DNA of 64,000 nucleotides. Origin: Gammaproteobacteria bacterium. GTDB lineage: Bacteria > Pseudomonadota > Gammaproteobacteria > Pseudomonadales > Azotimanducaceae. A model generated the notes under the pieces. It saw only the letters and a program-made list of their open reading frames with translations, was not told where the DNA came from and did no database searches. This document shows positions 1 through 64,000 of the stretch, piece after piece; position 1 is the stretch's first letter; each line of letters begins with the position of its first letter. The stretch is taken from the NCBI GenBank assembly GCA_009841615.1, contig VXLL01000029.1:62001-126000 (forward strand). The letters are read 5' to 3'. The position numbers were made by a program, and so were the translations under genes.

Positions 1-57
1 CGTGTGTGTTCATAGCGTGTGTGTTATTTCTTAAATCACCGTGGTGGTCTGGGGTAC

Positions 58-1854
58 CTATTCACTCAAAGAACTCTTTAACGTGTTAAGTTGCTCTGTC
101 GAGAGCGTATTAGTGAAGCTGTTAATCATCAAAAGCTCTCGTATCATATTCGACCTTATTTGTTCTGACGGTAGACTCCCCAAGTGCTCTAACAAAGACT
201 TTGGATCTCTAATCGCCCAAGTACTAGCCAGTCCATCGAAAAATGTTTGTTGAAATTCGTCAGACATGGTTGCGGATAACTCCATCACACGATCAATCTC
301 TCCTTGCTCCACCAAAATGACACCGACCCTGATCTGTGCTTCTTCTAAAGTTTTTTGATTACGCGCGCTCTCCAACATGGCGAGGCCTCGCTCTACATCC
401 ACTCGAGTAGTTTCCGCAATTACAAATGCTTCTACTCCAAATCCCCAACCATGATTTGGTTGTTTTAGGGCGAGCTCGAGCGCGAACGAGGAGTCTACAT
501 GGGCTATATTTCCCAGTATATCGCCAATAAATTGCGGGAGCAGCTGTGTGGCTAGTTCATCGGTTTGAATCCATTGCCATGTAGCAACGGGATCATGTTC
601 AACCCAATTGCGTATGAGATTTCCAACGACGACCTCTTTGGAGATCTTATCTTCGAGTAAGTGAAGCCAGTCAGGCACCAATTCGGGTGTTGTACTTCTC
701 ATGTTCAACAACGCTTCGTGCTTACTCCAGCTTTGCAAACTGTCGGGTATTTGACTCAGTGCTTCTAAAAGTGAGATAGGGTCGCTACGAAACCAACCGC
801 TTATGACGGATCGTTGCATCCGAAAGCGCTGGTCGCTCGATTCAACCACTTTTGCAACTTCGAGAGCTATTTGAGGATTCGTTTTTGCCCAGTCCGCGAA
901 TGCTTCAGCGAGCACTTGAAGGTCCGTTTCCTTAATCCACCCCGCGGCCTCAAGAACCAGCTGCGGGTTGGATTGGTTCAGTTCCTGCAATAGGCCGCTC
1001 ATAATTGCGATACGACTGCCGTCGCTTTTCAGCGATGAGTAGACCGATTCAATAGCACTTACACCTGATTCTTCGGTCCAAACTGTCGCAACGTGTGCTA
1101 GCAATTGGATTTGTGCTTGACTCAACGATTCAAATTTGTTGCCATACTCGCTCAATAGTTCCGTCCACGTGGCTTGGGGGTCATCGATGTCTGATCCGAT
1201 TTTGGCTAGCGCAATACTGTCTATAGCAGAGTCTTCATCACCAAACTGAGCCGCGATTTCAAGGAGTCGATCTTTGGGGATATTCTCACTGCCCCGCAAT
1301 ATTCCTCGCAACGCGCTCTCGCTTTGAAGTGTATCTATGGTGTGAGCTAGTGCAATCGCTTGATCCAAGTCTGCGATAGCAAGTTCCATAAATGCTGATT
1401 CGATCAGTGTCTGGCGTCGAGTTTCTGGGATTTGTTCTATTGAAGAAATAGCCGCAATCGGATTCAACAACGAAAGTCTGCGAATAACTGAGTCTTGAAT
1501 CTCGTCTCTCAGTGTTGTGGGTCTGAAGTTCTCAGCTAGCTTAAAGAAGTCGCCGTGTTCGTCGACACTAGCCGAATGCAGAAAGTCGTGTAGCGTCAAT
1601 GTTCGATGAAATGGTCCTTTGGACTTTAGTTCCTGTTCAATGCGTGAAACGTCTATTGGAGAACCATCTGAAGAGGTCGAATTTGGTAGCGTCACTGGAA
1701 GACCACGACCATCGACATTAGACTCGCCTAAGGAAGATACTTTCGCGTTTGAGTCATTAAAGACTAAGAACACGAAACCTAATACTGCGCCTAGGCCAAA
1801 TACAAAACCCACCAGTATAAAGATGGTGTTTTTGAGTAATCGGGTTGGAATCAT
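58..1854 (-). CDS. membrane-anchored alpha-solenoid protein, copy 1 (group A)
   Basis: A 598-residue protein read from ATG at 1854. A longer reading from TTG at 1884 adds ten residues rich in Arg and has no better ribosome site, so the ATG, which places the anchor near the N-terminus as in the paralogues, is preferred. One transmembrane segment lies at about residues 10-32, followed by a polar linker and helical hairpins whose loops read L-N-P-I-A-A, T-N-P-Q-I-A and H-D-P-V-A-T-W. The R-D-D-L-S box that most paralogues carry near residue 190 is replaced by S-E-N-I-P, while a D-D-P-Q-A-T-W-T-E-L-L segment follows as expected. The C-terminal cap is degenerate (L-S-T-E-Q-L-N-T-L). It is divergent from copy 2 across a gap of about 119 bp, which may hold both promoters. 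Function unknown; membership in the family is certain from the architecture. Confidence 0.85.
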   Translation of the reverse strand: MIPTRLLKNTIFILVGFVFGLGAVLGFVFLVFNDSNAKVSSLGESNVDGRGLPVTLPNSTSSDGSPIDVSRIEQELKSKGPFHRTLTLHDFLHSASVDEHGDFFKLAENFRPTTLRDEIQDSVIRRLSLLNPIAAISSIEQIPETRRQTLIESAFMELAIADLDQAIALAHTIDTLQSESALRGILRGSENIPKDRLLEIAAQFGDEDSAIDSIALAKIGSDIDDPQATWTELLSEYGNKFESLSQAQIQLLAHVATVWTEESGVSAIESVYSSLKSDGSRIAIMSGLLQELNQSNPQLVLEAAGWIKETDLQVLAEAFADWAKTNPQIALEVAKVVESSDQRFRMQRSVISGWFRSDPISLLEALSQIPDSLQSWSKHEALLNMRSTTPELVPDWLHLLEDKISKEVVVGNLIRNWVEHDPVATWQWIQTDELATQLLPQFIGDILGNIAHVDSSFALELALKQPNHGWGFGVEAFVIAETTRVDVERGLAMLESARNQKTLEEAQIRVGVILVEQGEIDRVMELSATMSDEFQQTFFDGLASTWAIRDPKSLLEHLGSLPSEQIRSNMIRELLMINSFTNTLSTEQLNTLKSSLSE

Positions 1855-1973
1855 GTTTACTTCAATGGTTCGCCGCCGCTGCAAATTTAATTGTAAGCGA
1901 CTGCTAGCTTAAGTGTTTCAATGTTGTTTTATAATAAAAAAAATTGTTGTATCCGAATTAACCGAACCCAAAT

Positions 1974-3761
1974 ATGCTGAGTCGTCCCCGTCGAGTCCTA
2001 ACTTGGTTTTGCCTGGGGATGGTGGGTCCTGCGATGTTGTGCGGAATCGGACTGTGGGCATACGGATTGTTCTGGACTAACAACGAGCAAGTCGTCGCAG
2101 ATTCGCCAGACAACGTTACTCCTGCAGGACGCCAGTCTCAATCAAAAGGTACTTTCGAGCATAAGACGTTTTACCCGACCGATCTCAAGGACCTCGCTAC
2201 CTTTACCGATGACTATTCGAGAGAGGTAGCTCTTCGAACACTACTATCTTCCTCGGATCAGCAACGCGTGATCTCGTTACTCGAGCAAGCTAAGGCGATT
2301 CGTCCCGATGAACGAAGAACAGCGACACAAATCCAAATTTTCCGTCGCTTCGCGGTTATTAATCCTGTGGAGGCGATGAAACACACTTTCGATATTGCAT
2401 GGAACCGACGCGAGCCTCTTGTTAATGCGATCTTTCTTGAGTGGGGAACCGCGGACTTAAATGCTGCTATCGCACACGCGAAAACTCTTGGTAGTGCGGA
2501 TCAACGCACTGCTTTGGTTGCGATTCTAAGAATACGCGACGATTTTTCAGAAGATCGTATTCAGGAACTCGCGCTTGAGTTCGGACACGAATCCGTCGGT
2601 AGCGACGTTCTGGTGCAGATTCAAATCGATCGTGCATTCAATGATCCACAATCTGCTTGGAACGCTCTTCTGGAAGATGCCCGACCTGATAATTTTCAAA
2701 TTCCTTCCCTCGCCACCATCCTCGAACTTTGGGTAGCCCGCGAAGGTTTCGATGTCGTTTTTGAAGCAATGGAATCGATACCCGAGATGGACTCCCCAAT
2801 GGGCATTCTCGATCCAATTCTTACACCGATCGCTCAAGATGATCCACGCCGAGCTTTCGAATTAGTCAATGAGTTTAAAGAAAATGCTCGCAGAGTGGCG
2901 GCTTTCCTAGTCGTGGGCGAGTGGGCAGAAACCGATCCAGCGGCAGCTTTTGACGCCGTATCCGAATTTGACGTTCGTCCGACGTATGTGAAAGAGAATT
3001 TAATGCAAAACATCGGCTATGCCTGGGCTGAGAATGCTCCGTACGAGGCGTTTTCAATCCTACCCAAATATTTGTCAGGTTATACTCTTCAATGGATACA
3101 GGGCAACGCTTTGCAACAAATTGTTCGGGAGTCCCCTGAAGATGCAGTGAACCTTCTGAACAATGTCCCGAATGGTGTGGCAGAACTGGGTGGGGCTCTT
3201 GTTGAGGAGTGGGCTTCTTCAGATGCTCGTTCCGCACTCAATTGGATAGGTTTACAGGAAGAAGCGCTACGCCCAGCTTTATTGCAGAGTGTCATGCCTG
3301 CGCTTGTGGAAAAGGATCCGGATTTAGCATTGAGCACCGCATTGAATCAATCGATTGCCGAAGGCCAATTGGGATTGGAGTACGAAGTCATTCGGATTCT
3401 AGCGCGGACCGATGTTCATCGAGCAACCGAAATGTTGCCTCAAGTCCGAGATCACGAAGACACCAAAAAAAGAGCATACTCTGAACTAGGCCGTGCTTTG
3501 GCCAATAAGTACGAATCAACGGCAGCAATTGAACTAGGCTCAGAACTACCAGAGTCTTTTCAGGATGACTACTTCCGAGAAATAATCAACGCAATCTATA
3601 ACACAGATCGAGTAGAACTGTATGAAATTCTAGATCTACTTCCTAAATCCAAGTATCAACAAGAAGCTGCCAGATATCTGATCTGGGAGACAGGCTTGGG
3701 TGCAGATGCTCATCGATACTTCACCGATGAACAACTAGAAAAAATTCGAAACTTCCAATAA
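1974..3761 (+). CDS. membrane-anchored alpha-solenoid protein, copy 2 (group A)
   Basis: A 595-residue protein starting at ATG 1974 with no clear Shine-Dalgarno sequence. The basic N-terminus (R-P-R-R) precedes a transmembrane segment at about residues 10-33. The helical region starts near residue 115. Family landmarks visible are L-E-W-G-T-A-D-L (155-162), R-D-D-F-S-E (188-193), N-D-P-Q-S-A-W-N-A-L-L (223-233), several W-A-x-x-D-P/A hairpins, G-L-E-Y-E-V-I, L-P-Q-V-R and the cap F-T-D-E-Q-L-E-K-I-R at the very end. The charge pattern suggests a cytoplasmic N-terminus and a periplasmic solenoid. It lies 105 bp upstream of copy 3 on the same strand, so the two may be cotranscribed. Function is unknown; it is a scaffold or binding-type fold rather than an enzyme as far as can be seen. 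Confidence 0.87.
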   Translation: MLSRPRRVLTWFCLGMVGPAMLCGIGLWAYGLFWTNNEQVVADSPDNVTPAGRQSQSKGTFEHKTFYPTDLKDLATFTDDYSREVALRTLLSSSDQQRVISLLEQAKAIRPDERRTATQIQIFRRFAVINPVEAMKHTFDIAWNRREPLVNAIFLEWGTADLNAAIAHAKTLGSADQRTALVAILRIRDDFSEDRIQELALEFGHESVGSDVLVQIQIDRAFNDPQSAWNALLEDARPDNFQIPSLATILELWVAREGFDVVFEAMESIPEMDSPMGILDPILTPIAQDDPRRAFELVNEFKENARRVAAFLVVGEWAETDPAAAFDAVSEFDVRPTYVKENLMQNIGYAWAENAPYEAFSILPKYLSGYTLQWIQGNALQQIVRESPEDAVNLLNNVPNGVAELGGALVEEWASSDARSALNWIGLQEEALRPALLQSVMPALVEKDPDLALSTALNQSIAEGQLGLEYEVIRILARTDVHRATEMLPQVRDHEDTKKRAYSELGRALANKYESTAAIELGSELPESFQDDYFREIINAIYNTDRVELYEILDLLPKSKYQQEAARYLIWETGLGADAHRYFTDEQLEKIRNFQ

Positions 3762-3866
3762 ATACGATGCTATTCAACTCAGACTACGATCCTCAGGGAG
3801 CGCGCTTTAGAGATCGCGTGCTAAGTGTTCGCATACGTTTCTGTGTCCTGACAAAAAGTACGTTCC

Positions 3867-5711
3867 ATGACTAATCAAGACCGTAGAAACTCTGCGTTAC
3901 GTTTTCAACTTGTTCCCTATCTGATCGGAACAGGATTGTCCTTCGTGCTCTGCGTTGGGGCTCTAATTCTCTTCAATCCCTTCGACAATGAAGGAGTACG
4001 AACGACTTCGACCGCTGAAGAGAGTGCGTCAGATACACCCCACCATGTCGCACCCATAGCAGTCCCTGAGAACGATGAATCTAATCAAGGACCGCGGAGG
4101 TCTTTGAATCTAGCATCGATTGTCGAGATGCCAACCTTTTTTGAAAGTTCTCTAGCGCTCGACGACATTTTGAAAAATGCAAACTTACAGAGTTTAAAAA
4201 CTCTACTTGACGAGTCGCGAGATGTTCAAGGCGTTGAACGGCTGCAGTCGACACGAACTCAGATTTTTCGCAAATTTGCCACACTTGATCCAATCCAAGC
4301 TCTCTCTTACGCTGAATCATTTCCCAAAAACCAGTATGAACATTTCGCTTCTCTGATTTATCGTGAATGGTCCGTTATTGACCTTGATGACGCGCTGAAT
4401 TTTGCTGAACAACACGTTCCTAGTCTCAGTAGGGAGGGAAAGTCAACGGTTATTGAACAGATATTTCGAGCCGCGTGGGAGCTTTCTGACGACGCGAAGT
4501 TGCAAATAGCGGAACGGTTGCAAGTGAATCCCTACACCTCGACTTTCTTGCTAGAGAAGATTGAGAGGGACAAACCTCTCGATAACCCGATCGAAGCATG
4601 GAAGGAAGTGCTGAGCATTGAGAATTTTGGCGACGACGAACGATTTCAGCTCCAGCAAATCGGGATGGCTGTGATTGAAAAGGACGGATACTCCAAGTTT
4701 GCAGAACTGGCGAACTCTATTCAAGATCGTCGTACTCGCACTGACCTAATTGGCCGAGTTCTAGGCAATCGATTGGATACTGATGAAATTGGTGTCGTCT
4801 TTGAACACGCACTGCAACTGTTCCAAGAATCTGCACGTCCCGTTCTGTTTGAACTCGCTGGAAGATGGTGTTTCACGGATCCACTCGCAGCTTTGAACGC
4901 GATGACGAACGTCCCCGAGGATCGACTTAGAAAACGTTTGGAAGAACGTGTGATTAAATATTGGGTTGACCGAAGACCCATGGAAGTGCTAGCACAGTTG
5001 GATATGCTCCCAGTCGAATATAGAGAGGTCGTTTTTAGCGCGGGAATATGGTCGATGAGTGCTCTCCACCCGAAAGAAACCTCGGAATATCTCGACAAAA
5101 TATCTGATCCAGAAACCAAATGGAATGTCATGTGGAATATGCTTCAAAACTGGGCGGCTCGAGACATCGAGGAAGGATTCAAGTGGTTTTTGGACAACCC
5201 GGATCTTGATTTTCCGGCGGGACGTTCTCGGGAAACTTTAGTTTCGTCCCTTTTATTTCGCGTTACCTCAGAAAACGCTCCTGCCTTGTTTGAACTTGCT
5301 CTCGAGTATCCTACAGATGAATCAGAATCTGGTTGGGAAGGAAGAGTTATCGGTGCCCTAGCACGGACCGACATGGCGAAAGCTAAAGATATGCTTCCGC
5401 AAATACGAGAAGGACCGGGACGATTAAATGCGTATGTGATGATCGGACACGTGATTTTTAACCAAGATCAGAGTATGAACTCTGTAATCGAACTTACAGA
5501 AGAGCTTCCCGAAGAAGATCAAGCTAAGTTTTTCGGCCAATTTGTACCGAGATTGTCTCCACGAGTAGCCTACGAACAAATTGACAAACTCCCAACTCCT
5601 GAAGCGCAAGCTAAAGCTGCTTTCGGACTTATTCAGCGAGCCAAAGAGTCTTCAAACAACCCCTACACCGACGAACAGATCGAACATCTTGAGTCGTTTC
5701 TGACGGACTAG
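3867..5711 (+). CDS. membrane-anchored alpha-solenoid protein, copy 3 (group A)
   Basis: A 614-residue protein from ATG 3867. The transmembrane anchor is at about residues 14-36 after a basic N-terminus (D-R-R...R). The linker to about residue 75 is rich in Thr, Glu and Ser. The helical repeats include L-D-P-I-Q-A-L, T-D-P-L-A-A-L and W-A-A-R-D-I-E-E. The R-D-D box is missing and its position reads W-E-L-S-D-D-A-K; the following D-N-P-I-E-A-W-K-E-V-L segment is kept. The cap is Y-T-D-E-Q-I-E-H-L-E-S-F-L, only a few residues before the stop. Length and landmark spacing agree with copy 2, but the residues differ widely, so the duplication of these two is old. Function unknown. Confidence 0.87.
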   Translation: MTNQDRRNSALRFQLVPYLIGTGLSFVLCVGALILFNPFDNEGVRTTSTAEESASDTPHHVAPIAVPENDESNQGPRRSLNLASIVEMPTFFESSLALDDILKNANLQSLKTLLDESRDVQGVERLQSTRTQIFRKFATLDPIQALSYAESFPKNQYEHFASLIYREWSVIDLDDALNFAEQHVPSLSREGKSTVIEQIFRAAWELSDDAKLQIAERLQVNPYTSTFLLEKIERDKPLDNPIEAWKEVLSIENFGDDERFQLQQIGMAVIEKDGYSKFAELANSIQDRRTRTDLIGRVLGNRLDTDEIGVVFEHALQLFQESARPVLFELAGRWCFTDPLAALNAMTNVPEDRLRKRLEERVIKYWVDRRPMEVLAQLDMLPVEYREVVFSAGIWSMSALHPKETSEYLDKISDPETKWNVMWNMLQNWAARDIEEGFKWFLDNPDLDFPAGRSRETLVSSLLFRVTSENAPALFELALEYPTDESESGWEGRVIGALARTDMAKAKDMLPQIREGPGRLNAYVMIGHVIFNQDQSMNSVIELTEELPEEDQAKFFGQFVPRLSPRVAYEQIDKLPTPEAQAKAAFGLIQRAKESSNNPYTDEQIEHLESFLTD

Positions 5712-5954
5712 GAATGAACAGTACCTTAGCAAGAGTCTCCCAACACTCACCAGAAATCGGTCGCGCTGAGCATGTTCAGCTCTGGACACTAGTTTTCAAT
5801 AGCTTGTGAAAGGAGATATGTGATGGAGCTTGGTTTTACAGCAAATCCCAAAACAAACTGTTTGTCAAACGGAGGCAACTTCAGAGACTTCAGTGGAAGT
5901 CGAACAATACTTCGTGGTAAAACCGTGCGATAGTAACAATTCGTTGGAGATGTG

Positions 5955-7754
5955 ATGAATACACGAGGAAATTTATCGATGGGCTCTCAACGAAATTTCG
6001 TAATTGGAATCACTTTAGTAGTTGGAATAACCTTAGGGATCCTTGCGGTCATGGTTATCCAAAAATTGGGATCTTCGAATGATCAAACATCCGATGATGA
6101 TACGCAACTTGATTCCCATCAGTACTTGACAAAAAGTGTGGACAGTGGTCTGCTTGAAAATTCAGTTGAAGTGGGAAAATTTGAAGAAATTCTCCAACAT
6201 CGTAGCGTCTTTGACCAAATCACAGCACTTCGCATTAGCCTCTCGTTCGCTACCGAGGAAGAGTTGAAGGAGTGGTGGATTCAATCCCAAGAAATCGAGA
6301 GAAAGAGTCATCGAGAATCCTTACAGGATGTAATCGCGCGAAAACTGGCAACGATTAATCCGCAACATGCTCTTCAGTACATTAAAGAAGTAACAAAATT
6401 TCAATCAGAAGATCTGTTGAGAAGCGTGTTTGCTGAGTGGTCGGCTTTACAACTTGATGCTGCTGTCGAAGCAGCGGGCACACTGTCAGTTTATGAACGC
6501 AATGTCGCGCTTCAATCCATACTTGAAACTCGCGACGACTTGTCTGAAAGTGAACTCCACTCGATTGCTGCGCGACTTGATGGAGAACACACTCTTCTTC
6601 AGCTAGTGAGTGAAGCGAAGGCATCCGATAGCATCGCAAATCCTATGGAATCTTGGAACTTGTTGCTAAATGACGATGTCGACGATTCCCTACAAACGGA
6701 GGCTCTCGCGGTAGTCGCTATGGCATGGCGAGCAGAAGTTGGATTCGAAGTGCTTTTATCCATTGCCTCAGACATCGAGGACTTTTGGGATCAGCGGCGA
6801 TTGATTGACTTGATCGTGCAAGAGGATCCAGCCGGCGCGTTGGAATACGCCCAAGGATTGTCTCAGCGCGAACTGTCAGATTTGTCATCACAGGTCGTGG
6901 CAGCATGGGCTCGCATCGATGCACTAGCTGCTTTGGCTGCGGTCAACTCTATGGAGCAGAGTTTAGCGAATGTTAACCTTGAGAGCGTCATCGCTTCCGT
7001 ATGGGCGCAAACCAAACCTAACGAATTGATAGAAAATATTGAACAGATATCAGACGATCTTCGTCTGCGAACACTAGAGTCAGCTTTTTCGGCCATTTCT
7101 CGTCGAGACCCATTGGAAGCATTGGCCAAACTGAATTCTGTAGAGAATTTGGTAGTTAGTACGTCCAACATTGAAAAGTTTATTGTGATGTTTGGGTCTG
7201 ACAAAAATCCGGTTGCGACTACTGATTGGGTGATACGAAAGTATTCAGCAGACGATCCACAACGACGACGGTTGTTAGAGTATTCATTACTTCATCTTGC
7301 CCGCCAAGATCCCGAACGAGCGTTTGAACTCGCTCTAGCACAACCTACTCCAGACGGGGAACTAGGATTAGAATCGCGTGTTATCTACGCTATCACACAC
7401 GGGGGTGAGATAGAACTCGCGAAGAAGCTACTACCTCGAGTGAAAGAAGCACGTACAAAGCAATCTTCGTTTGCTTGGGTAGGACGAGCTATGGCTGCCA
7501 ATTTACAAACAGACGAAGCTTTGGAACTTGGAAAAGAACTAGAAGAATCCGAACGTCGTTTTTACTATTCTCGGGTATTGAATTCTTGGGCTAGCACTCA
7601 TCCCAAGAATCTACTTGAATCACTTGAAAGCTTACCATCAAGTGATCTCCGAACAGAAGCGGCAAGTGAGTTAATCCGGCAGCACGAATTTGAACCGGTT
7701 TTCACCGAAGAACAAGTCGACCTCGTTCACACATATTTAAACTCTGACGATTAG
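5955..7754 (+). CDS. membrane-anchored alpha-solenoid protein, copy 4 (group B)
   Basis: A 599-residue protein. ATG 5955 is chosen over the adjoining GTG 5952 because GGAG at 5946-5949 sits at a workable distance; a further ATG ten residues in is possible. Transmembrane segment at about 14-36 with the group B pattern G-I-T-L-G-I-L-A-V and Gln at its end. It then shows E-E-L-K-E-W-W-I-Q-S-Q-E-I-E-R, E-T-R-D-D-L-S-E, N-P-M-E-S-W-N-L-L-L-N-D-D-V-D-D and Q-D-P-E-R-A-F-E-L-A-L hairpins. The normally strict V-G-N-T-S motif reads V-V-S-T-S here. The cap is F-T-E-E-Q-V-D-L-V-H. Although on the left arm, it is much closer to the 37.8-60.1 kb block than to its neighbours copies 3 and 5, so it was moved or the block seeded from it. 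Confidence 0.88.
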   Translation: MNTRGNLSMGSQRNFVIGITLVVGITLGILAVMVIQKLGSSNDQTSDDDTQLDSHQYLTKSVDSGLLENSVEVGKFEEILQHRSVFDQITALRISLSFATEEELKEWWIQSQEIERKSHRESLQDVIARKLATINPQHALQYIKEVTKFQSEDLLRSVFAEWSALQLDAAVEAAGTLSVYERNVALQSILETRDDLSESELHSIAARLDGEHTLLQLVSEAKASDSIANPMESWNLLLNDDVDDSLQTEALAVVAMAWRAEVGFEVLLSIASDIEDFWDQRRLIDLIVQEDPAGALEYAQGLSQRELSDLSSQVVAAWARIDALAALAAVNSMEQSLANVNLESVIASVWAQTKPNELIENIEQISDDLRLRTLESAFSAISRRDPLEALAKLNSVENLVVSTSNIEKFIVMFGSDKNPVATTDWVIRKYSADDPQRRRLLEYSLLHLARQDPERAFELALAQPTPDGELGLESRVIYAITHGGEIELAKKLLPRVKEARTKQSSFAWVGRAMAANLQTDEALELGKELEESERRFYYSRVLNSWASTHPKNLLESLESLPSSDLRTEAASELIRQHEFEPVFTEEQVDLVHTYLNSDD

Positions 7755-7795
7755 ACGCATTAAACCGTACAAATCGATTGAGAGAGCTGTTGCTT

Positions 7796-7821
7796 CCGAA
7801 CGCCTTTCGGGGGACTTTTTT
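7796..7821 (+). terminator. weak hairpin with T-run downstream of copy 4
   Basis: CCGAA (7796-7800) can pair with TTCGG (7806-7810) over a five-base loop; GGGAC and a run of six T (7816-7821) follow. It lies 42 bp after the stop of copy 4. The stem is short and separated from the T-run, so this is only a possible intrinsic terminator. Confidence 0.3.
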
Positions 7822-7967
7822 GAGATATAAGAGAGTCGTTTGGGAAGAGGGTGGTCGGTCGCTTATTTTCAGATGACAAACTTCAAAGTGTCTGTGACAG
7901 TCCGACTCGCTCGTTTTTCCTTAAAAGTACTTTTGGGTCGCTAGGAGGGATGAATCAATAGTGAGGG

Positions 7968-7985
7968 GTCCCTTGTGGGACTTTT
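7968..7985 (+). terminator. intrinsic terminator-like hairpin between convergent genes
   Basis: GTCCC (7968-7972) and GGGAC (7977-7981) form a perfect five-pair stem with loop TTGT, followed at once by TTTT. It lies between copy 4 on the plus strand and the convergent lipoprotein gene whose stop begins at 7988. The T-run is on the plus strand, so it would stop transcripts arriving from the left. Confidence 0.5.
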
Positions 7986-8756
7986 CTAATTCACTCTTGG
8001 CTTTGATTCGAAAATCTTGAGGTTCCCATAAACATTGAGACGTCTCTTCCCACCAAACTGAATCACAGTGTCATCCTCTTGTATCGCCAACTGGAACTCT
8101 TTCCACTCGTCTTTTGACATATCTGTGTTCACCCTGCGATTTTCTTGCAGCGTGTCAGCGTCGATTTTGCCAATGAGATATTTGAAGTCATCAGACGCTC
8201 TTCCACCCAAAATTGAAGTTTGACCTTGATTAAGCCCAGCAATGTCAAGCTTGAACTCTTCCCCGACAATCCAAAACACGAACTGATCCGAATTTTCCAT
8301 TAGACTGATCATAGAATCAAGTCGCTTGTCTGATAAGAGAAACTCGATGTCTCTAGACTTGCCATTCTTGATTTTTCCTTGGGTTTCCACTAAGGTGTTA
8401 TCGTCGAATTGATAGACGACGTTCACCGTGTCGTTTGGAAATTCGGAGTATTCTTTTCCGCTGGACAGAATCATCTTCGCGGCATTTTTGGTTTTGTTAT
8501 ACCGGATGGTTAGGCTCATATTCAGATCTTCATTTAAATGAACAAAGCCGTAGTCTATAAATTCTTCGCCTGAATTTCGGTTAACTTCTGTCTCCACAAA
8601 GCAAATCGTATCAGTTCCATCCCATGTAATTTCCCCGTAGATTACGTAGTATTCACTTGAACGAAGCTTCGGATCATCATCAGCGAACGTGCACCCGCAC
8701 GCGAGTAAGAGAAGAACGGTAATTAGCGGAATTTTCTGTGCCCGTTGATTAGTCAT
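7986..8756 (-). CDS. putative lipoprotein, 256 aa, unknown function
   Basis: Start at ATG 8756, which has GGAG eight bases upstream; an in-frame ATG at 8780 would add eight residues and would contain this site. The N-terminus is a lipoprotein signal: basic n-region, hydrophobic stretch L-I-T-V-L-L-L-L-A-C-G-C with Cys20 as the likely lipidated residue. The mature part is about 235 residues, mostly beta-strand-like, with alternating motifs such as S-L-T-I-R-Y-N, V-N-V-V-Y-Q-F-D-D and F-K-L-D-I-A-G-L. The order of these (a response to a basal signal, then a V-x-Y-x-F-D strand, then a helix and a final strand) recalls the secreted proteins at 19.8-22.1 kb, but I see no close identity. No enzyme motif is recognised. 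It is transcribed toward copy 4 and away from copy 5. Confidence 0.75.
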   Translation of the reverse strand: MTNQRAQKIPLITVLLLLACGCTFADDDPKLRSSEYYVIYGEITWDGTDTICFVETEVNRNSGEEFIDYGFVHLNEDLNMSLTIRYNKTKNAAKMILSSGKEYSEFPNDTVNVVYQFDDNTLVETQGKIKNGKSRDIEFLLSDKRLDSMISLMENSDQFVFWIVGEEFKLDIAGLNQGQTSILGGRASDDFKYLIGKIDADTLQENRRVNTDMSKDEWKEFQLAIQEDDTVIQFGGKRRLNVYGNLKIFESKPRVN

Positions 8757-9108
8757 CAAGATTTCTCCATATTCATACACATTGGGTGAGAGTTTAATGT
8801 TGGAAAATCACGCGTACAAGAACCACCATCATCAATAATCTTGTTAACTGAAACGTAGTAGTTATCCAAAGAAAGCGGGCAACCATAAGCGTGCGCGTTT
8901 ACCGGATTTTCTTTCTCCCTACATGCTATACACTATTATAAATTGCCAGTCTGGAGTTCGCATACGATTGAAGGCAAAATTGAAAGTACTATTTTCTTAA
9001 AAAGTAGCTTATGTCTATGAATCATTCCGCTTTTCAGGAGTCTTAAGAAGAACGGGGTATGAGTTTGCATAATCGATTGACACTCAGCGACAACAGATAC
9101 ATTTAACT
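8757..9108. other. intergenic region between divergent genes
   Basis: About 350 bp between the lipoprotein gene and copy 5. It is AT-rich and presumably carries promoters for both. TTGACA occurs at about 9078 just before copy 5, but no well-spaced -10 hexamer accompanies it. I see no open frame of substance, hairpin terminator or repeat. Confidence 0.4.
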
Positions 9109-10956
9109 GTGCCAAAATTCTCGTTCAAGTTGCTCTCACTTCTATTGGGTGTCTTTCTTGGGGTAGGGACATTTTTTTTGTTTCTATCGCTGTGGCCAAA
9201 TGAAGGAGTTGAAAACGGAATCCGTCACACAAATACTACCACAGCAAGCTCCGTATCAACCGAACAAATCACCCGATCGGATGATGTTCAGTCCGATTCA
9301 CATCCGGTTTATGTAGTTGACTCAAGCACCCGTATAAACGAACTCGTTCTCCCTGCTGAAACATTCGCACGCAAATTAACTGTCGCGAATTGGATTTCCA
9401 CCCTCACGGATGAACAAATCTTAGAGAACCTCGACTATTCGATTCAGTCAACTTGGAACGTGTCGTTACACATACGAAAAGAAGTGCAAAGTTCCTTAAT
9501 CAAGATGTTAAGTTTAAATTCCCCTAATAAAGCTCTAACCTTCGCTTTAGCGAGGAATGAACCTCAAAGAACCGCATTAATCTCTATCGTGTTCCAACAG
9601 TGGTCTCAGAACGACATCGATGAAGCGATTGAGCGAGCAAAGGAGTTTCCTGAAAAAGAAAGAACTCGGTTGCTTCATTCCATCCTCCATGCACGAGATG
9701 ACCTGTCGCGCGAGCAACAACAGGAGGTCGCAAACGAGCTAGGAAATGAGAATTACGCTCTCACCTTTTACCTGCAATCTCTCACAAAACTAACGATCGA
9801 AAACCCCAAAGAAACGTGGTATGAAATAGTCGACTTAGTCGAACCTGGAAATAGTCAGCAACTAGCGGCATTGAAGACAGTTGCTTCAGCATGGGTGAGC
9901 GAGAAAGGTTTGGATGCGTTAGATGTGATGAGGGCTACGATTACTGACGACTCCAGTCGAGATTCGGTGTCCTTTCACGTATTTCTAGAACACGTAAAAA
10001 CACATCCAGAAGCTACGTTTGACTATGCAAATTCGCTTACTGACATCCCAGCAGTGTACCTGAACAGCGTAGTCAGCAGATGGGCTCAACAAGATTATGA
10101 AGCAGTATTAGCAAAGGCTGAGACGTTAGCACCGAGTGGCGTTAAAAACGAAATGTTATCCCGTGCATATCGAGCATGGGGCGAAGAAAGCCCCATTGAA
10201 TTCCTCGAAAGACTTGACGAAATACCTGCAGGATATCAGGAATCCGCGCGTTGGGGTGCAATTCCATCTCTCGTAGAAACGGATTTTCCCAAGGCTGCAG
10301 AGCTCATCTTACAGTTTGACAAAGAAGAGCTGCAGTCTATGTTGGCGGAAGCCTTAGTCCAAAAATGGTCTCGGCACGATGTTGAGGATGCTTTGGATTG
10401 GGTTTCTAGGTTGTCCGAGCGAGAACCGTTACGGACAGATTTGCGTCGCACAATTGCATATTCAGTCTTGTCAGCTGATCCGAGACGCGCGTTTCAAATC
10501 GCTCAAGAACTCCCCGAGACGCTGATCGATGGTACATCGCTCAGCAACGAGGCTCAAATATTACATCTCATCGCTGGTGAAGACACAAAAGTTGCAATCG
10601 AACTACTTTCTTCCGTGCAGGAAAGTAATCAAGTTCAAGCGTACCAAGTAGTCGCGAATCAATTGATCAATCTTGGAGATACCCACGACGTGTTTACTCT
10701 TGGCCTACAACTGTCCATGGAGAAAAAAGTGGCTTACTTCGAGAGCGTAGCAATTCATTGGACAAGAAAAGATCCTCAAGCGCTCCTACGGGAATTTGAG
10801 AAATTTCCAACAGCAACAATTAAGTCGAAGAGTGCTTTAGCACTTATCACGAGAAATCGTTTGATCACCGCATACTCCGAAGACGAAATCAACAGTTTAA
10901 AAGAGTATCTACAACCCGAAGATGAAGCAACTCTCAATCAAACGGTTTTGCCTTAA
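9109..10956 (+). CDS. membrane-anchored alpha-solenoid protein, copy 5 (group A)
   Basis: A 615-residue protein starting at GTG 9109 with no evident ribosome site. Short N-terminus with two Lys, transmembrane segment at about 8-29 (G-V-F-L-G-V-G). In place of the group B E-W-W-I-Q-S motif it reads Q-S-T-W-N-V-S-L-H-I-R-K-E, shared closely with copy 6. The R-D-D-L-S-R box and E-N-P-K-E-T-W-Y-E-I-V segment are present. A stretch of hairpins includes R-W-A-Q-Q-D-Y-E and A-D-P-R-R-A-F. The cap is Y-S-E-D-E-I-N-S-L-K-E-Y-L with a 15-residue tail. Copy 6 follows after 68 bp on the same strand, so the two are a probable operon and a recent sub-pair within group A. Function unknown. Confidence 0.87.
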   Translation: MPKFSFKLLSLLLGVFLGVGTFFLFLSLWPNEGVENGIRHTNTTTASSVSTEQITRSDDVQSDSHPVYVVDSSTRINELVLPAETFARKLTVANWISTLTDEQILENLDYSIQSTWNVSLHIRKEVQSSLIKMLSLNSPNKALTFALARNEPQRTALISIVFQQWSQNDIDEAIERAKEFPEKERTRLLHSILHARDDLSREQQQEVANELGNENYALTFYLQSLTKLTIENPKETWYEIVDLVEPGNSQQLAALKTVASAWVSEKGLDALDVMRATITDDSSRDSVSFHVFLEHVKTHPEATFDYANSLTDIPAVYLNSVVSRWAQQDYEAVLAKAETLAPSGVKNEMLSRAYRAWGEESPIEFLERLDEIPAGYQESARWGAIPSLVETDFPKAAELILQFDKEELQSMLAEALVQKWSRHDVEDALDWVSRLSEREPLRTDLRRTIAYSVLSADPRRAFQIAQELPETLIDGTSLSNEAQILHLIAGEDTKVAIELLSSVQESNQVQAYQVVANQLINLGDTHDVFTLGLQLSMEKKVAYFESVAIHWTRKDPQALLREFEKFPTATIKSKSALALITRNRLITAYSEDEINSLKEYLQPEDEATLNQTVLP

Positions 10957-11024
10957 GTCATACTGTAATAAGTGCTTGGCTAAGTTGGGATCCAACCCCT
11001 GACAACCGTTCCGTAAAGAGACCA

Positions 11025-12965
11025 ATGAAATCAACGTTTCAAACCTATTTAGTATTAATAATCATCGGTTTCGTACTGGGTGTTGGAGGTGTGCTGATTG
11101 TCAATTCGGTTTTCACTAACGGAGAACATCAACTGACACCTGGTGACTCGGATACATCTGAGACAGACATACGCAAACCCGTGAATCAAGACACACAGTA
11201 TGGGGAAAGGACAGCGCAGGCGCGAAACAACGTTTCCAAGTTAAGCACCGATTTAGAAGACATTTCACTTCGCAAAGATTTGTTCAAACGAGAGCGCACC
11301 CTATATTCTTATGTAGCAGGACTTTCTGAACAAGAAACCGAGCAGGTACTTGAACGCACAACTCAATCCTCATGGAATTTGTCCCTCCATGTTCGAGAGG
11401 AATTACAAATCGCTCTTCTTGAGAAGCTGACCTTAACTAATCCGGAAATCGCAATGAATTTTGCTTTAGCCCACACCGATCCTGTAGAGTTTGAAGAGTT
11501 GTCTACTGCTCGTATTCCATTGGGAGAGTACCCATTCACACGTGTACCCACCCAACTAAATCGTCCGTCCTTCATCCAAATCGTATTCCGCGAGTGGGCG
11601 CTTTACGACGTTGAGAACGCGGTCGTAAACGCACAAGACTTACGACTCGAATTCAAAAAAGCCGCGCTGGAAGGAATTGTAGAAGCACAATCAGATCAAT
11701 CGTTGACGAAGCTACTGGAACTCGTCAAGGATCTGGATCTTGAAGAGTTTGTAATGGGCTCTTATTTGAAACTATTTAACACCGAAAAACTAGAAAATTC
11801 GGAGACCCATTGGAACGAACTAGTGGCTCTAATTACTGATTTACGTGCAACCCACGCCTGGATACTATCCGATATCGCATTGCAGTGGTACGAACAGGAA
11901 GGATTGAGCGTGATTGAGAAAATTCAAGCGTCAACAACCGATAAGTACCTGAAGGGTATTGCGTTATATCGGGTATTAAAGAGAGCTGTAGATGATTCAC
12001 CTGATCAAGCGCTCAGTCACGCACTCGAAATACCAAGCCACGCGCTGGACAGAAGAAATATCTTCTATCCCGCTAGAACTGTCGCTAGTGCATGGGCGAC
12101 CCTCGATCCTCTCGCTGCATTGCAAGGCGTCGAAGTTGTGGAGAAAAGCAGTCAACGCGACGAACTTAGACGAACCGTCGCGGCTACTTGGGCTTGGAAC
12201 GAACCGCACTACGTTCTCGGAAATCTTGAGGAAGTACCATCCGAACTTGTTTCGATTGCAACCAGTAACGCCATTAGAAAGATTGCGAGAACATCGCCAA
12301 TGGAGGCAGCAGAACTCACGTTGCAAAATTCCGATGATTCAACGAGATTCGGTTTGCAAAGCACTGTCGTTTTAGAGTGGGTTAGACAAGATGCTGAAGC
12401 ATCCATTGAATGGATTCTCAATTTGCCGGATAGCGAAGACTCACGGGGTGGTTGGATTGAAGTGCTGACCAACTATTTGGCTTGGTCACATCCTATTCGG
12501 GCATTTGAAATTGCGGTCCAACAACCTCTTGCCGAAGAAGTGCACGGCAAAGAATCAGTCGGTCTCGAAGCACAGGTGATTGAGAGTATAGCTTATGATG
12601 ACATCGATACAGCTGTATCCCTCTTATCACGGGTACGAGAGGGACTCACTAAATTAAAAGCATCCACAGTCGTAGCTACAACATTGATCGATAACGGCGA
12701 CACAAATAAAGCATTGAATTTAGGTCTTCAGTTACCGGAATCGGATCAAGTACCGTTCTTCACAAGCATTGCAACGTCTTGGGCGGTAGTTAACCCTACA
12801 AGTCTAATCGAGTCGATTGAAGGGTTGCCTTCAACAGAAATTCGTTCAGCATTAGCATTGGCTGCATCAAGCGGCAGTGCTAAAGGGAACTTCAACGAAA
12901 AACAGCTAGATACTCTACGACACTACCTCACGGAAGCAGACCAAACGAAGTTAGACAGCCAGTAA
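11025..12965 (+). CDS. membrane-anchored alpha-solenoid protein, copy 6 (group A, longest copy)
   Basis: At 646 residues this is the longest member. ATG 11025 is preceded by AAAGAGA at a suitable distance. Transmembrane segment about 5-28. Residues 116-150 (Q-S-S-W-N-L-S-L-H-V-R...L-A-H-T-D-P) match copy 5. An extra stretch at about 154-180 rich in Pro and Arg, absent from copy 5, separates two helices that are normally adjacent. The R-D-D box is lost (A-Q-S-D-Q-S). Later landmarks G-L-E-A-Q-V-I, L-L-S-R-V-R-E and the cap F-N-E-K-Q-L-D-T-L are intact. It is the last gene before the transposase and restriction-modification insertion. Confidence 0.87.
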   Translation: MKSTFQTYLVLIIIGFVLGVGGVLIVNSVFTNGEHQLTPGDSDTSETDIRKPVNQDTQYGERTAQARNNVSKLSTDLEDISLRKDLFKRERTLYSYVAGLSEQETEQVLERTTQSSWNLSLHVREELQIALLEKLTLTNPEIAMNFALAHTDPVEFEELSTARIPLGEYPFTRVPTQLNRPSFIQIVFREWALYDVENAVVNAQDLRLEFKKAALEGIVEAQSDQSLTKLLELVKDLDLEEFVMGSYLKLFNTEKLENSETHWNELVALITDLRATHAWILSDIALQWYEQEGLSVIEKIQASTTDKYLKGIALYRVLKRAVDDSPDQALSHALEIPSHALDRRNIFYPARTVASAWATLDPLAALQGVEVVEKSSQRDELRRTVAATWAWNEPHYVLGNLEEVPSELVSIATSNAIRKIARTSPMEAAELTLQNSDDSTRFGLQSTVVLEWVRQDAEASIEWILNLPDSEDSRGGWIEVLTNYLAWSHPIRAFEIAVQQPLAEEVHGKESVGLEAQVIESIAYDDIDTAVSLLSRVREGLTKLKASTVVATTLIDNGDTNKALNLGLQLPESDQVPFFTSIATSWAVVNPTSLIESIEGLPSTEIRSALALAASSGSAKGNFNEKQLDTLRHYLTEADQTKLDSQ

Positions 12966-13199
12966 AACTCGTTGGTAGCATCACCACTATCCGCGTAGGT
13001 GTCTCTAAGGGTTTCTGTAGATTGGTCGCTCATGTCCTCTTGTCTTTGTTGCCTCAACGCTGGGCAATACAACACGAAACAGAATGAGAAATTTTCAATC
13101 TCTAATTTCTGAGAATTTGAAACAGATTTTTTGCGAACTAACCTGGTGTATGTTTTGATCATGAATACGAGACAAAATCACAAAAACCCGACACGATAA

Positions 13200-13229
13200 C
13201 TGACAATTTACTCCCATATCTGTTATACT
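13200..13229 (+). promoter_or_regulatory. candidate sigma-70 promoter for the transposase
   Basis: CTGACA (13200-13205) and TATACT (13224-13229) each match the consensus at five of six positions and are separated by 18 bp. The transposase start is 35 bp further on. Found by eye. Confidence 0.45.
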
Positions 13230-13263
13230 AACACTTAGAAATAGGACTGTTGGTGAGGTAGAT

Positions 13264-14028
13264 GTGACAAAGCGTAGAGCGATGAAATTAGGTCTGTTCG
13301 ATTTGATGGAATTGTACCCTACGAAGGAGTCCGCAATTGACTATCTCGGTCGTATGCGATGGGGCGATACAGTTCATTGTGTAAGGTGTGGAAACTATGA
13401 AGGGATTACTCCACAGATTAAACCTTATGGCAAATTCTGGTGTAAAGAATGTCGTGAATATTTCAATTGCTTTACAGATACTCCGTTGTATCGACAAAAA
13501 GTCGATGATCCTCGTAAGTGGATTTATGCATGCTATCTCTTAGTAACTGCACGCAAGGGAATTAGTGCTTTACAGCTAAAGACTGAGCTTAACGTCAATT
13601 ACAATACAGCGTGGTATATGCTACACAGATTGAGAGTAGTATGAGGTCCTAACATGGAAGTTCTACGAGGTGAGGTCGAAGTGGAAGAGACCTTTATCGG
13701 TGGCAAGGATGCCAACAAACAAGAGAGCAAAAAGCTCAATCAAGGACGCGGTAAGGTTGGCAAACAAGCGGACCTCGGAATGAAGCTACGTGGCGGAGCT
13801 GTCAAAGTCACTGTTATTGACACGCCCAGTCAAGCAGTTAACCATCGTACAATCTACGAGAATGTAGAACACGATTCAGCGCTCTATACGGACGAGCACA
13901 AGGGCTACTATGGATTAGACGGAGTGTTCTACAAGCAGAAGCCCGTCAATCACTCAGCTAAGTGGTATGTCGATGGTATGGCGCACACCAACTCAATAGA
14001 GATCGATCGGGTGATCTGTTTAGCATGA
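13264..14028 (+). pseudogene. IS1595-family (ISXO2-like) transposase, broken
   Basis: Two segments in the same reading frame, 13264-13641 and 13645-14025, are separated by a single TGA at 13642-13644. The first begins at GTG with GAGG just upstream and holds a zinc ribbon (C-V-R-C-G ... C-K-E-C-R) and the helical domain typical of IS1595 transposases. The second holds the DDE-type core: the block usually written V-D-E-T-Y-I-G-G reads V-E-E-T-F-I-G-G, so the first catalytic Asp appears to be Glu; Y-T-D-E-H-K-G-Y and H-T-N-S-I-E follow. The protein then runs into unrelated residues and stops, so the usual last part is missing. The nonsense codon, changed catalytic residue and truncation together argue for a dead copy. 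I could not find terminal inverted repeats. Confidence 0.85.
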
Positions 14029-14062
14029 ACGGAAACGAAATCACCTACAGAGAGCTTACTGC

Positions 14063-15001
14063 GTGAGCGATTTACTCGAAGCTCAAATTCCGACTAGGCT
14101 ACAAAACGTTGATCCAAACAATGATCAACGTTCCATCCCGTTAATCGCCAAAGATTTAGATTTAATAAAAAACATTCGGAATTCGATATTAGATTTAGAT
14201 ACGACTCACGAAGTAGTTTTAGGCGACGCTCGAAATGTCAAAATAAGCTCAAAACCGATTCATTTAGTCGTCACATCTCCACCATACTGGACGCTTAAAG
14301 ATTACCCTAACTGTGAAGGTCAAATTGGTCGATTAGATGATTACAAATACTTTCTAGCTGGATTAAATCAAGTGTGGCGTAAGTGTTTTAAGGCGCTAGT
14401 GCCAGGCGGTCGACTCATTTGCGTTGTTGGAGATGTATGTTTATCGCGCCGACAGAATCGCGGTCGACATACAGTCATTCCACTACACGCAGACATTATT
14501 AATCAATGCGTAACAATCGGCTTCGACAATCTGTCACCTATCATTTGGCACAAAATCACGAACTTACAAACAGAGTCTACTGGCAACTCTTCTTATTTAG
14601 GTAAACCCTTTGAACCTAATGGAGTGCTAAAAAACGAGATTGAATACATTTTGATGTTTCGTAAACCTGGCGGTTATAGGTCTCCGAGTCGAGCAGCTAG
14701 GTTAATGAGTGTTATCTCGCACGTCGAGCATAACGCTTGGTTTCGACAGATTTGGAATGATATTCAAGGTGCCTCTACCAAAGAACATCCCGCGCCATTT
14801 CCCGTGGAGATCGCTAAACGATTAATTCGTATGTTCAGTTTTGTTGATGATATAGTGTTAGACCCTTTCACCGGTACGGCTTCAACCCAAGTCGCGGCGA
14901 AACAATGCGGGCGCAATAGTATCGGAATAGAAATTGAACCAAGTTATCACGCAATTGCAACAACAAGATTGGAGAGTGATCTCTTTACAGGACGTAGTTA
15001 A
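14063..15001 (+). CDS. DNA methyltransferase, beta-class, restriction-modification type
   Basis: A 312-residue protein from GTG 14063, with AGAGAG upstream. The catalytic motif IV is T-S-P-P-Y-W at 71-76, and the S-adenosylmethionine-binding motif I is near the C-terminus (L-D-P-F-T-G at 266-271, then I-G-I-E-I-E). The order IV before I is that of beta-class amino-methyltransferases. S-P-P-Y-W, rather than D-P-P-Y, is commonly seen in N4-cytosine enzymes, so N4-cytosine is the better guess, with N6-adenine possible. The gene begins 34 bp after the broken transposase and overlaps the next gene, which has the features of its partner nuclease. It should protect the host at the recognition site of that nuclease; the site itself cannot be read from the sequence. 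Confidence 0.9.
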   Translation: MSDLLEAQIPTRLQNVDPNNDQRSIPLIAKDLDLIKNIRNSILDLDTTHEVVLGDARNVKISSKPIHLVVTSPPYWTLKDYPNCEGQIGRLDDYKYFLAGLNQVWRKCFKALVPGGRLICVVGDVCLSRRQNRGRHTVIPLHADIINQCVTIGFDNLSPIIWHKITNLQTESTGNSSYLGKPFEPNGVLKNEIEYILMFRKPGGYRSPSRAARLMSVISHVEHNAWFRQIWNDIQGASTKEHPAPFPVEIAKRLIRMFSFVDDIVLDPFTGTASTQVAAKQCGRNSIGIEIEPSYHAIATTRLESDLFTGRS

Positions 15002-15596
15002 CGATCTTTACCGAATAGTAATACGGGAAGGTAAGAAAACATCGAAGAAACGACTCGATCTACTGGCGCGAATGTGTGAGGAACAGTTAGCACTTCGGGG
15101 CATAGACAATGTTGAAACAGAAACGAGTATACCTGGTTTTGGTCGAGAGAAAGAGTGGGATGTATCCTGGTCCGTTGCGGGAAAGATTCGACTTGGTATC
15201 AGTCTTAAATCACTTCTCTCAAACATTAGTGGTACTGTCCCAAATCGAATTGATGATTTCATGGGTGAGATGGCTAACGTTCAACTCCGATATCCAGAAA
15301 TAGTAATGGGATATATCATGATTATCGGTGTCAATGAGAAAAAAGGAGAAGTGCTCAAAGACGCGGCTCGTTACTTCGATAGATTCCATGATGCGATAAA
15401 GCAACTTACTGGGCGCGATGCTCCGTCATGGGCGGCCGGTACAGTCGAAGCTTCGGCGATCATTTCGGTGGACTTTCATACCCAACCTCGTGCTCAAATT
15501 CTCCATATGCCTAACGTGGACGACTTCTTTGATCACATAGCGGTCAAATTGTCTGAACGCAACCCCGATTTACAAATTAAGGATAGGCGTAAATGA
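14976..15596 (+). CDS. probable type II restriction endonuclease
   Basis: About 206 residues from GTG 14976; an upstream TTG at 14934 is also possible, and neither has an ideal ribosome site. In either case it overlaps the methyltransferase end, which fits translational coupling. The sequence has E-W-D-V-S-W followed after a short strand by G-I-S-L-K-S, a layout that could be a PD-(D/E)xK-like core with Asp62 and Lys78 but with Ser where Asp or Glu is usual. Then come N-R-I-D-D-F-M-G-E and R-Y-P-E-I-V. I do not recognise the specific nuclease family; the call rests on the tight overlap with the methyltransferase and on size. It could instead be another modification-linked protein. Confidence 0.6.
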   Translation: MISLQDVVNDLYRIVIREGKKTSKKRLDLLARMCEEQLALRGIDNVETETSIPGFGREKEWDVSWSVAGKIRLGISLKSLLSNISGTVPNRIDDFMGEMANVQLRYPEIVMGYIMIIGVNEKKGEVLKDAARYFDRFHDAIKQLTGRDAPSWAAGTVEASAIISVDFHTQPRAQILHMPNVDDFFDHIAVKLSERNPDLQIKDRRK

Positions 15597-15769
15597 CCGA
15601 TAAACAACAGGCCGAACTAGACAATGCAGTTAAGGGAATGCTCAATCTGGGAGCTTTGCCTGAGGGCTATAAACGACCTGATACCGCACCTAAGAAAGAC
15701 AAGGATCGTAGGTTTAGGATGGATGTAAGCCGAAAAGGTCGAAGTAAGATAGTAGAGATTAAGGACTAG
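15593..15769 (+). CDS. small basic protein, 58 aa, coupled to the restriction gene
   Basis: The ATG at 15593 overlaps the TGA of the preceding gene as ATGA, the classic sign of translational coupling. It encodes 58 residues, strongly charged, with a Lys/Arg-rich second half (K-K-D-K-D-R-R-F-R-M and S-R-K-G-R-S-K). No known motif is recognised. The three-gene overlap suggests it belongs to the restriction-modification cassette, perhaps as a controller, a small nuclease subunit or a DNA-binding helper; this is inference. It is not a recognisable helix-turn-helix C protein. Confidence 0.55.
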   Translation: MTDKQQAELDNAVKGMLNLGALPEGYKRPDTAPKKDKDRRFRMDVSRKGRSKIVEIKD

Positions 15770-16002
15770 CGAGTTATCTACCTTGCTAACCATATTCGAT
15801 TGACCGAGTTTGTCTCGTCATCTACGCAACTCGCACAAATTTGGCGGGTTCTCTTGACAGCTACCAAAACGATTGATACCTACAAAAATGGCCAGCGGCT
15901 TGTCCTCAAGATACGCGCACTCACCATTTGGAAAATTTTTACTAGCTACTGCATTAGGGTGCTGTACAATAGTTTGAATAGGTCTCAGAACGAAGATTCT
16001 TC

Positions 16003-17868
16003 ATGAAAAAACCACTATCCGTTTTAGCTTTACAGGCAATAGCACTCAGTTTTGTTGGATGTCAGCTGATGCCTGGAACAGGTCTGAAACCAAACGAATT
16101 CGTGATAACCGGTGAACTTGTATATTTCAGTGAAACACAGTATCAAGAACAAGATCTTGATGTGAAGGTTATCTACGGTAGCGAAGAAACAGGCTTTGAG
16201 GAATTAGTATCCGGAAAACTCAAGAATGGTAAATTCAAACTTCGTGGCACCATTGAATTTCCGATGGATGTAACTCTCAGTGTGCTGAGAGGTGAAACCG
16301 AAGTAGGGTTCTTTGAGTTTAGGCTTCAGCCTAATTCCAAGACAAGGGTCGAATTGTTAAGAGCGAAAGGCCACTCGGCGATCTATCTGACTGATTATGA
16401 TCGTCTACCCAAGAATTCGCAACGCAAATTTGAGCTGTCGGGGAACCTAAATCAGTTTGATTCCTTTGACCTTGAATTGCCTTATGCAGACATAGACTGT
16501 GTCCGCTACGATCTCGATGGAACCAGAAAGAACATTTCCTATGGTCCTGTCCTGCTAGACGAAGGTAAACTTTCAATCGAATATGACATCGACAGTCCGA
16601 TCTTTTGTTGGGTAAGTATTTCGGAACACTCTCCGCATTCTACCAAGGTTTTTCTTCGCTTACATGCAATTATTGAACCCGGCGTGAACTACGAGATCGG
16701 AACAATAGGGGACACAAAAGACATAGTGATCGTTGCAGATCGAGAGGGTGGGCACTCGAAGCTCATAACGGATTGGAAGACCGATCCAGAGTACTTAGAA
16801 CTTTTAGAACAACTTCAGACAGCACTAAACTCTGAAGATAAAACCAGTCAGGAAATACAGTCAGACAGGGAAGAAAACGTGGAGCTTACTGAAGAAACTT
16901 CCGCTTCCATGTTTGCGGTCAATAATCCACCGGACGATGAGTGTAAGCACGTTGACTTATCCATCGTACCGGACGACACGGTTGGAGACTTACCCGAACC
17001 GCCTGCGGGGTACAAACAAAGATTAAAAATTCTGGATAAACACATCGAATTGATATCGTCGTTTATGCAACACGATGACGATCTTCAACTAGCGTGGCTT
17101 GCATATTTAGTCTCTGATTTTGAACCCCACGGATATCCCCACTATGATCCTTTCACGATTCATGTGTCCTATTCTTACCCACACTTTGATGTTGTTTTTT
17201 ACGAAGATGCGTTTTATGGATACGAACGAGAACCGCAGCAGCTCACGGTCCTTGAGGAGATGGCTTCGAAGTTTAGTCCGGAATTTGTAGATCGACAAAT
17301 AACACCAAGGATTGGAGGAACCTTTGAGAGTCTCTTTTTTTTAAACAACCACAGAGTGATTCCAGGACGGCCGGCACCTCTGTTCACTCTCTCAACTCAG
17401 GATGACGATTCTGTGTCGTTAGGTAGTGTTCTGCAGGAAAACGAACTAGTGCTGGTCAACTTTTGGGACTCATCGTGTGATCCGTGTTTGTCTAGTTTTC
17501 CCCTACTGGAAGAAGTGTACTCGACTTACCGTGATCAGGGTTTTGAAATTATCACAGTCTATACTGGAGAACTAAATCATTGGCAAACAGGATTTGACGA
17601 CAGTGAATTTCCGTGGATCGATGTCATCGATTCGGAAGGCACAGTATGGGCAGAAACAGGCCCCATACAAACAGCTTACGGTGTTGGAGACATTTACTCC
17701 AATATATACACTCTGCCCGGAGTCGTACCTGACGACTATGGTATCACCAAAGTAGTATCTAATGGGTTCTTACTTGATAGAGAGGGCTGTATCGTTCAGC
17801 GCGACCTGTCGCCAGCAGAACTAGAGAATGTACTTGCATCTCACTGGAGTGAAGAGTCTGTCGAATAG
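16003..17868 (+). CDS. TlpA-like thioredoxin-fold lipoprotein, paralogue 1
   Basis: A 621-residue protein. Signal peptide with lipobox F-V-G-C, Cys20 lipidated. Residues about 30-125 form a beta-rich module (E-F-V-I-T-G-E-L, N-G-K-F-K-L-R-G-T, P-N-S-K-T-R-V-E) resembling the DUF4369 domain found ahead of many TlpA-like proteins, and a related module seems to recur at about 140-245. An acidic low-complexity stretch follows at about 270-300, then a helical part. The C-terminal thioredoxin fold starts near residue 450 (I-P-G-R-P-A-P-L-F-T-L) with C-D-P-C at 492-495 and N-F-W before it. The usual Trp directly before the motif is Ser here (S-S-C-D-P-C). A redox or disulphide-handling role at the membrane is likely from the family; the substrate is unknown. 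Paralogues 2 and 3 are about 5 kb downstream. Confidence 0.85.
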   Translation: MKKPLSVLALQAIALSFVGCQLMPGTGLKPNEFVITGELVYFSETQYQEQDLDVKVIYGSEETGFEELVSGKLKNGKFKLRGTIEFPMDVTLSVLRGETEVGFFEFRLQPNSKTRVELLRAKGHSAIYLTDYDRLPKNSQRKFELSGNLNQFDSFDLELPYADIDCVRYDLDGTRKNISYGPVLLDEGKLSIEYDIDSPIFCWVSISEHSPHSTKVFLRLHAIIEPGVNYEIGTIGDTKDIVIVADREGGHSKLITDWKTDPEYLELLEQLQTALNSEDKTSQEIQSDREENVELTEETSASMFAVNNPPDDECKHVDLSIVPDDTVGDLPEPPAGYKQRLKILDKHIELISSFMQHDDDLQLAWLAYLVSDFEPHGYPHYDPFTIHVSYSYPHFDVVFYEDAFYGYEREPQQLTVLEEMASKFSPEFVDRQITPRIGGTFESLFFLNNHRVIPGRPAPLFTLSTQDDDSVSLGSVLQENELVLVNFWDSSCDPCLSSFPLLEEVYSTYRDQGFEIITVYTGELNHWQTGFDDSEFPWIDVIDSEGTVWAETGPIQTAYGVGDIYSNIYTLPGVVPDDYGITKVVSNGFLLDREGCIVQRDLSPAELENVLASHWSEESVE

Positions 17869-17880
17869 CGGTGTAAGCTA

Positions 17881-17981
17881 ATACCCAGGAATGTAACCGC
17901 ATAGGCGACTAACTAGATAGATTCGTCCGTGATATCGCGGACCACAAGCAGCTTGTATAGTCCGCTCTTGGAAACTAACAC
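17881..17981 (+). repeat. 3' flank repeat of the TlpA-like genes, copy a
   Basis: The sequence after the stop of TlpA-like paralogue 1 resembles the flanks of paralogues 2 and 3: the pattern AACTAGATAGATTCGTCCGTG, and TTGGAAACTAACAC at 17968-17981, recur at 24570 and 24621. It shows that the duplication unit reached beyond the coding region. Confidence 0.6.
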
Positions 17982-18117
17982 CACACCTCCACGAGTTTTA
18001 ACTCAAAGACTGGGTCTCAATAACAACATACTCAAAAACTCAGAGTAGAAACATATCCGTAGGTTTTGGAGAACGAACAAGAGATCTTCCTAAGTTCCAT
18101 TACTGGTTCAAATTTAA

Positions 18118-18771
18118 ATGTTCAGTTCTTTTAACCACTTTGCAAAACTTTGCGTTTTTAGGGGGAACCCTGCTGACATCAACGGCAGTACTCCTACCCT
18201 AGTCTTCCTTTTTCTTATTCTTGTCGTTTTATTCTCGAGCCTAGCGTGGGTATTGGTGTCGCTGTTGGCGAGTGATTCGTCATCTGGTGCTCAGACGAGC
18301 CGCGATGTAGTAGTTCAGGTGTTGGACACAATTTGCACGCAACTCTTTATCGCGCTGTGTATCTATGTTGTACTCCACGTCCGGCGCGTACCCCAAAATT
18401 TCCAACAAACGTTTTCGTCCTACTTAGGTGTGAGCGTCATGATTACATTGGTTTCTTTGGCGCTCATTGTTGGGGTCGTATTGATAGGTTCTCGTCAAGA
18501 GCTGGGTGAACTGTTTGCCGCGCAAGAGAGCTCCTTGCTTACAAACAGGGCGACTTTGCTGTTCGTGTCATTGACATATATGGTGTCCCTAGTTTGGACG
18601 ATTCTAGCACTCGCATATATTTTGAATAAATCGATGGACGTGAAGTTCTGGCATTGTGGAGTTCTCGCAGTCATGATGATGTACACTCCTGAGGCTCTTG
18701 AGATTTTCCCGAATTTGTTAAAGTTTGCTGTCTATGCTATTGGGTCTGTTTTCGGGTTGAATCTTCTCTAA
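18118..18771 (+). CDS. multipass inner-membrane protein, unknown
   Basis: A 217-residue protein with about five or six hydrophobic segments (near 28-51, 70-88, 105-126, 145-167, 177-190 and 198-215) and only short loops. The ATG at 18118 has no recognisable ribosome site. The layout loosely resembles Yip1-type membrane domains, but I see no decisive motif. It stands alone, with about 250 bp on each side, between TlpA-like paralogue 1 and the metallopeptidase gene. Function unknown. Confidence 0.7.
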   Translation: MFSSFNHFAKLCVFRGNPADINGSTPTLVFLFLILVVLFSSLAWVLVSLLASDSSSGAQTSRDVVVQVLDTICTQLFIALCIYVVLHVRRVPQNFQQTFSSYLGVSVMITLVSLALIVGVVLIGSRQELGELFAAQESSLLTNRATLLFVSLTYMVSLVWTILALAYILNKSMDVKFWHCGVLAVMMMYTPEALEIFPNLLKFAVYAIGSVFGLNLL

Positions 18772-19025
18772 GTCTAGTCTTGATTATCGACCCAAAATTT
18801 GGGTAGAGGAGCAATACAACTACGTTCAAAGCGATTCGACTGTGACTTCCAACGACACCGCTACATTTTCGCGCGGTATTTGGAGACATTTCATTGGTAC
18901 ACGTACTTTGGCCTCAACCTCGTGTTAAAATAAGAACTCTGGAGTGCGCAAACGCAGAATAACAAGCGCACGCTCAACAAGCAGATGCGGATTGACATTC
19001 AAAGCCGAGAGATCGAGAAGAGCAG

Positions 19026-19781
19026 ATGAAGTGGGGAATCGGGCTAGTGTCTTTAATCGCTTTCTGTGTTGAAGCACAGAATCTATCTATCGAAGTAGAC
19101 GACTCCTGGCCCGCCGAAATCCGGCAGGAAGTTGAAACTATCCTCGAGGAAACGGCGGAAAAGATATGGGAACATCTGGATCCTAAACCAAACTACAAAA
19201 TCGTCGTACGGTATGACAGTGCAGGACCCATGGTTCTATATAGAGAATTCAGTTCTCTACCTGATGACACTGTGGAGATGCTCTTAAATCCAGATCTATC
19301 GGTTTCCCTCTACAAACCACAGCTCATATTTCAATTTGGGCATGAGTTCGGTCATGTAATTCAAGAATACAACAGGTTACGCTCCACCGAATCTAAAAAT
19401 AATTGGTTGCATGAATCATTGTGTGAATTGTTAGCAATCTGGCTCTTAAAGGAAGAAGGAGATGGCCCAATCATTGACGCAATTAGAGCGCGTTCTATAC
19501 AACTAGCTGAAGAGATCCGAGACTGGGAACCGTTTATACTTGCAACGGAAGAACTTTTACGAAGTAATGGGTACGCAAGGAAGCTAAATGCGATGATTGC
19601 CTATAAGTTGTATCCAGCATTCAAAAAGAATCCGAAGCTATTTAACGCGTTCCGATTTCTACCCAAGTCCGATAGCGAACTGGAAAAATATTTTGAGGAG
19701 TGGGCAGACAACGCAGCTAAGTCTTTGAGCGATGAACTTGTGGAAGAAATCAAAGAGACACTATTCCAAGAGCTCCAATGA
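19026..19781 (+). CDS. exported HEXXH zinc metallopeptidase-like protein
   Basis: A 251-residue protein with a short signal-like N-terminus ending near residues 17-18 (C-V-E-A-Q). The zinc-binding motif H-E-F-G-H is at 106-110. A second motif W-L-H-E-S-L-C-E lies 17-24 residues later, where Glu130 or Glu134 could be the third ligand of a gluzincin-type site. The spacing and the helix A-I-W-L-L that follows agree with this. Family subtype is not recognised. AGAGCAG precedes the ATG. The gene is convergent with the secreted protein at 19849-20493, 67 bp away. Two eroded 3' ends of homologous genes at 20577 and 21393 show that this peptidase was once present in three copies. Confidence 0.75.
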   Translation: MKWGIGLVSLIAFCVEAQNLSIEVDDSWPAEIRQEVETILEETAEKIWEHLDPKPNYKIVVRYDSAGPMVLYREFSSLPDDTVEMLLNPDLSVSLYKPQLIFQFGHEFGHVIQEYNRLRSTESKNNWLHESLCELLAIWLLKEEGDGPIIDAIRARSIQLAEEIRDWEPFILATEELLRSNGYARKLNAMIAYKLYPAFKKNPKLFNAFRFLPKSDSELEKYFEEWADNAAKSLSDELVEEIKETLFQELQ

Positions 19782-19848
19782 CGTACTTAGCGTTTGGAAT
19801 GTAGGAGTGTATTAGAATGGAATTGTGCACGAATTTATAGTGCAAAGC

Positions 19849-20493
19849 CTATTCCTCGTACTCCAGCTCTGTGTTTTCTTGTTGATCTAACAAACTGACT
19901 CTTTCCCTGAAGTCCTTGACGGCTTCCTCAGATTCCTCAAGCACTATCGTAGCAGCTGGGGTGTCCTTACCATCAAAATCAAATTCGATACTGTTGGCTG
20001 TCTCAATCTCCGTAAACCAATCATTCAATTCGTCACGGTTGATTTTTTTATTCGCAAATGGGAAGAGCTCATAATCGTTGAAAGTGAAGGTATCTTCTTC
20101 AAATTCTTCTTCATCGAAACGGTAGCGAACTTGAATGGAGTCTTCAGGTGGCTTGGGTAGTTCTAAGACCATATTTCCAAGTTCTTGTACGATACCGTAG
20201 TGAATAGTTGAGGAGTCTTCAGCTACTATTATTGGCTTACTAGGCCTAAACACCAAAGTGGCTTCGTCTTTCGATACTGATATTCGGACCCAAGCTTGCC
20301 GCTCTTCCTCGTTGGGTGCTGAATAACAAAGAAGAGATACAAGTGAAAGCTGTTCTTCTTCGCGTTCTTCCCAAATCTGGCAATTTCCGTAGTCTTTCAA
20401 GTTGTCCCGACGATCTATTATGTGAGCAAACAGCGAACTAGTCGCAGCCAAGGCTGTTGTCAACAGTAGTAGAATGCCGATTCTTTTAGCCAT
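19849..20493 (-). CDS. secreted protein of a triplicated family, copy 1
   Basis: A 214-residue protein with a cleavable signal peptide (basic M-A-K-R, hydrophobic to about residue 23, then A-T-S-S-L-F-A-H). GGAG lies 11 bases before the ATG. The mature protein has a Cys pair (N-C-Q-I-W and L-L-C-Y-S) that may form a disulphide, an acidic middle, V-R-Y-R-F-D-E-E-E-F, and a conserved C-terminal part: D-E-L-N-D-W-F-T-E-I-E-T-A, F-D-F-D-G, and a helical tail V-K-D-F-R-E-R. The order of these parts loosely recalls the VasI-like secreted fold (V-x-Y-R-x-D strand, then helix, then a strand ending in G), but that is a resemblance by eye only. It converges on the HEXXH peptidase, so an inhibitor or partner role is possible, not shown. 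Confidence 0.75.
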   Translation of the reverse strand: MAKRIGILLLLTTALAATSSLFAHIIDRRDNLKDYGNCQIWEEREEEQLSLVSLLCYSAPNEEERQAWVRISVSKDEATLVFRPSKPIIVAEDSSTIHYGIVQELGNMVLELPKPPEDSIQVRYRFDEEEFEEDTFTFNDYELFPFANKKINRDELNDWFTEIETANSIEFDFDGKDTPAATIVLEESEEAVKDFRERVSLLDQQENTELEYEE

Positions 20494-20576
20494 TATTCTG
20501 AGTCTCCGAGTCTACTAATTGAGAAGTATTTTGTCACTAAGTATTTGGTTCAGGTCGTTTAATAAAAGAATCAAGC

Positions 20577-20667
20577 GTGCTGAAAGAGTTCATTGAAGAG
20601 TGGTCCGACAACAATCCTGCTTCCTTGGACGTTGATCCAGTGGAAGACTTCAAAGAGGCACTATTCC
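20577..20667 (+). pseudogene. eroded 3' end of a metallopeptidase gene, stub 1
   Basis: About 30 codons translate as L-K-E-F-I-E-E-W-S-D-N then S-L...V-E-D-F-K-E-A-L-F, which lines up with the last 30 residues of the peptidase at 19026-19781 (E-K-Y-F-E-E-W-A-D-N ... V-E-E-I-K-E-T-L-F). No upstream remainder of that gene is visible. The stub reaches into the convergent secreted gene: CTATTCC at 20661-20667 is both its last part and the stop region of that gene. Confidence 0.75.
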
Positions 20668-21311
20668 TCAGCTTCCTGATCTGTATCTCGTTGCTGATCT
20701 AACAAGTTGATCCTTTCTCTGAAGTCCTTTACGGCTTCCTCGGACTCCTCAAGTGTTATCTTCACAGACGGGAATTCTTCACCAACCAAATCATATTCGA
20801 AACTTTCCGCTGTCTCGAGCTCTGTAAACCAATCACTTAATTCGTCCCGATCGATTTCTTTTTTTGCGACGGTTTTACCGGAGCTTTCAAGGTCTGTAAA
20901 TAATTCGAACTTATCCACTTTAAATTTTTCTTCATCGAAACGGTAGCGAATTTTTATGGACTCGTCGGGTGTTTCTGAAAGCTGTTTGCCATCAAGTTCA
21001 TCATCAAGTCCTGTACTATCGGGAGTGTTTGTCGGTTTTTCAGGACGTAATATAGGAGGCAAATACCTCAAGACGGTTATGTCTTTGTACACCGTTATCC
21101 TAAACCAAGCTTGGTTTTCTTTCTCGTTTGGTGCTAACTCACACATAAGTGATACATTCCAAAGTGCTGCTTCTGATCTCTGTTCCCAAACCTCACAGTT
21201 TCCGTACTCTTTCAAGTTTTCCCAACGGTCGAAGGATGTACTCAGCGCAAATGTCGAAATTGTCGTAGCAAGTAGTATCATCAAAAGTAGGACACCAACG
21301 CTTTTAGCCAT
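20661..21311 (-). CDS. secreted protein of a triplicated family, copy 2
   Basis: A 216-residue protein with the same layout as copy 1: signal peptide M-A-K-S-V-G-V-L-L-L, the N-C-E-V-W Cys and the L-M-C-E-L Cys, a variable acidic middle (here P-E-K-P-T-N-T-P-D), I-R-Y-R-F-D-E-E-K-F, the D-R-D-E-L-S-D-W-F-T-E-L-E block, and the V-K-D-F-R-E-R-I-N-L-L-D-Q-Q tail. GGAG is 10 bases before the ATG. The conserved ends and variable middle suggest selection for change between the Cys pair and the Y-R-F-D strand. It lies directly next to metallopeptidase stub 1. Confidence 0.75.
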   Translation of the reverse strand: MAKSVGVLLLMILLATTISTFALSTSFDRWENLKEYGNCEVWEQRSEAALWNVSLMCELAPNEKENQAWFRITVYKDITVLRYLPPILRPEKPTNTPDSTGLDDELDGKQLSETPDESIKIRYRFDEEKFKVDKFELFTDLESSGKTVAKKEIDRDELSDWFTELETAESFEYDLVGEEFPSVKITLEESEEAVKDFRERINLLDQQRDTDQEAEE

Positions 21312-21392
21312 GACTGCGATTCTCCCTGTTTGCTAACCGAGAAGCATTAACACTTAGTATTTGGTTCAAGCAGTTGAACGAAAAGTCAAGCC

Positions 21393-21480
21393 TTTAAAAA
21401 AATCTTTGAGGATAGGTACGACAGCCGTCGCTCGTCCCTGGGCGTTGATTCTGCGGAATACACCAGAGTGGCACTATTCC
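21393..21480 (+). pseudogene. eroded 3' end of a metallopeptidase gene, stub 2
   Basis: About 29 codons read F-K-K-I-F-E-D-R-Y-D-S then S-L-G-V-D-S-A-E-Y-T-R-V-A-L-F, matching stub 1 (S-L-D-V-D-P-V-E-D-F-K-E-A-L-F) more than the intact peptidase. Again it ends at CTATTCC (21474-21480) at the stop of the convergent secreted gene. Stubs 1 and 2 share their shape, so the truncation probably happened once, before the last duplication. Confidence 0.7.
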
Positions 21481-22121
21481 TCGGTGTGCTGATCTGAATC
21501 TTGTTGCTGATCTAACAAACTGAGCCGTTCCCTGAAGTCCTTCACAGCTTCCATAGACTCTTCAAGTGTTATCGTGGCCGCAGGGGACTCTTCACCATCA
21601 ATATCAAATTCGATACTTTCCGCTGATTCAATCTCGGTAATCAATTCACTCAATTCGTCCCGCTCAATACTTTTAGTCACATAGGAGTAAAAAAAATGCT
21701 GGTGAGGTTTGAACGCGTCTTCTCTAAATTCTTTTTCATCGATACGGTAGCGTACGTTTACTGAATCTGTAGGTGGCTCTGGCAATTTAAAGACATATTT
21801 TCCATCTATGGTTTCGCCACCAAGGTCTGGAACGACTGCGGGATCTTCACCATAAGATCTTGGCATAGTAGGACTATAGGTAAAATTAGTCTCGTCTTTC
21901 GATACGGTGATGCGCATCCAGGCCGTTAGCTTTTTCTCGTTTGGTTCTGATATACAGAAAAGGGATACTTTGGAAGTGATTTCTCCTTTGATAATTTCCG
22001 AGACCTCACAATTTCCGTAATCACTTTTGTTTTGCCATAGCGAGATGAGCGAGAGAGCATATAACGAACTTGGGACAGCAAAGACAATCATCCAAATTAG
22101 GATGCCTATTCTTGTAACCAC
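21474..22121 (-). CDS. secreted protein of a triplicated family, copy 3
   Basis: A 215-residue protein starting at GTG 22121, with GGGAGG ten bases upstream; the siblings start with ATG. Signal peptide to about residue 23. It keeps the Cys pair (N-C-E-V and L-F-C-I-S), V-R-Y-R-I-D-E-K-E-F, R-D-E-L-S-E-L-I-T-E-I-E-S-A (the Trp-Phe of the siblings is Leu-Ile here), F-D-I-D-G-E-E-S and the K-D-F-R-E-R tail. The middle differs most from the siblings (Y-S-P-T-M-P-R-S-Y-G-E-D). Function unknown. Confidence 0.75.
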   Translation of the reverse strand: MVTRIGILIWMIVFAVPSSLYALSLISLWQNKSDYGNCEVSEIIKGEITSKVSLFCISEPNEKKLTAWMRITVSKDETNFTYSPTMPRSYGEDPAVVPDLGGETIDGKYVFKLPEPPTDSVNVRYRIDEKEFREDAFKPHQHFFYSYVTKSIERDELSELITEIESAESIEFDIDGEESPAATITLEESMEAVKDFRERLSLLDQQQDSDQHTEE

Positions 22122-22666
22122 TGCACTCGTTCCTCCCGTCTACTAATTGAGTAGTACTTTGGCCCACAGTTTTTAGTCCGACGTATTTGAACTAAAAGTC
22201 AAGTGTAGTTTCAATGATACTCGACATTCACCTAATTTCGCGCACGAACTTTCTTTTGATTGTGGCACTCATTCATTCCGAGCATCGGATTACATTCCAA
22301 TAATTCAATGAACTCGCAGAATTAGTAAATTTTTACCCTCGTGGTCGTACTCTCTCAGTTTGGAAACTAAAGGAACTTCAGAATCACATTGAGGTGCGCA
22401 CAATGAACAAGAGCAAGGGGCTCAAACGATGTGTGAGACATCGGTGGTGCTGTGGCTTTTAATTGGCTTGAGCGTCCCCAATTGACCGATACGGAGCGAA
22501 GTTGTTTACATTCTGAGAGAATAACAAATGACAAAAATTCAAAAATATTAGGGAAAAGCAGAGCAACGAACCAATGGATAGCTTTTAGCAGGAAGACCAC
22601 AAGCAACGACAACTGTCCATTTAGAATATTCAATGTAGCGATTCTCGAACCGAGACAAAAAGTGAT
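22122..22666. other. 545 bp gene-poor stretch
   Basis: Between the third secreted gene and TlpA-like paralogue 2. The first part (to about 22200) resembles the upstream regions of secreted copies 1 and 2 (TATTTG-A-CTAAAAGTCAAG pattern), so it belongs to the same duplicated unit. I see no convincing gene, terminator or repeat in the remainder; the open frames here have no ribosome site and no recognisable product. Confidence 0.4.
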
Positions 22667-24511
22667 ATGAAAATGCACCTATCTTTTTTCGGTTTACTGG
22701 TAATCACTCTCAGTTTTGTTGGATGTCAGATGACGACTGGTACCGGGCTAAAACAGAACGAATTTTTGATAACTGGCGAACTCGTCGATTTAAGAGATAC
22801 ACCATCTCAAGTACAAGACTTTGATGTAAAGGTTACCTACAGTAGCGAAGAAACAGGCATCGAGGAATTAGTTTCTGGAAAACTCAGTAATGGGCAGTTT
22901 GAGTTACGTGGTACCTTAGACATTCCAAAAGACGTAACTCTAAGTGTCCTGAAGGACGGCAATCCAGCAACCCTTGGTCTAGAATTCAAGCTTCTTCCTG
23001 GCTCCAAGACCACAGTCGAAGTGTTAGTCGATAGAGAAGATACGGGAGTCTGTCTGAAAGGTGATTTTCATGCATCGTCAGACCCGAAACGTCAATTCAC
23101 GATTAAGGGGGACCTAAGTGAGATTGGTGATTATCACCCTGAATTGACGTACGTATGTATTGACAGAACAGCCTACACATTGAATGGGTCTATATCCAAT
23201 AGCTTCTATGCTCCTGTACTGTTAGACAACGGCAAATTTTCGATCTCGGGCGACATTGAAGAACCGATGGGTATCTATGTAAGCTTTACGGATCTCTCTC
23301 GTTCCGGCCCGTTTTATCTTTCTCGTGGTTTAATTGCAATTCTCGAACCTGGTGTAAACTACGAGATTGGCAAACTAGAAAACACAGATGAGTTAGTTGT
23401 CACAGCAGATCGAGAAGGAATTCACTCGAAACTCATAACAAACTGGAAGTCCGATCCCGAGTACCTGAAACTTTTAGAACAACAATCCCTCGCTGCTGCA
23501 GAACTTCAGTCCACACTGAACTCTGAAGATGGAGCGAGTCCAGAAGTTGAGCCAGGTGTAGAAGACGACGAAGAAACGACCACTTCCACACTTGCAGACC
23601 GTAATCCACCGGCCGACGAGTGTAAACACGTTGACTTATCTTCCGTACCGGACGACCCCGGAGAAGGCCTGCCAAAAACCGCAATGGACGAACTAAGGTA
23701 TAGAGTTCAGGATAGACATATCGAATTGCTTTTACCCTTCATGCAAAACGATGACGATCTTCATTTAGCATGGTTCGCATATTTACTATCTCCTCTGCAT
23801 TGGAGTAAGATGGGTCCTGTTTTTGCTCCTTGGCATTTAGATGGTTTTTTTGTGTACGATTCTTTTTTGTTCGAATTAGATAGACAAAAGCTTACGGTTT
23901 TTGAGGAATTCGCTACAAAATTCCCTCAGAAATTTGTCAAGGATCACATAACGCGAAGCATTGAATCGATTCGTCGGAGAGTCTCGTTGTATCAGAACAA
24001 TAAGAAGGTGATTCCAGGACAACTTGCACCCCCTTTCACTCTTATTGCGAAAGATGGTGACTCTATATCCTTACATAGTGTTCTGCAGGAAAACGAACTA
24101 GTACTAGTCAACTTTTGGAACACATGGTGTGAACCGTGTAAAGCAAGTATCCCAACTCTCAAAGAAATGTACTCGGCTTACCACCATGAAGGCTTTGAAA
24201 TTATCACTATACATTTGCACAGAAACTCAACGCGTGCGCTAAGAATATTAGAAGAGAACGAATTGGAAGAGAACGAATTTCCATGGATTGACGTTATCGA
24301 TTCAACCAATGATGGTCTGCAACATTGGGAAGCACCCATAGAAACATCTTACAAAAGCTTTGATATGATGGGGGGCATTGCCTATGAAACTGCATATTAT
24401 GGAACAAAACCCCACGGATTCTTAATCGATAAGGAGGGATGTATCGTTCGACGCAATCTGTCGACGGAAGAATTGGATACCGTACTCGCCTCTCGTTGGA
24501 GCGAAGAGTAA
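22667..24511 (+). CDS. TlpA-like thioredoxin-fold lipoprotein, paralogue 2
   Basis: A 614-residue protein with the lipobox F-V-G-C (Cys20). The domain order matches paralogue 1: beta module with I-T-G-E-L and N-G-Q-F-E-L-R-G-T, a second beta module, an acidic linker of about 285-310 residues, the P-P-A-D-E-C-K-H-V-D-L-S segment, a helical part, then the thioredoxin fold with the complete W-C-E-P-C motif (Cys488 and Cys491) and F-P-W-I-D-V. The active-site context N-F-W-N-T-W-C-E-P-C is that of a standard TlpA/ResA-like reductase, so this may be the most functional of the three. It is followed after 162 bp by paralogue 3 on the same strand. Confidence 0.87.
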   Translation: MKMHLSFFGLLVITLSFVGCQMTTGTGLKQNEFLITGELVDLRDTPSQVQDFDVKVTYSSEETGIEELVSGKLSNGQFELRGTLDIPKDVTLSVLKDGNPATLGLEFKLLPGSKTTVEVLVDREDTGVCLKGDFHASSDPKRQFTIKGDLSEIGDYHPELTYVCIDRTAYTLNGSISNSFYAPVLLDNGKFSISGDIEEPMGIYVSFTDLSRSGPFYLSRGLIAILEPGVNYEIGKLENTDELVVTADREGIHSKLITNWKSDPEYLKLLEQQSLAAAELQSTLNSEDGASPEVEPGVEDDEETTTSTLADRNPPADECKHVDLSSVPDDPGEGLPKTAMDELRYRVQDRHIELLLPFMQNDDDLHLAWFAYLLSPLHWSKMGPVFAPWHLDGFFVYDSFLFELDRQKLTVFEEFATKFPQKFVKDHITRSIESIRRRVSLYQNNKKVIPGQLAPPFTLIAKDGDSISLHSVLQENELVLVNFWNTWCEPCKASIPTLKEMYSAYHHEGFEIITIHLHRNSTRALRILEENELEENEFPWIDVIDSTNDGLQHWEAPIETSYKSFDMMGGIAYETAYYGTKPHGFLIDKEGCIVRRNLSTEELDTVLASRWSEE

Positions 24512-24532
24512 GCTGAATAACTTGTAGTTCCA

Positions 24533-24634
24533 ATACCGAGGAATATCACCGTAAAGACTGTGATCTAGATTGTTTCGACCGTGCAATTTGCCAACCATCA
24601 GAATACCGATCAATCCAGCCTTGGAAACTAACAC
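24533..24634 (+). repeat. 3' flank repeat of the TlpA-like genes, copy b
   Basis: Homologous to the flank of paralogue 1 (ATACC-GAGGAAT...CTAGAT...CGACCGTG and TTGGAAACTAACAC at 24621-24634) and to copy c after paralogue 3 (TTTCGACCGTGCAATTTG, identical at 24572-24590 and about 26620-26638). Confidence 0.65.
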
Positions 24635-24673
24635 ACAATTCCCACCAACTATCAAAGCGAGACATAAACCCAC

Positions 24674-26569
24674 ATGAAAATGCTACTATCTTTTTTCGGT
24701 TTACTGGTAATCCCTTTCAACTTTGTTGGACTTCAGATGATGGCGGATACCGGTTTGAAACCGGACGAATTTTTAATCACGGGTAAACTTGTCGATTTAA
24801 GTGATTCGCCGTCTCACGATCGGGATCTCAACGTGAAGGTTACTTACGGCACCGAAGAAACAGGCATCGAGGAATTAGTTTCTGGAAAGCTAAGAAATGG
24901 AAAGTTTGAGCTACGTGGTACCCTAGAAGTACCAAAAGACGTACTTCTTAGTGTCTCGAACGACGATGACTTATACGGCGTTACACAATTTAAGCTCTGT
25001 CCGAACACCATGACCAGAGTGGAAGTGATAGTAGACACTGTTTATACCACCGGCTATACCAGTCGCTTTGACAATTGGCCGAAGAAAATAGGTACCGACC
25101 ATACCTACGTCTATCTGAAAGAATACGATCATTCATCGACGGATTCGGAACGTAAATTTACTTTCACCGGGGACCTCAGTAAGTCTTTTGATTATCACCC
25201 TGAATTGACGTCTGTGTGGGTTGAAGGTACAACATACGATCTAGATGGTTCCGAATTGCATACAAGCTACGGGCCTGTTTTGCTAGACAAAGGTAAATTT
25301 TCAATCGAGGGCGACATTAACGGGCCGATGGGTGTTTATATACTTTTGGAGAGTCGCATTCTTTCTGACCAGCGTGATGCTAGCCTAACAGCCATTTTTG
25401 AACCTGGTGTGAACTACGAGATCGGAACACTAGAACACTCCGAAGGGTTGGTAGTATTAGCAGATCGAGAGGGCTTTCACTCGAAACTCATTTCAGATTG
25501 GGAGTCGGATCCACAGCATCTGAAACTGCTAAAACAACAAACCTTCGTTCGTGAACAATTTGAAACATCACTGGACTCTGAAAATGGAACCAACCAAGAA
25601 ATAGAGTCAGAAATAGAAGAAGACGAAGAACCGACTGAAGAAACGCCCACTTCCACGTTTGCGGACACTAATCCACCGGCCGACCAGTGTAATCACGTAG
25701 ACTTATCGTCCGTGCCGGACGACACTGGTACGGGGCTTCCCTTTACCACCTGGCAAGAACTTAGTAACAAAATTTCGGAAAGACGCATCGAGTTGATACT
25801 CCCTTTCATGAAAAGCGACGATCTTCATTTAGCGTGGTTTGCATACTTACTCTCTCCTTTGGAATGGAGTCGGCTTTCCCCGCTCTTTTCGATGATGATC
25901 CATGTCGATGGAATATCTTTGTACGATGCTTCTACGTATGAACTAGATAAACAGAAACTTACCGTCCTTGAGGAGTTGGCTACAAAATTCAGTCCGGCAT
26001 TCGTCACTGTTCACATAACACCAAGAATTGAATCTGCTCGTCAGCGAATCTCAATGTATGAGGAGAATCAGAAAGTAATTCCGGGGCAACCGGCACCTCC
26101 ATTCACTCTCTGGACTAAGGATGCCGATTCAGTGTCGTTACATAGTGTTCTGCAAGAAAACGAACTAGTGCTGGTAAATTTTTGGCCTCAATGGTGTAGA
26201 CCTTGTGACGCTAGCATCCCCGTTCTCAAAGAGCTGTACTCGTCTTACAACGATAAAGGTTTTGAAATAATCACAGTCCAATTGAACAGAAACACGGACA
26301 GTTCGATAGAAAGCTTCGAAGAAAACGAATTCCCGTGGATTGATGTTATTGATTCCGATAAATTTCAAGGTGATCTTAACGGTTGGCGTGCACCCATTGC
26401 AACTTCTTACGCAGCACCTAGTAGGGGCATTATTCATGACACTGCCTTTCGTGCAGAACCGAATGGTTTTTTAATTGATAGTGAGGGATGTATTGTTCAA
26501 CGCGATCTATCAACAGAAGAGCTTAAATCCACGCTTGCATCTCGATGGAGTGAAGAGTCTACCAAATAA
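24674..26569 (+). CDS. TlpA-like thioredoxin-fold protein, paralogue 3, lipidation Cys lost
   Basis: A 631-residue protein. The first 19 residues are nearly those of paralogue 2 (S-F-F-G-L-L-V-I...F-V-G), but the Cys at position 20 is Leu (F-V-G-L-Q-M), the codon being CTT where the others have TGT. The protein should thus not be lipidated; it could be cleaved differently or stay anchored by its hydrophobic N-terminus. Otherwise the domains match, with an insertion of about 20 residues near 120 and a thioredoxin motif W-C-R-P-C at 507-511. G-C-I-V-Q-R-D-L-S near the end is shared by all three. I cannot exclude a sequencing error at the Cys, but neighbouring residues are also changed (P-F-N for T-L-S). 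Confidence 0.85.
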   Translation: MKMLLSFFGLLVIPFNFVGLQMMADTGLKPDEFLITGKLVDLSDSPSHDRDLNVKVTYGTEETGIEELVSGKLRNGKFELRGTLEVPKDVLLSVSNDDDLYGVTQFKLCPNTMTRVEVIVDTVYTTGYTSRFDNWPKKIGTDHTYVYLKEYDHSSTDSERKFTFTGDLSKSFDYHPELTSVWVEGTTYDLDGSELHTSYGPVLLDKGKFSIEGDINGPMGVYILLESRILSDQRDASLTAIFEPGVNYEIGTLEHSEGLVVLADREGFHSKLISDWESDPQHLKLLKQQTFVREQFETSLDSENGTNQEIESEIEEDEEPTEETPTSTFADTNPPADQCNHVDLSSVPDDTGTGLPFTTWQELSNKISERRIELILPFMKSDDLHLAWFAYLLSPLEWSRLSPLFSMMIHVDGISLYDASTYELDKQKLTVLEELATKFSPAFVTVHITPRIESARQRISMYEENQKVIPGQPAPPFTLWTKDADSVSLHSVLQENELVLVNFWPQWCRPCDASIPVLKELYSSYNDKGFEIITVQLNRNTDSSIESFEENEFPWIDVIDSDKFQGDLNGWRAPIATSYAAPSRGIIHDTAFRAEPNGFLIDSEGCIVQRDLSTEELKSTLASRWSEESTK

Positions 26570-26581
26570 CTTTGTTATCGA

Positions 26582-26638
26582 GTAGAAGGAAGATAATCGC
26601 ATAGGGTACTACCTAGATAGTTTCGACCGTGCAATTTG
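26582..26638 (+). repeat. 3' flank repeat of the TlpA-like genes, copy c
   Basis: CGCATAGGGTACTACCTAGATAG and TTTCGACCGTGCAATTTG resemble copies a and b. After this point the sequence leads directly to solenoid copy 7. Confidence 0.6.
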
Positions 26639-26699
26639 AAAGCCTATAGTACGATGATCGGACCGGCCGGAGACTTGTGCCAAGATAGTGCATTCTATA

Positions 26700-28532
26700 A
26701 TGAGTAGTAGTATGAAATCACGCCCGTTTTTCTGGGGCAGTATTTGTGGCGTTGGTGGCGGTGCTGCACTTGGTCTAATAGGACTTTTCCTCTTCGCGTT
26801 TATCGCATCTGACGATTCTCCTAGTCTTGATGAAACAGACACCTCCGAGACTACGTCAGCTGACCCATTGCCGCTGGATGTGTCGAAATTTCCGGAAGAT
26901 TTAGCCAAAACAAGTCTACCTTTGTTCAAACAAGCACTGATTTACTCCTTGCGAACGGCTTCGTTTGACCAAATCCTCGAACTCTTTAACCAAACGCTCT
27001 CCCAACCCAGCAGTTATTACCACCAATACACACAGCGTGCGTTAATCGAAATATTAGCTAGTATTGACCCAATCGCCACACTCAATGCTGTTTGGTTTTT
27101 GAGTTATTCACTACGGCTTGAACTAGTTCCTATCACTTATTCCGAATGGGCCTCACAAGACCCAGAAGAAGCGCTGAAGAGTGCTGCACAACAGTCGATC
27201 CACATGCGACGGCTGGCGATTAGAGCGATCGTTTCATCGATACAAGCCCCCGTTTCATCGGACTTTTTGGAATTGTCAGAGTCCCTAGCAGTCGATGGAC
27301 TTGTGAACGAAATAATTGCCGAAGTCGCTACTAAAGACCTAATGCAGACCAGCCCGAAGGCAGCGTTTGACTTAGTATTTTCCGACAACGTCGACGATGT
27401 ACGGCAAGAATCCTTACTTTCAGAAGTCATCGAAAAATGGATGTTAGATCCTGATGACGAGGATTTCTCAATACTGTTCAATAGTTTTCGCGACGAGTAC
27501 GCCCAAATGGACGGTACCAATTCTCGAGCTAAGCTCATGTTTTTCAACTTGCTAGATCAAATTGTTCAAGTTGACCCACACAGAATATGGCAGCTCAACC
27601 TAAGTACCGAGTCTGATTTGCAGAGTCGTCTAAATTTTTATATATCGATGGTTTGGGGTCGTTTAGACCCTCAAGCAGCATTGCAAGCGATAGCAGAAAT
27701 TGAAGGCTCAGAATATTACGAAGAATCTTATCAGAGGGTATGGAGAGAGTGGGCAGCAGTCGAACCTATCTATGTGTTACAAAATCTTCAACAGGTTCAA
27801 CCAGAATTGCGTGCTGATTTAATTGCTACCGCAGTCATGAATCTGGTCAGACAAGACAATGTAGATCAAGCGCTTTCTTCAATAGATCAAATGCATGACC
27901 AAGGCGAAAATGTCGCAAGGGCTGTTCGGTTTCTGGTCAACGCATGGGTAGAGCGCGACGCGGCTGCAACGACGGATTGGTTGGTGACCACGGATACCAT
28001 AAATGACACTCTGCGCAAAGACATTCTGGACGGCTTAATACCCGTTCTTGCGAACACTGACCCACAGAGAGCATATCAACTTGCCGTCAAATACGGCGAT
28101 TCGGATATGTTGGAACGGATGTTTGACCCTCGTTTCACCTTGGAAATGAGAGTCTTGGATTCAATTGCAAAAAGAGGCGATTTCGAAGGAGCAAAAGAAT
28201 TGCTGCAGACAGTCGACGGATCTTTGATCGTTGCTGCCTACAGCACTATTGGTGTCTCTCTTATTATGTACGGAAAGATTAATGAGGTACTCGCCTTAGG
28301 CGAGCAGCTCTCAGGTGCTGACCAAACAGAATATTTTGAAAGTTTAACGATTCGATGGATTCAGTGGAGACCAGATGAATTATTTGAATATATAGGGAGT
28401 CTTCCTACGCTGGAATCACAACAAGCAATAGCCCTTATTCTCTTGGACGAACGGTTCGGGTACCAAGATGAGATGTCCGAGGATGAGATCTCCTATTTGG
28501 AATTTCTCGTGTCCGATCTCGAGACTCCATAA
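26700..28532 (+). CDS. membrane-anchored alpha-solenoid protein, copy 7 (group A)
   Basis: A 610-residue protein from ATG 26700; GTG 26688 and ATG 26712 are also in frame and no ribosome site decides. The anchor at about 10-36 is exceptionally Gly-rich (G-V-G-G-G-A-A-L-G-L-I-G), a packing pattern that favours helix pairing. The R-D-D box is absent (S-I-Q-A-P-V-S), but T-S-P-K-A-A-F-D-L-V and D-N-V-D-D-V-R-Q-E match the family segment near 220-240. Hairpins W-G-R-L-D-P-Q-A-A-L and N-T-D-P-Q-R-A-Y are clear. The cap reads M-S-E-D-E-I-S-Y-L-E-F-L. It begins a two-gene unit with copy 8, 69 bp downstream. Confidence 0.86.
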   Translation: MSSSMKSRPFFWGSICGVGGGAALGLIGLFLFAFIASDDSPSLDETDTSETTSADPLPLDVSKFPEDLAKTSLPLFKQALIYSLRTASFDQILELFNQTLSQPSSYYHQYTQRALIEILASIDPIATLNAVWFLSYSLRLELVPITYSEWASQDPEEALKSAAQQSIHMRRLAIRAIVSSIQAPVSSDFLELSESLAVDGLVNEIIAEVATKDLMQTSPKAAFDLVFSDNVDDVRQESLLSEVIEKWMLDPDDEDFSILFNSFRDEYAQMDGTNSRAKLMFFNLLDQIVQVDPHRIWQLNLSTESDLQSRLNFYISMVWGRLDPQAALQAIAEIEGSEYYEESYQRVWREWAAVEPIYVLQNLQQVQPELRADLIATAVMNLVRQDNVDQALSSIDQMHDQGENVARAVRFLVNAWVERDAAATTDWLVTTDTINDTLRKDILDGLIPVLANTDPQRAYQLAVKYGDSDMLERMFDPRFTLEMRVLDSIAKRGDFEGAKELLQTVDGSLIVAAYSTIGVSLIMYGKINEVLALGEQLSGADQTEYFESLTIRWIQWRPDELFEYIGSLPTLESQQAIALILLDERFGYQDEMSEDEISYLEFLVSDLETP

Positions 28533-28601
28533 TTCTATGAATGCACTTTATTGGAACATTTATGCCGGTCAAAATTTGTCGCTGAACAGAGCTAACTAAC
28601 G

Positions 28602-30377
28602 TTGAAGCAACACTTCAGAAAGAATTTTGTCTTCGGTACGCTCGTTGGCGCAGTGGTCGGATGCAGCCTAGTCCTAGTTGTTTGGCAAGTATTACCCGTC
28701 GACAAGCTTCGCGGCGAAAGGGAAAGAGCTCACCCCGACATCATAGCTTGCGAATTCGATGAAGCTTGGCAAACTTTATTACAAACAGAAGAAGAATCAC
28801 TAACCACAGCTGAATTCATTGAATTACTTGAAAAAGAGAAAATCGAGGATCTAACAAGACTAGTGATTGAGTCCTTCGATTTCGAACAAGATAAACGCAC
28901 TCAACTCATGCAGGCTTCAATGATCGCAACGATGACTCACAAGAGTCCTCGAACTGCTTTAGAACTGGTATGGAAATTTCCATGGAATCGTCAGCAAGAA
29001 CTCATCAACATCGTGGTTGCAACGCTATCCATGGTCGACTTAGACAAAACTTTAGAGATCGTCGGGAGTGTACCGGGATCGTACCGAGAAGGGGCACTGA
29101 AAACGATACTTGCGAGTCGACCTGAACTGTCTGAGAGTGATTGGAAGGAAATAACTGAAGACGTTAACGTGTCGAAGCTAATCGCGAAACTGCATCGAGG
29201 AACTGAAGCAATCGCACAACTCGATCGTCCCTCTGAGGCATGGGATCAACTTTTACAAGATGATGTCGAAAATGATGAACAGAAAGAATTGCTGTTACAG
29301 ATTGCGGTCGCACGAATCGAAGTAGAAGGCGTTGATGTCCTGAGTCAATTCTATGAGAACCTGTATCTGAACGATAGAGTCGTACTCGATTACATCATGA
29401 GAGATGTAGTGGCAATCGAACCAAGTGCGACTCTCGAATCTATTAAAGGCATGCCTTACGAAAGTAGAAAGTATGTTCTGCCCATACTCATGGAAGCTTG
29501 GGCCGCTCAGGATCCTAAGAGAGCCTATTTCGCACTAACAGAGATCGCAGATTACCAACAACTATCGGGCGACATTAGAACATTGCGAGCTTGGTCTAAA
29601 CTAGATCCACTTGACGTTTTAGACAGTTTGACCGAAATTAAGCGATCTGACCGAAATTCTGCGGTTTCGACAGCGTTTGCTGAATTAGCTAAGACTAATC
29701 CGGACGAAATAATACAGCGACTCGTGGAACTTAAGAAAATTCCGGGTGTGTCTGCCGACGACCTTGAATGGAAATTGGTGACAAATTGGTCTGAATTTGA
29801 TCCTTTGAAGACTGTAAATTGGATCCAAGGGAACACTGTTTCGGGCAGTCGGCTACAGAGTCGAATGCTTAGCCGGGTATTAGGAGATTTAGTTTCGGTT
29901 GACGCGGACAAGGCATGGGAAATAGCACTAAAGCAGCCAATAGATTCTTATTTCGTCCGAGAGGGTCAGATAGGAAGCCTGTTTTCAGAGCTTGTGGACG
30001 AGGGTTATCTCGACAAAGCAATCAACTCGCTTGATGATCTACCAGAGGCAGCAATTTTTCGTGGATTTTCAGCAGTCGGTGATGGATTAGTTGAAGTAGG
30101 ACGGTGGTCCGATGCTTTAGAGCTTGCAAACAAGCTAGAAACTGATGCTCTGGAGTATTACCTTCGTTCGATTACCACGACTGCATCCTATGGAAACGTC
30201 CAAGGTCTGATTGACCAACTCAAGGAAATGCCGGAGGACGAAACTCGAAGATACATGGCGGAAGAACTTGTACGTCAGCAAGATTGGCGGGGCGACGTGT
30301 TGACGGAACGACAATTAGAAGTTGTTCAGTCTCTATTACCAGACGGTGATCAAAATTCACAGTTGAACGACTCTTAG
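28602..30377 (+). CDS. membrane-anchored alpha-solenoid protein, copy 8 (group A)
   Basis: A 591-residue protein starting at TTG 28602 (K-Q-H-F-R-K-N follows); no ATG lies before the transmembrane segment at about 8-30, so a rare start codon is implied. The linker is shorter than in other members. The R-D-D-L-S box is R-P-E-L-S-E, followed by D-R-P-S-E-A-W-D-Q-L-L-Q-D-D-V. Hairpins include W-A-A-Q-D-P-K-R-A-Y and W-S-K-L-D-P-L-D-V-L, with L-T-E-R-Q-L-E-V-V as cap and a short acidic tail. It converges on copy 9, 115 bp apart. Confidence 0.86.
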   Translation: MKQHFRKNFVFGTLVGAVVGCSLVLVVWQVLPVDKLRGERERAHPDIIACEFDEAWQTLLQTEEESLTTAEFIELLEKEKIEDLTRLVIESFDFEQDKRTQLMQASMIATMTHKSPRTALELVWKFPWNRQQELINIVVATLSMVDLDKTLEIVGSVPGSYREGALKTILASRPELSESDWKEITEDVNVSKLIAKLHRGTEAIAQLDRPSEAWDQLLQDDVENDEQKELLLQIAVARIEVEGVDVLSQFYENLYLNDRVVLDYIMRDVVAIEPSATLESIKGMPYESRKYVLPILMEAWAAQDPKRAYFALTEIADYQQLSGDIRTLRAWSKLDPLDVLDSLTEIKRSDRNSAVSTAFAELAKTNPDEIIQRLVELKKIPGVSADDLEWKLVTNWSEFDPLKTVNWIQGNTVSGSRLQSRMLSRVLGDLVSVDADKAWEIALKQPIDSYFVREGQIGSLFSELVDEGYLDKAINSLDDLPEAAIFRGFSAVGDGLVEVGRWSDALELANKLETDALEYYLRSITTTASYGNVQGLIDQLKEMPEDETRRYMAEELVRQQDWRGDVLTERQLEVVQSLLPDGDQNSQLNDS

Positions 30378-30492
30378 TCCGTTTAACCTGTGAGTGCTCT
30401 TGGATCAGAGCGTTCCTCGTAAGAGTTAAAAATTTTTACCGAGGTGACTCACTCGACTCATCGTTGACGGGTATCAAGCTTAGATGTCTGCT

Positions 30493-32328
30493 TCAATCCT
30501 CTTCAAGAAGTTTCAAATTCGCTTCGTCCTTGGTGTTTAGATACGCTTTAGCGTCTTTGATTTGATCGTCAGTCAAGACGGGGTCGCTTAAATTGTCTCT
30601 TATCAACCTAAATGCAGCACGCGATTGAATTGTCTCCGATGGTAGTTCTTTCAGTCTTCCAAAGAGATCTGTCGGATTTGATCTACACCATTCCATTAGC
30701 ACACGATCATAGTAAAGCCACTGTTCTGATTCTGGCATTTCTCTACCAAGTTCTATAGCTTCATCTGTCTGCTTCTTTTTGACCATCGCGGATCCTACTA
30801 CTGCGTAAACCGTCTCTCTGGATTCGTCTGGAGCTCTAGAGAGCAAAGACTTAGCTTCTTCTATTTTTCCGGCTCGAGTTAGTGCTGAGAATACTTGATA
30901 CTCTAACCCATACCCTCGCGTATCAGTTGTGTGCTCCAACGCGAGATCGTAGGCGCGATCAGGATTTTGAAGAGCTACATTTTCTAATGCGTACTCTAAC
31001 ATCTTTTGTCGATGAGAATCCTCAGGGTCGACGTTGGTCAAAACCCAATCAGTCGCTGCTTCAGGTTCTTGGCGTGCCCAACGACGTACTATCGACCGTT
31101 TGATCGAGGACGTGTTACCAATATAACTCTCAACAGAACTAACCTCTGCGATCGCTTTCAATGGATCCTCAGAAGCAAGCTTTGAAAAAGCGGATTCCAA
31201 CGTTTCTAAGCGAATTTCAACAGATAAAAGTTCGATGTTATCAATTACTTCTAAAGGTCTAGTAAGCGCCCACGACGTAGCGATAGAACTTTCTAGACTC
31301 GAAACCCAGAAAGCAGGTTCAAGAGAGGAGACCGCAGCCAAAGCGGCTGGTGCGTCCGTACTTGCCCATGCTCGAGTAACTATTAAGGACAGGACTTGCT
31401 TCTCGTTTTCGTGCGGAATTTCACTTACGAATTCCAATGCACCCGGGAGGTCTTCTTGAGCCACTGATCGCAACAACTGGGATTTTATTCGCGCGTCTTC
31501 AATTTCTGTGTTGTAAATGCGCGAAAGACACTCAAAACCAATCTGTTCATACCAAGCTTGAGCGATGATCGTTAAATACTCAATCTGGAGAGAATCATCT
31601 ACGCGGTCATAGATGATCGCCTCCCAAGCTTCACTAGGCTTATCCATTGCTAGAGAAGCTTTGGCTTCACTGACCAACATATGAAAGTAATCTTCTCCGT
31701 CGAGTTTCTTCGCAATGGAGAGACGGATACTTTCTGACAAATCATCTCGGGTTTCGAGGATTGCCTGTAGTGCAATCTCGCGCCTTCGTCGCGAAAGATC
31801 GGCGGCAGTACCAATCGCGTCTTCCAATTGCGAAACCGACCATTGGCTAAACACGGCTTTCAAGAGTGGGGCAACTTGCAATTCCGAAACTGCATCAACG
31901 AGACGCAGGGCTTCTTGTGGATTTGACTCACTCAATTTCTTCAGTATTGCCTGTTGAGCGATCTTGCGTTGACTTGCACGATCTAGCTTGCGCGATTCGA
32001 GCCACCAGTCTTTTAACTCCTGATCAGAAGCGCGAGAAAGGGTAGTGTATAAAGCGATCTGTTGTTCCGCGATACTAGGATGATTGAATATCTCCTGGAG
32101 ATGTTCGACTTCAATTGGTCCAGTCGATGTATCGTCTTCGTTGTTGGGTGCGGAGAATGGTTGGGTATCGCTCTGAGCGATCACTTGTGCCAAATCCTGA
32201 CTCGGCGGACCAACATATGGAAACGCAATTCCACATAGAGCCATTAACGCCAACCCAACCATAATTGTGGTCCCAATCAATCTGTTTCTTGTTGAATTAA
32301 CCGAATAAATCTCTTGCTTGGTTGACAT
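30493..32328 (-). CDS. membrane-anchored alpha-solenoid protein, copy 9 (group B)
   Basis: A 611-residue protein from ATG 32328. Anchor at about 17-38, with a Pro-containing end (F-P-Y-V-G-P-P) not seen in other group B members. The body is typical of group B: D-Q-E-L-K-D-W-W-L-E-S, E-T-R-D-D-L-S-E, K-P-S-E-A-W-E-A-I-I-Y-D-R-V-D-D, I-G-N-T-S-S-I, W-A-R-Q-E-P-E-A-A-T-D-W-V-L, Y-G-L-E-Y-Q-V. The cap L-T-D-D-Q-I-K-D-A-K-A-Y-L is intact. It stands apart from the main block, separated by 5.5 kb of unrelated envelope genes, and converges with copy 8 of group A. Confidence 0.88.
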   Translation of the reverse strand: MSTKQEIYSVNSTRNRLIGTTIMVGLALMALCGIAFPYVGPPSQDLAQVIAQSDTQPFSAPNNEDDTSTGPIEVEHLQEIFNHPSIAEQQIALYTTLSRASDQELKDWWLESRKLDRASQRKIAQQAILKKLSESNPQEALRLVDAVSELQVAPLLKAVFSQWSVSQLEDAIGTAADLSRRRREIALQAILETRDDLSESIRLSIAKKLDGEDYFHMLVSEAKASLAMDKPSEAWEAIIYDRVDDSLQIEYLTIIAQAWYEQIGFECLSRIYNTEIEDARIKSQLLRSVAQEDLPGALEFVSEIPHENEKQVLSLIVTRAWASTDAPAALAAVSSLEPAFWVSSLESSIATSWALTRPLEVIDNIELLSVEIRLETLESAFSKLASEDPLKAIAEVSSVESYIGNTSSIKRSIVRRWARQEPEAATDWVLTNVDPEDSHRQKMLEYALENVALQNPDRAYDLALEHTTDTRGYGLEYQVFSALTRAGKIEEAKSLLSRAPDESRETVYAVVGSAMVKKKQTDEAIELGREMPESEQWLYYDRVLMEWCRSNPTDLFGRLKELPSETIQSRAAFRLIRDNLSDPVLTDDQIKDAKAYLNTKDEANLKLLEED

Positions 32329-32692
32329 GTTTAATCGTGCGAGCTCTCTTTCAGTCTATTTTAAACTGGCACTAAATCGTGCCTATCAACCTGGTTTTTT
32401 CGTTCTGGTTTTCTGCGTGGGCATAGAGATCGTTTTTAGAACAGTATAAAAAACAACCCTGTTTCTGAGATTGTGCAGCAAATTGAGCCATTTAGTTTCC
32501 CAGAAAAATTAGTCCAGCGGCTCATCCATGAGGAGCCGAACGGTACGAGAAAACGATTTTTCATTTTGAAACCAGTGCGAGCAAAGGAGTCGGTGGACTG
32601 GTTTTTGCTTTAAACGTACCCAACCGTGTTGTCTTACTCGACGTGGTTAGCAAATGATTCGTTCTAGAATTCGAATCGTAGTTCTACAAGTG
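32329..32692. other. gene-free stretch between copy 9 and the small ORF
   Basis: About 365 bp between divergently oriented genes. CGGCTC (32518-32523) and GAGCCG (32533-32538) can form a six-pair hairpin, and the loop contains CTCAT/ATGAG, which can pair in an alternative way. No other structure is seen. Promoters for both directions are expected here but none could be assigned. Confidence 0.4.
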
Positions 32693-32709
32693 AAGGAGGT
32701 CAAAGACTA

Positions 32710-32835
32710 ATGGTATGTATCAAAGAGTCTTATAGAATGGATTTTCGCATTGAATCTATTTCTTCATTACCTGAAAGTGAATACATGTTGCCAAATCTCA
32801 TGAATCTGATAGTTTCTTCGCCTGGATTCAATTAG
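32710..32835 (+). CDS. possible small protein, 41 aa, with strong ribosome site
   Basis: The ATG at 32710 follows AAGGAGGT (32693-32700) by nine bases, the strongest Shine-Dalgarno sequence noticed in this window. The frame encodes 41 residues (M-V-C-I-K-E-S-Y at the start, P-G-F-N at the end) and stops 11 bp before the start of the PH-domain gene. No motif is recognised. It may be a true small protein or a leader that sets translation of the next gene. Most genes here lack a good ribosome site, so this one stands out. Confidence 0.4.
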   Translation: MVCIKESYRMDFRIESISSLPESEYMLPNLMNLIVSSPGFN

Positions 32836-32846
32836 GGACAATCACA

Positions 32847-35654
32847 ATGGCTACATCAAAACACGCTGACGCAAGCCCTGAATCTTATCAGCGATCTTCA
32901 CCTCTTGCAATCATAAGTTACTTAAGCCGTGGTTTTGCCATTGCTAACCCTGCGAACTTGATAGGAGTGTTGCTGAAGAGTAGTGGCGGAGCAGTCTTGG
33001 CACTATATGTCTTTAGCGGTCTTCAATCGATTGACATACATTGGTTTCTTCGGGTGCTTGTTTTGGGTGTCTGTGTGCTAGCCGTGCAACTGGCTATTTC
33101 GGTTTTCAAATATTTCACGCTGCAGTTTCGATACGATGAAAACAAAATATCTGCAAAGAAAGGATTTGGTACTCAAGCAATACTAGATTTCGATTGGTTT
33201 AGCGTACGTTCGATCGTGGTAACCAGATCGGTGCTCCAACGAGGGTTAGATTTAGCCAGTGTTTCTTTAGTGACCGCGGGTAGTTCGGAGAATACCATTG
33301 AAATACCCTATATTCCGTACTCAATAGCGATTGATTGGGAGAAACGTGTCAAAGACCACGCAGTACAGACAGACAATCGAGCACAGCAAGCCTCACCGAC
33401 TGATAGAGCTTCTATATACAACGAAGTCTCTGACGAAGAACAAACTAGGGAACGCATACACAAACTGACTCCTCGCAAGCTAGTGCAGGCGAGTATCGCC
33501 GGTGGCAATATTCTCATCGATGCACTTTACGGTTTTTTCGTGGTTGGTGTCGGTTATTTCCTCTATAGGTTTATCTATCAAATTCTTTTCCTAGCCCCTA
33601 GTATCTTTGAATTCGAAGACCCCGGTCCAGTTCAACTTCTGCGAAGTCAGGTTTCCTCGACGATTCGCGATCTTCCAACGAGTGTTGGCACAGATACTAC
33701 CTCGCTGATTGAAACATTCCAGCAATTTACAGGTGTTGATATAGCCCAATCTACGCAGGGCAAAATACTGTTTTTCATTTCTCTAGCGCTGATCTTGTCA
33801 GTACTGTTTTACGTGATTAACCGAATTCGGTACATCACCTGGAACTATGGCTTTGAGTTAACCCGGCGCGGGATACACTTACAAGCAGAGAACGGGTTAT
33901 TGAGCAAAAGGAGATTGACGATTCGTCGCGATCGTGTTCAGACGACTCTCTTTCGTACCAATTTCGTAGAACGGTCGATTAATCGTGGAGATATTCTGTT
34001 GGATAGCGCGAGCAAATTCAACAGTAGTATTCCCTTTGTGACAACTGAGTGTGCTGATCGCATACTGCGTATTGTGACTGATGACGAGCGTACACCTGTT
34101 ACGGTGTCACCATTCAGTCAACAATTCACATCCATTCACGTTTTGAGTTTTATCCAATCGTTAGTCATTCAGGTCGTACTCTTCCTTCCGATACCCTTGG
34201 TGCTTATTGCTACGTTTTTCCCTGCCACCAGAGGACTGATTTGGCCTTATTCACTCTTGTTGATCGGGTACGCTATCCTAAGAATTTACGTACGTTGGCG
34301 GCAGGAAGGTTACGTCATAAACAAGGACTTCTTGTTAAAAAAAGAGGGTGGATTCAGTTGGTGGTCGGTAAAAGTCGCACCTTTGAACAAGGTACAGAGT
34401 ATGTCGATTACACAGAGTTGGATTCAACGTTTACGCAATCGCGCTACGATCATCTTTAATTTCGCGTCAGGCACGCAACCCATTCCTTTTTTATCGCTTT
34501 CAGTAGCAGAAGCGATGCAACGCACGGTGGAAGGTAGGATTCGTGGTGATAGCAACGTACTACATGGCGAAGACGAAGCAGGTAAAACATGGAGGTCTTT
34601 GCCCAATAAGTACATCGTGAGCCGCGTGATAGGAAAATCACTCACATCCGTTTTAGTGTTAGCGCCGTTGTTGTTACTGATCGCTTGGGGAATTTATTCT
34701 TGGTTTTCCGTTTCTTTTGAACTACTAGCATGGATCGTTCCGTTTGTGTGGGGTGCATTGGTGGTGTGGAGAGTCGTCGTCGTTTGTCTAAAGGTCCCTA
34801 AGTACCGTTATATGTGTGGCAATGATGACATCGTCGTCAAAGAGTCATTCTTGGGGACAAAGGCTGAGACGGTGAGATATAGTCGATTGCAATCGGTGTC
34901 GACTCACAACAATCTTACTGAAGGATTTTTTGGATTGTGTAGTTTGACACTCTACACAGCCGAGGATGAAGTTACCATCCGTGGTTTAGACCAGCGAGAA
35001 GCCTCTAGACTTCGAGAACACATCGCGACGCGAATGCTTGAGATATCAAGTACCGGATCCGATGCCTTGTCGATGACCGAAGAAGATTCAACATTAGTTG
35101 ATTCTGAACCTACGCATACCACTCAGGATGAGACAACAGAGCTAGGAGCTTCAACATACGAGAGCTCTGAGATTCGTTGGAAAAAATTTGGTGGTTGGAC
35201 GCAACAGATCGTAACCCGTTTGGGATTCATACTGTTTGCACTACCTTTGATGTTGCTGACACTAGCAGCCCTTGTTTTCTACTCAAACAAAGATTTTTGG
35301 ATACGCGAGTTTGGGGAAAACTTTTTTGGTTTTGTATTTAGTTGGCCCCCTTATGTTGGTATCTGGTGTATTGTTAGCTTGTGGACGGGATTTGGTCCTT
35401 TTATTGAGATTCCGCGTAAGGGCTATGCAGTAGCCAAAGACGCGTTGCGATATAAAGCAGGTTGGTTGTATCGTAAGTACCATTTTGTACCTCTAACCCG
35501 GATTCAAAATGTCGGTATCTCCGCTACGATTTTGGATCGTATCTTTAAGGTAAGGAAGGTAAAGATTGCGACCGGGTCAGACGAAGAAATTACGCTAGAG
35601 TTATTGACCGATAGAGACGCCGAAGAACTGCGCGCAGAATTACTACCCGATTGA
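32847..35654 (+). CDS. multimodular bacterial PH-domain (YdbS/YdbT-like) membrane protein, five modules
   Basis: A 935-residue protein made of repeated units, each a pair of transmembrane segments followed by a bPH_2 (DUF304) domain. By eye: TM pairs near 44-88, 223-325, 437-482, 600-648 and 780-835, and PH-like regions near 90-172, 332-410, 488-565, 652-732 and 850-935. Typical marks are L-T-R-R-G-I-H-L...G-L-L-S-K-R-R-L-T-I-R-R-D-R-V-Q in module 2, and L-R-Y-K-A-G-W-L-Y-R-K-Y-H-F-V-P-L-T-R-I-Q in module 5. YdbT usually has three such modules and works beside a one-module YdbS; no separate YdbS is present here, so this looks like a fused and expanded form. The family is of uncertain role in the inner membrane. 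GGGA lies eight bases before the ATG. Confidence 0.85.
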   Translation: MATSKHADASPESYQRSSPLAIISYLSRGFAIANPANLIGVLLKSSGGAVLALYVFSGLQSIDIHWFLRVLVLGVCVLAVQLAISVFKYFTLQFRYDENKISAKKGFGTQAILDFDWFSVRSIVVTRSVLQRGLDLASVSLVTAGSSENTIEIPYIPYSIAIDWEKRVKDHAVQTDNRAQQASPTDRASIYNEVSDEEQTRERIHKLTPRKLVQASIAGGNILIDALYGFFVVGVGYFLYRFIYQILFLAPSIFEFEDPGPVQLLRSQVSSTIRDLPTSVGTDTTSLIETFQQFTGVDIAQSTQGKILFFISLALILSVLFYVINRIRYITWNYGFELTRRGIHLQAENGLLSKRRLTIRRDRVQTTLFRTNFVERSINRGDILLDSASKFNSSIPFVTTECADRILRIVTDDERTPVTVSPFSQQFTSIHVLSFIQSLVIQVVLFLPIPLVLIATFFPATRGLIWPYSLLLIGYAILRIYVRWRQEGYVINKDFLLKKEGGFSWWSVKVAPLNKVQSMSITQSWIQRLRNRATIIFNFASGTQPIPFLSLSVAEAMQRTVEGRIRGDSNVLHGEDEAGKTWRSLPNKYIVSRVIGKSLTSVLVLAPLLLLIAWGIYSWFSVSFELLAWIVPFVWGALVVWRVVVVCLKVPKYRYMCGNDDIVVKESFLGTKAETVRYSRLQSVSTHNNLTEGFFGLCSLTLYTAEDEVTIRGLDQREASRLREHIATRMLEISSTGSDALSMTEEDSTLVDSEPTHTTQDETTELGASTYESSEIRWKKFGGWTQQIVTRLGFILFALPLMLLTLAALVFYSNKDFWIREFGENFFGFVFSWPPYVGIWCIVSLWTGFGPFIEIPRKGYAVAKDALRYKAGWLYRKYHFVPLTRIQNVGISATILDRIFKVRKVKIATGSDEEITLELLTDRDAEELRAELLPD

Positions 35655-35818
35655 GTTCGCATTACTCTTGTCTAATACGTTAGTTACCCAGAAGTAGTTC
35701 CCTTTAGATCCTAGGCTATCATATATATTACCAGTTCACCTAATGAACTACTCCGAAACACACAATCAATGAAGAAAATACATTGAGTCAAAAACTACTT
35801 CATCGAGACTTTCGTCAA

Positions 35819-36538
35819 ATGTTCTATCATGCGACATCTAATCTGTACCGTGCCCTCCGACAATCCTACGTTTTTGTGTTGGGTTTATTTGCGGCCCAAT
35901 TGGTAGGCGACGACTTCCTCGGGACATATCGCTTGTATGACGTGGATCAGGAGACTGGAGAGATTTCAGAAATGGAGGAAGGACTAAGTAAGACAATTTC
36001 TATTGCTAAGGAAGATGATGGATCTTATACGGCGGTGATCACTCGGGAAGTTAGTAAAGAACAATGGTTAAAGAGTCAAGTCTCACTGAGAAATATTTCT
36101 AAGGAAGGCCTCCGCGAACTAGAGAATAGAGCTGAGCAACATGGTGCACCAACGAGCGGCGCTGAACCGATTAAACCAGAAGGATTTTTGGACTCTCTAT
36201 TGGTGCTCAACATCGACGATCAAAGTTATGAGAAAGATAAAAGACAGGTCGAAACTACTACGGACGTAAAAGTCGATGGGAACAGAATATCAATTTTTGT
36301 TCCGTTCTCAGAAGACAAACAATCGTACATAGATACTACGAAAGATGAAATCGTGGCTAGGGAGTACTACGAATTCGTAATCAAAAACGGAGAACTCAAC
36401 GGCACGTACTCGGACTACGTAGCACCCTACGCGTTGTGGTCCACAGAAAAAATTCACGCGAAGCGTGTCTCAGATACGCCGTTACCAGATGAGGAGAGCG
36501 ACGACACTGGACTCGTAGATTTCGAAGATCCTGACTAG
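35819..36538 (+). CDS. putative secreted beta-rich protein, unknown
   Basis: Read from ATG 35819 (239 residues); a TTG at 35783 would add 12. The hydrophobic stretch S-Y-V-F-V-L-G-L-F-A-A-Q-L-V-G followed by D-D acts as a signal peptide in the ATG reading. The mature part has beta motifs F-L-G-T-Y-R-L-Y, G-S-Y-T-A-V-I-T-R-E, V-D-G-N-R-I-S-I-F-V-P and N-G-E-L-N-G-T-Y-S, as in small barrel proteins, and an acidic tail. It ends 10 bp before the lipoprotein gene, with which it likely forms an operon. No known family is recognised. Confidence 0.65.
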   Translation: MFYHATSNLYRALRQSYVFVLGLFAAQLVGDDFLGTYRLYDVDQETGEISEMEEGLSKTISIAKEDDGSYTAVITREVSKEQWLKSQVSLRNISKEGLRELENRAEQHGAPTSGAEPIKPEGFLDSLLVLNIDDQSYEKDKRQVETTTDVKVDGNRISIFVPFSEDKQSYIDTTKDEIVAREYYEFVIKNGELNGTYSDYVAPYALWSTEKIHAKRVSDTPLPDEESDDTGLVDFEDPD

Positions 36539-36548
36539 CAGAGGCGAT

Positions 36549-37517
36549 ATGTTGAAAATTCGATTGGTGTTTCTGGCAATACTCTGTACTAGCCTTGGTT
36601 CGTGCTCGAACCAGATACCAGCAGACCTTGAAGGTGTAGAGCTATACGATTGGTTGTCGTTCGAGGGTCTTTACGACCCATCGATAGACAATAAAACTAT
36701 CCTGCAATTGTTAGAAGAGGGGTTGTTTAACGACAACCAGCGTATCGTCAACGCTACTCTCGAAACTATTGCGTGGTATGCAGCTAGGGTCAGAATAGAA
36801 CGTTGGCAACCATCAGAAGATGATCCTTTAGTCGAACGCGACGTACTTTCAATAGCAGGCCTTCGAAAATTTCTTGTGGATACGTGGAACCGAGAATTCA
36901 AAGAGAATCCAAATTTCATCTCTGAAGCATCAGACACCGATCAGTTAAACAGCGTCGAGTCCGGCAATTATCGAGTCTTGCGTCATGTGAACGACGCTTG
37001 GACAATCATCCCCGGCATACTCTCAGTACTCTACCCGAAGGATGTAGAGGTGCACGAAATTATTTGGCAAGCGTACAACCCTAAGCAGGACCTGCAAATG
37101 CTTACTCGACTCGAAGACGGCGGTTTCGATTCGAAACGAACCACCGATTATCGAATACAAATGCTTCTAGATGAGAAATCGCCACATTTTGTTGTTGCTA
37201 TGGCGGCCCGAGGTCTTGGTCTCTATCGATCCGACGATGGATTGGAAGCTTTGTTGATACGAGTTCGAGACACTGATAGAAGAACCACTGCAATTGCACA
37301 CATAGTTGAGGCAATTGTCGCTCACGAATCTAAAGCAATTCCATACTCAGACCTCTTGCGTCGAACTGCTCAAGATTACGATCTGATCCAAAATGAACAG
37401 TTGGAACGTCCAGCATATTTCAATGCTACTCACCTCATTGGTAGAGAATTTCGGATACAGACAGCATTACTAAAACTTCAAGAATTGGAGGAAAAACACG
37501 CAACATTAGAACCGTAG
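36549..37517 (+). CDS. putative lipoprotein, helical, unknown
   Basis: A 322-residue protein with a clear lipoprotein signal (L-V-F-L-A-I-L-C-T-S-L-G-S-C, Cys19 lipidated). AGAGGCGAT precedes the ATG closely. The mature protein is helical, with phrases such as Q-R-I-V-N-A-T-L-E-T-I-A-W-Y-A-A and F-V-V-A-M-A-A-R-G-L-G-L-Y that look like HEAT-type helices. It lacks the W-A-x-x-D-P signature and the anchor-linker layout of the large family, so it is not counted as a member. It is the last gene of the 32.8-37.5 kb plus-strand group and converges on copy 10. Confidence 0.7.
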   Translation: MLKIRLVFLAILCTSLGSCSNQIPADLEGVELYDWLSFEGLYDPSIDNKTILQLLEEGLFNDNQRIVNATLETIAWYAARVRIERWQPSEDDPLVERDVLSIAGLRKFLVDTWNREFKENPNFISEASDTDQLNSVESGNYRVLRHVNDAWTIIPGILSVLYPKDVEVHEIIWQAYNPKQDLQMLTRLEDGGFDSKRTTDYRIQMLLDEKSPHFVVAMAARGLGLYRSDDGLEALLIRVRDTDRRTTAIAHIVEAIVAHESKAIPYSDLLRRTAQDYDLIQNEQLERPAYFNATHLIGREFRIQTALLKLQELEEKHATLEP

Positions 37518-37810
37518 TGTATTCTGAGTGAAAGATGCACATAGCCATGCCAGTTCAGTAATGTGCGCGCTTCCTAAGATTCTGGTCTGCACTGTTTTCC
37601 AAATCACAGAGTCGCCACATCGATAAGAGCAGCGCGACGAACCGGGTTAAATTATTCAGAAAACGTGGACTTGAGTGGTCAAGTAACAGTAGTTCAATGA
37701 ACCACTAGCTTCCGATGAGAAGTTCTTTCTATCAGTTGCCCTTCGCGAATAAGTGCCAATGACTTGCTCGAAATGATAACAAGTGAGTGTAATTCCAGTA
37801 ATGTTGTTGA

Positions 37811-39634
37811 TCAGTCTTCCAATCGTTTGAGACTTGCCTCGTCTTCAGGAGTCAAAAACGTTCGTACCCGTGCCAGCTGGTCGTCTGTGAAAACTGGGTT
37901 GTACCGGTTCTGCGAAATTAGTTCATATGCTGCTATGGACTTAATCGTCTTCGTCGACAAGCCATCGAGAGAGTCCATTAAATTCTTTGGATTAGTTCTT
38001 GCCCAGGAAGAAAACACAGTTAGATAGTAATATCGTCGATTAGATTCTTCTAGTTCTTCTCCAAGCACCAAAGCCTGTTCAATTTGACCCTCAACTACCA
38101 TCTCCGATGCTACCCTACCGTACAGTATGTATTTGTACCTTTCGTTCACTCGAGGCAGCAATTTCTTGGCGATTTCAATATCCCCTTCTCGAACAATTTC
38201 TCCTAGAACGTGGTAATCGAGTCCTAATCCCGATCCAGAAGCGGGATGCTCGATTGCAAGTTCAAAAGCTTTATTAGGATCATTGTGAGCTAAACGGGGC
38301 AGAGTTCTCTCTAGTAGATTTCGTCGTTGCGGGTCCTCTGATTCAAAATTTTCTAGCACCCAGTCCGTCGCAGCTTCGGGGCGTTGAACTGCCCACTGGT
38401 AAACAACACTACGCAGAATCATCGAGGTGTTTCCAACGGTGTGTTCTACAGAACTGAGCATGTCAATTGCGCCCAAAGGGTCTTCACGAGCGACATTTGA
38501 TAACGCTGTTGACAACGGATATGCTCGATTCTCTAACGAAATAGATTCAACATTCTCGATCATTTCAGAAGGATTACTCCGTGCCCAAGTGTAAGCGATG
38601 TTTTCTTCAAGGGCTGAAACCAGGGAAGCTGGTTCAAACGTCGAGACAACAGAGAGTGCGGCTGGTGCGTCTGTTCGAGCCCACACACGAACAATTTTTT
38701 CAGATAGATAAGACTGTTCTTGCTCATCTGTTAAGTTGCGAGCATACTCTAATGCGCTCTCAGGATCTTCTTGCGCGATCGCTTCTACTAAAGGAGGTCT
38801 GATCCGATAATCATCGACTCCTATTTGATAGATCTTCGAGAGCACCTCTAAACCGATTTGTTCCCTCCATGCCTCTGCGACCTTTGCTAAAGTTTCAGTC
38901 TGCAGGATGTCGTCGACGTTGTCATTGAGCAAAAGGTCCCAAGATCGTTCAGGTTCTCCAATGTTCTCAGACACCTTCGAATCACTAAGTAATCTAAGAA
39001 AAGTCTTTTCGCTCTCGAGTTGTCTCGCTATTGAAAGACGTTCGTTCTCAGGTAGATCGTCGCGGGTTTCGAGAATAGCTTGAGTAGCAACAATACGTCG
39101 CGAACTTACGAGTGTGGCGGCAGCGTTAATTGCATCTTCCAAGTGTAAGACTGCCCATTCGCTAAACACAATCTTTAAAGCTGCATTAGATTGAAGTATT
39201 GAAACTTCGTCAATACGTCGAAATGCTTCTTGTGGATTGATCGCTGCAAGACTCCGCAGTATGACTTCCTGCGCGATCTCACGCTGACTAGTGCGCTCGA
39301 TGGACTTAGACTGATTCCACCATTCTTTCAATTCCTGCTCAGTCGCTTGAGAAAAGGTAGCGTGAAGGGCACTAGATTGCTCAGAGATGCTATGGTTTTT
39401 GAAGATTTCGTTAAACCGCCCGATCTCAATCCTGTCGTCGGTTGAAATTCTGTTCGTGCTAGTTGTTAAAGTCTGCTCGACTTTATTGTGTGCAACGTCT
39501 TGAGTGGATTGTTCGTTCTGAGGACCAATCCTTTGAATCGCAAGAACTGCTAGTACCCCAATTATCAGGCCTATTGCTAGCGAGAAGCCGACTATCGAAA
39601 TTCTGTTACTTCTGGTTGAAGTCTGTTCGTTCAT
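37811..39634 (-). CDS. membrane-anchored alpha-solenoid protein, copy 10 (group B)
   Basis: A 607-residue protein from ATG 39634, the distal gene of the minus-strand block. Anchor about 12-34 (L-A-I-G-L-I-I-G-V-L-A-V). It is a good reference for the fold: hairpins split at about 31-35 residue intervals from residue 115 on, among them W-A-R-T-D-A-P-A-A-L-S, A-R-E-D-P-L-G-A-I-D-M-L and H-N-D-P-N-K-A-F-E-L-A. The strict motifs E-W-W-N-Q-S, E-T-R-D-D-L-P-E, E-P-E-R-S-W-D-L-L-L-N-D-N-V-D-D, V-G-N-T-S-M-I-L and F-T-D-D-Q-L-A-R-V-R-T-F-L are all present. A gap of 321 bp separates it from copy 11. Confidence 0.89.
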   Translation of the reverse strand: MNEQTSTRSNRISIVGFSLAIGLIIGVLAVLAIQRIGPQNEQSTQDVAHNKVEQTLTTSTNRISTDDRIEIGRFNEIFKNHSISEQSSALHATFSQATEQELKEWWNQSKSIERTSQREIAQEVILRSLAAINPQEAFRRIDEVSILQSNAALKIVFSEWAVLHLEDAINAAATLVSSRRIVATQAILETRDDLPENERLSIARQLESEKTFLRLLSDSKVSENIGEPERSWDLLLNDNVDDILQTETLAKVAEAWREQIGLEVLSKIYQIGVDDYRIRPPLVEAIAQEDPESALEYARNLTDEQEQSYLSEKIVRVWARTDAPAALSVVSTFEPASLVSALEENIAYTWARSNPSEMIENVESISLENRAYPLSTALSNVAREDPLGAIDMLSSVEHTVGNTSMILRSVVYQWAVQRPEAATDWVLENFESEDPQRRNLLERTLPRLAHNDPNKAFELAIEHPASGSGLGLDYHVLGEIVREGDIEIAKKLLPRVNERYKYILYGRVASEMVVEGQIEQALVLGEELEESNRRYYYLTVFSSWARTNPKNLMDSLDGLSTKTIKSIAAYELISQNRYNPVFTDDQLARVRTFLTPEDEASLKRLED

Positions 39635-39955
39635 TGTTGAAACGTTTATACCCCATTGGACTTCTAAATTGATTATATGCTGTATGAGTCGAGTGACTGT
39701 TGCTCGGTCCTGTCAATGAACAATTCGAACTAAACTAGCATTTTCTCTGTCTTGTGCCGAGATCAGGTTGAAATTTCGGACTCACGTTTGTTCTTCATCA
39801 CTTGGTTTCACGGACAGCAGGTAATATCGTCTATCCCCCTGGTTGTGCAAACCTCGTTTTGCGAGTTGATGAACCGAACCGGTCCCTTCGGCAGGCATTG
39901 AACGCACTCTATCTAGAACCAAAATTTACTCAACACGTCTACCCTTGTCTTTCGA
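39635..39955. other. spacer between copies 10 and 11
   Basis: 321 bp with no convincing gene. A short CCGAA/TTCGG pairing occurs near 39868-39886 but without a T-run on either strand. The start of copy 10 is at its left edge, so its promoter should be here. Confidence 0.35.
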
Positions 39956-41797
39956 TTACAAGTTGAGGTTAATGATTCGATTCAAGTGCAATTCGTCATC
40001 AAAACTCAAAAGGCTTGTTGCGTGGTCGATCTGCTCTTTAGACAACACGGGTTGTCGTCGGTTAGTCAATATGAGGTGTAGTGCGGCTTTAGACATTAGA
40101 CTATCTGTTGGAAGATCTTTAAGTGATTCATAGAGTTTCTTGGGCTTAGTGGCAGCCCAAAGACTCATAACTCGGACATAGTAAAAATCTTGCTGTTTTT
40201 CGCTCAAGTTCTTCCCAAGTTCCAAAGCTTCCAGTTCCTCGGACTCACGAATCATTAATTCACCGACGGTACTGTAAACTGCTGATTTGGAACTCTCCTT
40301 CACTTGAGGTAGAAATTGCTTTGCTGCTTCGAGATTACCTACCGATGCGAGTTCTCGAATCACTAAATAATCTAAACCGACTCCCTGGTGAGTGGTCGAT
40401 GTGTAAGTTTTCGCGAGTTCAAACGCATGATCAGGATCCTGACGAGCTAAACGCGGTAATACCTGCATCAGCAATGAACGGCGTTGAGAATCGTCTTGAA
40501 TAAAGTTTTTTACTACCCAGTCAGCAACCACATCAGGTTGTTGATAGGACCATTCGGTGACAATCTTATTTAGGAGACTAGAAGTATTTCCAACATAAGC
40601 GTCCACGGAAGTGATCCTGTCCAGTGCCTCCATCGGATCCCGACGCGCGATAGTGGCAAACGCGGATTCCAATGCTGACAATCGAAACTGATCTGGTATT
40701 GCTCCTACATTTTCGATCACATTGACCGGAGCTGTCCGAGCCCATGTTGTTGCCACCGTGTCTTCAAGTTTTGAAGAGAATGAAGATGGTTCTAAAGATG
40801 AAACTGCATTCAATGCTGCTGGCGCATCCCTCTTAGCCCAATCACGAACAATAATCGTGGATAGATTCAGCTTGTCGTAATTGGCGTTTAACCCGTACGT
40901 ATATTCCAAGGCACCAGCAGGATCTACTCTAGCAATTGCTTCCAAAAGATAAACTTTACTCCCATAGTCGTCAATTTCTGCATAGATTTTCGAAAGCACC
41001 TCGAATCCAATCTGTTCGTGCCAAGCTTCAGCCACGGTTACCAAGGACTCTGTTTGCAGTGAATCGTCGACATTGTCTTTGAGCAAAATACTCCACGACT
41101 CTCTAGGGTTTGCAATGCTTTGAAGTGCCTTCACTTCGCTGCTCAATCTGTCATAGGTTTCTGCTCTATCGAGTTGCACTGCGATCGCGCGAAGCTCATC
41201 TTCAGAAAGATCATCACGGGTTTTAAGGATTGATTCGAGTGCTAAGGTTCTTCGTGTCCTTAGAAGTTTTGCGGCAGCCTGGATCGCTCCATCTAAGTCT
41301 AATACCGCCCACTCGTTAAAAATTGTCCTTAATAGTGCATCCGCTAGGAGCGGTGAGACTTCATTTAGATATTGAACTGCTTGTTGTGGATTTATCGCGG
41401 TCAGATTTCTGAGAATGATCTGTTGTGCAATCTCACGATGACTAGAGCGCTCAATATTTTTTGATTGAATCCACCAATCTTTCAATTCCTGTTCGGTCGC
41501 GTGAGAAAGGGTAGCGTGCAGTGCACGGTATTGGTCGGAAATACTATCATGCTTGAAGACTTCTTGAAACTGCCCGACGTCAATCTTGTCAGTGGTTGAA
41601 ATTCTGTCAGTGCTAGTTGTTGTAGTTTGCTCGAATTCTCCCTGTGCAACTTCTTGAGTGGAATGTTCGTCTCGCGGAACGAAATTTTGAATAGCAACGA
41701 TTGCTAGTATTCCAAAAACCAGACCTATCGCGAAAGAGACTCCAACTAGGGCAATTCGATTGAATACTGTCGAAGATTGCTTACCGTTTGTTGCCAT
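39956..41797 (-). CDS. membrane-anchored alpha-solenoid protein, copy 11 (group B)
   Basis: A 613-residue protein from ATG 41797, preceded by TTGGAG at a usable distance. Anchor about 15-37. The linker contains Q-E-V-A-Q-G-E-F-E-Q, as in copies 12-15. R-D-D-L-S-E, N-P-R-E-S-W-S-I-L-L-K-D-N-V-D-D, V-G-N-T-S-S-L-L and G-V-G-L-D-Y-L-V-I are present. The cap begins L-S-K-E-Q-I-D-H-A (Ser-Lys in place of Thr-Asp), and the tail ends in a hydrophobic R-I-I-N-L-N-L not seen elsewhere. It resembles copies 10, 12 and 13 in the body. Confidence 0.88.
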   Translation of the reverse strand: MATNGKQSSTVFNRIALVGVSFAIGLVFGILAIVAIQNFVPRDEHSTQEVAQGEFEQTTTTSTDRISTTDKIDVGQFQEVFKHDSISDQYRALHATLSHATEQELKDWWIQSKNIERSSHREIAQQIILRNLTAINPQQAVQYLNEVSPLLADALLRTIFNEWAVLDLDGAIQAAAKLLRTRRTLALESILKTRDDLSEDELRAIAVQLDRAETYDRLSSEVKALQSIANPRESWSILLKDNVDDSLQTESLVTVAEAWHEQIGFEVLSKIYAEIDDYGSKVYLLEAIARVDPAGALEYTYGLNANYDKLNLSTIIVRDWAKRDAPAALNAVSSLEPSSFSSKLEDTVATTWARTAPVNVIENVGAIPDQFRLSALESAFATIARRDPMEALDRITSVDAYVGNTSSLLNKIVTEWSYQQPDVVADWVVKNFIQDDSQRRSLLMQVLPRLARQDPDHAFELAKTYTSTTHQGVGLDYLVIRELASVGNLEAAKQFLPQVKESSKSAVYSTVGELMIRESEELEALELGKNLSEKQQDFYYVRVMSLWAATKPKKLYESLKDLPTDSLMSKAALHLILTNRRQPVLSKEQIDHATSLLSFDDELHLNRIINLNL

Positions 41798-42049
41798 GTT
41801 GCTACTCCAAATAGCGCATTCTCAATTATAAATCGAGATTTTGAGGTTTTAAAGAAGATTAAGAAACTTCGGTCAGGACGGTACTAGTGTTGACTCAAAA
41901 CTACCGAATCATGGAGTATGTTCGAACGTTGTTCATTCAACATACTATTGCAACTTTAGCTGAAACGAGCCTCTTACGTTCCAGCTTTGATCATACCAAG
42001 GTGATTATCTCAATCCGATGAACTTTGAATAACTCTCCCAGATGAGGTG

Positions 42050-43882
42050 TTATCGGTTTTCAAATTGTTCTACCAAAGCTTCGTCTTCGGCGGTTAAGAG
42101 AGTTCTTGCTTGTTCGATCTGATCGTCCGTGAGTACGGGATCGAATCGGTTCTGCGATATTAGTTGTCTTGCTGCGAGTGACGCAAGGTCACTGGACTGT
42201 AAGTTTTCAAGCGATTCATATAGGTCCGTGGGATCATTGCTGGCCCACAAAAGCATTACGTGCCAAAAGTACATCTGCTGATTCGATTCTGCTAAATCAT
42301 ATCCAAGTTCCAAAGCTTCGTTATTCTGTCCCGCATTCACTAACTCCGTGGCTACGCTACTGTATATAGACTGTTTGGCCTTTGTGCGTACTCGAGGTAG
42401 AAACTTCTTCGCGACTTCGATGTCGCCGTATAAGATAATTTCTTGCATGACTTGGAACTCTATTTCATACCCCTCGCTAGGAGCAGGTTGTGCCAACGCC
42501 AGCTCAAATGCCTTATCGGGGTCTTGGCTAGCCAAACGCTGCAATACTCCCCTCAATAGCATTTGACGCTGAGGATCTTCTCGGGCAAAGTTGTTCAGAA
42601 CCCAATCGGTTGCAGAATCAGGTTGTCGATTCGCCCATTGATTGACAATGCGGGTAAGAAGCGAGGAAGTATTTCCTACATAACGTTCCACAGAACTCAG
42701 CATTTCGATTGCATTCTTGGGATCCTGGCGAGCGATTGATGAAAACGCGGTTTCCAATGACAACAACCGAGGTCTCTCGGATATGGACTCGATATTCTCG
42801 ATGAATTCAATCGGGTTGGTTCTCGCCCACGTTAGAGCCACCACACTTTCCAGCGTTGTAGCTATAGAAGATGGTTCAAAGGTCAATGAGGCAGCTAAAG
42901 CAGCCCTTGGATCCTTACGCGCCCATACAAGAACAATTTCTCTTGACAAACTCTCTTTTTCTTTTTGATCTTGTAAGCCACGAGTGTAGTCCAAAGCACC
43001 CTCTGGATTCACTCGTGCAACCGCTTTCATCAGATCGTATTTAATTCCAAATAGAGGCATTTCGTAAATTTTCGAGAGCACGGCAAACCCGATTTGTTCA
43101 CGCCACGCTTCAAGAACTGTCAAGAATGTCTCCGTCTGCAGATAGTTGGCGACATCATCGTTGAGTAATGTGTTCCACGAATCTTGGGGTTCAGCTAAGC
43201 TTTGGGATGCCTTCGCTTCACTGACCAACATAAGGTAAGTATCTTCTCCTTTGAGTTGCCTCGCAATCATTCTTTGTTGTTCTTCAGACAGATCGTCGCG
43301 AGTTTCAAGAATGGTTTGCAACGCAACGATACGTCTCGGTCCTGGAAGAGTGGTAGCAATCTCGACCGCTTCTTCTAATCGAAAAACCGACCACTCACTA
43401 AATAGTGTTCTCAACAAACGGTCCATTTGAAAGACTGAAACATCATTTAAGCATTGAAGTGCTTCTTTAGGATTAATCGCCGACAAATTCCCAATAATGA
43501 CCTGTTGCGCGATTTCACGATGACTCTCTCGCTCAATGTTCTGAGTGTGTATCCACCATTCTTTCAACTCCGTTTCATTGGCTCGAGACAAGAGAACGTA
43601 AAGTGATGTGTACTGTTCGGCGGTACTTCGATGTTTGAAAATATTTTGAAATTCCCCAACATTACCAGTGATCTCTAGGGGACTAGAAAGACTAGATCCC
43701 GTCGGAGACTTCTGGACACGTTGCTGTGCAGTATTTTGTGTCGCATGCTCTTCTTCCTTAGGATAAAAATTTTGGATTACAACAACAGAAAGCACACCGA
43801 TTGCTAAGCCCAGCGCGAAAATAATCCCAGTTTTTAGAATCAGTATCGAAGTTGTTGAAGATTGCTTTCTTAGGGTAGGCAT
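42050..43882 (-). CDS. membrane-anchored alpha-solenoid protein, copy 12 (group B)
   Basis: A 610-residue protein from ATG 43882. Anchor about 13-37 (F-A-L-G-L-A-I-G-V-L-S-V). Family motifs: E-L-K-E-W-W-I-H-T-Q-N-I-E-R, E-T-R-D-D-L-S-E-E-Q, E-P-Q-D-S-W-N-T-L-L-N-D-D-V-A-N (the last Asp pair is Ala-Asn), V-G-N-T-S-S-L-L, Q-D-P-D-K-A-F-E-L-A-L-A-Q-P. The cap L-T-D-D-Q-I-E-Q-A-R-T-L-L is the family consensus. Only 106 bp separate it from copy 13 upstream, so joint transcription is likely. Confidence 0.89.
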   Translation of the reverse strand: MPTLRKQSSTTSILILKTGIIFALGLAIGVLSVVVIQNFYPKEEEHATQNTAQQRVQKSPTGSSLSSPLEITGNVGEFQNIFKHRSTAEQYTSLYVLLSRANETELKEWWIHTQNIERESHREIAQQVIIGNLSAINPKEALQCLNDVSVFQMDRLLRTLFSEWSVFRLEEAVEIATTLPGPRRIVALQTILETRDDLSEEQQRMIARQLKGEDTYLMLVSEAKASQSLAEPQDSWNTLLNDDVANYLQTETFLTVLEAWREQIGFAVLSKIYEMPLFGIKYDLMKAVARVNPEGALDYTRGLQDQKEKESLSREIVLVWARKDPRAALAASLTFEPSSIATTLESVVALTWARTNPIEFIENIESISERPRLLSLETAFSSIARQDPKNAIEMLSSVERYVGNTSSLLTRIVNQWANRQPDSATDWVLNNFAREDPQRQMLLRGVLQRLASQDPDKAFELALAQPAPSEGYEIEFQVMQEIILYGDIEVAKKFLPRVRTKAKQSIYSSVATELVNAGQNNEALELGYDLAESNQQMYFWHVMLLWASNDPTDLYESLENLQSSDLASLAARQLISQNRFDPVLTDDQIEQARTLLTAEDEALVEQFENR

Positions 43883-43988
43883 AGTTCTGAACTAGTGATA
43901 GGCTCGGCTGATAGTAAGATGATGGAACGTTGCTCCCGGTGTTGTTCTCCACAGACAAATCTGTCAGTGCTCACTGAGTTAGTGTTAC

Positions 43989-45764
43989 TCACGCTTCGTC
44001 TTCGGAAATCAAGAAGGTTTTCACATGTTCGATCTGGTCATCGGTTAATAATGGCGCTGATCGATTCATCCATATTAATCGGCCCGCAGCGTACGACTTG
44101 AGATCTTTCGTCGGTAACTCTTCGAGTGATTCATAGAGGTCTTTGGCATCGTGCCACGTCCAATTCTGTACAACTGTTTGATAGAAATATTTCCGTTTCT
44201 CTGCGTCGAGGTCTTCTCCAAGTGCGAAAGCTTCGTTAGTTTTATCCATCTCTACTAACTCGTCTGCGACGAGACTATATGTTTCAAGTTGCGAATTTTC
44301 ACGAACTCGAGGAAGTAGGTTGGCGGCTTGTTCGATATTACCTTCTCGAACTAGTTTCCGCACCACGTAGTACTCTAAACCTGATCCCCGATTTGGAGCA
44401 GGTTGATCTATCGCGAGTTCAAACGCTTTGTTCGGATTTTGGACTGCCATGTTTTGCAGTGCGTCCTGTAATAGCATGCGCCGTTGCGGATCTTCTCTGG
44501 AGAAGTTCTCCAAGACCCAATCTACCGCTGCGTCAGGTTGTTGTACAGCCCATGCTCCAACTATTCCGTTAAGAATGGTCGAAGTATTCCCAACGTAGTT
44601 TTCGATAGAGCTGAGCATTGCGATTGCGTTCATCGGATCTTTACGAGCGAGATTCGAAAACGCTACTTCCAGCGGTGCGATACGAGCATCCTTGGAAAGC
44701 ACTTCGATATTCTTAATTAAGTCATAGGGTTTAGCACTAACCCAGACGTAAGTGATGGTAGATGCAAGGCTTGACGCCATTGATGGTGGTTCATAAGTAG
44801 ACACAGCAGCTAGTGCAGCTTGTGGTTCTGTCCTAGCCCATTCTCGAACGATTATGTAAGACAATGCTGACTGTACTCTAGAGTCCGACAATCCACGGGT
44901 GTAATCCAAAGTACCAATCGGATCTACCTGTGTGATTACTCTCACTAAATCAGCTCTTATTCGAGAGTTCTCAATTTCGGAGTAGATAATTGATAGCACA
45001 TCGAAACCAATCTCCGCAAACCAAGCCTGAGCAACTATTGCTAATGACTGCGTCTGTTGAGAATCGTCGATCTCGTCATTGAGCAAGGTATTCCATGCTT
45101 CTTTAGGCTCTGCTATGCTATGTGCTGCTTTGGTATCGCTAGCCATCCTAAGGAAGGTATCCTCATCGTTGAGCTGTACCGCGATCAATCGTCGCTTATC
45201 CTCCGATAGGTCGTCGCGAGATTGAAGGATTGCTTGAAGAGCGACGATACGTCGCAAACCTTCAAGAGTAGAAGCAGCTTCGATGGCTCCCTCTAAGTTT
45301 GATACCGCCCATTCGCTAAAGACAGTCGTAAACAGTGTGTCAATACGAAATATCGATACGTCGTCGAGATATCTAAGAGCTTGTTCTGCATTGATCGCTG
45401 TGAGTTTCCGGAGTATGACATTCTGTGCGATTTCTCGATGACTTGCTCGCTCAATATTTTTAGATTGATTCCACCAATCTCTCAGTTGCGGTTCGGTGGC
45501 ACCGAATAGGCTAGTGTATAGTGCAGTGTGTTGTTCAGTGATACTTCGATGTTTGAAGATGTCTTCGAATTTCCCAACTCCGACTGTACTTGTCGATGAC
45601 AGATTGTTGGAAATCTCTGTCGAAGATTGTTCAACTTCACCTTGAGTAACGTTTTGAGGCGCATGCTCGTTTTTACGACTCATGCTTTGGATTGCGATAA
45701 CAGCAAGAATACCGATTGCAAGACCCGTTGCGAACGTACCTGCGATAATAAGACCCCGTTTCAT
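43989..45764 (-). CDS. membrane-anchored alpha-solenoid protein, copy 13 (group B)
   Basis: A 591-residue protein from ATG 45764 (GTG 45767 directly before it is less likely). The cytoplasmic N-terminus is only M-K-R, the shortest of the family; sequence upstream of the ATG still resembles the start of copy 16, so the original start has probably been lost. Anchor about 4-26 (I-I-A-G-T-F-A-T-G-L-A-I-G) is close to those of copies 14 and 16, while the body (D-I-E-Q-A-A-N-L-L-P-R-V) differs from theirs. The segment E-P-K-E-A-W-N-T-L-L-N-D-E-I-D-D, V-G-N-T-S-T-I-L and the cap L-T-D-D-Q-I-E-H-V-K-T-F-L are kept. It ends soon after the cap, without the usual tail. Confidence 0.88.
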   Translation of the reverse strand: MKRGLIIAGTFATGLAIGILAVIAIQSMSRKNEHAPQNVTQGEVEQSSTEISNNLSSTSTVGVGKFEDIFKHRSITEQHTALYTSLFGATEPQLRDWWNQSKNIERASHREIAQNVILRKLTAINAEQALRYLDDVSIFRIDTLFTTVFSEWAVSNLEGAIEAASTLEGLRRIVALQAILQSRDDLSEDKRRLIAVQLNDEDTFLRMASDTKAAHSIAEPKEAWNTLLNDEIDDSQQTQSLAIVAQAWFAEIGFDVLSIIYSEIENSRIRADLVRVITQVDPIGTLDYTRGLSDSRVQSALSYIIVREWARTEPQAALAAVSTYEPPSMASSLASTITYVWVSAKPYDLIKNIEVLSKDARIAPLEVAFSNLARKDPMNAIAMLSSIENYVGNTSTILNGIVGAWAVQQPDAAVDWVLENFSREDPQRRMLLQDALQNMAVQNPNKAFELAIDQPAPNRGSGLEYYVVRKLVREGNIEQAANLLPRVRENSQLETYSLVADELVEMDKTNEAFALGEDLDAEKRKYFYQTVVQNWTWHDAKDLYESLEELPTKDLKSYAAGRLIWMNRSAPLLTDDQIEHVKTFLISEDEA

Positions 45765-45994
45765 CACTTCAGACTATTTCTCTTTGCCGTATATGCGCTG
45801 TTGGTGCTATGCTACCGTTGATTGACGTTATGCGGACCGAAAATGTTGTTGGAAATATTAGCAATCAACGTGAAGTGAGTTCCTTCTAGCGACCATTCAT
45901 ATCATGACACTCTGGATGAGTAAGAGTTTGAAACATTTTGGTAGATATGGATAGATTCTCTTGATCTAAATATTTCGTTCAAAGAAATTCTCTA

Positions 45995-47806
45995 TCAATT
46001 TTCAAAACGTTCGACGCGAGCCGCGTCTTCGGAGTTCAAGAGAGATCTTGCTTGTTCGAGTTGATCATCTGTGAAAATTGGATCTGTTTGGTTTTGCCAC
46101 ATAAGCTCTGCCGCCGCTAGCGATTGGACACGACTAGATGGTAAGTCTTCAAGTGTCTCGTAAAGGTCTGTGGGATCGGTTCTCGCCCAAATCTGCACGA
46201 CCAGTTGATAGTAAGATTCTTGTTGCCGTGGTTCTAGATCACTCCCCAGTTCTAAGGCTTCGATAGTTTGTCCATCGTTTACCATCGCGTATGCGATGTC
46301 GCCATATGCATATGCCCGAGCATTTTCTCGCACTCGAGGCAGTAAGCTAATTGCAAGATCGACATCGCCATCTCGGGTTAGTTGCCGAATGACCAAGGAC
46401 TCTAATCCAGACCTTTGGTTTGGGGCAGGTTGTTCTATCGCCAGTTCAAAGGCTTTTATTGGATCTTGACGAGCCAAAGAGGGCAGTACGGCCTCCAACA
46501 GTGTCCGAAGTTGTGCGTCCTCTTGGTCAAAATTGTTTAGCACCCAATCTGCTGCTGCTTCCGGTTGTCGCATTGCCCATCGATCGACAATACGATTGAG
46601 AATCGTAGAGGTATTGCCAACGGAGTTTGCTACGGAACTAAGCATGTCGATCGCACGTAATGGGTCTTCGCGAGCGATGTACGAAAACGCCGTTTCCAAA
46701 GGGGATACTCGCGATTCCTCAGACACAATCTCGATATTTTCAATCAATTCATAAGGTTTGGTTCTAGCCCACACCTCCGCGATTTCTTCTTCAAGACCAG
46801 GAATGAGGGAGGATGGCTCAAAAGTTGAGACGGCGGCGAGAGCAGCGAGTGCGTCTGTTCTAGCCCATTCACGAACAATTATGTTAGACAAATAAGACTG
46901 TTCATTTTCCTCTGTCAATCCTTGGACGTAGTCCAACGCTAGAGCTGGGTCTACTTGCACAATCGATTCCATGATTTGCCACTTGATCCAGTAGTCTTCA
47001 GTTCTTGAACGGTAAATTCTCGAGAGTACCTCAAAACCAATTTGTTCGCGCCACGTCTCTGCGATTGTTGCTAAAGTTCCCATCTGCAAAAAATCATCAA
47101 CATTGTCATCGAGCAGAATACGCCACGCCTCCTGAGGATTTGATATGCTTTCAATTGCTTTCGCTTCGCTGATCAATTTTTGGTAAGTTTCTATTCTTTC
47201 GAGCTGTATAGCGATCGCTCGTCTCTCTTCTTCAGATAGGTCATCACGGGTTACAAGGATAGCTTCGAGTGCTATGTTTCGGCGCGCACCCGCAAGATTA
47301 GCAGCAGCCTCGATCGCGTCGTATAAGTTTAAAACTGCCCACTCGGTAAAAATTGTCGTTAACAACGTATCCGTTTGAAGCGGCGAGACGTCATCTAAAT
47401 ATTGAACAGCTCGTTGTGGATTGAGCGCGGTCAGATTTCTGACAATGAACTGTTGTGCGATTTCTCGATGGCTGGTGCGCTCGACTTGTTTAGATTGAAT
47501 CCACCAATCTTTCAACTTCTCTTCTGTAGCTCCGAATAGGCTAATATTTAGCGTAGTGTGTTGTTCAGTGATACTTTGATGTTTGAAGATTTCTTCGAAT
47601 TGTCCAACATCAACTGGGCTTACAGACGTCAGTCTGACATCACTCTTTGTCGCACCTTGCTCGACTTCATCTTGAACAACACCGTTCGGCGGATGCTCCT
47701 TTTGAGGAACGGTATTTTGAATTGCAATAACGGTCAGTGCTCCTATCACTAGACCTATCGCGAACGTACCAGCAATCACAATACCGCGTTTTGACAAACC
47801 AAACAT
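45995..47806 (-). CDS. membrane-anchored alpha-solenoid protein, copy 14 (group B), start at an A-tract
   Basis: A 603-residue protein from ATG 47806. This ATG forms the end of a run of ten A on the coding strand. Just before the run is ATGGC, which matches the ATGGCA start of copies 11 and 19 but is out of frame by one base; eleven A would put it in frame and add M-A-K-K-K. Anchor about 9-30 (I-A-G-T-F-A-I-G-L-V-I-G). With copies 15 and 16 it forms a subgroup marked by D-x-A-I-S-L-L-P-R-V-R in place of A-K-K-L-L-P-R-V, and E-E-E-I-A-x-V-W-A. V-G-N-T-S-T-I-L and F-T-D-D-Q-L-E-Q-A-R-S-L-L are present. Confidence 0.88.
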   Translation of the reverse strand: MFGLSKRGIVIAGTFAIGLVIGALTVIAIQNTVPQKEHPPNGVVQDEVEQGATKSDVRLTSVSPVDVGQFEEIFKHQSITEQHTTLNISLFGATEEKLKDWWIQSKQVERTSHREIAQQFIVRNLTALNPQRAVQYLDDVSPLQTDTLLTTIFTEWAVLNLYDAIEAAANLAGARRNIALEAILVTRDDLSEEERRAIAIQLERIETYQKLISEAKAIESISNPQEAWRILLDDNVDDFLQMGTLATIAETWREQIGFEVLSRIYRSRTEDYWIKWQIMESIVQVDPALALDYVQGLTEENEQSYLSNIIVREWARTDALAALAAVSTFEPSSLIPGLEEEIAEVWARTKPYELIENIEIVSEESRVSPLETAFSYIAREDPLRAIDMLSSVANSVGNTSTILNRIVDRWAMRQPEAAADWVLNNFDQEDAQLRTLLEAVLPSLARQDPIKAFELAIEQPAPNQRSGLESLVIRQLTRDGDVDLAISLLPRVRENARAYAYGDIAYAMVNDGQTIEALELGSDLEPRQQESYYQLVVQIWARTDPTDLYETLEDLPSSRVQSLAAAELMWQNQTDPIFTDDQLEQARSLLNSEDAARVERFEN

Positions 47807-48005
47807 TTTTTTTTTGCCATAGTTGCGATACTGGACCTTAGATACTGTTAATTGACTGTGTGAGGACAGAAAATAAGGACGGAAACAGTGGTAGTGTAAT
47901 ATAAATCGCCATTGTGTCGCGATCTTTTAAATCATGATACGTTGGCTAAACAAAAGGTTTCATCACGTTGGTGGACATGGATAAATTCGTTTGCAACGAG
48001 TATTA

Positions 48006-49862
48006 TCATTTGGGAACACTTCGTTTAACTTTAATCGAACCAGTTCGTATCTGGGCTGCGTCTTCAGGGTTTAAGAGAGATTTTGCTTGTTCGAGTTGAT
48101 CGTTGGTGAAAACTGGATTGATGTCGTTGTTGAAATAGAGCGCAGATACGGCTCGTGTTTGGGCAGCACTGGTCGGGAGGTCTTTGAGTGAAGCGTAAAG
48201 ACCTGTGGGATCGGCACCTGCCCACGCCTGAACGACGTCTTCATAGTAAGATTGTTGTTCCCATCCTTCAAGACCACTTCCCAGTTCCAGAGCTTCGAAT
48301 GTTCGTCCTTTTTTTACCATCGCCCGCGCGATATGGCCATAGGCGTGCGCTTGAGATCTGTGACGCACTCGAGGTAGAAGGCTAATCGCTAGATCGATAT
48401 TACCGTCTAGGGACAATTGAAATATAACCTGAGCTTCTAATCCAAAACTGAAGGCGATAGTAGGTTGTGCTAACGCGATTTCAAAGGCTTTTCTTGGATC
48501 TTGGCGCGTCAGAGAGGTCAGAACTTCCTTCAGGAGTGACTGACGAAGTTGTTTGTTTTCAGGGTCAACATTTTTTAACACCCAATCTGTAGCAGCTTCA
48601 GGTTGTAGCGTACTCCATTCATCTACAATTTTGAGGAGGATTGGAGATGTATTTCCAACGGGGGTTTCTAAAGCATTGAGCGATTCAATCGCCCCTAATG
48701 GGTCTTCACGTGCGATGTACGAAAACGCTCGTTCCAATGGCGACAACCGGGACGACTGGGAAATGAGTTCTATATTTTCGATCAATTCATAGGGATTGGT
48801 CCTAGCCCAAACATCAGCGATTTCTTCTTGAAGATCCGCAACGAGGGAGGACGGTTCAAAGGCCGAGGTAGCAGCAAGCGCGGCTAGTGGGTCTGTTCGA
48901 GCCCATTCCTCAACAATTACGTGACTCAAATACGATTGTTCGTGCTCCTCAGGCACCCCTTGGGCATACTCCAACGCAATAGCAGGATCCCCTTGTACGA
49001 TCGTTGCTGTTAGCTGCCGTTTAATCCAGGGGTCTTTAAATTCTGACCGGTAAATTTTCGAGAGTATTTCAAAACCAATTTTCCCCTGCCACGTGTCAGC
49101 GACTATTGCTAGAGTTTCCATCTGTAGTAAATCATCTACATTGTCAGTGAGCAGAATGTCCCATGACTCCCTAGGATCTGCGGTACTTTGAAGTGCTTTC
49201 GCATCACTAAAAAATTTGTGGTAAGTTTCTTCCCGTTCGAGCCGCACCGCGATCGCTCGATGTTTATCTTCAGCCAGATCATCTCGAGATTCAAGGATTG
49301 CTTCGAGCGCGACGCTTCGTTGCGCTCCTGCAAGCTTGGCGGCCGCCTTAATTGCATCGTCTAAATGTAATTCCGCCCACTCTGCAAATATTGTCCTTGA
49401 AAAAGCATCCCTTTGAAGCATCGAGGCATCATCTAGGGACCGAAGAGCTTCTTGAGGATCTATTGCGGTCAAACTTTGGAGAATGACGTGTTGTGCAATG
49501 TTTCGATGACTTGCGCGCTCAATTTTCTGAGATTGAATCCACCACTGCTTGAGTTCCTTTTCAGAATTTTGGGAGAAGGCGTTGTATAGTGCTTTTGACT
49601 GTTCAGCAGGACTAGGGTCATCGAATATTTGTTCGAATCTCCCAACATCGGTAGTGTTTGCTGAGGACAGACTGTGAGAACTCGCTGTCTCAGTTCGCGC
49701 GACTTCACCTTGCGCAATACCTTGTGTCGCATGGTCTTGTTGAGGAACGAAGTGTTGCACCGCGAGGACAGCAAGTACCCCCAGTGTTAGACCAGCCACA
49801 AATGTGATGCCAAGCAGGAGTTTGCGTTTTAGAATTGTTGTACTCGTCTCAGTCGTTATCAA
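48006..49862 (-). CDS. membrane-anchored alpha-solenoid protein, copy 15 (group B)
   Basis: A 618-residue protein starting at TTG 49862, supported by GAGG five bases upstream and by the lack of any ATG before the anchor (about 15-36, V-A-G-L-T-L-G-V-L-A-V). The N-terminus resembles those of copies 19-21, whereas the body belongs with copies 14 and 16 (I-D-L-A-I-S-L-L-P-R-V-R). E-S-R-D-D-L-A-E, D-P-R-E-S-W-D-I-L-L-T-D-N-V-D-D, V-G-N-T-S-P-I-L and F-T-N-D-Q-L-E-Q-A-K-S-L-L are seen. The C-terminal tail is unusual: it is basic (K-V-K-R-S-V-P-K) where the others are acidic. Confidence 0.88.
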   Translation of the reverse strand: MITTETSTTILKRKLLLGITFVAGLTLGVLAVLAVQHFVPQQDHATQGIAQGEVARTETASSHSLSSANTTDVGRFEQIFDDPSPAEQSKALYNAFSQNSEKELKQWWIQSQKIERASHRNIAQHVILQSLTAIDPQEALRSLDDASMLQRDAFSRTIFAEWAELHLDDAIKAAAKLAGAQRSVALEAILESRDDLAEDKHRAIAVRLEREETYHKFFSDAKALQSTADPRESWDILLTDNVDDLLQMETLAIVADTWQGKIGFEILSKIYRSEFKDPWIKRQLTATIVQGDPAIALEYAQGVPEEHEQSYLSHVIVEEWARTDPLAALAATSAFEPSSLVADLQEEIADVWARTNPYELIENIELISQSSRLSPLERAFSYIAREDPLGAIESLNALETPVGNTSPILLKIVDEWSTLQPEAATDWVLKNVDPENKQLRQSLLKEVLTSLTRQDPRKAFEIALAQPTIAFSFGLEAQVIFQLSLDGNIDLAISLLPRVRHRSQAHAYGHIARAMVKKGRTFEALELGSGLEGWEQQSYYEDVVQAWAGADPTGLYASLKDLPTSAAQTRAVSALYFNNDINPVFTNDQLEQAKSLLNPEDAAQIRTGSIKVKRSVPK

Positions 49863-50011
49863 ATCAACCTCAGTTTTGCAGTGTCAACTCTAGTCTCAAA
49901 TATGAGCTCATATAAATAGACGGGTTTTCGTTAACCTCTACCCAATTCCTATCTGATCAAAGATTTCATTCACCTTCTCGTAGAGCTAGGCATAGGTCTC
50001 TCGTGACTCTC

Positions 50012-51871
50012 CTATCGATTTTGAAACTTTTCAATCAATTGTAACTGATCTCTATCGTCGTCGTTCAAGAAGGATCTTGCTCGTTTGAGCTGATCATCAG
50101 TTAACCGTTGTTGGTAAGAGAAGCGCCTGGTCAGCAACTTTAATGCGGCCATCGACTGCAACGACTGACCATCACTCGACTGCATGTCTTCAAGTGACTC
50201 GTAAAGGTCAATGGGATCGGTCCTTGCCCATACCTGAATGACTTGACTAAAGTATGATTGCTGATGTTGAGGTTCTAGATCACTTCCTAGTTCCAATGCT
50301 TTAAGAGTTTGTCCTTTCCTCACCAACGACGATCCAACAATGCCGTAAGCTGAAGCTTTAGAACTTATCCTCACTCGAGGTAGAAGACTAATCGCTTGTT
50401 CGATATCACCGTGTGTGGTTAAGTGCCAGATGATCGTACGATCTAACGGTGATGCTAGTCCGTGCGATGGAGTAGGATGTGCTAACGCGATGTCAAAGGC
50501 TTTTGTTGGATTATGGCGGGCCAGAGAGGGCAGTGTATCCTCCAGTAAAGAATGAAGAAGTATAGGGTCCTCTTGGTCAAAGTCGTTCAATATCCAATCT
50601 ACCGCAGCGTCAGGCTGTAGAATGCTCCATTGTTCAACAATTCGATGGAGAATCGATGTCGTACTTCCAACATAGTCTTCAATTGAACTAAGTGAATCGA
50701 TTGCTCCTAATGGGTCTTCACGTGCTATGTAAGCAAAAGCTACCTCCAGCGGCCACACCCGGGCTCTCTCTGACATAAGTTCTATACTCTGGATCAATTC
50801 ATTAGGTTTGTTCTTAGCCCAAACCAACGCGATTTCTTCTTCAAGATCAAAATATAGAGACGACGGTTTAAAGGATGAGACGGCAGCGAGTGTGGCTAGT
50901 GGGTCTTTTGAAGCCCATTCTTCAACGATGATGTGAGAGATATAAGATCGTTCGTTCTCCTCGGACACCTCTTGAGCATATTCCAACACGAGAGCTGGGT
51001 TCACTTGCGCGATTTCGGCTATTAGCAGACGTTTGATTTCGTGGTCTTCAATTCTAGAATGGTAGATTTTTGAGAGTACTTCAACACCAATTTGTCCTCG
51101 CCACGCCTCGGCGACTAGTACAAACGCTCCTATTTGTAGAGAGTCATCTACATTGTCGTTGAGCAGAATGTCCCATGACTCACTAGGATTTGCTATGTTG
51201 TGGAGTGCTTCCGTTTCACTAGTCAATTTATGGTAAGTTCCTGCTCGATCGAGTTGCACCGCGATCGCGAGACGTCTATCTTCAGATAGGTCATCTCGGG
51301 TTTCAAGGATTGCTTCGAGCGCTACGCTTCGACGCGCACCCGCAAGTGCGGCGGCAGCTTCGATGGCCTCGTCTAAATTTAAAACCGCCCATTCGCTAAA
51401 AATAGTTCTTGATAGTGCATCATTGGGCAGTGGCAAGATTTCCAGTAGGAAGTGAAGCGCTTTTTGAGGATCTATCTTGGTCAGATTTTGGAGAATGACC
51501 TGTTGCGCGATTTCCCGATGACTAGTACGTTCAATACTTTGAGATTGAATCCACCACTGCTCCAATTCCTGTTCAGTGTTCTGCGAGAGGCTGTTGTATA
51601 GGGCTTGGTACTGTTCAGCAGTGCTACGTTGTTTGAAGATTTCTTCGAATTGTCCAGCAATGTGTGTGCTTTTTGAAGATAGATTGTCGGCACGCTCCGT
51701 CGAAGTTTGCAAGACATCGACTCGAGCAACGTCTTGGGTCAGATGTTCGTTTCGTTTACTAACGTTTTGGATTGAGACAACAGCAAGTATTCCTACTGCA
51801 AGACCAGTAGCGAATATACCAGCAATCACAAGACCGCTTTTATACTCTACAGATATCTTCTTCTGTGTCAT
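50012..51871 (-). CDS. membrane-anchored alpha-solenoid protein, copy 16 (group B)
   Basis: A 619-residue protein from ATG 51871. A reading from TTG 51931 adds 20 residues and almost abuts copy 17, but it would give an N-terminus much longer than in any sibling. Anchor about 13-35, close to copies 13 and 14. Subgroup mark D-I-E-Q-A-I-S-L-L-P-R-V-R. The usual V-G-N-T-S reads V-G-S-T-T-S. It has a few extra residues before the cap (S-L-Q-S-M-A-A-L, then R-R-F-S-Y-Q-Q-R-L-T-D-D-Q-L-K-R-A). The 68 bp gap to copy 17 is the shortest in the block. Confidence 0.87.
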   Translation of the reverse strand: MTQKKISVEYKSGLVIAGIFATGLAVGILAVVSIQNVSKRNEHLTQDVARVDVLQTSTERADNLSSKSTHIAGQFEEIFKQRSTAEQYQALYNSLSQNTEQELEQWWIQSQSIERTSHREIAQQVILQNLTKIDPQKALHFLLEILPLPNDALSRTIFSEWAVLNLDEAIEAAAALAGARRSVALEAILETRDDLSEDRRLAIAVQLDRAGTYHKLTSETEALHNIANPSESWDILLNDNVDDSLQIGAFVLVAEAWRGQIGVEVLSKIYHSRIEDHEIKRLLIAEIAQVNPALVLEYAQEVSEENERSYISHIIVEEWASKDPLATLAAVSSFKPSSLYFDLEEEIALVWAKNKPNELIQSIELMSERARVWPLEVAFAYIAREDPLGAIDSLSSIEDYVGSTTSILHRIVEQWSILQPDAAVDWILNDFDQEDPILLHSLLEDTLPSLARHNPTKAFDIALAHPTPSHGLASPLDRTIIWHLTTHGDIEQAISLLPRVRISSKASAYGIVGSSLVRKGQTLKALELGSDLEPQHQQSYFSQVIQVWARTDPIDLYESLEDMQSSDGQSLQSMAALKLLTRRFSYQQRLTDDQLKRARSFLNDDDRDQLQLIEKFQNR

Positions 51872-51939
51872 AGTTGTGCTGTTGGCTCTATTGTTCCCAT
51901 TCGACAATCTTTGATTAAAGACATATGACAAATTCTCTG

Positions 51940-53766
51940 TTAGTTTCCAAAGAGAATTCCTGAGCTTGCGTCTGAAGCCTCGTCGTCGGGGTTTATATAA
52001 GTTCTGACTTGTTCAATTTGCTCGTCAGTCAACAGAGGTCGGTATCTATTAACTCTCACTAGCTGTATTGCAGCAAGGGACTGGATACTACTTGACGGAA
52101 GACTTTCCAGAGTCTCAAACAGGTTTTTAGGGTTATTACTAGCCCAGTCGTTCAGAACTCGTTGATAATATTGACGTCTTTGATCGTCTTCGAAGTCTTT
52201 GCCAAGTTCCAAAGCCTCTTCTGTCTGCGACTCGGCTATCATCGCTGATCCGACTATGGTATAAGCACGTAGTCTAGTTTTTTCTTTTACTCGAGGTAAA
52301 AGCTTCTTCGCTAATTCAACATCACCATCTGCGGATATTTCATCAATAACCCAGTAATCCAACTCAATACCCTCACTACGAGTGGGTTGAGCTATCGCTA
52401 CTTCGAAGGCTTGTACTGGATCCTGTCGTGCCCAACGGGGCATAATGCTCTCCAATAGGTCATGTCGTTGTGGGTCATCTTCAGCAAAGTTTTTGATAAC
52501 CCATTCAGCTGCAACCGCGGGCTCTTGATAAGACCATTGAAATACTATAGTGTCTAGTATTGAAGAAGTGTTACCAACATAGCTTTCTACAGAGTTCATT
52601 TTTGCAATTGCTTCCATTGGATTTTTGCGGGCAATTTGCCAAAACGCGGACTCCAACTTACCTAATCGTAACTCCTCCGAAATCGTTCCGATATTTTCGA
52701 TCAATTCAATCGGGTTCGTATACGACCATGTTGAGGCGACTGAATTTTCAAGATATGACGCCATAGAGGCAGGCGTATATGTCAATGCAGCTGCCAAAGC
52801 AGCTTGAGCATCTGTTCTCGTCCATTCGTTCACAATGACCATTGCTATGTACTTTTGTTCGTTTTCGTCGAGTATGCTACGAGTGAAGGCTAAAGCACCA
52901 GCAAGATCAAATCGGGCGATTGCGCGCACTAACTCAAATCTCATATTCGGTAGGTCAGTGTAAATGCGCGAAAGCACTGCAAATCCATCCTTCTCACGCC
53001 ACGCCTCAGCAATTTTGGCAAACGACTCTTTTTGGAGCGAATTGTCTACGTCGTCATCGAGCATAATGTTCCAAGATTTCGCGGGTTCCTCGATACTTTG
53101 GGCCGCCAGTTGATCACTGGTTAACTTGAGGAGAATTTCTTCGCCCTCAAGTTCCCTCGCAATCGAACGAAGTTCACTGTCGGGCAGGTCGTCGCGGGAT
53201 TCAAGAATGGCTTGCAGTGCGACGATGCGTCGCGAGTCCACAAGACTGGCAGCAGCTTTTACAGCATCCTCTAATTGTGAAACTGCCCACTCGCTGAAAA
53301 CGGTCGTCAAAAGTGCATTCGATTGAAAGATTGATACTTCATCGACGTACCGTAGAGCTTGTTGCGGATTTATCGCTGTCAGATTATGAAGAATGACGTG
53401 CTGTGCAATGTTGCGATGACTCGCTCTTTCAATATTTTTAGATTGCTTCCACCACTCCTTCAGTTCTTGCTCATTGCTTTGGGAGAGGGTGTTGTATAGT
53501 ACTTTGTATTGTTCGGCAGTGCTATGTTGGTTGAAGATTCCTTCAAATTTTTCAACTACAACTGGACTCTCGGATGAATTGTAGTCGCCGTTTTTGATCG
53601 AGTCTTGTTGGAGATCGCTTTGCGCGAAATCATAGTCTGCACGACTATTTAGAGGATTGAAATTTTGGATCGCAACAACTACCAACATTCCCAATACCAG
53701 CCCACTCCCTAATGAGATTCCAACCAAAGAAATTTGTTTGAACTTTGTCGAAGGTTGTGTGCTCAT
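51940..53766 (-). CDS. membrane-anchored alpha-solenoid protein, copy 17 (group B)
   Basis: A 608-residue protein from ATG 53766. Anchor about 12-34 with many small residues (G-I-S-L-G-S-G-L-V-L-G). E-L-K-E-W-W-K-Q-S-K-N-I-E-R, E-S-R-D-D-L-P-D, E-P-A-K-S-W-N-I-M-L-D-D-D-V-D-N, V-G-N-T-S-S-I-L, G-I-E-L-D-Y-W-V-I, A-K-K-L-L-P-R-V are present. The cap L-T-D-E-Q-I-E-Q-V-R-T-Y-I is followed by a Ser/Gly-rich tail ending F-G-N. In the middle it reads R-F-D-L-A-G-A-L-A-F-T-R where siblings have D-P. Upstream lies a 364 bp gap and then the dead copy. Confidence 0.88.
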   Translation of the reverse strand: MSTQPSTKFKQISLVGISLGSGLVLGMLVVVAIQNFNPLNSRADYDFAQSDLQQDSIKNGDYNSSESPVVVEKFEGIFNQHSTAEQYKVLYNTLSQSNEQELKEWWKQSKNIERASHRNIAQHVILHNLTAINPQQALRYVDEVSIFQSNALLTTVFSEWAVSQLEDAVKAAASLVDSRRIVALQAILESRDDLPDSELRSIARELEGEEILLKLTSDQLAAQSIEEPAKSWNIMLDDDVDNSLQKESFAKIAEAWREKDGFAVLSRIYTDLPNMRFELVRAIARFDLAGALAFTRSILDENEQKYIAMVIVNEWTRTDAQAALAAALTYTPASMASYLENSVASTWSYTNPIELIENIGTISEELRLGKLESAFWQIARKNPMEAIAKMNSVESYVGNTSSILDTIVFQWSYQEPAVAAEWVIKNFAEDDPQRHDLLESIMPRWARQDPVQAFEVAIAQPTRSEGIELDYWVIDEISADGDVELAKKLLPRVKEKTRLRAYTIVGSAMIAESQTEEALELGKDFEDDQRRQYYQRVLNDWASNNPKNLFETLESLPSSSIQSLAAIQLVRVNRYRPLLTDEQIEQVRTYINPDDEASDASSGILFGN

Positions 53767-54130
53767 TGTTACTCAGTGGCTACTCCTCTAAATTCTTCTT
53801 TGATTATATGGTCTGCATGTTGCGCCTACTTGACGGTTGTTAGTCGATACACAGATCGACCTGAGACTACATGTGTTTGGACTTTAGTCTGATTAATTGG
53901 GAAATATGGCCCTGCTATCGCGAATAAACGAACTCTAACATCAACAACGGTAACGAAGACAATCGTGTATTAGTGTTATTCCATCCACGAATCGGAGCAA
54001 TTTTTCGGTAGTTTGAGATACTAGAAGCCGAGGATTCTGGTCGACTACAGTTGGTGCGGTCCTTTGTTCGATCTCGCAGAACTATTCTATTAGATGAACG
54101 AAGGGCATGTGTCTCTTCCTCAGTATAGAT
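53767..54130. other. 364 bp spacer between copy 17 and the dead copy
   Basis: No gene, tRNA or clear hairpin is seen. It presumably carries the promoter of copy 17 at its left edge. It is the longest gap in the block. Confidence 0.35.
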
Positions 54131-54455
54131 CTATCTGCTCTCAACGCTTTTTACGAAAGCCTCGTCGTCTGAATTCAAAAACGTTTTCGCACGTTCAATC
54201 TGTTCGTCGTTCAATACCGGTTCGTACTGGTTCTGCGTTATGAATTGTCTTGCCGCGGTCGACTTGAGTCCGCTCGTTGGAAAATCTTCAAGCGACTCGT
54301 ATAGGTTCTTGGGAGAATCACTCGCTTTATTGCATTTACGTGCTCATCTTTTCAAATTGAGCGTTAATGGATTTGATCGGGTTGTCACGAAACGAGACTA
54401 TAGAAGCAACTCCAAGGGAGATTCGCTTCAGATTCGGAATAGACCCTAGGCGATT
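54131..54455 (-). pseudogene. wrecked alpha-solenoid gene (copy 18)
   Basis: From about 54334 down to the TAG at 54131-54133 the minus strand reads as the intact end of a group B protein: P-K-N-L-Y-E-S-L-E-D-F-P, then N-Q-Y-E-P-V-L-N-D-E-Q-I-E-R-A-K-T-F-L and E-S-R. Upstream of this, 54345-54452 still matches an inner repeat (the DNA of S-E-x-L-R-L-x-x-L-E-S-A-F and R-D-N-P-I-K-S-I), but with frameshifts and stops, and the roughly 200 codons between are gone. The N-terminal half and the anchor are missing altogether. It directly follows copy 19, so an unequal crossover or deletion between neighbours is the likely cause. Confidence 0.8.
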
Positions 54456-54458
54456 GAA

Positions 54459-56279
54459 TTATCTGTTTTCATATTTTTCTAATGAAGACTGGTGGCTAGA
54501 AATTAACAGCGTTCTGGCGTGTGAAATTTGTTCTTCGGTGAGTGATGGTTCGTATCTATTCTTCATTATTAACTGAAGCGCCGCCCATGATTTGAGATGG
54601 TTTGTAGACAAATCGTCAAGAGAATCATATAAAACTCTAGGTTCATACTGCGCCCAATGGTTCAAAATTTCGTAGTAGTAATGCAATTGGTTCGTTTCCG
54701 GCAATTCTTCACCGAGTTCCAAGGCGACACTATATTGTCCTTGGGCTACCATTTCCTGTCCGACCACCGCGTAGGCTTCGTGAGTTTGAAGTACCTTTAC
54801 TCTCGTTAGAAACTTCTTCGCTACGTCAAAATCACCTTCATGAGCTATTCTTCTAATCACCAACGACTCTAACTTAATCCCCATACTCGTAGACGGGTTC
54901 GCGGATGCAATTTCAAAGGAACGATCTGGATCCTTAGGAGCCAAAAAGTGTAATACCGTAGCCAACAGTAGGTGTCGGTGCTGGTCGTCGGGCGAGTAGT
55001 TACTTAAAACCCAGTCCATTGCAGTATCAGGTTGCTGACGAGCCCAAGAATTCACAATGCGCTGTACGATTGAAGAAGCATTTGCGACAAATTTCTCTAC
55101 TACATTTAGTTTTTCAATTGCTTCCAAGGGGTCTTGATCGGCAATTTCAGAAAATGCTTTCTCCAACGTTTCTATACGAACCTCCTCTGATAGTGTTTCG
55201 ATACTTTCGATTACTTCGTAGGGTTTCGTTTGTGCCCAAATTCTCGCGATCTGAAGTTCAAGGTTTGAAGATAGAGACTCAAACGTAGAGACAGCGGCCA
55301 GTGCCGTTTGCGCATCCGTTCTGGCCCATGCTCGAGCAATTGTAGAAGCTAAAAAGCTTCTTTCGTTTTCGACATCTAATCCACGAGTGTAGTCTAAAGC
55401 ACCATGAAAATCCAATTGGGCAATCGTACTCACTAATCGATATTTAGCCCCCAAATCGTCGATTTCAGAGTGATAAATCTTCGAAAGTACTTCAAGACCA
55501 ATTTGTTCGTGCCAAGCTTCTGCGACCTTGGTTAGAGAATCAAGTTGTAGATAGTCGGTTACGTCGTCATTGAGCAAAATCTCCCAGCTTTCTTTCGGCT
55601 CAGCCGTGCTCATGAACACGGACGCGTCGCTAACTAGCTTAAGAAAAGTTTCTTCCCCTTCAAGTTGTATAGCAATTGTGCGAAGCCTACTGTCTGGTAG
55701 GTCGTCTCGAGTTTCAAGGATTGCTTCAAGAGCGACACGACGCTGCGAGCTCGATAAAGTATTAGCAGCCTTGATTGCTTCATCGAGTTTTTGAAGCGAC
55801 CACTCACTAAAGACACTCCGTATTGGCTCTTCTGATTGGAATACTGATATTTCTTCAATGTATGTAAGGGCTATTTGGGGGTTTATCGCGGTCAAATGCC
55901 TCAGTATGCCATCTTGGGCGATCTCGCGATGGCTATCGCGCTCGATTTTTTGCGACTGAATCCACCAGTCTCCCAACTCTTCTTCTGAAGCAGAAGATAA
56001 GATGGAGTATAGAGCTTTGTTTTGTTCAATGACATTACGATGGTGAAAGACTTCCACCAATCGTTCTGTTACCGTAGATTCAGAACTTTCAGTGCTTTTC
56101 GTTGAAGTTTGTTGGCTTTCGCTTCGAGCAACGTCTTGTGAAGACTGTTCGTTTTGAGGCTTTAGGTGCTGGATTAAAAAAACACCAAGTACTCCCAGTG
56201 TCAATCCTACCGCAAAGGACACTCCAATTAAAACATTTCGCGTGAAAATACTTGAAGATTGCCCACTCGTCGTTGCCAT
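54459..56279 (-). CDS. membrane-anchored alpha-solenoid protein, copy 19 (group B)
   Basis: A 606-residue protein from ATG 56279 (M-A-T-T-S-G). Anchor about 16-37 (F-A-V-G-L-T-L-G-V-L-G-V). E-E-L-G-D-W-W-I-Q-S-Q-K-I-E-R, E-T-R-D-D-L-P-D, E-P-K-E-S-W-E-I-L-L-N-D-D-V-T-D. The V-G-N-T-S motif is V-A-N-A-S-S-I-V, as in the direction of copies 20 and 21 (T-S/D-S-I-V). Hairpins D-Q-D-P-L-E-A-I and P-K-D-P-D-R-S-F-E-I-A. The cap L-T-E-E-Q-I-S-H-A-R-T-L-L is intact. Copy 20 begins 85 bp upstream of it on the same strand. Confidence 0.88.
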   Translation of the reverse strand: MATTSGQSSSIFTRNVLIGVSFAVGLTLGVLGVFLIQHLKPQNEQSSQDVARSESQQTSTKSTESSESTVTERLVEVFHHRNVIEQNKALYSILSSASEEELGDWWIQSQKIERDSHREIAQDGILRHLTAINPQIALTYIEEISVFQSEEPIRSVFSEWSLQKLDEAIKAANTLSSSQRRVALEAILETRDDLPDSRLRTIAIQLEGEETFLKLVSDASVFMSTAEPKESWEILLNDDVTDYLQLDSLTKVAEAWHEQIGLEVLSKIYHSEIDDLGAKYRLVSTIAQLDFHGALDYTRGLDVENERSFLASTIARAWARTDAQTALAAVSTFESLSSNLELQIARIWAQTKPYEVIESIETLSEEVRIETLEKAFSEIADQDPLEAIEKLNVVEKFVANASSIVQRIVNSWARQQPDTAMDWVLSNYSPDDQHRHLLLATVLHFLAPKDPDRSFEIASANPSTSMGIKLESLVIRRIAHEGDFDVAKKFLTRVKVLQTHEAYAVVGQEMVAQGQYSVALELGEELPETNQLHYYYEILNHWAQYEPRVLYDSLDDLSTNHLKSWAALQLIMKNRYEPSLTEEQISHARTLLISSHQSSLEKYENR

Positions 56280-56364
56280 GCTGCTATTCCCAAAGAATTC
56301 TCTTCGATTATATAACGAACCGACATGGCTTTTAAAGACGATGTGAGATTAAGATTCAGACCAC

Positions 56365-58170
56365 CTACTCATCGGTTATCACGAATGTTTCTGCACGTTC
56401 AATCTGATCATCGGTCAATTCGGGTGAGCGCTTGTTACGGCTGATCAAAAACGTAGCAGCGAGAGACTTCAGTTCACTCGTCGGTAAATCGTCGAGGTAC
56501 CCGTATAGACCTTTGGGATCAACTGTAGCCCAATTAGCCATCATTCCGAAATAGTAGCCACTCTGTGGTTCTCCGTCTAAATCTCTTCCTAGTGCTAAGG
56601 CTTCTTCTGTTTGTCCCTGTCTGATCATTTCCCAAGATATTGTCGAGTAAATTCGAGACTTGGAAGCTTCGGGGACGCGAGGAATAAGTTCTTTCATGAG
56701 TTCGAGGTTGCCTGAATCTAATATTTCTCCAACGACCTCTGTATCTAATCTTATTAAACCCTCGCCAGTAGTATGTTCTATCGCGAGTTCAAATGCGTTG
56801 ACGGGCTCTTCGCGAGCTAAGCGCGGTAAAGCACTTAGCAACAAGACCCGATGTTGCGGGTCCTCTTGGGTGTAGTGTTCTAAAACCCAGTTAGTTGCAG
56901 CTCTAGGTTCTTTATCAGACCATTCTCGCACAATCGAGTGAACGATCGAATCAGTGGTACCAACGAATTTCTCGACTAGACTCAAGCTAGCAAGAGCATC
57001 CAACGGATCTTGCGTTGAGATCCGGGCAAACGCTGACTCTAAAGTACGTAGTCGAAGCTCTTCTGATATTACTTCAATATTTTTAATCACTTCGTTCGGT
57101 TTGGTGCTCGCCCAAATCTCCGATAATTGACGTTCGAGATTTGAAGCCAAAGAAGCTGGTTTAAAAGTCGAGACTGCTAACAGAGCTGCTTGTGCATCCG
57201 ATCTAGCCCAGGCACGAACGATGATTCTGGATAAGTCTGATTTCTCTCTTTCGTCTGTTAGTGCTCGCGTATAGTTCAAAGCAAGCGGTAGATCCATTTC
57301 GGCAACTGTGCGCAACAATTGTTGTTTAAGTTGGTAGTCGTCAGTGTTCGTGCTGTAGATTTTCGAGAGTACTTCAAAGCCAATTTGTTCGAACCACGCC
57401 TCAGCTACTTTTACAAGAGACTCTGTTTGCAGGTAGTCTTCTACCTCGTCATTGAGCAATGTTTCCCATGATTCTTGAGGGTCTGCGATGTTTTGAGATG
57501 CCTTCGAATCACTAGCTAACTTAAGAAATACCTCTTCATGTTCGAGTCGAATGGCGATTTCGTGTCTTCTAGCATCTGTCAGGTCGTCACGGGTATTCAG
57601 GATAGCTTCAAGAGCAACTTGCCGTTGGTCTCGTGATAGAGTTTTGGCGGTCTCAATTGCTTTGTCTAGTTGTGAGATTGACCACTCACTAAACAAACTC
57701 TTGACCATCAAGTCCGTTTCAAAAATCGAAACATCGTCGATTAGGTGGAGCGCGTCATGTGGATTTATCGTCGCAAATTTTCGGAGTATCGCATGCTGTA
57801 GTTTTTTACGATGACTCTGTCTCTCTACTTCTTGAGATTGCATCCACAGGTCTTTCAACTCTTGCGCCGATGCTGACGAAAGCGAATCGAAGATCGCTGT
57901 TTGTTGATCAAAAATACTCGGTTGACTAAAGATTTCTGGAATTTGTATGGGATCATGTGGGCTTGCTGCTGAACTGTCGGAAGCAGTCTCTGAAGAAATT
58001 TGACGACGATCACTTTCTACATTACCTTGCGTCGGAAACTCACTCTGAGATCCAAAATTCTGCAATGAAATAACGCCGACTATCCCCAAAGTTAGACCTA
58101 TTGTGAAAGTTAGTCCCAAAACAACAATGCGTTGCAGTCCTGTTTTAGCTTTCTTACTTGGATTTGTCAT
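56365..58170 (-). CDS. membrane-anchored alpha-solenoid protein, copy 20 (group B)
   Basis: A 601-residue protein from ATG 58170; TTG 58182 would add four residues. N-terminus strongly basic (K-K-A-K...R) before the anchor at about 15-37 (F-T-I-G-L-T-L-G-I-V-G-V). It is closest to copy 21: both have the altered motif D-L-W-M/I-Q-S-Q instead of E-W-W-I-Q-S-Q, N-T-R-D-D-L-T, H-E-E-x-F-L-K and S-I-V-H-S-I-V-R-E-W-S. V-G-N-T-S reads V-G-T-T-D. The R-V-P-E-A-S-K region and the cap L-T-D-D-Q-I-E-R-A-E-T-F-V are kept, and it stops soon after the cap. Confidence 0.88.
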   Translation of the reverse strand: MTNPSKKAKTGLQRIVVLGLTFTIGLTLGIVGVISLQNFGSQSEFPTQGNVESDRRQISSETASDSSAASPHDPIQIPEIFSQPSIFDQQTAIFDSLSSASAQELKDLWMQSQEVERQSHRKKLQHAILRKFATINPHDALHLIDDVSIFETDLMVKSLFSEWSISQLDKAIETAKTLSRDQRQVALEAILNTRDDLTDARRHEIAIRLEHEEVFLKLASDSKASQNIADPQESWETLLNDEVEDYLQTESLVKVAEAWFEQIGFEVLSKIYSTNTDDYQLKQQLLRTVAEMDLPLALNYTRALTDEREKSDLSRIIVRAWARSDAQAALLAVSTFKPASLASNLERQLSEIWASTKPNEVIKNIEVISEELRLRTLESAFARISTQDPLDALASLSLVEKFVGTTDSIVHSIVREWSDKEPRAATNWVLEHYTQEDPQHRVLLLSALPRLAREEPVNAFELAIEHTTGEGLIRLDTEVVGEILDSGNLELMKELIPRVPEASKSRIYSTISWEMIRQGQTEEALALGRDLDGEPQSGYYFGMMANWATVDPKGLYGYLDDLPTSELKSLAATFLISRNKRSPELTDDQIERAETFVITDE

Positions 58171-58297
58171 ATCTCGACTCAAATTGGGTTCCTAATGTAT
58201 ACATGTCTACAGTGCAGCGACGGACAATGGCACCGAATCTCAATATATCGCTGTCTCGGAAGACATCGTAAGCTCTTCAGTAACGTTTATAGCCTGT

Positions 58298-60103
58298 CTA
58301 GTCATCGGACTCTACAAAAGTTTGAGCATGTTTGATTTGCTCATCGTTAAATATGGGGGTGCGAATGTTGCGTCTTATCAACTCCTCCGCAGCAAGCGAC
58401 TTGAGTTCGTCTGTGGGTAAGTCGTCAAGTTGCTCGTATAGGTTCTTAGCACTTTCCCGTGCCCACACACTCATGACTTGACGGTAGTAGCTAGATTGCT
58501 GTTCTTCGTTCAAATTTTTTCCTAGTTCCAACGCTTCTTCCGTTTGTGCGTGTTTGACCAACGCCTCACCATAATGTATGTACGCAAAAGGTTTCGAATC
58601 TTCGTGTACTCGTGGAATTAGCTTCTTCGCTAGTTCAAGATTACCAGCATATGTGATCCGGTGAAACACGTCCAATTCTAATCCGCCCCATCGTCCCCCA
58701 GTTGAGTGTTCTAACGCAATTTCAAACGCGGCTTCGGGCTCTACGGGAGCCAGGTAACTCAAAACACTATCCAACATCGTTAGGCGATGTGGGTCTTCTC
58801 GCTCGTAGTTTTCTAGCACCCAATTAGTCGCTTCTCGAGGTTCTGTATAAGACCATTCGCGCACGATGCTGTGTACTATCGACGAAGTATTCGCAACAAG
58901 ATTCTCGACAGAACTAACTTTAGCGAGAGCACTCTTAGGGTCTTGAGATGCAAGTTGTGCAAATGCTGATTCAAGAGTATCCAGCCGATGTTCATCCGTT
59001 ACCGCATCAATGTTCTCTATCACTTCATTAGGTCGGATACTTGCCCAAACCATAGTGATTTGAACCTCAAGAGCGGATGCGATAGAAGTGGGTTCAAAGG
59101 TTGAGACAGCTAAAAGGGCGGCTAGCGCATCCGATCTAGCCCATACGCGAACAATGGTCCTCGACAAACTTGACTTTTCACTCTCGTCAGTTAGTTCGCG
59201 GGTATGGTTCAACGCACCTAGTGGGTCCTCTTCGGCAATCTTACGAATTAATTGTTGTCTTAGTTGATCGTCGTCTATGTCCGCGCTATAAATGTTTGAG
59301 AGTACTTTAAAACCAATTTGTTCGCGCCAGGCCTCGGCTACTTTTAAGAGAGACTCTGCCTGTAGGTAGTCTGCTACCTCGTCGGTGAGTAAAGTGTCCC
59401 ACGAACTATGAGGTTCCTCGAGGCTCAATAGCGCTTTTGTGTCGCTGACCATCTTTAGAAATGTCTCTTCGTGTTCGAGTTGTATCGCAATCTCACGGTG
59501 TTTGCTTTCCGTCAAGTCGTCTCGGGTGTTAAGGATAGCCATTAACGCGATATTCCTTCGAGGACGAGAAAGAGCAATTGCGGCTTCGATTGCTTCTTCT
59601 AAATTTAAGAAAGACCACTCGCTGAAAAGACTCTTCAACAACGCGTCAGTTTGAAAAATCGACACTTCGTCAATGTACCCGAGTGCCTTCGCTGGACTTA
59701 CAGTAGCAAGCTTGCTGAGTATTCCATGTTGTACTATTTCACGATGACTCTCTCTGACAATTTTTTGAGATTGAATCCACAAGTCTTTTAAATCTTCCGT
59801 CGTTGCCGACGATAGAGTAGAGTAAAGTGACTTTTGTTGGTCAAATACACTCGGTTGATTTAAGATGTCCTGAATTTGCCCGATTTCGCCCGAGCCAATT
59901 GTGGGATCACTTTCAAGCCTAGAAGTCGTCGATTCGTTTACACCATTCTGAGCAACATCTTCAACTGTGTGTTCATTTTGAGGACCGAGTTTTTGGATTG
60001 CAAGTACGACGAACACTCCTAGAGCCAACCCGACTGTGAATGTCAGTCCAATATAAAGTGTGCGTTTTAGATTTGTTGGAGAATTCTCGCTTGTAGTTGT
60101 CAT
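58298..60103 (-). CDS. membrane-anchored alpha-solenoid protein, copy 21 (group B)
   Basis: A 601-residue protein from ATG 60103, the first gene of the minus-strand block. Anchor about 15-37. Shares with copy 20 the D-L-W-I-Q-S-Q and N-T-R-D-D-L-T motifs, Y-L-Q-A/T-E-S-L-x-K-V-A-E-A-W and the I-V-H-S-I-V-R-E-W-S stretch; the two are a recent pair. E-P-H-S-S-W-D-T-L-L-T-D-E-V-A-D. The cap is F-N-D-E-Q-I-K-H-A-Q-T-F-V, very close to the stop. Its upstream gap of about 262 bp is shared with the divergent gene at 60366 and may hold the promoter that drives the start of the block. Confidence 0.88.
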   Translation of the reverse strand: MTTTSENSPTNLKRTLYIGLTFTVGLALGVFVVLAIQKLGPQNEHTVEDVAQNGVNESTTSRLESDPTIGSGEIGQIQDILNQPSVFDQQKSLYSTLSSATTEDLKDLWIQSQKIVRESHREIVQHGILSKLATVSPAKALGYIDEVSIFQTDALLKSLFSEWSFLNLEEAIEAAIALSRPRRNIALMAILNTRDDLTESKHREIAIQLEHEETFLKMVSDTKALLSLEEPHSSWDTLLTDEVADYLQAESLLKVAEAWREQIGFKVLSNIYSADIDDDQLRQQLIRKIAEEDPLGALNHTRELTDESEKSSLSRTIVRVWARSDALAALLAVSTFEPTSIASALEVQITMVWASIRPNEVIENIDAVTDEHRLDTLESAFAQLASQDPKSALAKVSSVENLVANTSSIVHSIVREWSYTEPREATNWVLENYEREDPHRLTMLDSVLSYLAPVEPEAAFEIALEHSTGGRWGGLELDVFHRITYAGNLELAKKLIPRVHEDSKPFAYIHYGEALVKHAQTEEALELGKNLNEEQQSSYYRQVMSVWARESAKNLYEQLDDLPTDELKSLAAEELIRRNIRTPIFNDEQIKHAQTFVESDD

Positions 60104-60365
60104 AAATCTACTTGTATGAGACTATTGATTGCCATTATGTCTTGTTTACGTTAGTTAGCTACAAAGTATTCGATTTGTCATGAACATGAGATTACGATGT
60201 TGTATGACTAGACGGCCGACGTTAGTGAAACTGCAGACATTCGGTAGCATTGCATCAGGTATTGTGGTCGAATAACTCTTCCAATCTGGATTTAACCAAA
60301 ACAAAATAGCAGCTGTATCATTTAAAGTCAAGGCGCAGACCAATCACAATTCAAAGGGGTACTTC

Positions 60366-61547
60366 GTGAACTACGTAAGGCTTACTTGGTTAGGAATCTT
60401 GACACTCAGTGTGCTACCAGTTCTTTCCCATTACACAGGTAGTTATCGGAAAGCAATCATCGGTAGAGAGTTTGATACCGAAAAAATTGTGGTCATCAAC
60501 GACTTGATGGATGAATGTAGTTTAAAAACCGCGTATGAAGCACCACTTAGCGACTCATGTGTAGACAGATTAGCCGATTACTTTTCTGATCAACCGGTTT
60601 GGGAACAGGCAGTGATCTATATTCCTTCGTTGGATCGATTTCACCTGTTAGGCCCCATTCTCAACTCACGATCTTATAGTTTGTCCTTCACTCAATCCGA
60701 GATGATGGGTGACGTTCCGACATGGCAAGACATATTTGACAACGGCGTAAAGGAAAGGGCGCGAGTAGTTGAGCAGGTTCTGCAAGACGAAGCTTGTGGT
60801 CTACTTAGTAGTCGTGGAGCCATAAATACAGACTCTGATATGGACTTATTGAATAAGTGTAAGGCCAGGGATTTGGTTAAGTATGCGATATACCTCGATG
60901 CCTGTTTGACGGGAATGGATCGTATAGACTTTCTCCTCGTTCCCCGCGATGATGGTACAACCTGGTACGAAGATACCATCAGCGTATGGAACGAAAAACT
61001 GTCAACTGAGGAAAACAAAGTAGCACTAGCTAAATTGGGGGAGACGGTCATGCACGCGCTGTGGATGCGCAATGCATGTGTTCACATGCCTCTCGACGGC
61101 TTTGACGGTGCGTTTCGTTCAACGGGATGGAATCCGGAGGTCGAGGATGTTTCCACAATGGCAAAGCCACTCCAACACAAACACGATTTAGCGATGTCGG
61201 TGTCCGCGAGGTCTGGAGATGTATGGGCTATTCAAGCCTTCTATGTCAAAGAATTGAGGTTGGACAAAGAATATTGGAAATCACTCTACAAAATCGATCC
61301 CTTACTCTTTCATCGATGGATCACTGTCGTAGGCTCAGCTAACGGTCTATCTGAAAAAGAAATAGTTATGCATGCTTTGAAAGCATACAACCTTGAAACG
61401 CTTGAGCTCGATGATCTTGATTTTGATGAATACATTTCGAGGCACGAAATACCACCCAACAGCGATACGGTGTTGTCTTTGAAGGAAAATCCAATACAGG
61501 ACGCTCAACTATTGAAACCGTGGGTTGATCTTAAGACTAACAAGTAG
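60366..61547 (+). CDS. exported protein of unknown function, 393 aa
   Basis: Starts at GTG 60366 with AAAGGGG at a proper distance. The N-terminus has a hydrophobic segment (L-T-W-L-G-I-L-T-L-S-V-L-P-V-L-S) that is either a signal peptide or an anchor. The rest is soluble, mainly helical, with six or more Cys in the first 250 residues (D-E-C-S, S-C-V-D, E-A-C-G, N-K-C-K, D-A-C-L, N-A-C-V), which suggests disulphides and a periplasmic place. No D-P hairpin signature and no known motif. It is divergent from copy 21 and is followed by a folded inverted repeat and then the ICE genes. Confidence 0.7.
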   Translation: MNYVRLTWLGILTLSVLPVLSHYTGSYRKAIIGREFDTEKIVVINDLMDECSLKTAYEAPLSDSCVDRLADYFSDQPVWEQAVIYIPSLDRFHLLGPILNSRSYSLSFTQSEMMGDVPTWQDIFDNGVKERARVVEQVLQDEACGLLSSRGAINTDSDMDLLNKCKARDLVKYAIYLDACLTGMDRIDFLLVPRDDGTTWYEDTISVWNEKLSTEENKVALAKLGETVMHALWMRNACVHMPLDGFDGAFRSTGWNPEVEDVSTMAKPLQHKHDLAMSVSARSGDVWAIQAFYVKELRLDKEYWKSLYKIDPLLFHRWITVVGSANGLSEKEIVMHALKAYNLETLELDDLDFDEYISRHEIPPNSDTVLSLKENPIQDAQLLKPWVDLKTNK

Positions 61548-61555
61548 CGTACGAA

Positions 61556-61614
61556 AGTAATCAACTCAGTTAAGTTGAGAGATTGAGTGAAGCTTTCTTC
61601 ACTTCATAGTTACT
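61556..61614. repeat. nested inverted repeats (possible three-way junction)
   Basis: Outer arms AGTAA (61556-61560) and TTACT (61610-61614) enclose two perfect hairpins: TCAACT (61561-61566) with AGTTGA (61573-61578), and AGTGAAG (61586-61592) with CTTCACT (61597-61603), loop CTTT. It starts 9 bp after the stop of the exported-protein gene. No T-run follows, so it is not a typical intrinsic terminator; it may be a transcript end, a protein-binding site or a processing structure. Confidence 0.55.
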
Positions 61615-61837
61615 TCTAAAACTCGTTATCTAGCAGAATTCGTCAAGTACGTAACACTGCCCACCGCATACCTCGGTAGAAAATAGTGCCGCACTTACTC
61701 GTCTAAAAGATCCCTGTAAAGGAATAATCTCGAACTTTTAAATCACTCGATGTAAGTATTTTTCTTGAAACCATGAAGTTCTTCCTTAATATATGTTCAT
61801 ATTAACAGTATTAAACCAATCCTCTTAATAGCTTTAC

Positions 61838-63238
61838 GTGTCCGATACATCCTGTTCTCTGTTTAGCAAATCACAGATTCCACACCAAACAGACATCGCC
61901 GAAGAACTGATCCGGTTAGATCAAATTCAATCACTTCCGTATGCGATTCGAGAGAGCAAGCAAGAAGACTACGAAAGACTCTACCTATCCATCAAAGAGG
62001 AGGGGCTGCAACAACCTTTCGTTGTAGCGCAACCACCAGATTCTGAACACTATACGTTGATTGCTGGTGGCAATACACGTCTTGAAATCATTCAAAGGAT
62101 ACACGAGGAGAGTAGGGGATCACGATTTCACGAAATCCATTGTGTTGTCGTATCCTGGCCTGGGATTTGTATCGCGAAGATTAGTCACCTCGTTACTAAC
62201 GATCTTGTAAATGAAGCACGATTTTTTGAACGTGCCGAAGCAATCTTGAAATTCATTGATGGAAACTCAGATCTTCCAATAGACCATACCACCAGTGATC
62301 GGGAAGTTTCCAAGTTTTTCACGGAACACGGTTTCCCACTGTATCGCAGTACCTATGCCGCAATGAGGTACGCGGTGGACTTTCTCAATAGTCATTTACC
62401 GTTGTCGTTGGCCTGTTCGTTTTGTACTCTTGATGTCAAACATATTCAAAGACTTGAGAACCGACTCAAAACTGACTGGGTCGCAGAAGGAAAAACAGAA
62501 ACCGAATTCAATCAACTGTTCATCGAGGTCGCGCAGAGTTGCGATCACGAGGATCTAAATTACGAGACTTTTCGAGATTTACTGACGGAGCAGGTCATAG
62601 CTGAACTGCAGGACATAGAAGATAGTTCAGTGAATACAGTGTCAAAAGAAACTCCGATAAAAGAAAACTCAACCACTAAAAACGTCCCTCGAGAAAAAGA
62701 CACCATACCTGAATCCGACACCACGTCTACATATGTAAGCACTAAGGACGATACTTGTAGTGCTAGCGAGTTTTTGAACAAGTGCATCGATCAGGAACCC
62801 TGCGAACAGATCCGTAATTTAGCGATGGAAATAGCTCGTCGTTTCGATTTTCAAGAGTGTATTGCACTGGGAGAACTGGGAGAGTTTGGATTCTATGTCG
62901 TAGACCTTCCGCCCGAAGAATCTTCACTGACTACTCGTTTGGTTTGGGAATACTTAGTAAATTTCTCCGGAACCTGTGAAATGTCGAAGGATGAACTAAT
63001 TCCGCACCTCAATTCTCAATCAAAGCTTTACAAGGAATTTCAAAGTCAGGAAACTTCGCTTTCTCTACAGACCGCCAAAGAAATAGATTTGTCGGCGATG
63101 TGGCGTGTAGATTCTGAAGCTTTCGAACTATTACTCCAACTCTGGCGATTAGTGTTCGAACATACAGAATTTAGACCCGATTTGGGAGATGCAGAACCGC
63201 CGATTGGATTCGATGAAGGGTTTCGCATCGCGGCTTAA
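61838..63238 (+). CDS. ParB-like protein of PFGI-1 class integrative conjugative elements
   Basis: A 466-residue protein starting at GTG 61838. The N-terminal half shows the ParB/Sulfiredoxin-like nuclease-type domain as found in ICE ParB proteins: L-P-Y-A-I-R-E-S, Y-E-R-L-Y-L-S-I-K-E-E-G-L-Q-Q-P and the signature G-G-N-T-R-L at 77-82, followed by a helical DNA-binding part with S-T-Y-A-A-M-R-Y-A-V. A polar, low-complexity linker lies at about 255-315, then a separate C-terminal helical domain. In known elements this protein is encoded in the maintenance region next to ParA and a DnaB-like helicase; here its upstream neighbour is cargo. It probably helps keep or regulate the excised element. 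Confidence 0.85.
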   Translation: MSDTSCSLFSKSQIPHQTDIAEELIRLDQIQSLPYAIRESKQEDYERLYLSIKEEGLQQPFVVAQPPDSEHYTLIAGGNTRLEIIQRIHEESRGSRFHEIHCVVVSWPGICIAKISHLVTNDLVNEARFFERAEAILKFIDGNSDLPIDHTTSDREVSKFFTEHGFPLYRSTYAAMRYAVDFLNSHLPLSLACSFCTLDVKHIQRLENRLKTDWVAEGKTETEFNQLFIEVAQSCDHEDLNYETFRDLLTEQVIAELQDIEDSSVNTVSKETPIKENSTTKNVPREKDTIPESDTTSTYVSTKDDTCSASEFLNKCIDQEPCEQIRNLAMEIARRFDFQECIALGELGEFGFYVVDLPPEESSLTTRLVWEYLVNFSGTCEMSKDELIPHLNSQSKLYKEFQSQETSLSLQTAKEIDLSAMWRVDSEAFELLLQLWRLVFEHTEFRPDLGDAEPPIGFDEGFRIAA

Positions 63239-63442
63239 ATATCACGAATTCACCGCAATCGGAAACAGTGATCACACACTAGCCAGCAACAAACTCATAT
63301 ATACCAATTAGTTTATGTTCGCGAATGGGTAAATTACAGCGGATTTAGACTGGAAAATCAGATCGAATACCGAGCTGAATGTGTCTTGAAGTCTCATCAC
63401 TGAGTCAATAAAAATGTTAGTATAATATATGGACATATAGAC

Positions 63443-64000
63443 ATGTTAATAAATCAAGATTTAAAACTGGTCGATTCAGTTAATGGAAAAACTCCACCCC
63501 GCGACAGAGCGCACAGCATTCAAACTGACGTTTGGCTTTCCTTACACACTAGATATGCACAGCTGTTAGTTCGCGGACGACAGGTTAAGGGTAAACCACC
63601 AATCGTCGGTTTGCTCCGATTTGCTGATTCTCTTAGGGTTATCTGGCATGCCGCCGAAGCGAATGATCCCTACGCCGATTGGTGGCTCATAAAACTGCAA
63701 GACACTTACCACGTTATCGGTAATCGAATCGAAAACCTCTCAAAAAAGTTTCTTGCCAAACTTCCTGCTCGAGAGACTTTTCAAATCGCTCCACCTGAAG
63801 ACAAAGATCCGTTTCGTATTCGTTTGAGTTTTGCGACTCCGTACGCATATCAAGCCGCAGATCTGTTGAGTAAGTTCGATTCACTTGTGCGATGTGTTCT
63901 AGGTTGCAAGCACTTAGGTGTAACTGATGCTAAGACGGCCAAAAACACTATTTATCAGGTTGCCCGACTCATCCGAGGTTTGTTTGCACTCGCAACTAGG
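63443..64000 (+). CDS. PFL_4669-like integrating conjugative element protein (partial, runs off the window)
   Basis: Open from ATG 63443 to the end of the window (186 codons, no stop). The sequence has the family's usual phrases: L-S-L-H-T-R-Y-A-Q-L-L-V-R-G-R, P-I-V-G-L-L-R-F-A-D-S-L-R-V-I-W, N-D-P-Y-A-D-W-W-L, then R-L-S-F-A-T-P-Y-A-Y-Q-A-A-D-L-L and V-A-R-L-I-R-G-L-F-A. These are typical of the TIGR03761 group that follows ParB in PFGI-1 class elements. Role unknown in detail, but it is a reliable marker of this ICE type. TATAAT-like TATAATAT lies about 17 bp before the ATG. Confidence 0.85.
   Translation, partial: MLINQDLKLVDSVNGKTPPRDRAHSIQTDVWLSLHTRYAQLLVRGRQVKGKPPIVGLLRFADSLRVIWHAAEANDPYADWWLIKLQDTYHVIGNRIENLSKKFLAKLPARETFQIAPPEDKDPFRIRLSFATPYAYQAADLLSKFDSLVRCVLGCKHLGVTDAKTAKNTIYQVARLIRGLFALATR

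Follow-up and report, generated by a model that had tools for sequence, protein, structure and literature searches.

The window examined here, a 64,000-nt stretch of the source genome, contains 20 intact open reading frames (ORFs) of 591–646 codons that encode solenoid proteins of one family. The original prediction had put them at about 36 kb, which agrees with the total we find (36,648 bp, 57% of the window). Homology extends across every pair of the 20 copies (BLASTP E ≤ 2e-11, aligned identity 18–58%), and 18 of them are taken in by alignment A3. A minus-strand copy at 58–1884 (608 aa) is followed on the plus strand by copies at 1974–3761 (595 aa) and 3867–5711 (614 aa), by one at 5952–7754 (600 aa), which belongs to a close subclade and is 42–48% identical to the minus-strand copies of that subclade, and by a tandem pair at 9109–10956 (615 aa) and 11025–12965 (646 aa). 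Another plus-strand tandem is made up of 26688–28532 (614 aa), the only copy of the 20 with a second, borderline hydrophobic segment, and 28602–30377 (591 aa), which is among the most divergent in the window and has an AlphaFold2 mean pLDDT of 77. The other copies are all on the minus strand: 30493–32328 (611 aa), from the close subclade; 37811–39634 (607 aa), 90% identical to its reciprocal best match in a related species (G013); 39956–41797 (613 aa); 42050–43882 (610 aa); 43989–45767 (592 aa), 45995–47806 (603 aa), 48006–49862 (618 aa), 50012–51931 (639 aa), 51940–53766 (608 aa) and 54459–56279 (606 aa); and 56365–58182 (605 aa) and 58298–60103 (601 aa), with reciprocal best matches in G013 of 92% and 83% identity. 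A dead copy had also been proposed, and a remnant does exist at 54134–54334 (minus strand, tblastn E 1.2e-16), but it comprises only the C-terminal ~60 residues; a stop-ridden remnant in G013 (G013:C43:26732-27234) is flanked by matching neighbours in the array of that species. The window has neither a tRNA nor any Rfam match that reaches the gathering score, and between 37500 and 56500 both promoter-pattern sites (21 versus 27.1 in shuffles) and terminator-pattern sites (8 versus 16.6) are fewer than expected by chance. No upstream motif common to the 20 genes was evident by eye.

A shared anchor and polar linker had been predicted for these proteins, and all 20 window copies indeed have an N-terminal hydrophobic segment, preceded in each by more positive charge, in agreement with the positive-inside rule. 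Only five cysteines follow the segments in the 20 proteins together. Genome-wide, the segment is found in 105 of the 107 copies scored (ORFs > 500 aa, from 111 matches among ORFs ≥ 40 aa), the charge rule holds for 100 of those 105, and 42 cysteines occur in the 62,373 residues after the segment. Over whole proteins, the family has 91 cysteines in 66,369 residues, versus 493 in 43,661 for 105 non-family ORFs from the same loci. From the cysteine depletion together with the charge rule we infer that these are inner-membrane proteins of type II topology with a periplasmic body. As a lipobox-like pattern occurs in 8 of the 107 copies and a second hydrophobic stretch in 3 of 107, some family members need not be simple anchors.

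AlphaFold2 models of two copies are continuous alpha-solenoids, as had been proposed, but with 15–16 hairpins rather than the predicted 13–14, and the repeat period in the solenoid is about 31–32 residues. For the copy at 58298–60103 the model (mean pLDDT 85; 417 of 601 residues at pLDDT ≥ 90) places a helix at residues 11–38 and the solenoid at 76–597. The W-A-x-x-D-P-x-x-A-L motif described as shared by all copies is rare in its literal form, WAxxDPxxAL occurring 4 times and WAxxDP 14 times in the 20 proteins, but the looser W[ASTGC]xx[DENS][PALV]xx[AST] is clearly enriched, with a mean of 1.74 per protein across 108 copies versus 0.05 in shuffled sequences. The T-D-D-Q-I-E-type cap, likewise attributed to all copies, was found in 18 of the 20 with a TDDQIE-like pattern of our own definition.

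The array at 58–60103 is real, but its limits miss the scale of the family, which is spread through the whole genome. Counting homologues in sequence stretches around search matches, we find at least 108 full-length copies (ORF ≥ 500 aa; from 110 matches among ORFs ≥ 60 aa) in the 2.66 Mb source genome (G000), occupying 199 kb or 7.5% of it. In G013, 56 family ORFs reach 500 aa and 47 are shorter, and in another genome, G007, the figures are 55 and 22; the copy tree and the analyses of mosaic divergence, tandem pairs and the five-position face rest on a set with 55 full-length copies from G013, 54 from G007 and 46 reciprocal pairs. Whether the copies always come in arrays had been raised as a point to check, and they do not: the 37 runs in G000 include 18 pairs and 9 single genes. 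Most of the 36 tandem pairs consist of deeply diverged members, the mean identity being 28%. We considered whether the pairs combine two fixed subfamilies, and rejected this, identity being 22.9% between first members, 23.0% between second members and 22.6% between first and second. A tendency as high as the one observed arose in 1 of 500 permutations, and is too slight for heterodimers to be claimed.

Among the 108 paralogues of G000, polar positions of the repeats vary more in helix A (mean entropy 3.35 bits, n = 131) than in helix B (2.77 bits, n = 75; one-sided Mann–Whitney test, 6e-13), and this is also seen when helix B is taken without its first two residues (2.94 bits, n = 49, with helix A still at 3.35; 4e-9). 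The positions were chosen solely by polarity, excluding 2 of the 16 units, which lack a clear second helix start; an earlier test on a five-position face, picked after viewing the profile, gave a similar result. The exposed face of helix B is acidic (33% D+E) and that of helix A is mixed and richer in hydrophobic and aromatic residues, and the acidic composition of helix B may account for part of the contrast. Between orthologues, the substitution fractions in helix A and helix B are 0.187 versus 0.175 at ≥ 70% identity (24 pairs, p 0.17) and 0.485 versus 0.429 at 50–70% identity (21 pairs, p 0.017), and with the five-position set 0.196 versus 0.196 and 0.479 versus 0.466. As the excess in helix A is thus weak or absent between orthologues, we see little indication that this face is still diversifying. 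We expect the polar positions of helix A, where the paralogues differ most, to form the presumed binding face.

The solenoid copies are under purifying selection. For 45 reciprocal best pairs (47 less two below 50% identity) the median dN/dS is 0.22 and the highest value 0.53, which indicates that the copies do something; the family lies above control genes from the same loci (0.22 versus 0.15, p 0.007; of 30 control pairs, 28 gave a value). G000 and G013 share three colinear arrays, and colinear orthologues have diverged very unequally, dS exceeding 0.7 in 21 of 45 pairs versus 2 of 28 controls. Some genes show mosaic divergence along their length, and a paralogue is more than 5 points closer than the reciprocal best match in only 42 of 636 sequence windows, of which 16 belong to the two pairs below 50% identity. 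We suggest that recombination has caused the uneven divergence of orthologues.

Among 18 species of the genus, ten have 38–115 matches each and the other eight have 0–6, where the counts are of matching stretches rather than genes and some, taken from the best 73 scored, are to be read as at least the number given. The ten high-copy species form one side of a branch in a one-gene tree (support 82/84), and close relatives (95–97% identity in one housekeeping gene) range from 48 to 115 matches, a more than twofold spread. Five of 19 other genomes from the same bacterial family, for which three candidates per genome were scored, have one or two distant copies, and relatives outside this family are rare and found elsewhere in Gammaproteobacteria. 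The copy tree takes in four of the six copies from G017 and four rows from G016, one of them partial. The neighbourhoods of single-copy relatives share nothing among the ORFs scanned (10 by the copy in G228, 6 in G409 and 2 in G401). Mostly from the names of their metagenome-assembled genomes (MAGs), we take the named members of the high-copy clade to be from metagenomes of sponges and corals; SB0677 is the only such name traced to a sponge paper. The source organism is a marine bacterium, probably living with sponges or corals, and the expansion in copy number may be linked to animal association.

The statement that no named system has this architecture agrees with our family-profile searches, in which no named family was matched by the copies tested. 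No Pfam or NCBIfam model was over its cut-off for six of the 20 window copies, and four copies gave no match to PHROGs and four none to the anti-phage defence models of PADLOC. The family consensus stayed below the Pfam cut-offs (PPR 15.5 of 25 bits, TPR_19 13.8 of 25, HEAT_2 13.3 of 27.7), and TPR models reached theirs with neither the six copies nor the consensus. The nearest relation is a weak TPR/PPR-like similarity, the family profile matching designed PPR proteins chiefly along a single C-terminal unit (best E 1.9e-12). Foldseek returned generic eukaryotic solenoids only, with query TM-scores of 0.09–0.38 among the 50 matches listed; the best PDB matches, SF3B, CAND1 and karyopherin, are generic large solenoids, and with such low scores we claim no homology. 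A viral origin was considered and rejected, as no relative was confirmed in IMG/VR with a 13-copy profile and PHROGs gave no match, and so was a plasmid origin, one copy having no plasmid match. Literature searches, with most subscription papers outside their reach, turned up nothing on this family. As far as our searches go it is undescribed, and its fold class is already known. The original prediction is supported in part, in its architecture and, for the copies tested, in the absence of a named family, but not in the hairpin count. Of the two outcomes that would have spoken against it, a match to a named, characterised family and models lacking a continuous solenoid, neither was seen. The resemblance it mentioned to helical-repeat families of Verrucomicrobia and Planctomycetes gained no support; the relatives that we found belong to the same bacterial family and, rarely, to other Gammaproteobacteria.

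We favor, tentatively and at somewhat less than even confidence, the interpretation that these proteins are inner-membrane-tethered periplasmic adaptors with diversified putative grooves, amplified in a probably animal-associated clade. A single N-terminal helix would anchor the protein in the inner membrane, and a short, variable polar linker would join it to a curved rod of 15–16 TPR-like helical hairpins projecting into the periplasm, where each paralogue would probably bind its own partner or partners via the exposed A-helix face as a putative scaffold or adaptor. Elsewhere in the bacterial family the gene is rare and low in copy number; it would have been amplified in one clade of a probably animal-associated genus, presumably by tandem duplication. 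The copies would then have diverged on the presumed binding face and been kept by purifying selection, and recombination would have swapped diverged alleles between strains.

Arrays of immunity genes are known elsewhere, and the solenoids could similarly be an orphan immunity repertoire in which each periplasmic copy captures and neutralises a different toxin from neighbouring bacteria, as Sel1-repeat periplasmic immunity proteins act against phospholipases. The periplasmic location suggested above, the arrays of diverged paralogues and the very uneven divergence of colinear alleles would all agree with this. However, immunity proteins are usually small and the solenoids, at ~600 residues, are large for such a role; no toxin was recognised near the copies (Pfam on 10 of the 18 non-family window ORFs), and the PADLOC search of four copies likewise lends no support. 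The type VI secretion system (T6SS) sheath protein VipA is found in 0 of the 18 genus genomes, so the solenoids are not self-immunity genes of a T6SS. We consider this explanation unlikely, and assign the same low probability to symbiosis factors resembling the eukaryotic-like ankyrin, TPR and HEAT repeat proteins, which would make contact with host cells and alter phagocytosis or signalling there. A sponge study describes MAGs in which ankyrin, LRR, TPR and HEAT repeat proteins are enriched, as well as repeat proteins of sponge microbes that, expressed in E. coli, reportedly confer phagocytosis evasion (PMC8163846). A repeat-protein expansion in a clade apparently from animal metagenomes would fit such a role, as would the ankyrin repeats present in 17 of 18 genus genomes, but ankyrin matches are equally common in the eight low-copy species (0–44) and the ten high-copy species (3–40), so the number of solenoids does not follow this marker, and the predicted anchor would keep most copies in the inner membrane.

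The more than twofold variation in copy number among close relatives, the many shorter family ORFs in G013 and G007 and a dN/dS above that of same-locus controls could also reflect a mostly non-adaptive birth-and-death process, in which drift took a gene prone to duplication to high copy number while its copies came to differ little in function; chlamydial families have been ascribed in part to drift (PMC4209131). This we find rather improbable, since dN/dS is well below 1 in all 45 pairs, 108 of the 110 family ORFs in G000 reach 500 aa, tandem-pair members are mostly deeply diverged and three arrays are colinear. Least probable by far is a switching, antigen-like repertoire, in which a single expressed copy would acquire variation from the other copies through gene conversion. 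The size of the family and the mosaic divergence of some genes might suggest it, but fragments are nearly absent in G000 (2 of 110), none of the 108 genes contains a long homopolymer tract, only few sequence windows have a closer paralogue, and the inferred location is within the envelope.

In the most far-reaching reading, which we regard as doubtful, about 100 solenoids tethered to the inner membrane, fixed in the genome, maintained by selection and differing in their grooves, would make up a germline-encoded periplasmic recognition repertoire that captures molecules such as competitor toxins, host antimicrobial peptides or phage parts, or that sorts many exported clients. A diversified set of scaffold proteins this large is not known to us from any bacterial compartment. 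The finding matters in that 7.5% of a genome is given to one family that the protein-family libraries searched miss, and that Pfam-dependent surveys of symbiont repeat proteins would overlook. The high-copy species and their near-empty congeners offer a natural comparison, and the family raises the question of what it is in the envelope of this bacterium, probably an associate of animals, that calls for a hundred distinct binding rods.

YfgM, a TPR protein of the inner membrane that partners PpiD at the SecYEG translocon, has a single N-terminal membrane segment with N-in/C-out orientation, as is predicted for the solenoids. It has four TPR motifs and one gene per genome, whereas the present family has 15–16 units of ~32 residues and more than 100 genes, and the copies tested stay below the cut-off of every Pfam TPR model; no match to a YfgM-family model was listed in Pfam or NCBIfam for six copies at E up to 10. 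YfgM is described as having a type II topology and a partner-binding TPR domain that makes up nearly the whole periplasmic part (PMC9643414). With the TPR, PPR and HEAT superfamilies the family shares tandem helical hairpins, and one C-terminal unit resembles PPR/TPR, but the family consensus stays below their cut-offs. The TPR repeat is a helix-turn-helix of ~34 residues; the hairpins here are continuous in two models and have a period of 31–32. Repeat proteins are likewise abundant in animal-associated marine bacteria such as sponge symbionts, whose survey depended on Pfam models for repeat proteins (PMC8163846); the solenoids differ in being predicted to be membrane-anchored and periplasm-facing, and in being missed by those models. 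Lineage-specific expansions are described for the F-box/BTB families of Parachlamydiaceae, with birth-and-death evolution (PMC4209131), and for DUF1703 in Cardinium cCpun, with 25 old and diverged paralogues and recombination (PMC6387759). The former are ubiquitination-related and the latter nuclease-like, so that the solenoids represent another class of protein, in a copy number that exceeds the 25 paralogues of Cardinium DUF1703.

We find that the window holds 20 intact solenoid-family ORFs (591–646 aa, 36,648 bp in total). Every pair is homologous, and the large paralogous family of the original prediction is real. Thirteen of these copies, namely those at 5952 and 30493 and eleven between 37811 and 60103, share 40–58% identity, and the other seven are more divergent (18–30%). 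A remnant some 60 residues long occupies 54134–54334. As a stop-containing remnant is found in the array of the related genome G013, between neighbours matching those of the window remnant, the loss of this copy may be common to both. The predicted extent of 20 intact copies and one dead copy holds for the window array, but not for the scale of the family, as the whole genome (G000; assembly 92% complete, 38 contigs, 2,657,221 bp) contains 108 ORFs that are 500 aa or longer. A search with one copy gave 115 matches on 13 contigs, and the stretches fetched around them yielded these 108 ORFs, along with 2 below that length. Together the 108 cover 199,431 bp, or 7.5% of the assembly; a count with slightly altered limits gave 107. 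They fall into 37 runs with gaps below 700 bp, the largest of 13, 11, 10 and 7 genes, with 18 pairs and 9 single genes. Adjacent copies are co-directional in 68 of 71 cases, with a median gap of 99 bp.

A hydrophobic segment near the N-terminus was present in 105 of 107 G000 copies scored, the charge rule being satisfied in 100 of the 105; a second hydrophobic stretch was seen in 3 and a lipobox-like pattern in 8 of the 107. All 20 window copies have the segment and satisfy the charge rule, and one has a second stretch. By eye, the segment is possibly a cleavable signal in a few of 29 N-termini displayed. Cysteine is nearly absent downstream of the segment (42 in 62,373 residues; whole family proteins, 91 in 66,369; 105 neighbouring non-family ORFs of at least 200 aa, 493 in 43,661), which argues strongly, though indirectly, for a periplasmic solenoid body. 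AlphaFold2 predicted for the copy at 58298 a helix at residues 11–38, where confidence is low, and a continuous solenoid at 76–597 (mean pLDDT 85), and for the divergent copy at 28602 a similar solenoid (mean pLDDT 77), in agreement with the continuous solenoid originally proposed. Hydrophobicity has a period of 31–32 residues, and 16 repeat units can be set out, 14 of which span 30–34 residues.

In TPR-like solenoids the concave face is generally lined by helix A. Among paralogues, with positions selected by polarity alone, variability is higher at polar helix-A positions (3.35 bits) than at those of helix B (2.77 bits, or 2.94 without the first two residues of helix B). A narrower position set, selected after the profile had been seen, gave 3.40 bits for helix A, 2.94 for helix B and 2.19 for the core. 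The helix B face is acidic, and a composition effect could lie behind part of the contrast. Orthologues show this contrast weakly or not at all (substitution in helix A versus B 0.187 versus 0.175, p 0.17; 0.485 versus 0.429, p 0.017). The two results together fit predicted grooves that specialised long ago and are now maintained.

At E ≤ 0.001, 16 of 18 genomes of the genus have at least one match. Ten are rich in matches (G000 115, G013 95, G011 78, G007 75, G005 63, G014 60, G002 51, G008 48, G003 45, G010 38), and the remaining eight have 0–6 each, counts that may be too low in the three that are below 90% complete (77–87%). The counts for G011, G005, G002 and G008 were assigned to these genomes by agreement of contig numbers and coordinates. 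The ten high-copy species fall together on one side of a branch supported at 82/84, itself not starred, in a one-gene tree (UvrB by eye) with three long-branched rows. When one protein was searched against 19 further genomes from the family and 21 from the order, five genomes gave weak matches, all of them members of the family. Profile searches of these five found 1–4 matched stretches, which lie in one or two open frames (541–713 aa) that mostly begin with a hydrophobic segment by eye. With three candidates scored per genome, matches were found in 4 of 369 genomes drawn from Gammaproteobacteria and in 4 of 398 drawn from the phylum, the own genome counted in each. Three relatives outside the bacterial family have, by eye, an N-terminal hydrophobic segment followed by a polar linker. 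As one or two copies occur sparsely elsewhere and many in ten congeners, the family appears to stem from an old gene, rare and in low copy number, that was amplified in a single species group. A single-copy relative of 697 aa in G228 (contig C6, stretch L189) has a sigma-70-type factor and a VIT/VWA protein in its vicinity, whereas the genes around other single-copy relatives differ.

In a FastTree phylogeny of 244 copies, 46 minimal clades mix G000 with G013 and 17 mix G000 with the related genome G007, which suggests that many duplications are older than the species. The dN/dS of 45 G000–G013 orthologue pairs was 0.15–0.53 (median 0.22), against a median of 0.15 for 28 controls taken at these loci (p 0.007), indicating purifying selection somewhat weaker than on neighbouring genes. 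Three arrays of 8, 9 and 10 pairs are completely colinear between G000 and G013, with identities of 51 to 92%. Of the solenoid pairs, 21 of 45 have dS above 0.7, versus 2 of 28 controls, and 4 have dS below 0.15; divergence is mosaic in windows along some genes. Exchange with diverged alleles explains best such unevenness within colinear arrays, hidden paralogy with loss being the alternative. In G013, 56 copies are full-length and 47 family ORFs are shorter (L076–L097, L125–L127, L194, L195); the corresponding numbers are 55 and 22 in G007 and 108 and 2 in G000. The family would thus be decaying in G013, on a large scale, and in G007, unless the assemblies break genes.

As a working model, we consider it likeliest that the family is a multiplied set of periplasmic adaptors, in which an adaptor gene, YfgM-like in position and topology, would have given rise to copies each with different putative partners. 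Its rivals are that the copies are orphan immunity proteins, that they are repeat proteins directed at a host, or that their number reflects drift. A T6SS sheath protein was found in none of the 18 genus genomes, which counts against nothing more than self-immunity of a T6SS. As to the carriers, the named relatives are the MAGs OMG group bacterium Plut_88873, Pseudomonadales bacterium CO36404bin_7 and Gammaproteobacteria bacterium SB0662_bin_2, SB0666_bin_18 and SB0677_bin_6, where we take Plut to be the coral Porites lutea and SB06xx presumably to denote sponge metagenomes. One paper reports sponge reads matching Nitrospira sp. SB0677 (PMC12203066). The carriers therefore probably live with sponges or corals. 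Ankyrin repeats were found in 17 of the 18 genus genomes, among both high-copy and low-copy species.

The window also carries lipoprotein-like paralogues (16003–17868, 22667–24511, 24674–26569), the one tested (16003) with an AhpC-TSA/thioredoxin end; theirs is by far the largest non-family cluster in the fetched stretches (11 members in G000, 6 in G013, 4 in G007). An IS1595-like transposase split across two ORFs (13264–15596) adjoins an N6/N4 DNA methylase and an ORF weakly matching a type II restriction enzyme. A tandem group of three paralogues, each about 215 aa long (19849–22121), shows signal-like starts by eye, and the one scanned had no Pfam match. A 935-aa protein (32847–35654) has five bPH_2 (bacterial PH domain) stretches, and a 466-aa protein (61838–63238) weakly matches a ParB N-terminal domain, below cut-off. 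Elsewhere in G000, three paralogous ORFs in tandem are very large, at about 1340–1750 aa (C1:145574–159916, L051), the one inspected having a signal-like start. A further tandem set comprises four paralogues, each about 305 aa long (C17:67–3812, L061), one start being nucleotidyltransferase-like by eye.

No Pfam or NCBIfam model was reached at its cut-off by six copies, in line with the original view that no named system has this architecture, and no description of the family or its arrangement was found in the literature searched. The family consensus likewise reached no Pfam cut-off (ELYS best, 24.7 of 28.8 bits; PPR 15.5 of 25, TPR_19 13.8 of 25, HEAT_2 13.3 of 27.7). Against PDB sequences, the family profile matched designed PPR proteins (best E 1.9e-12, best stretch residues 471–531), and fold comparison with the PDB gave generic solenoids only, with TM-scores by query of 0.09–0.38 among the 50 matches listed. 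By the tests run, the family appears TPR-like in kind and outside any named family, although its fold class is already known. Its parallel in our working model is YfgM, described in PMC9643414 as having type II topology and a TPR body, which the solenoid family resembles in predicted position and topology.
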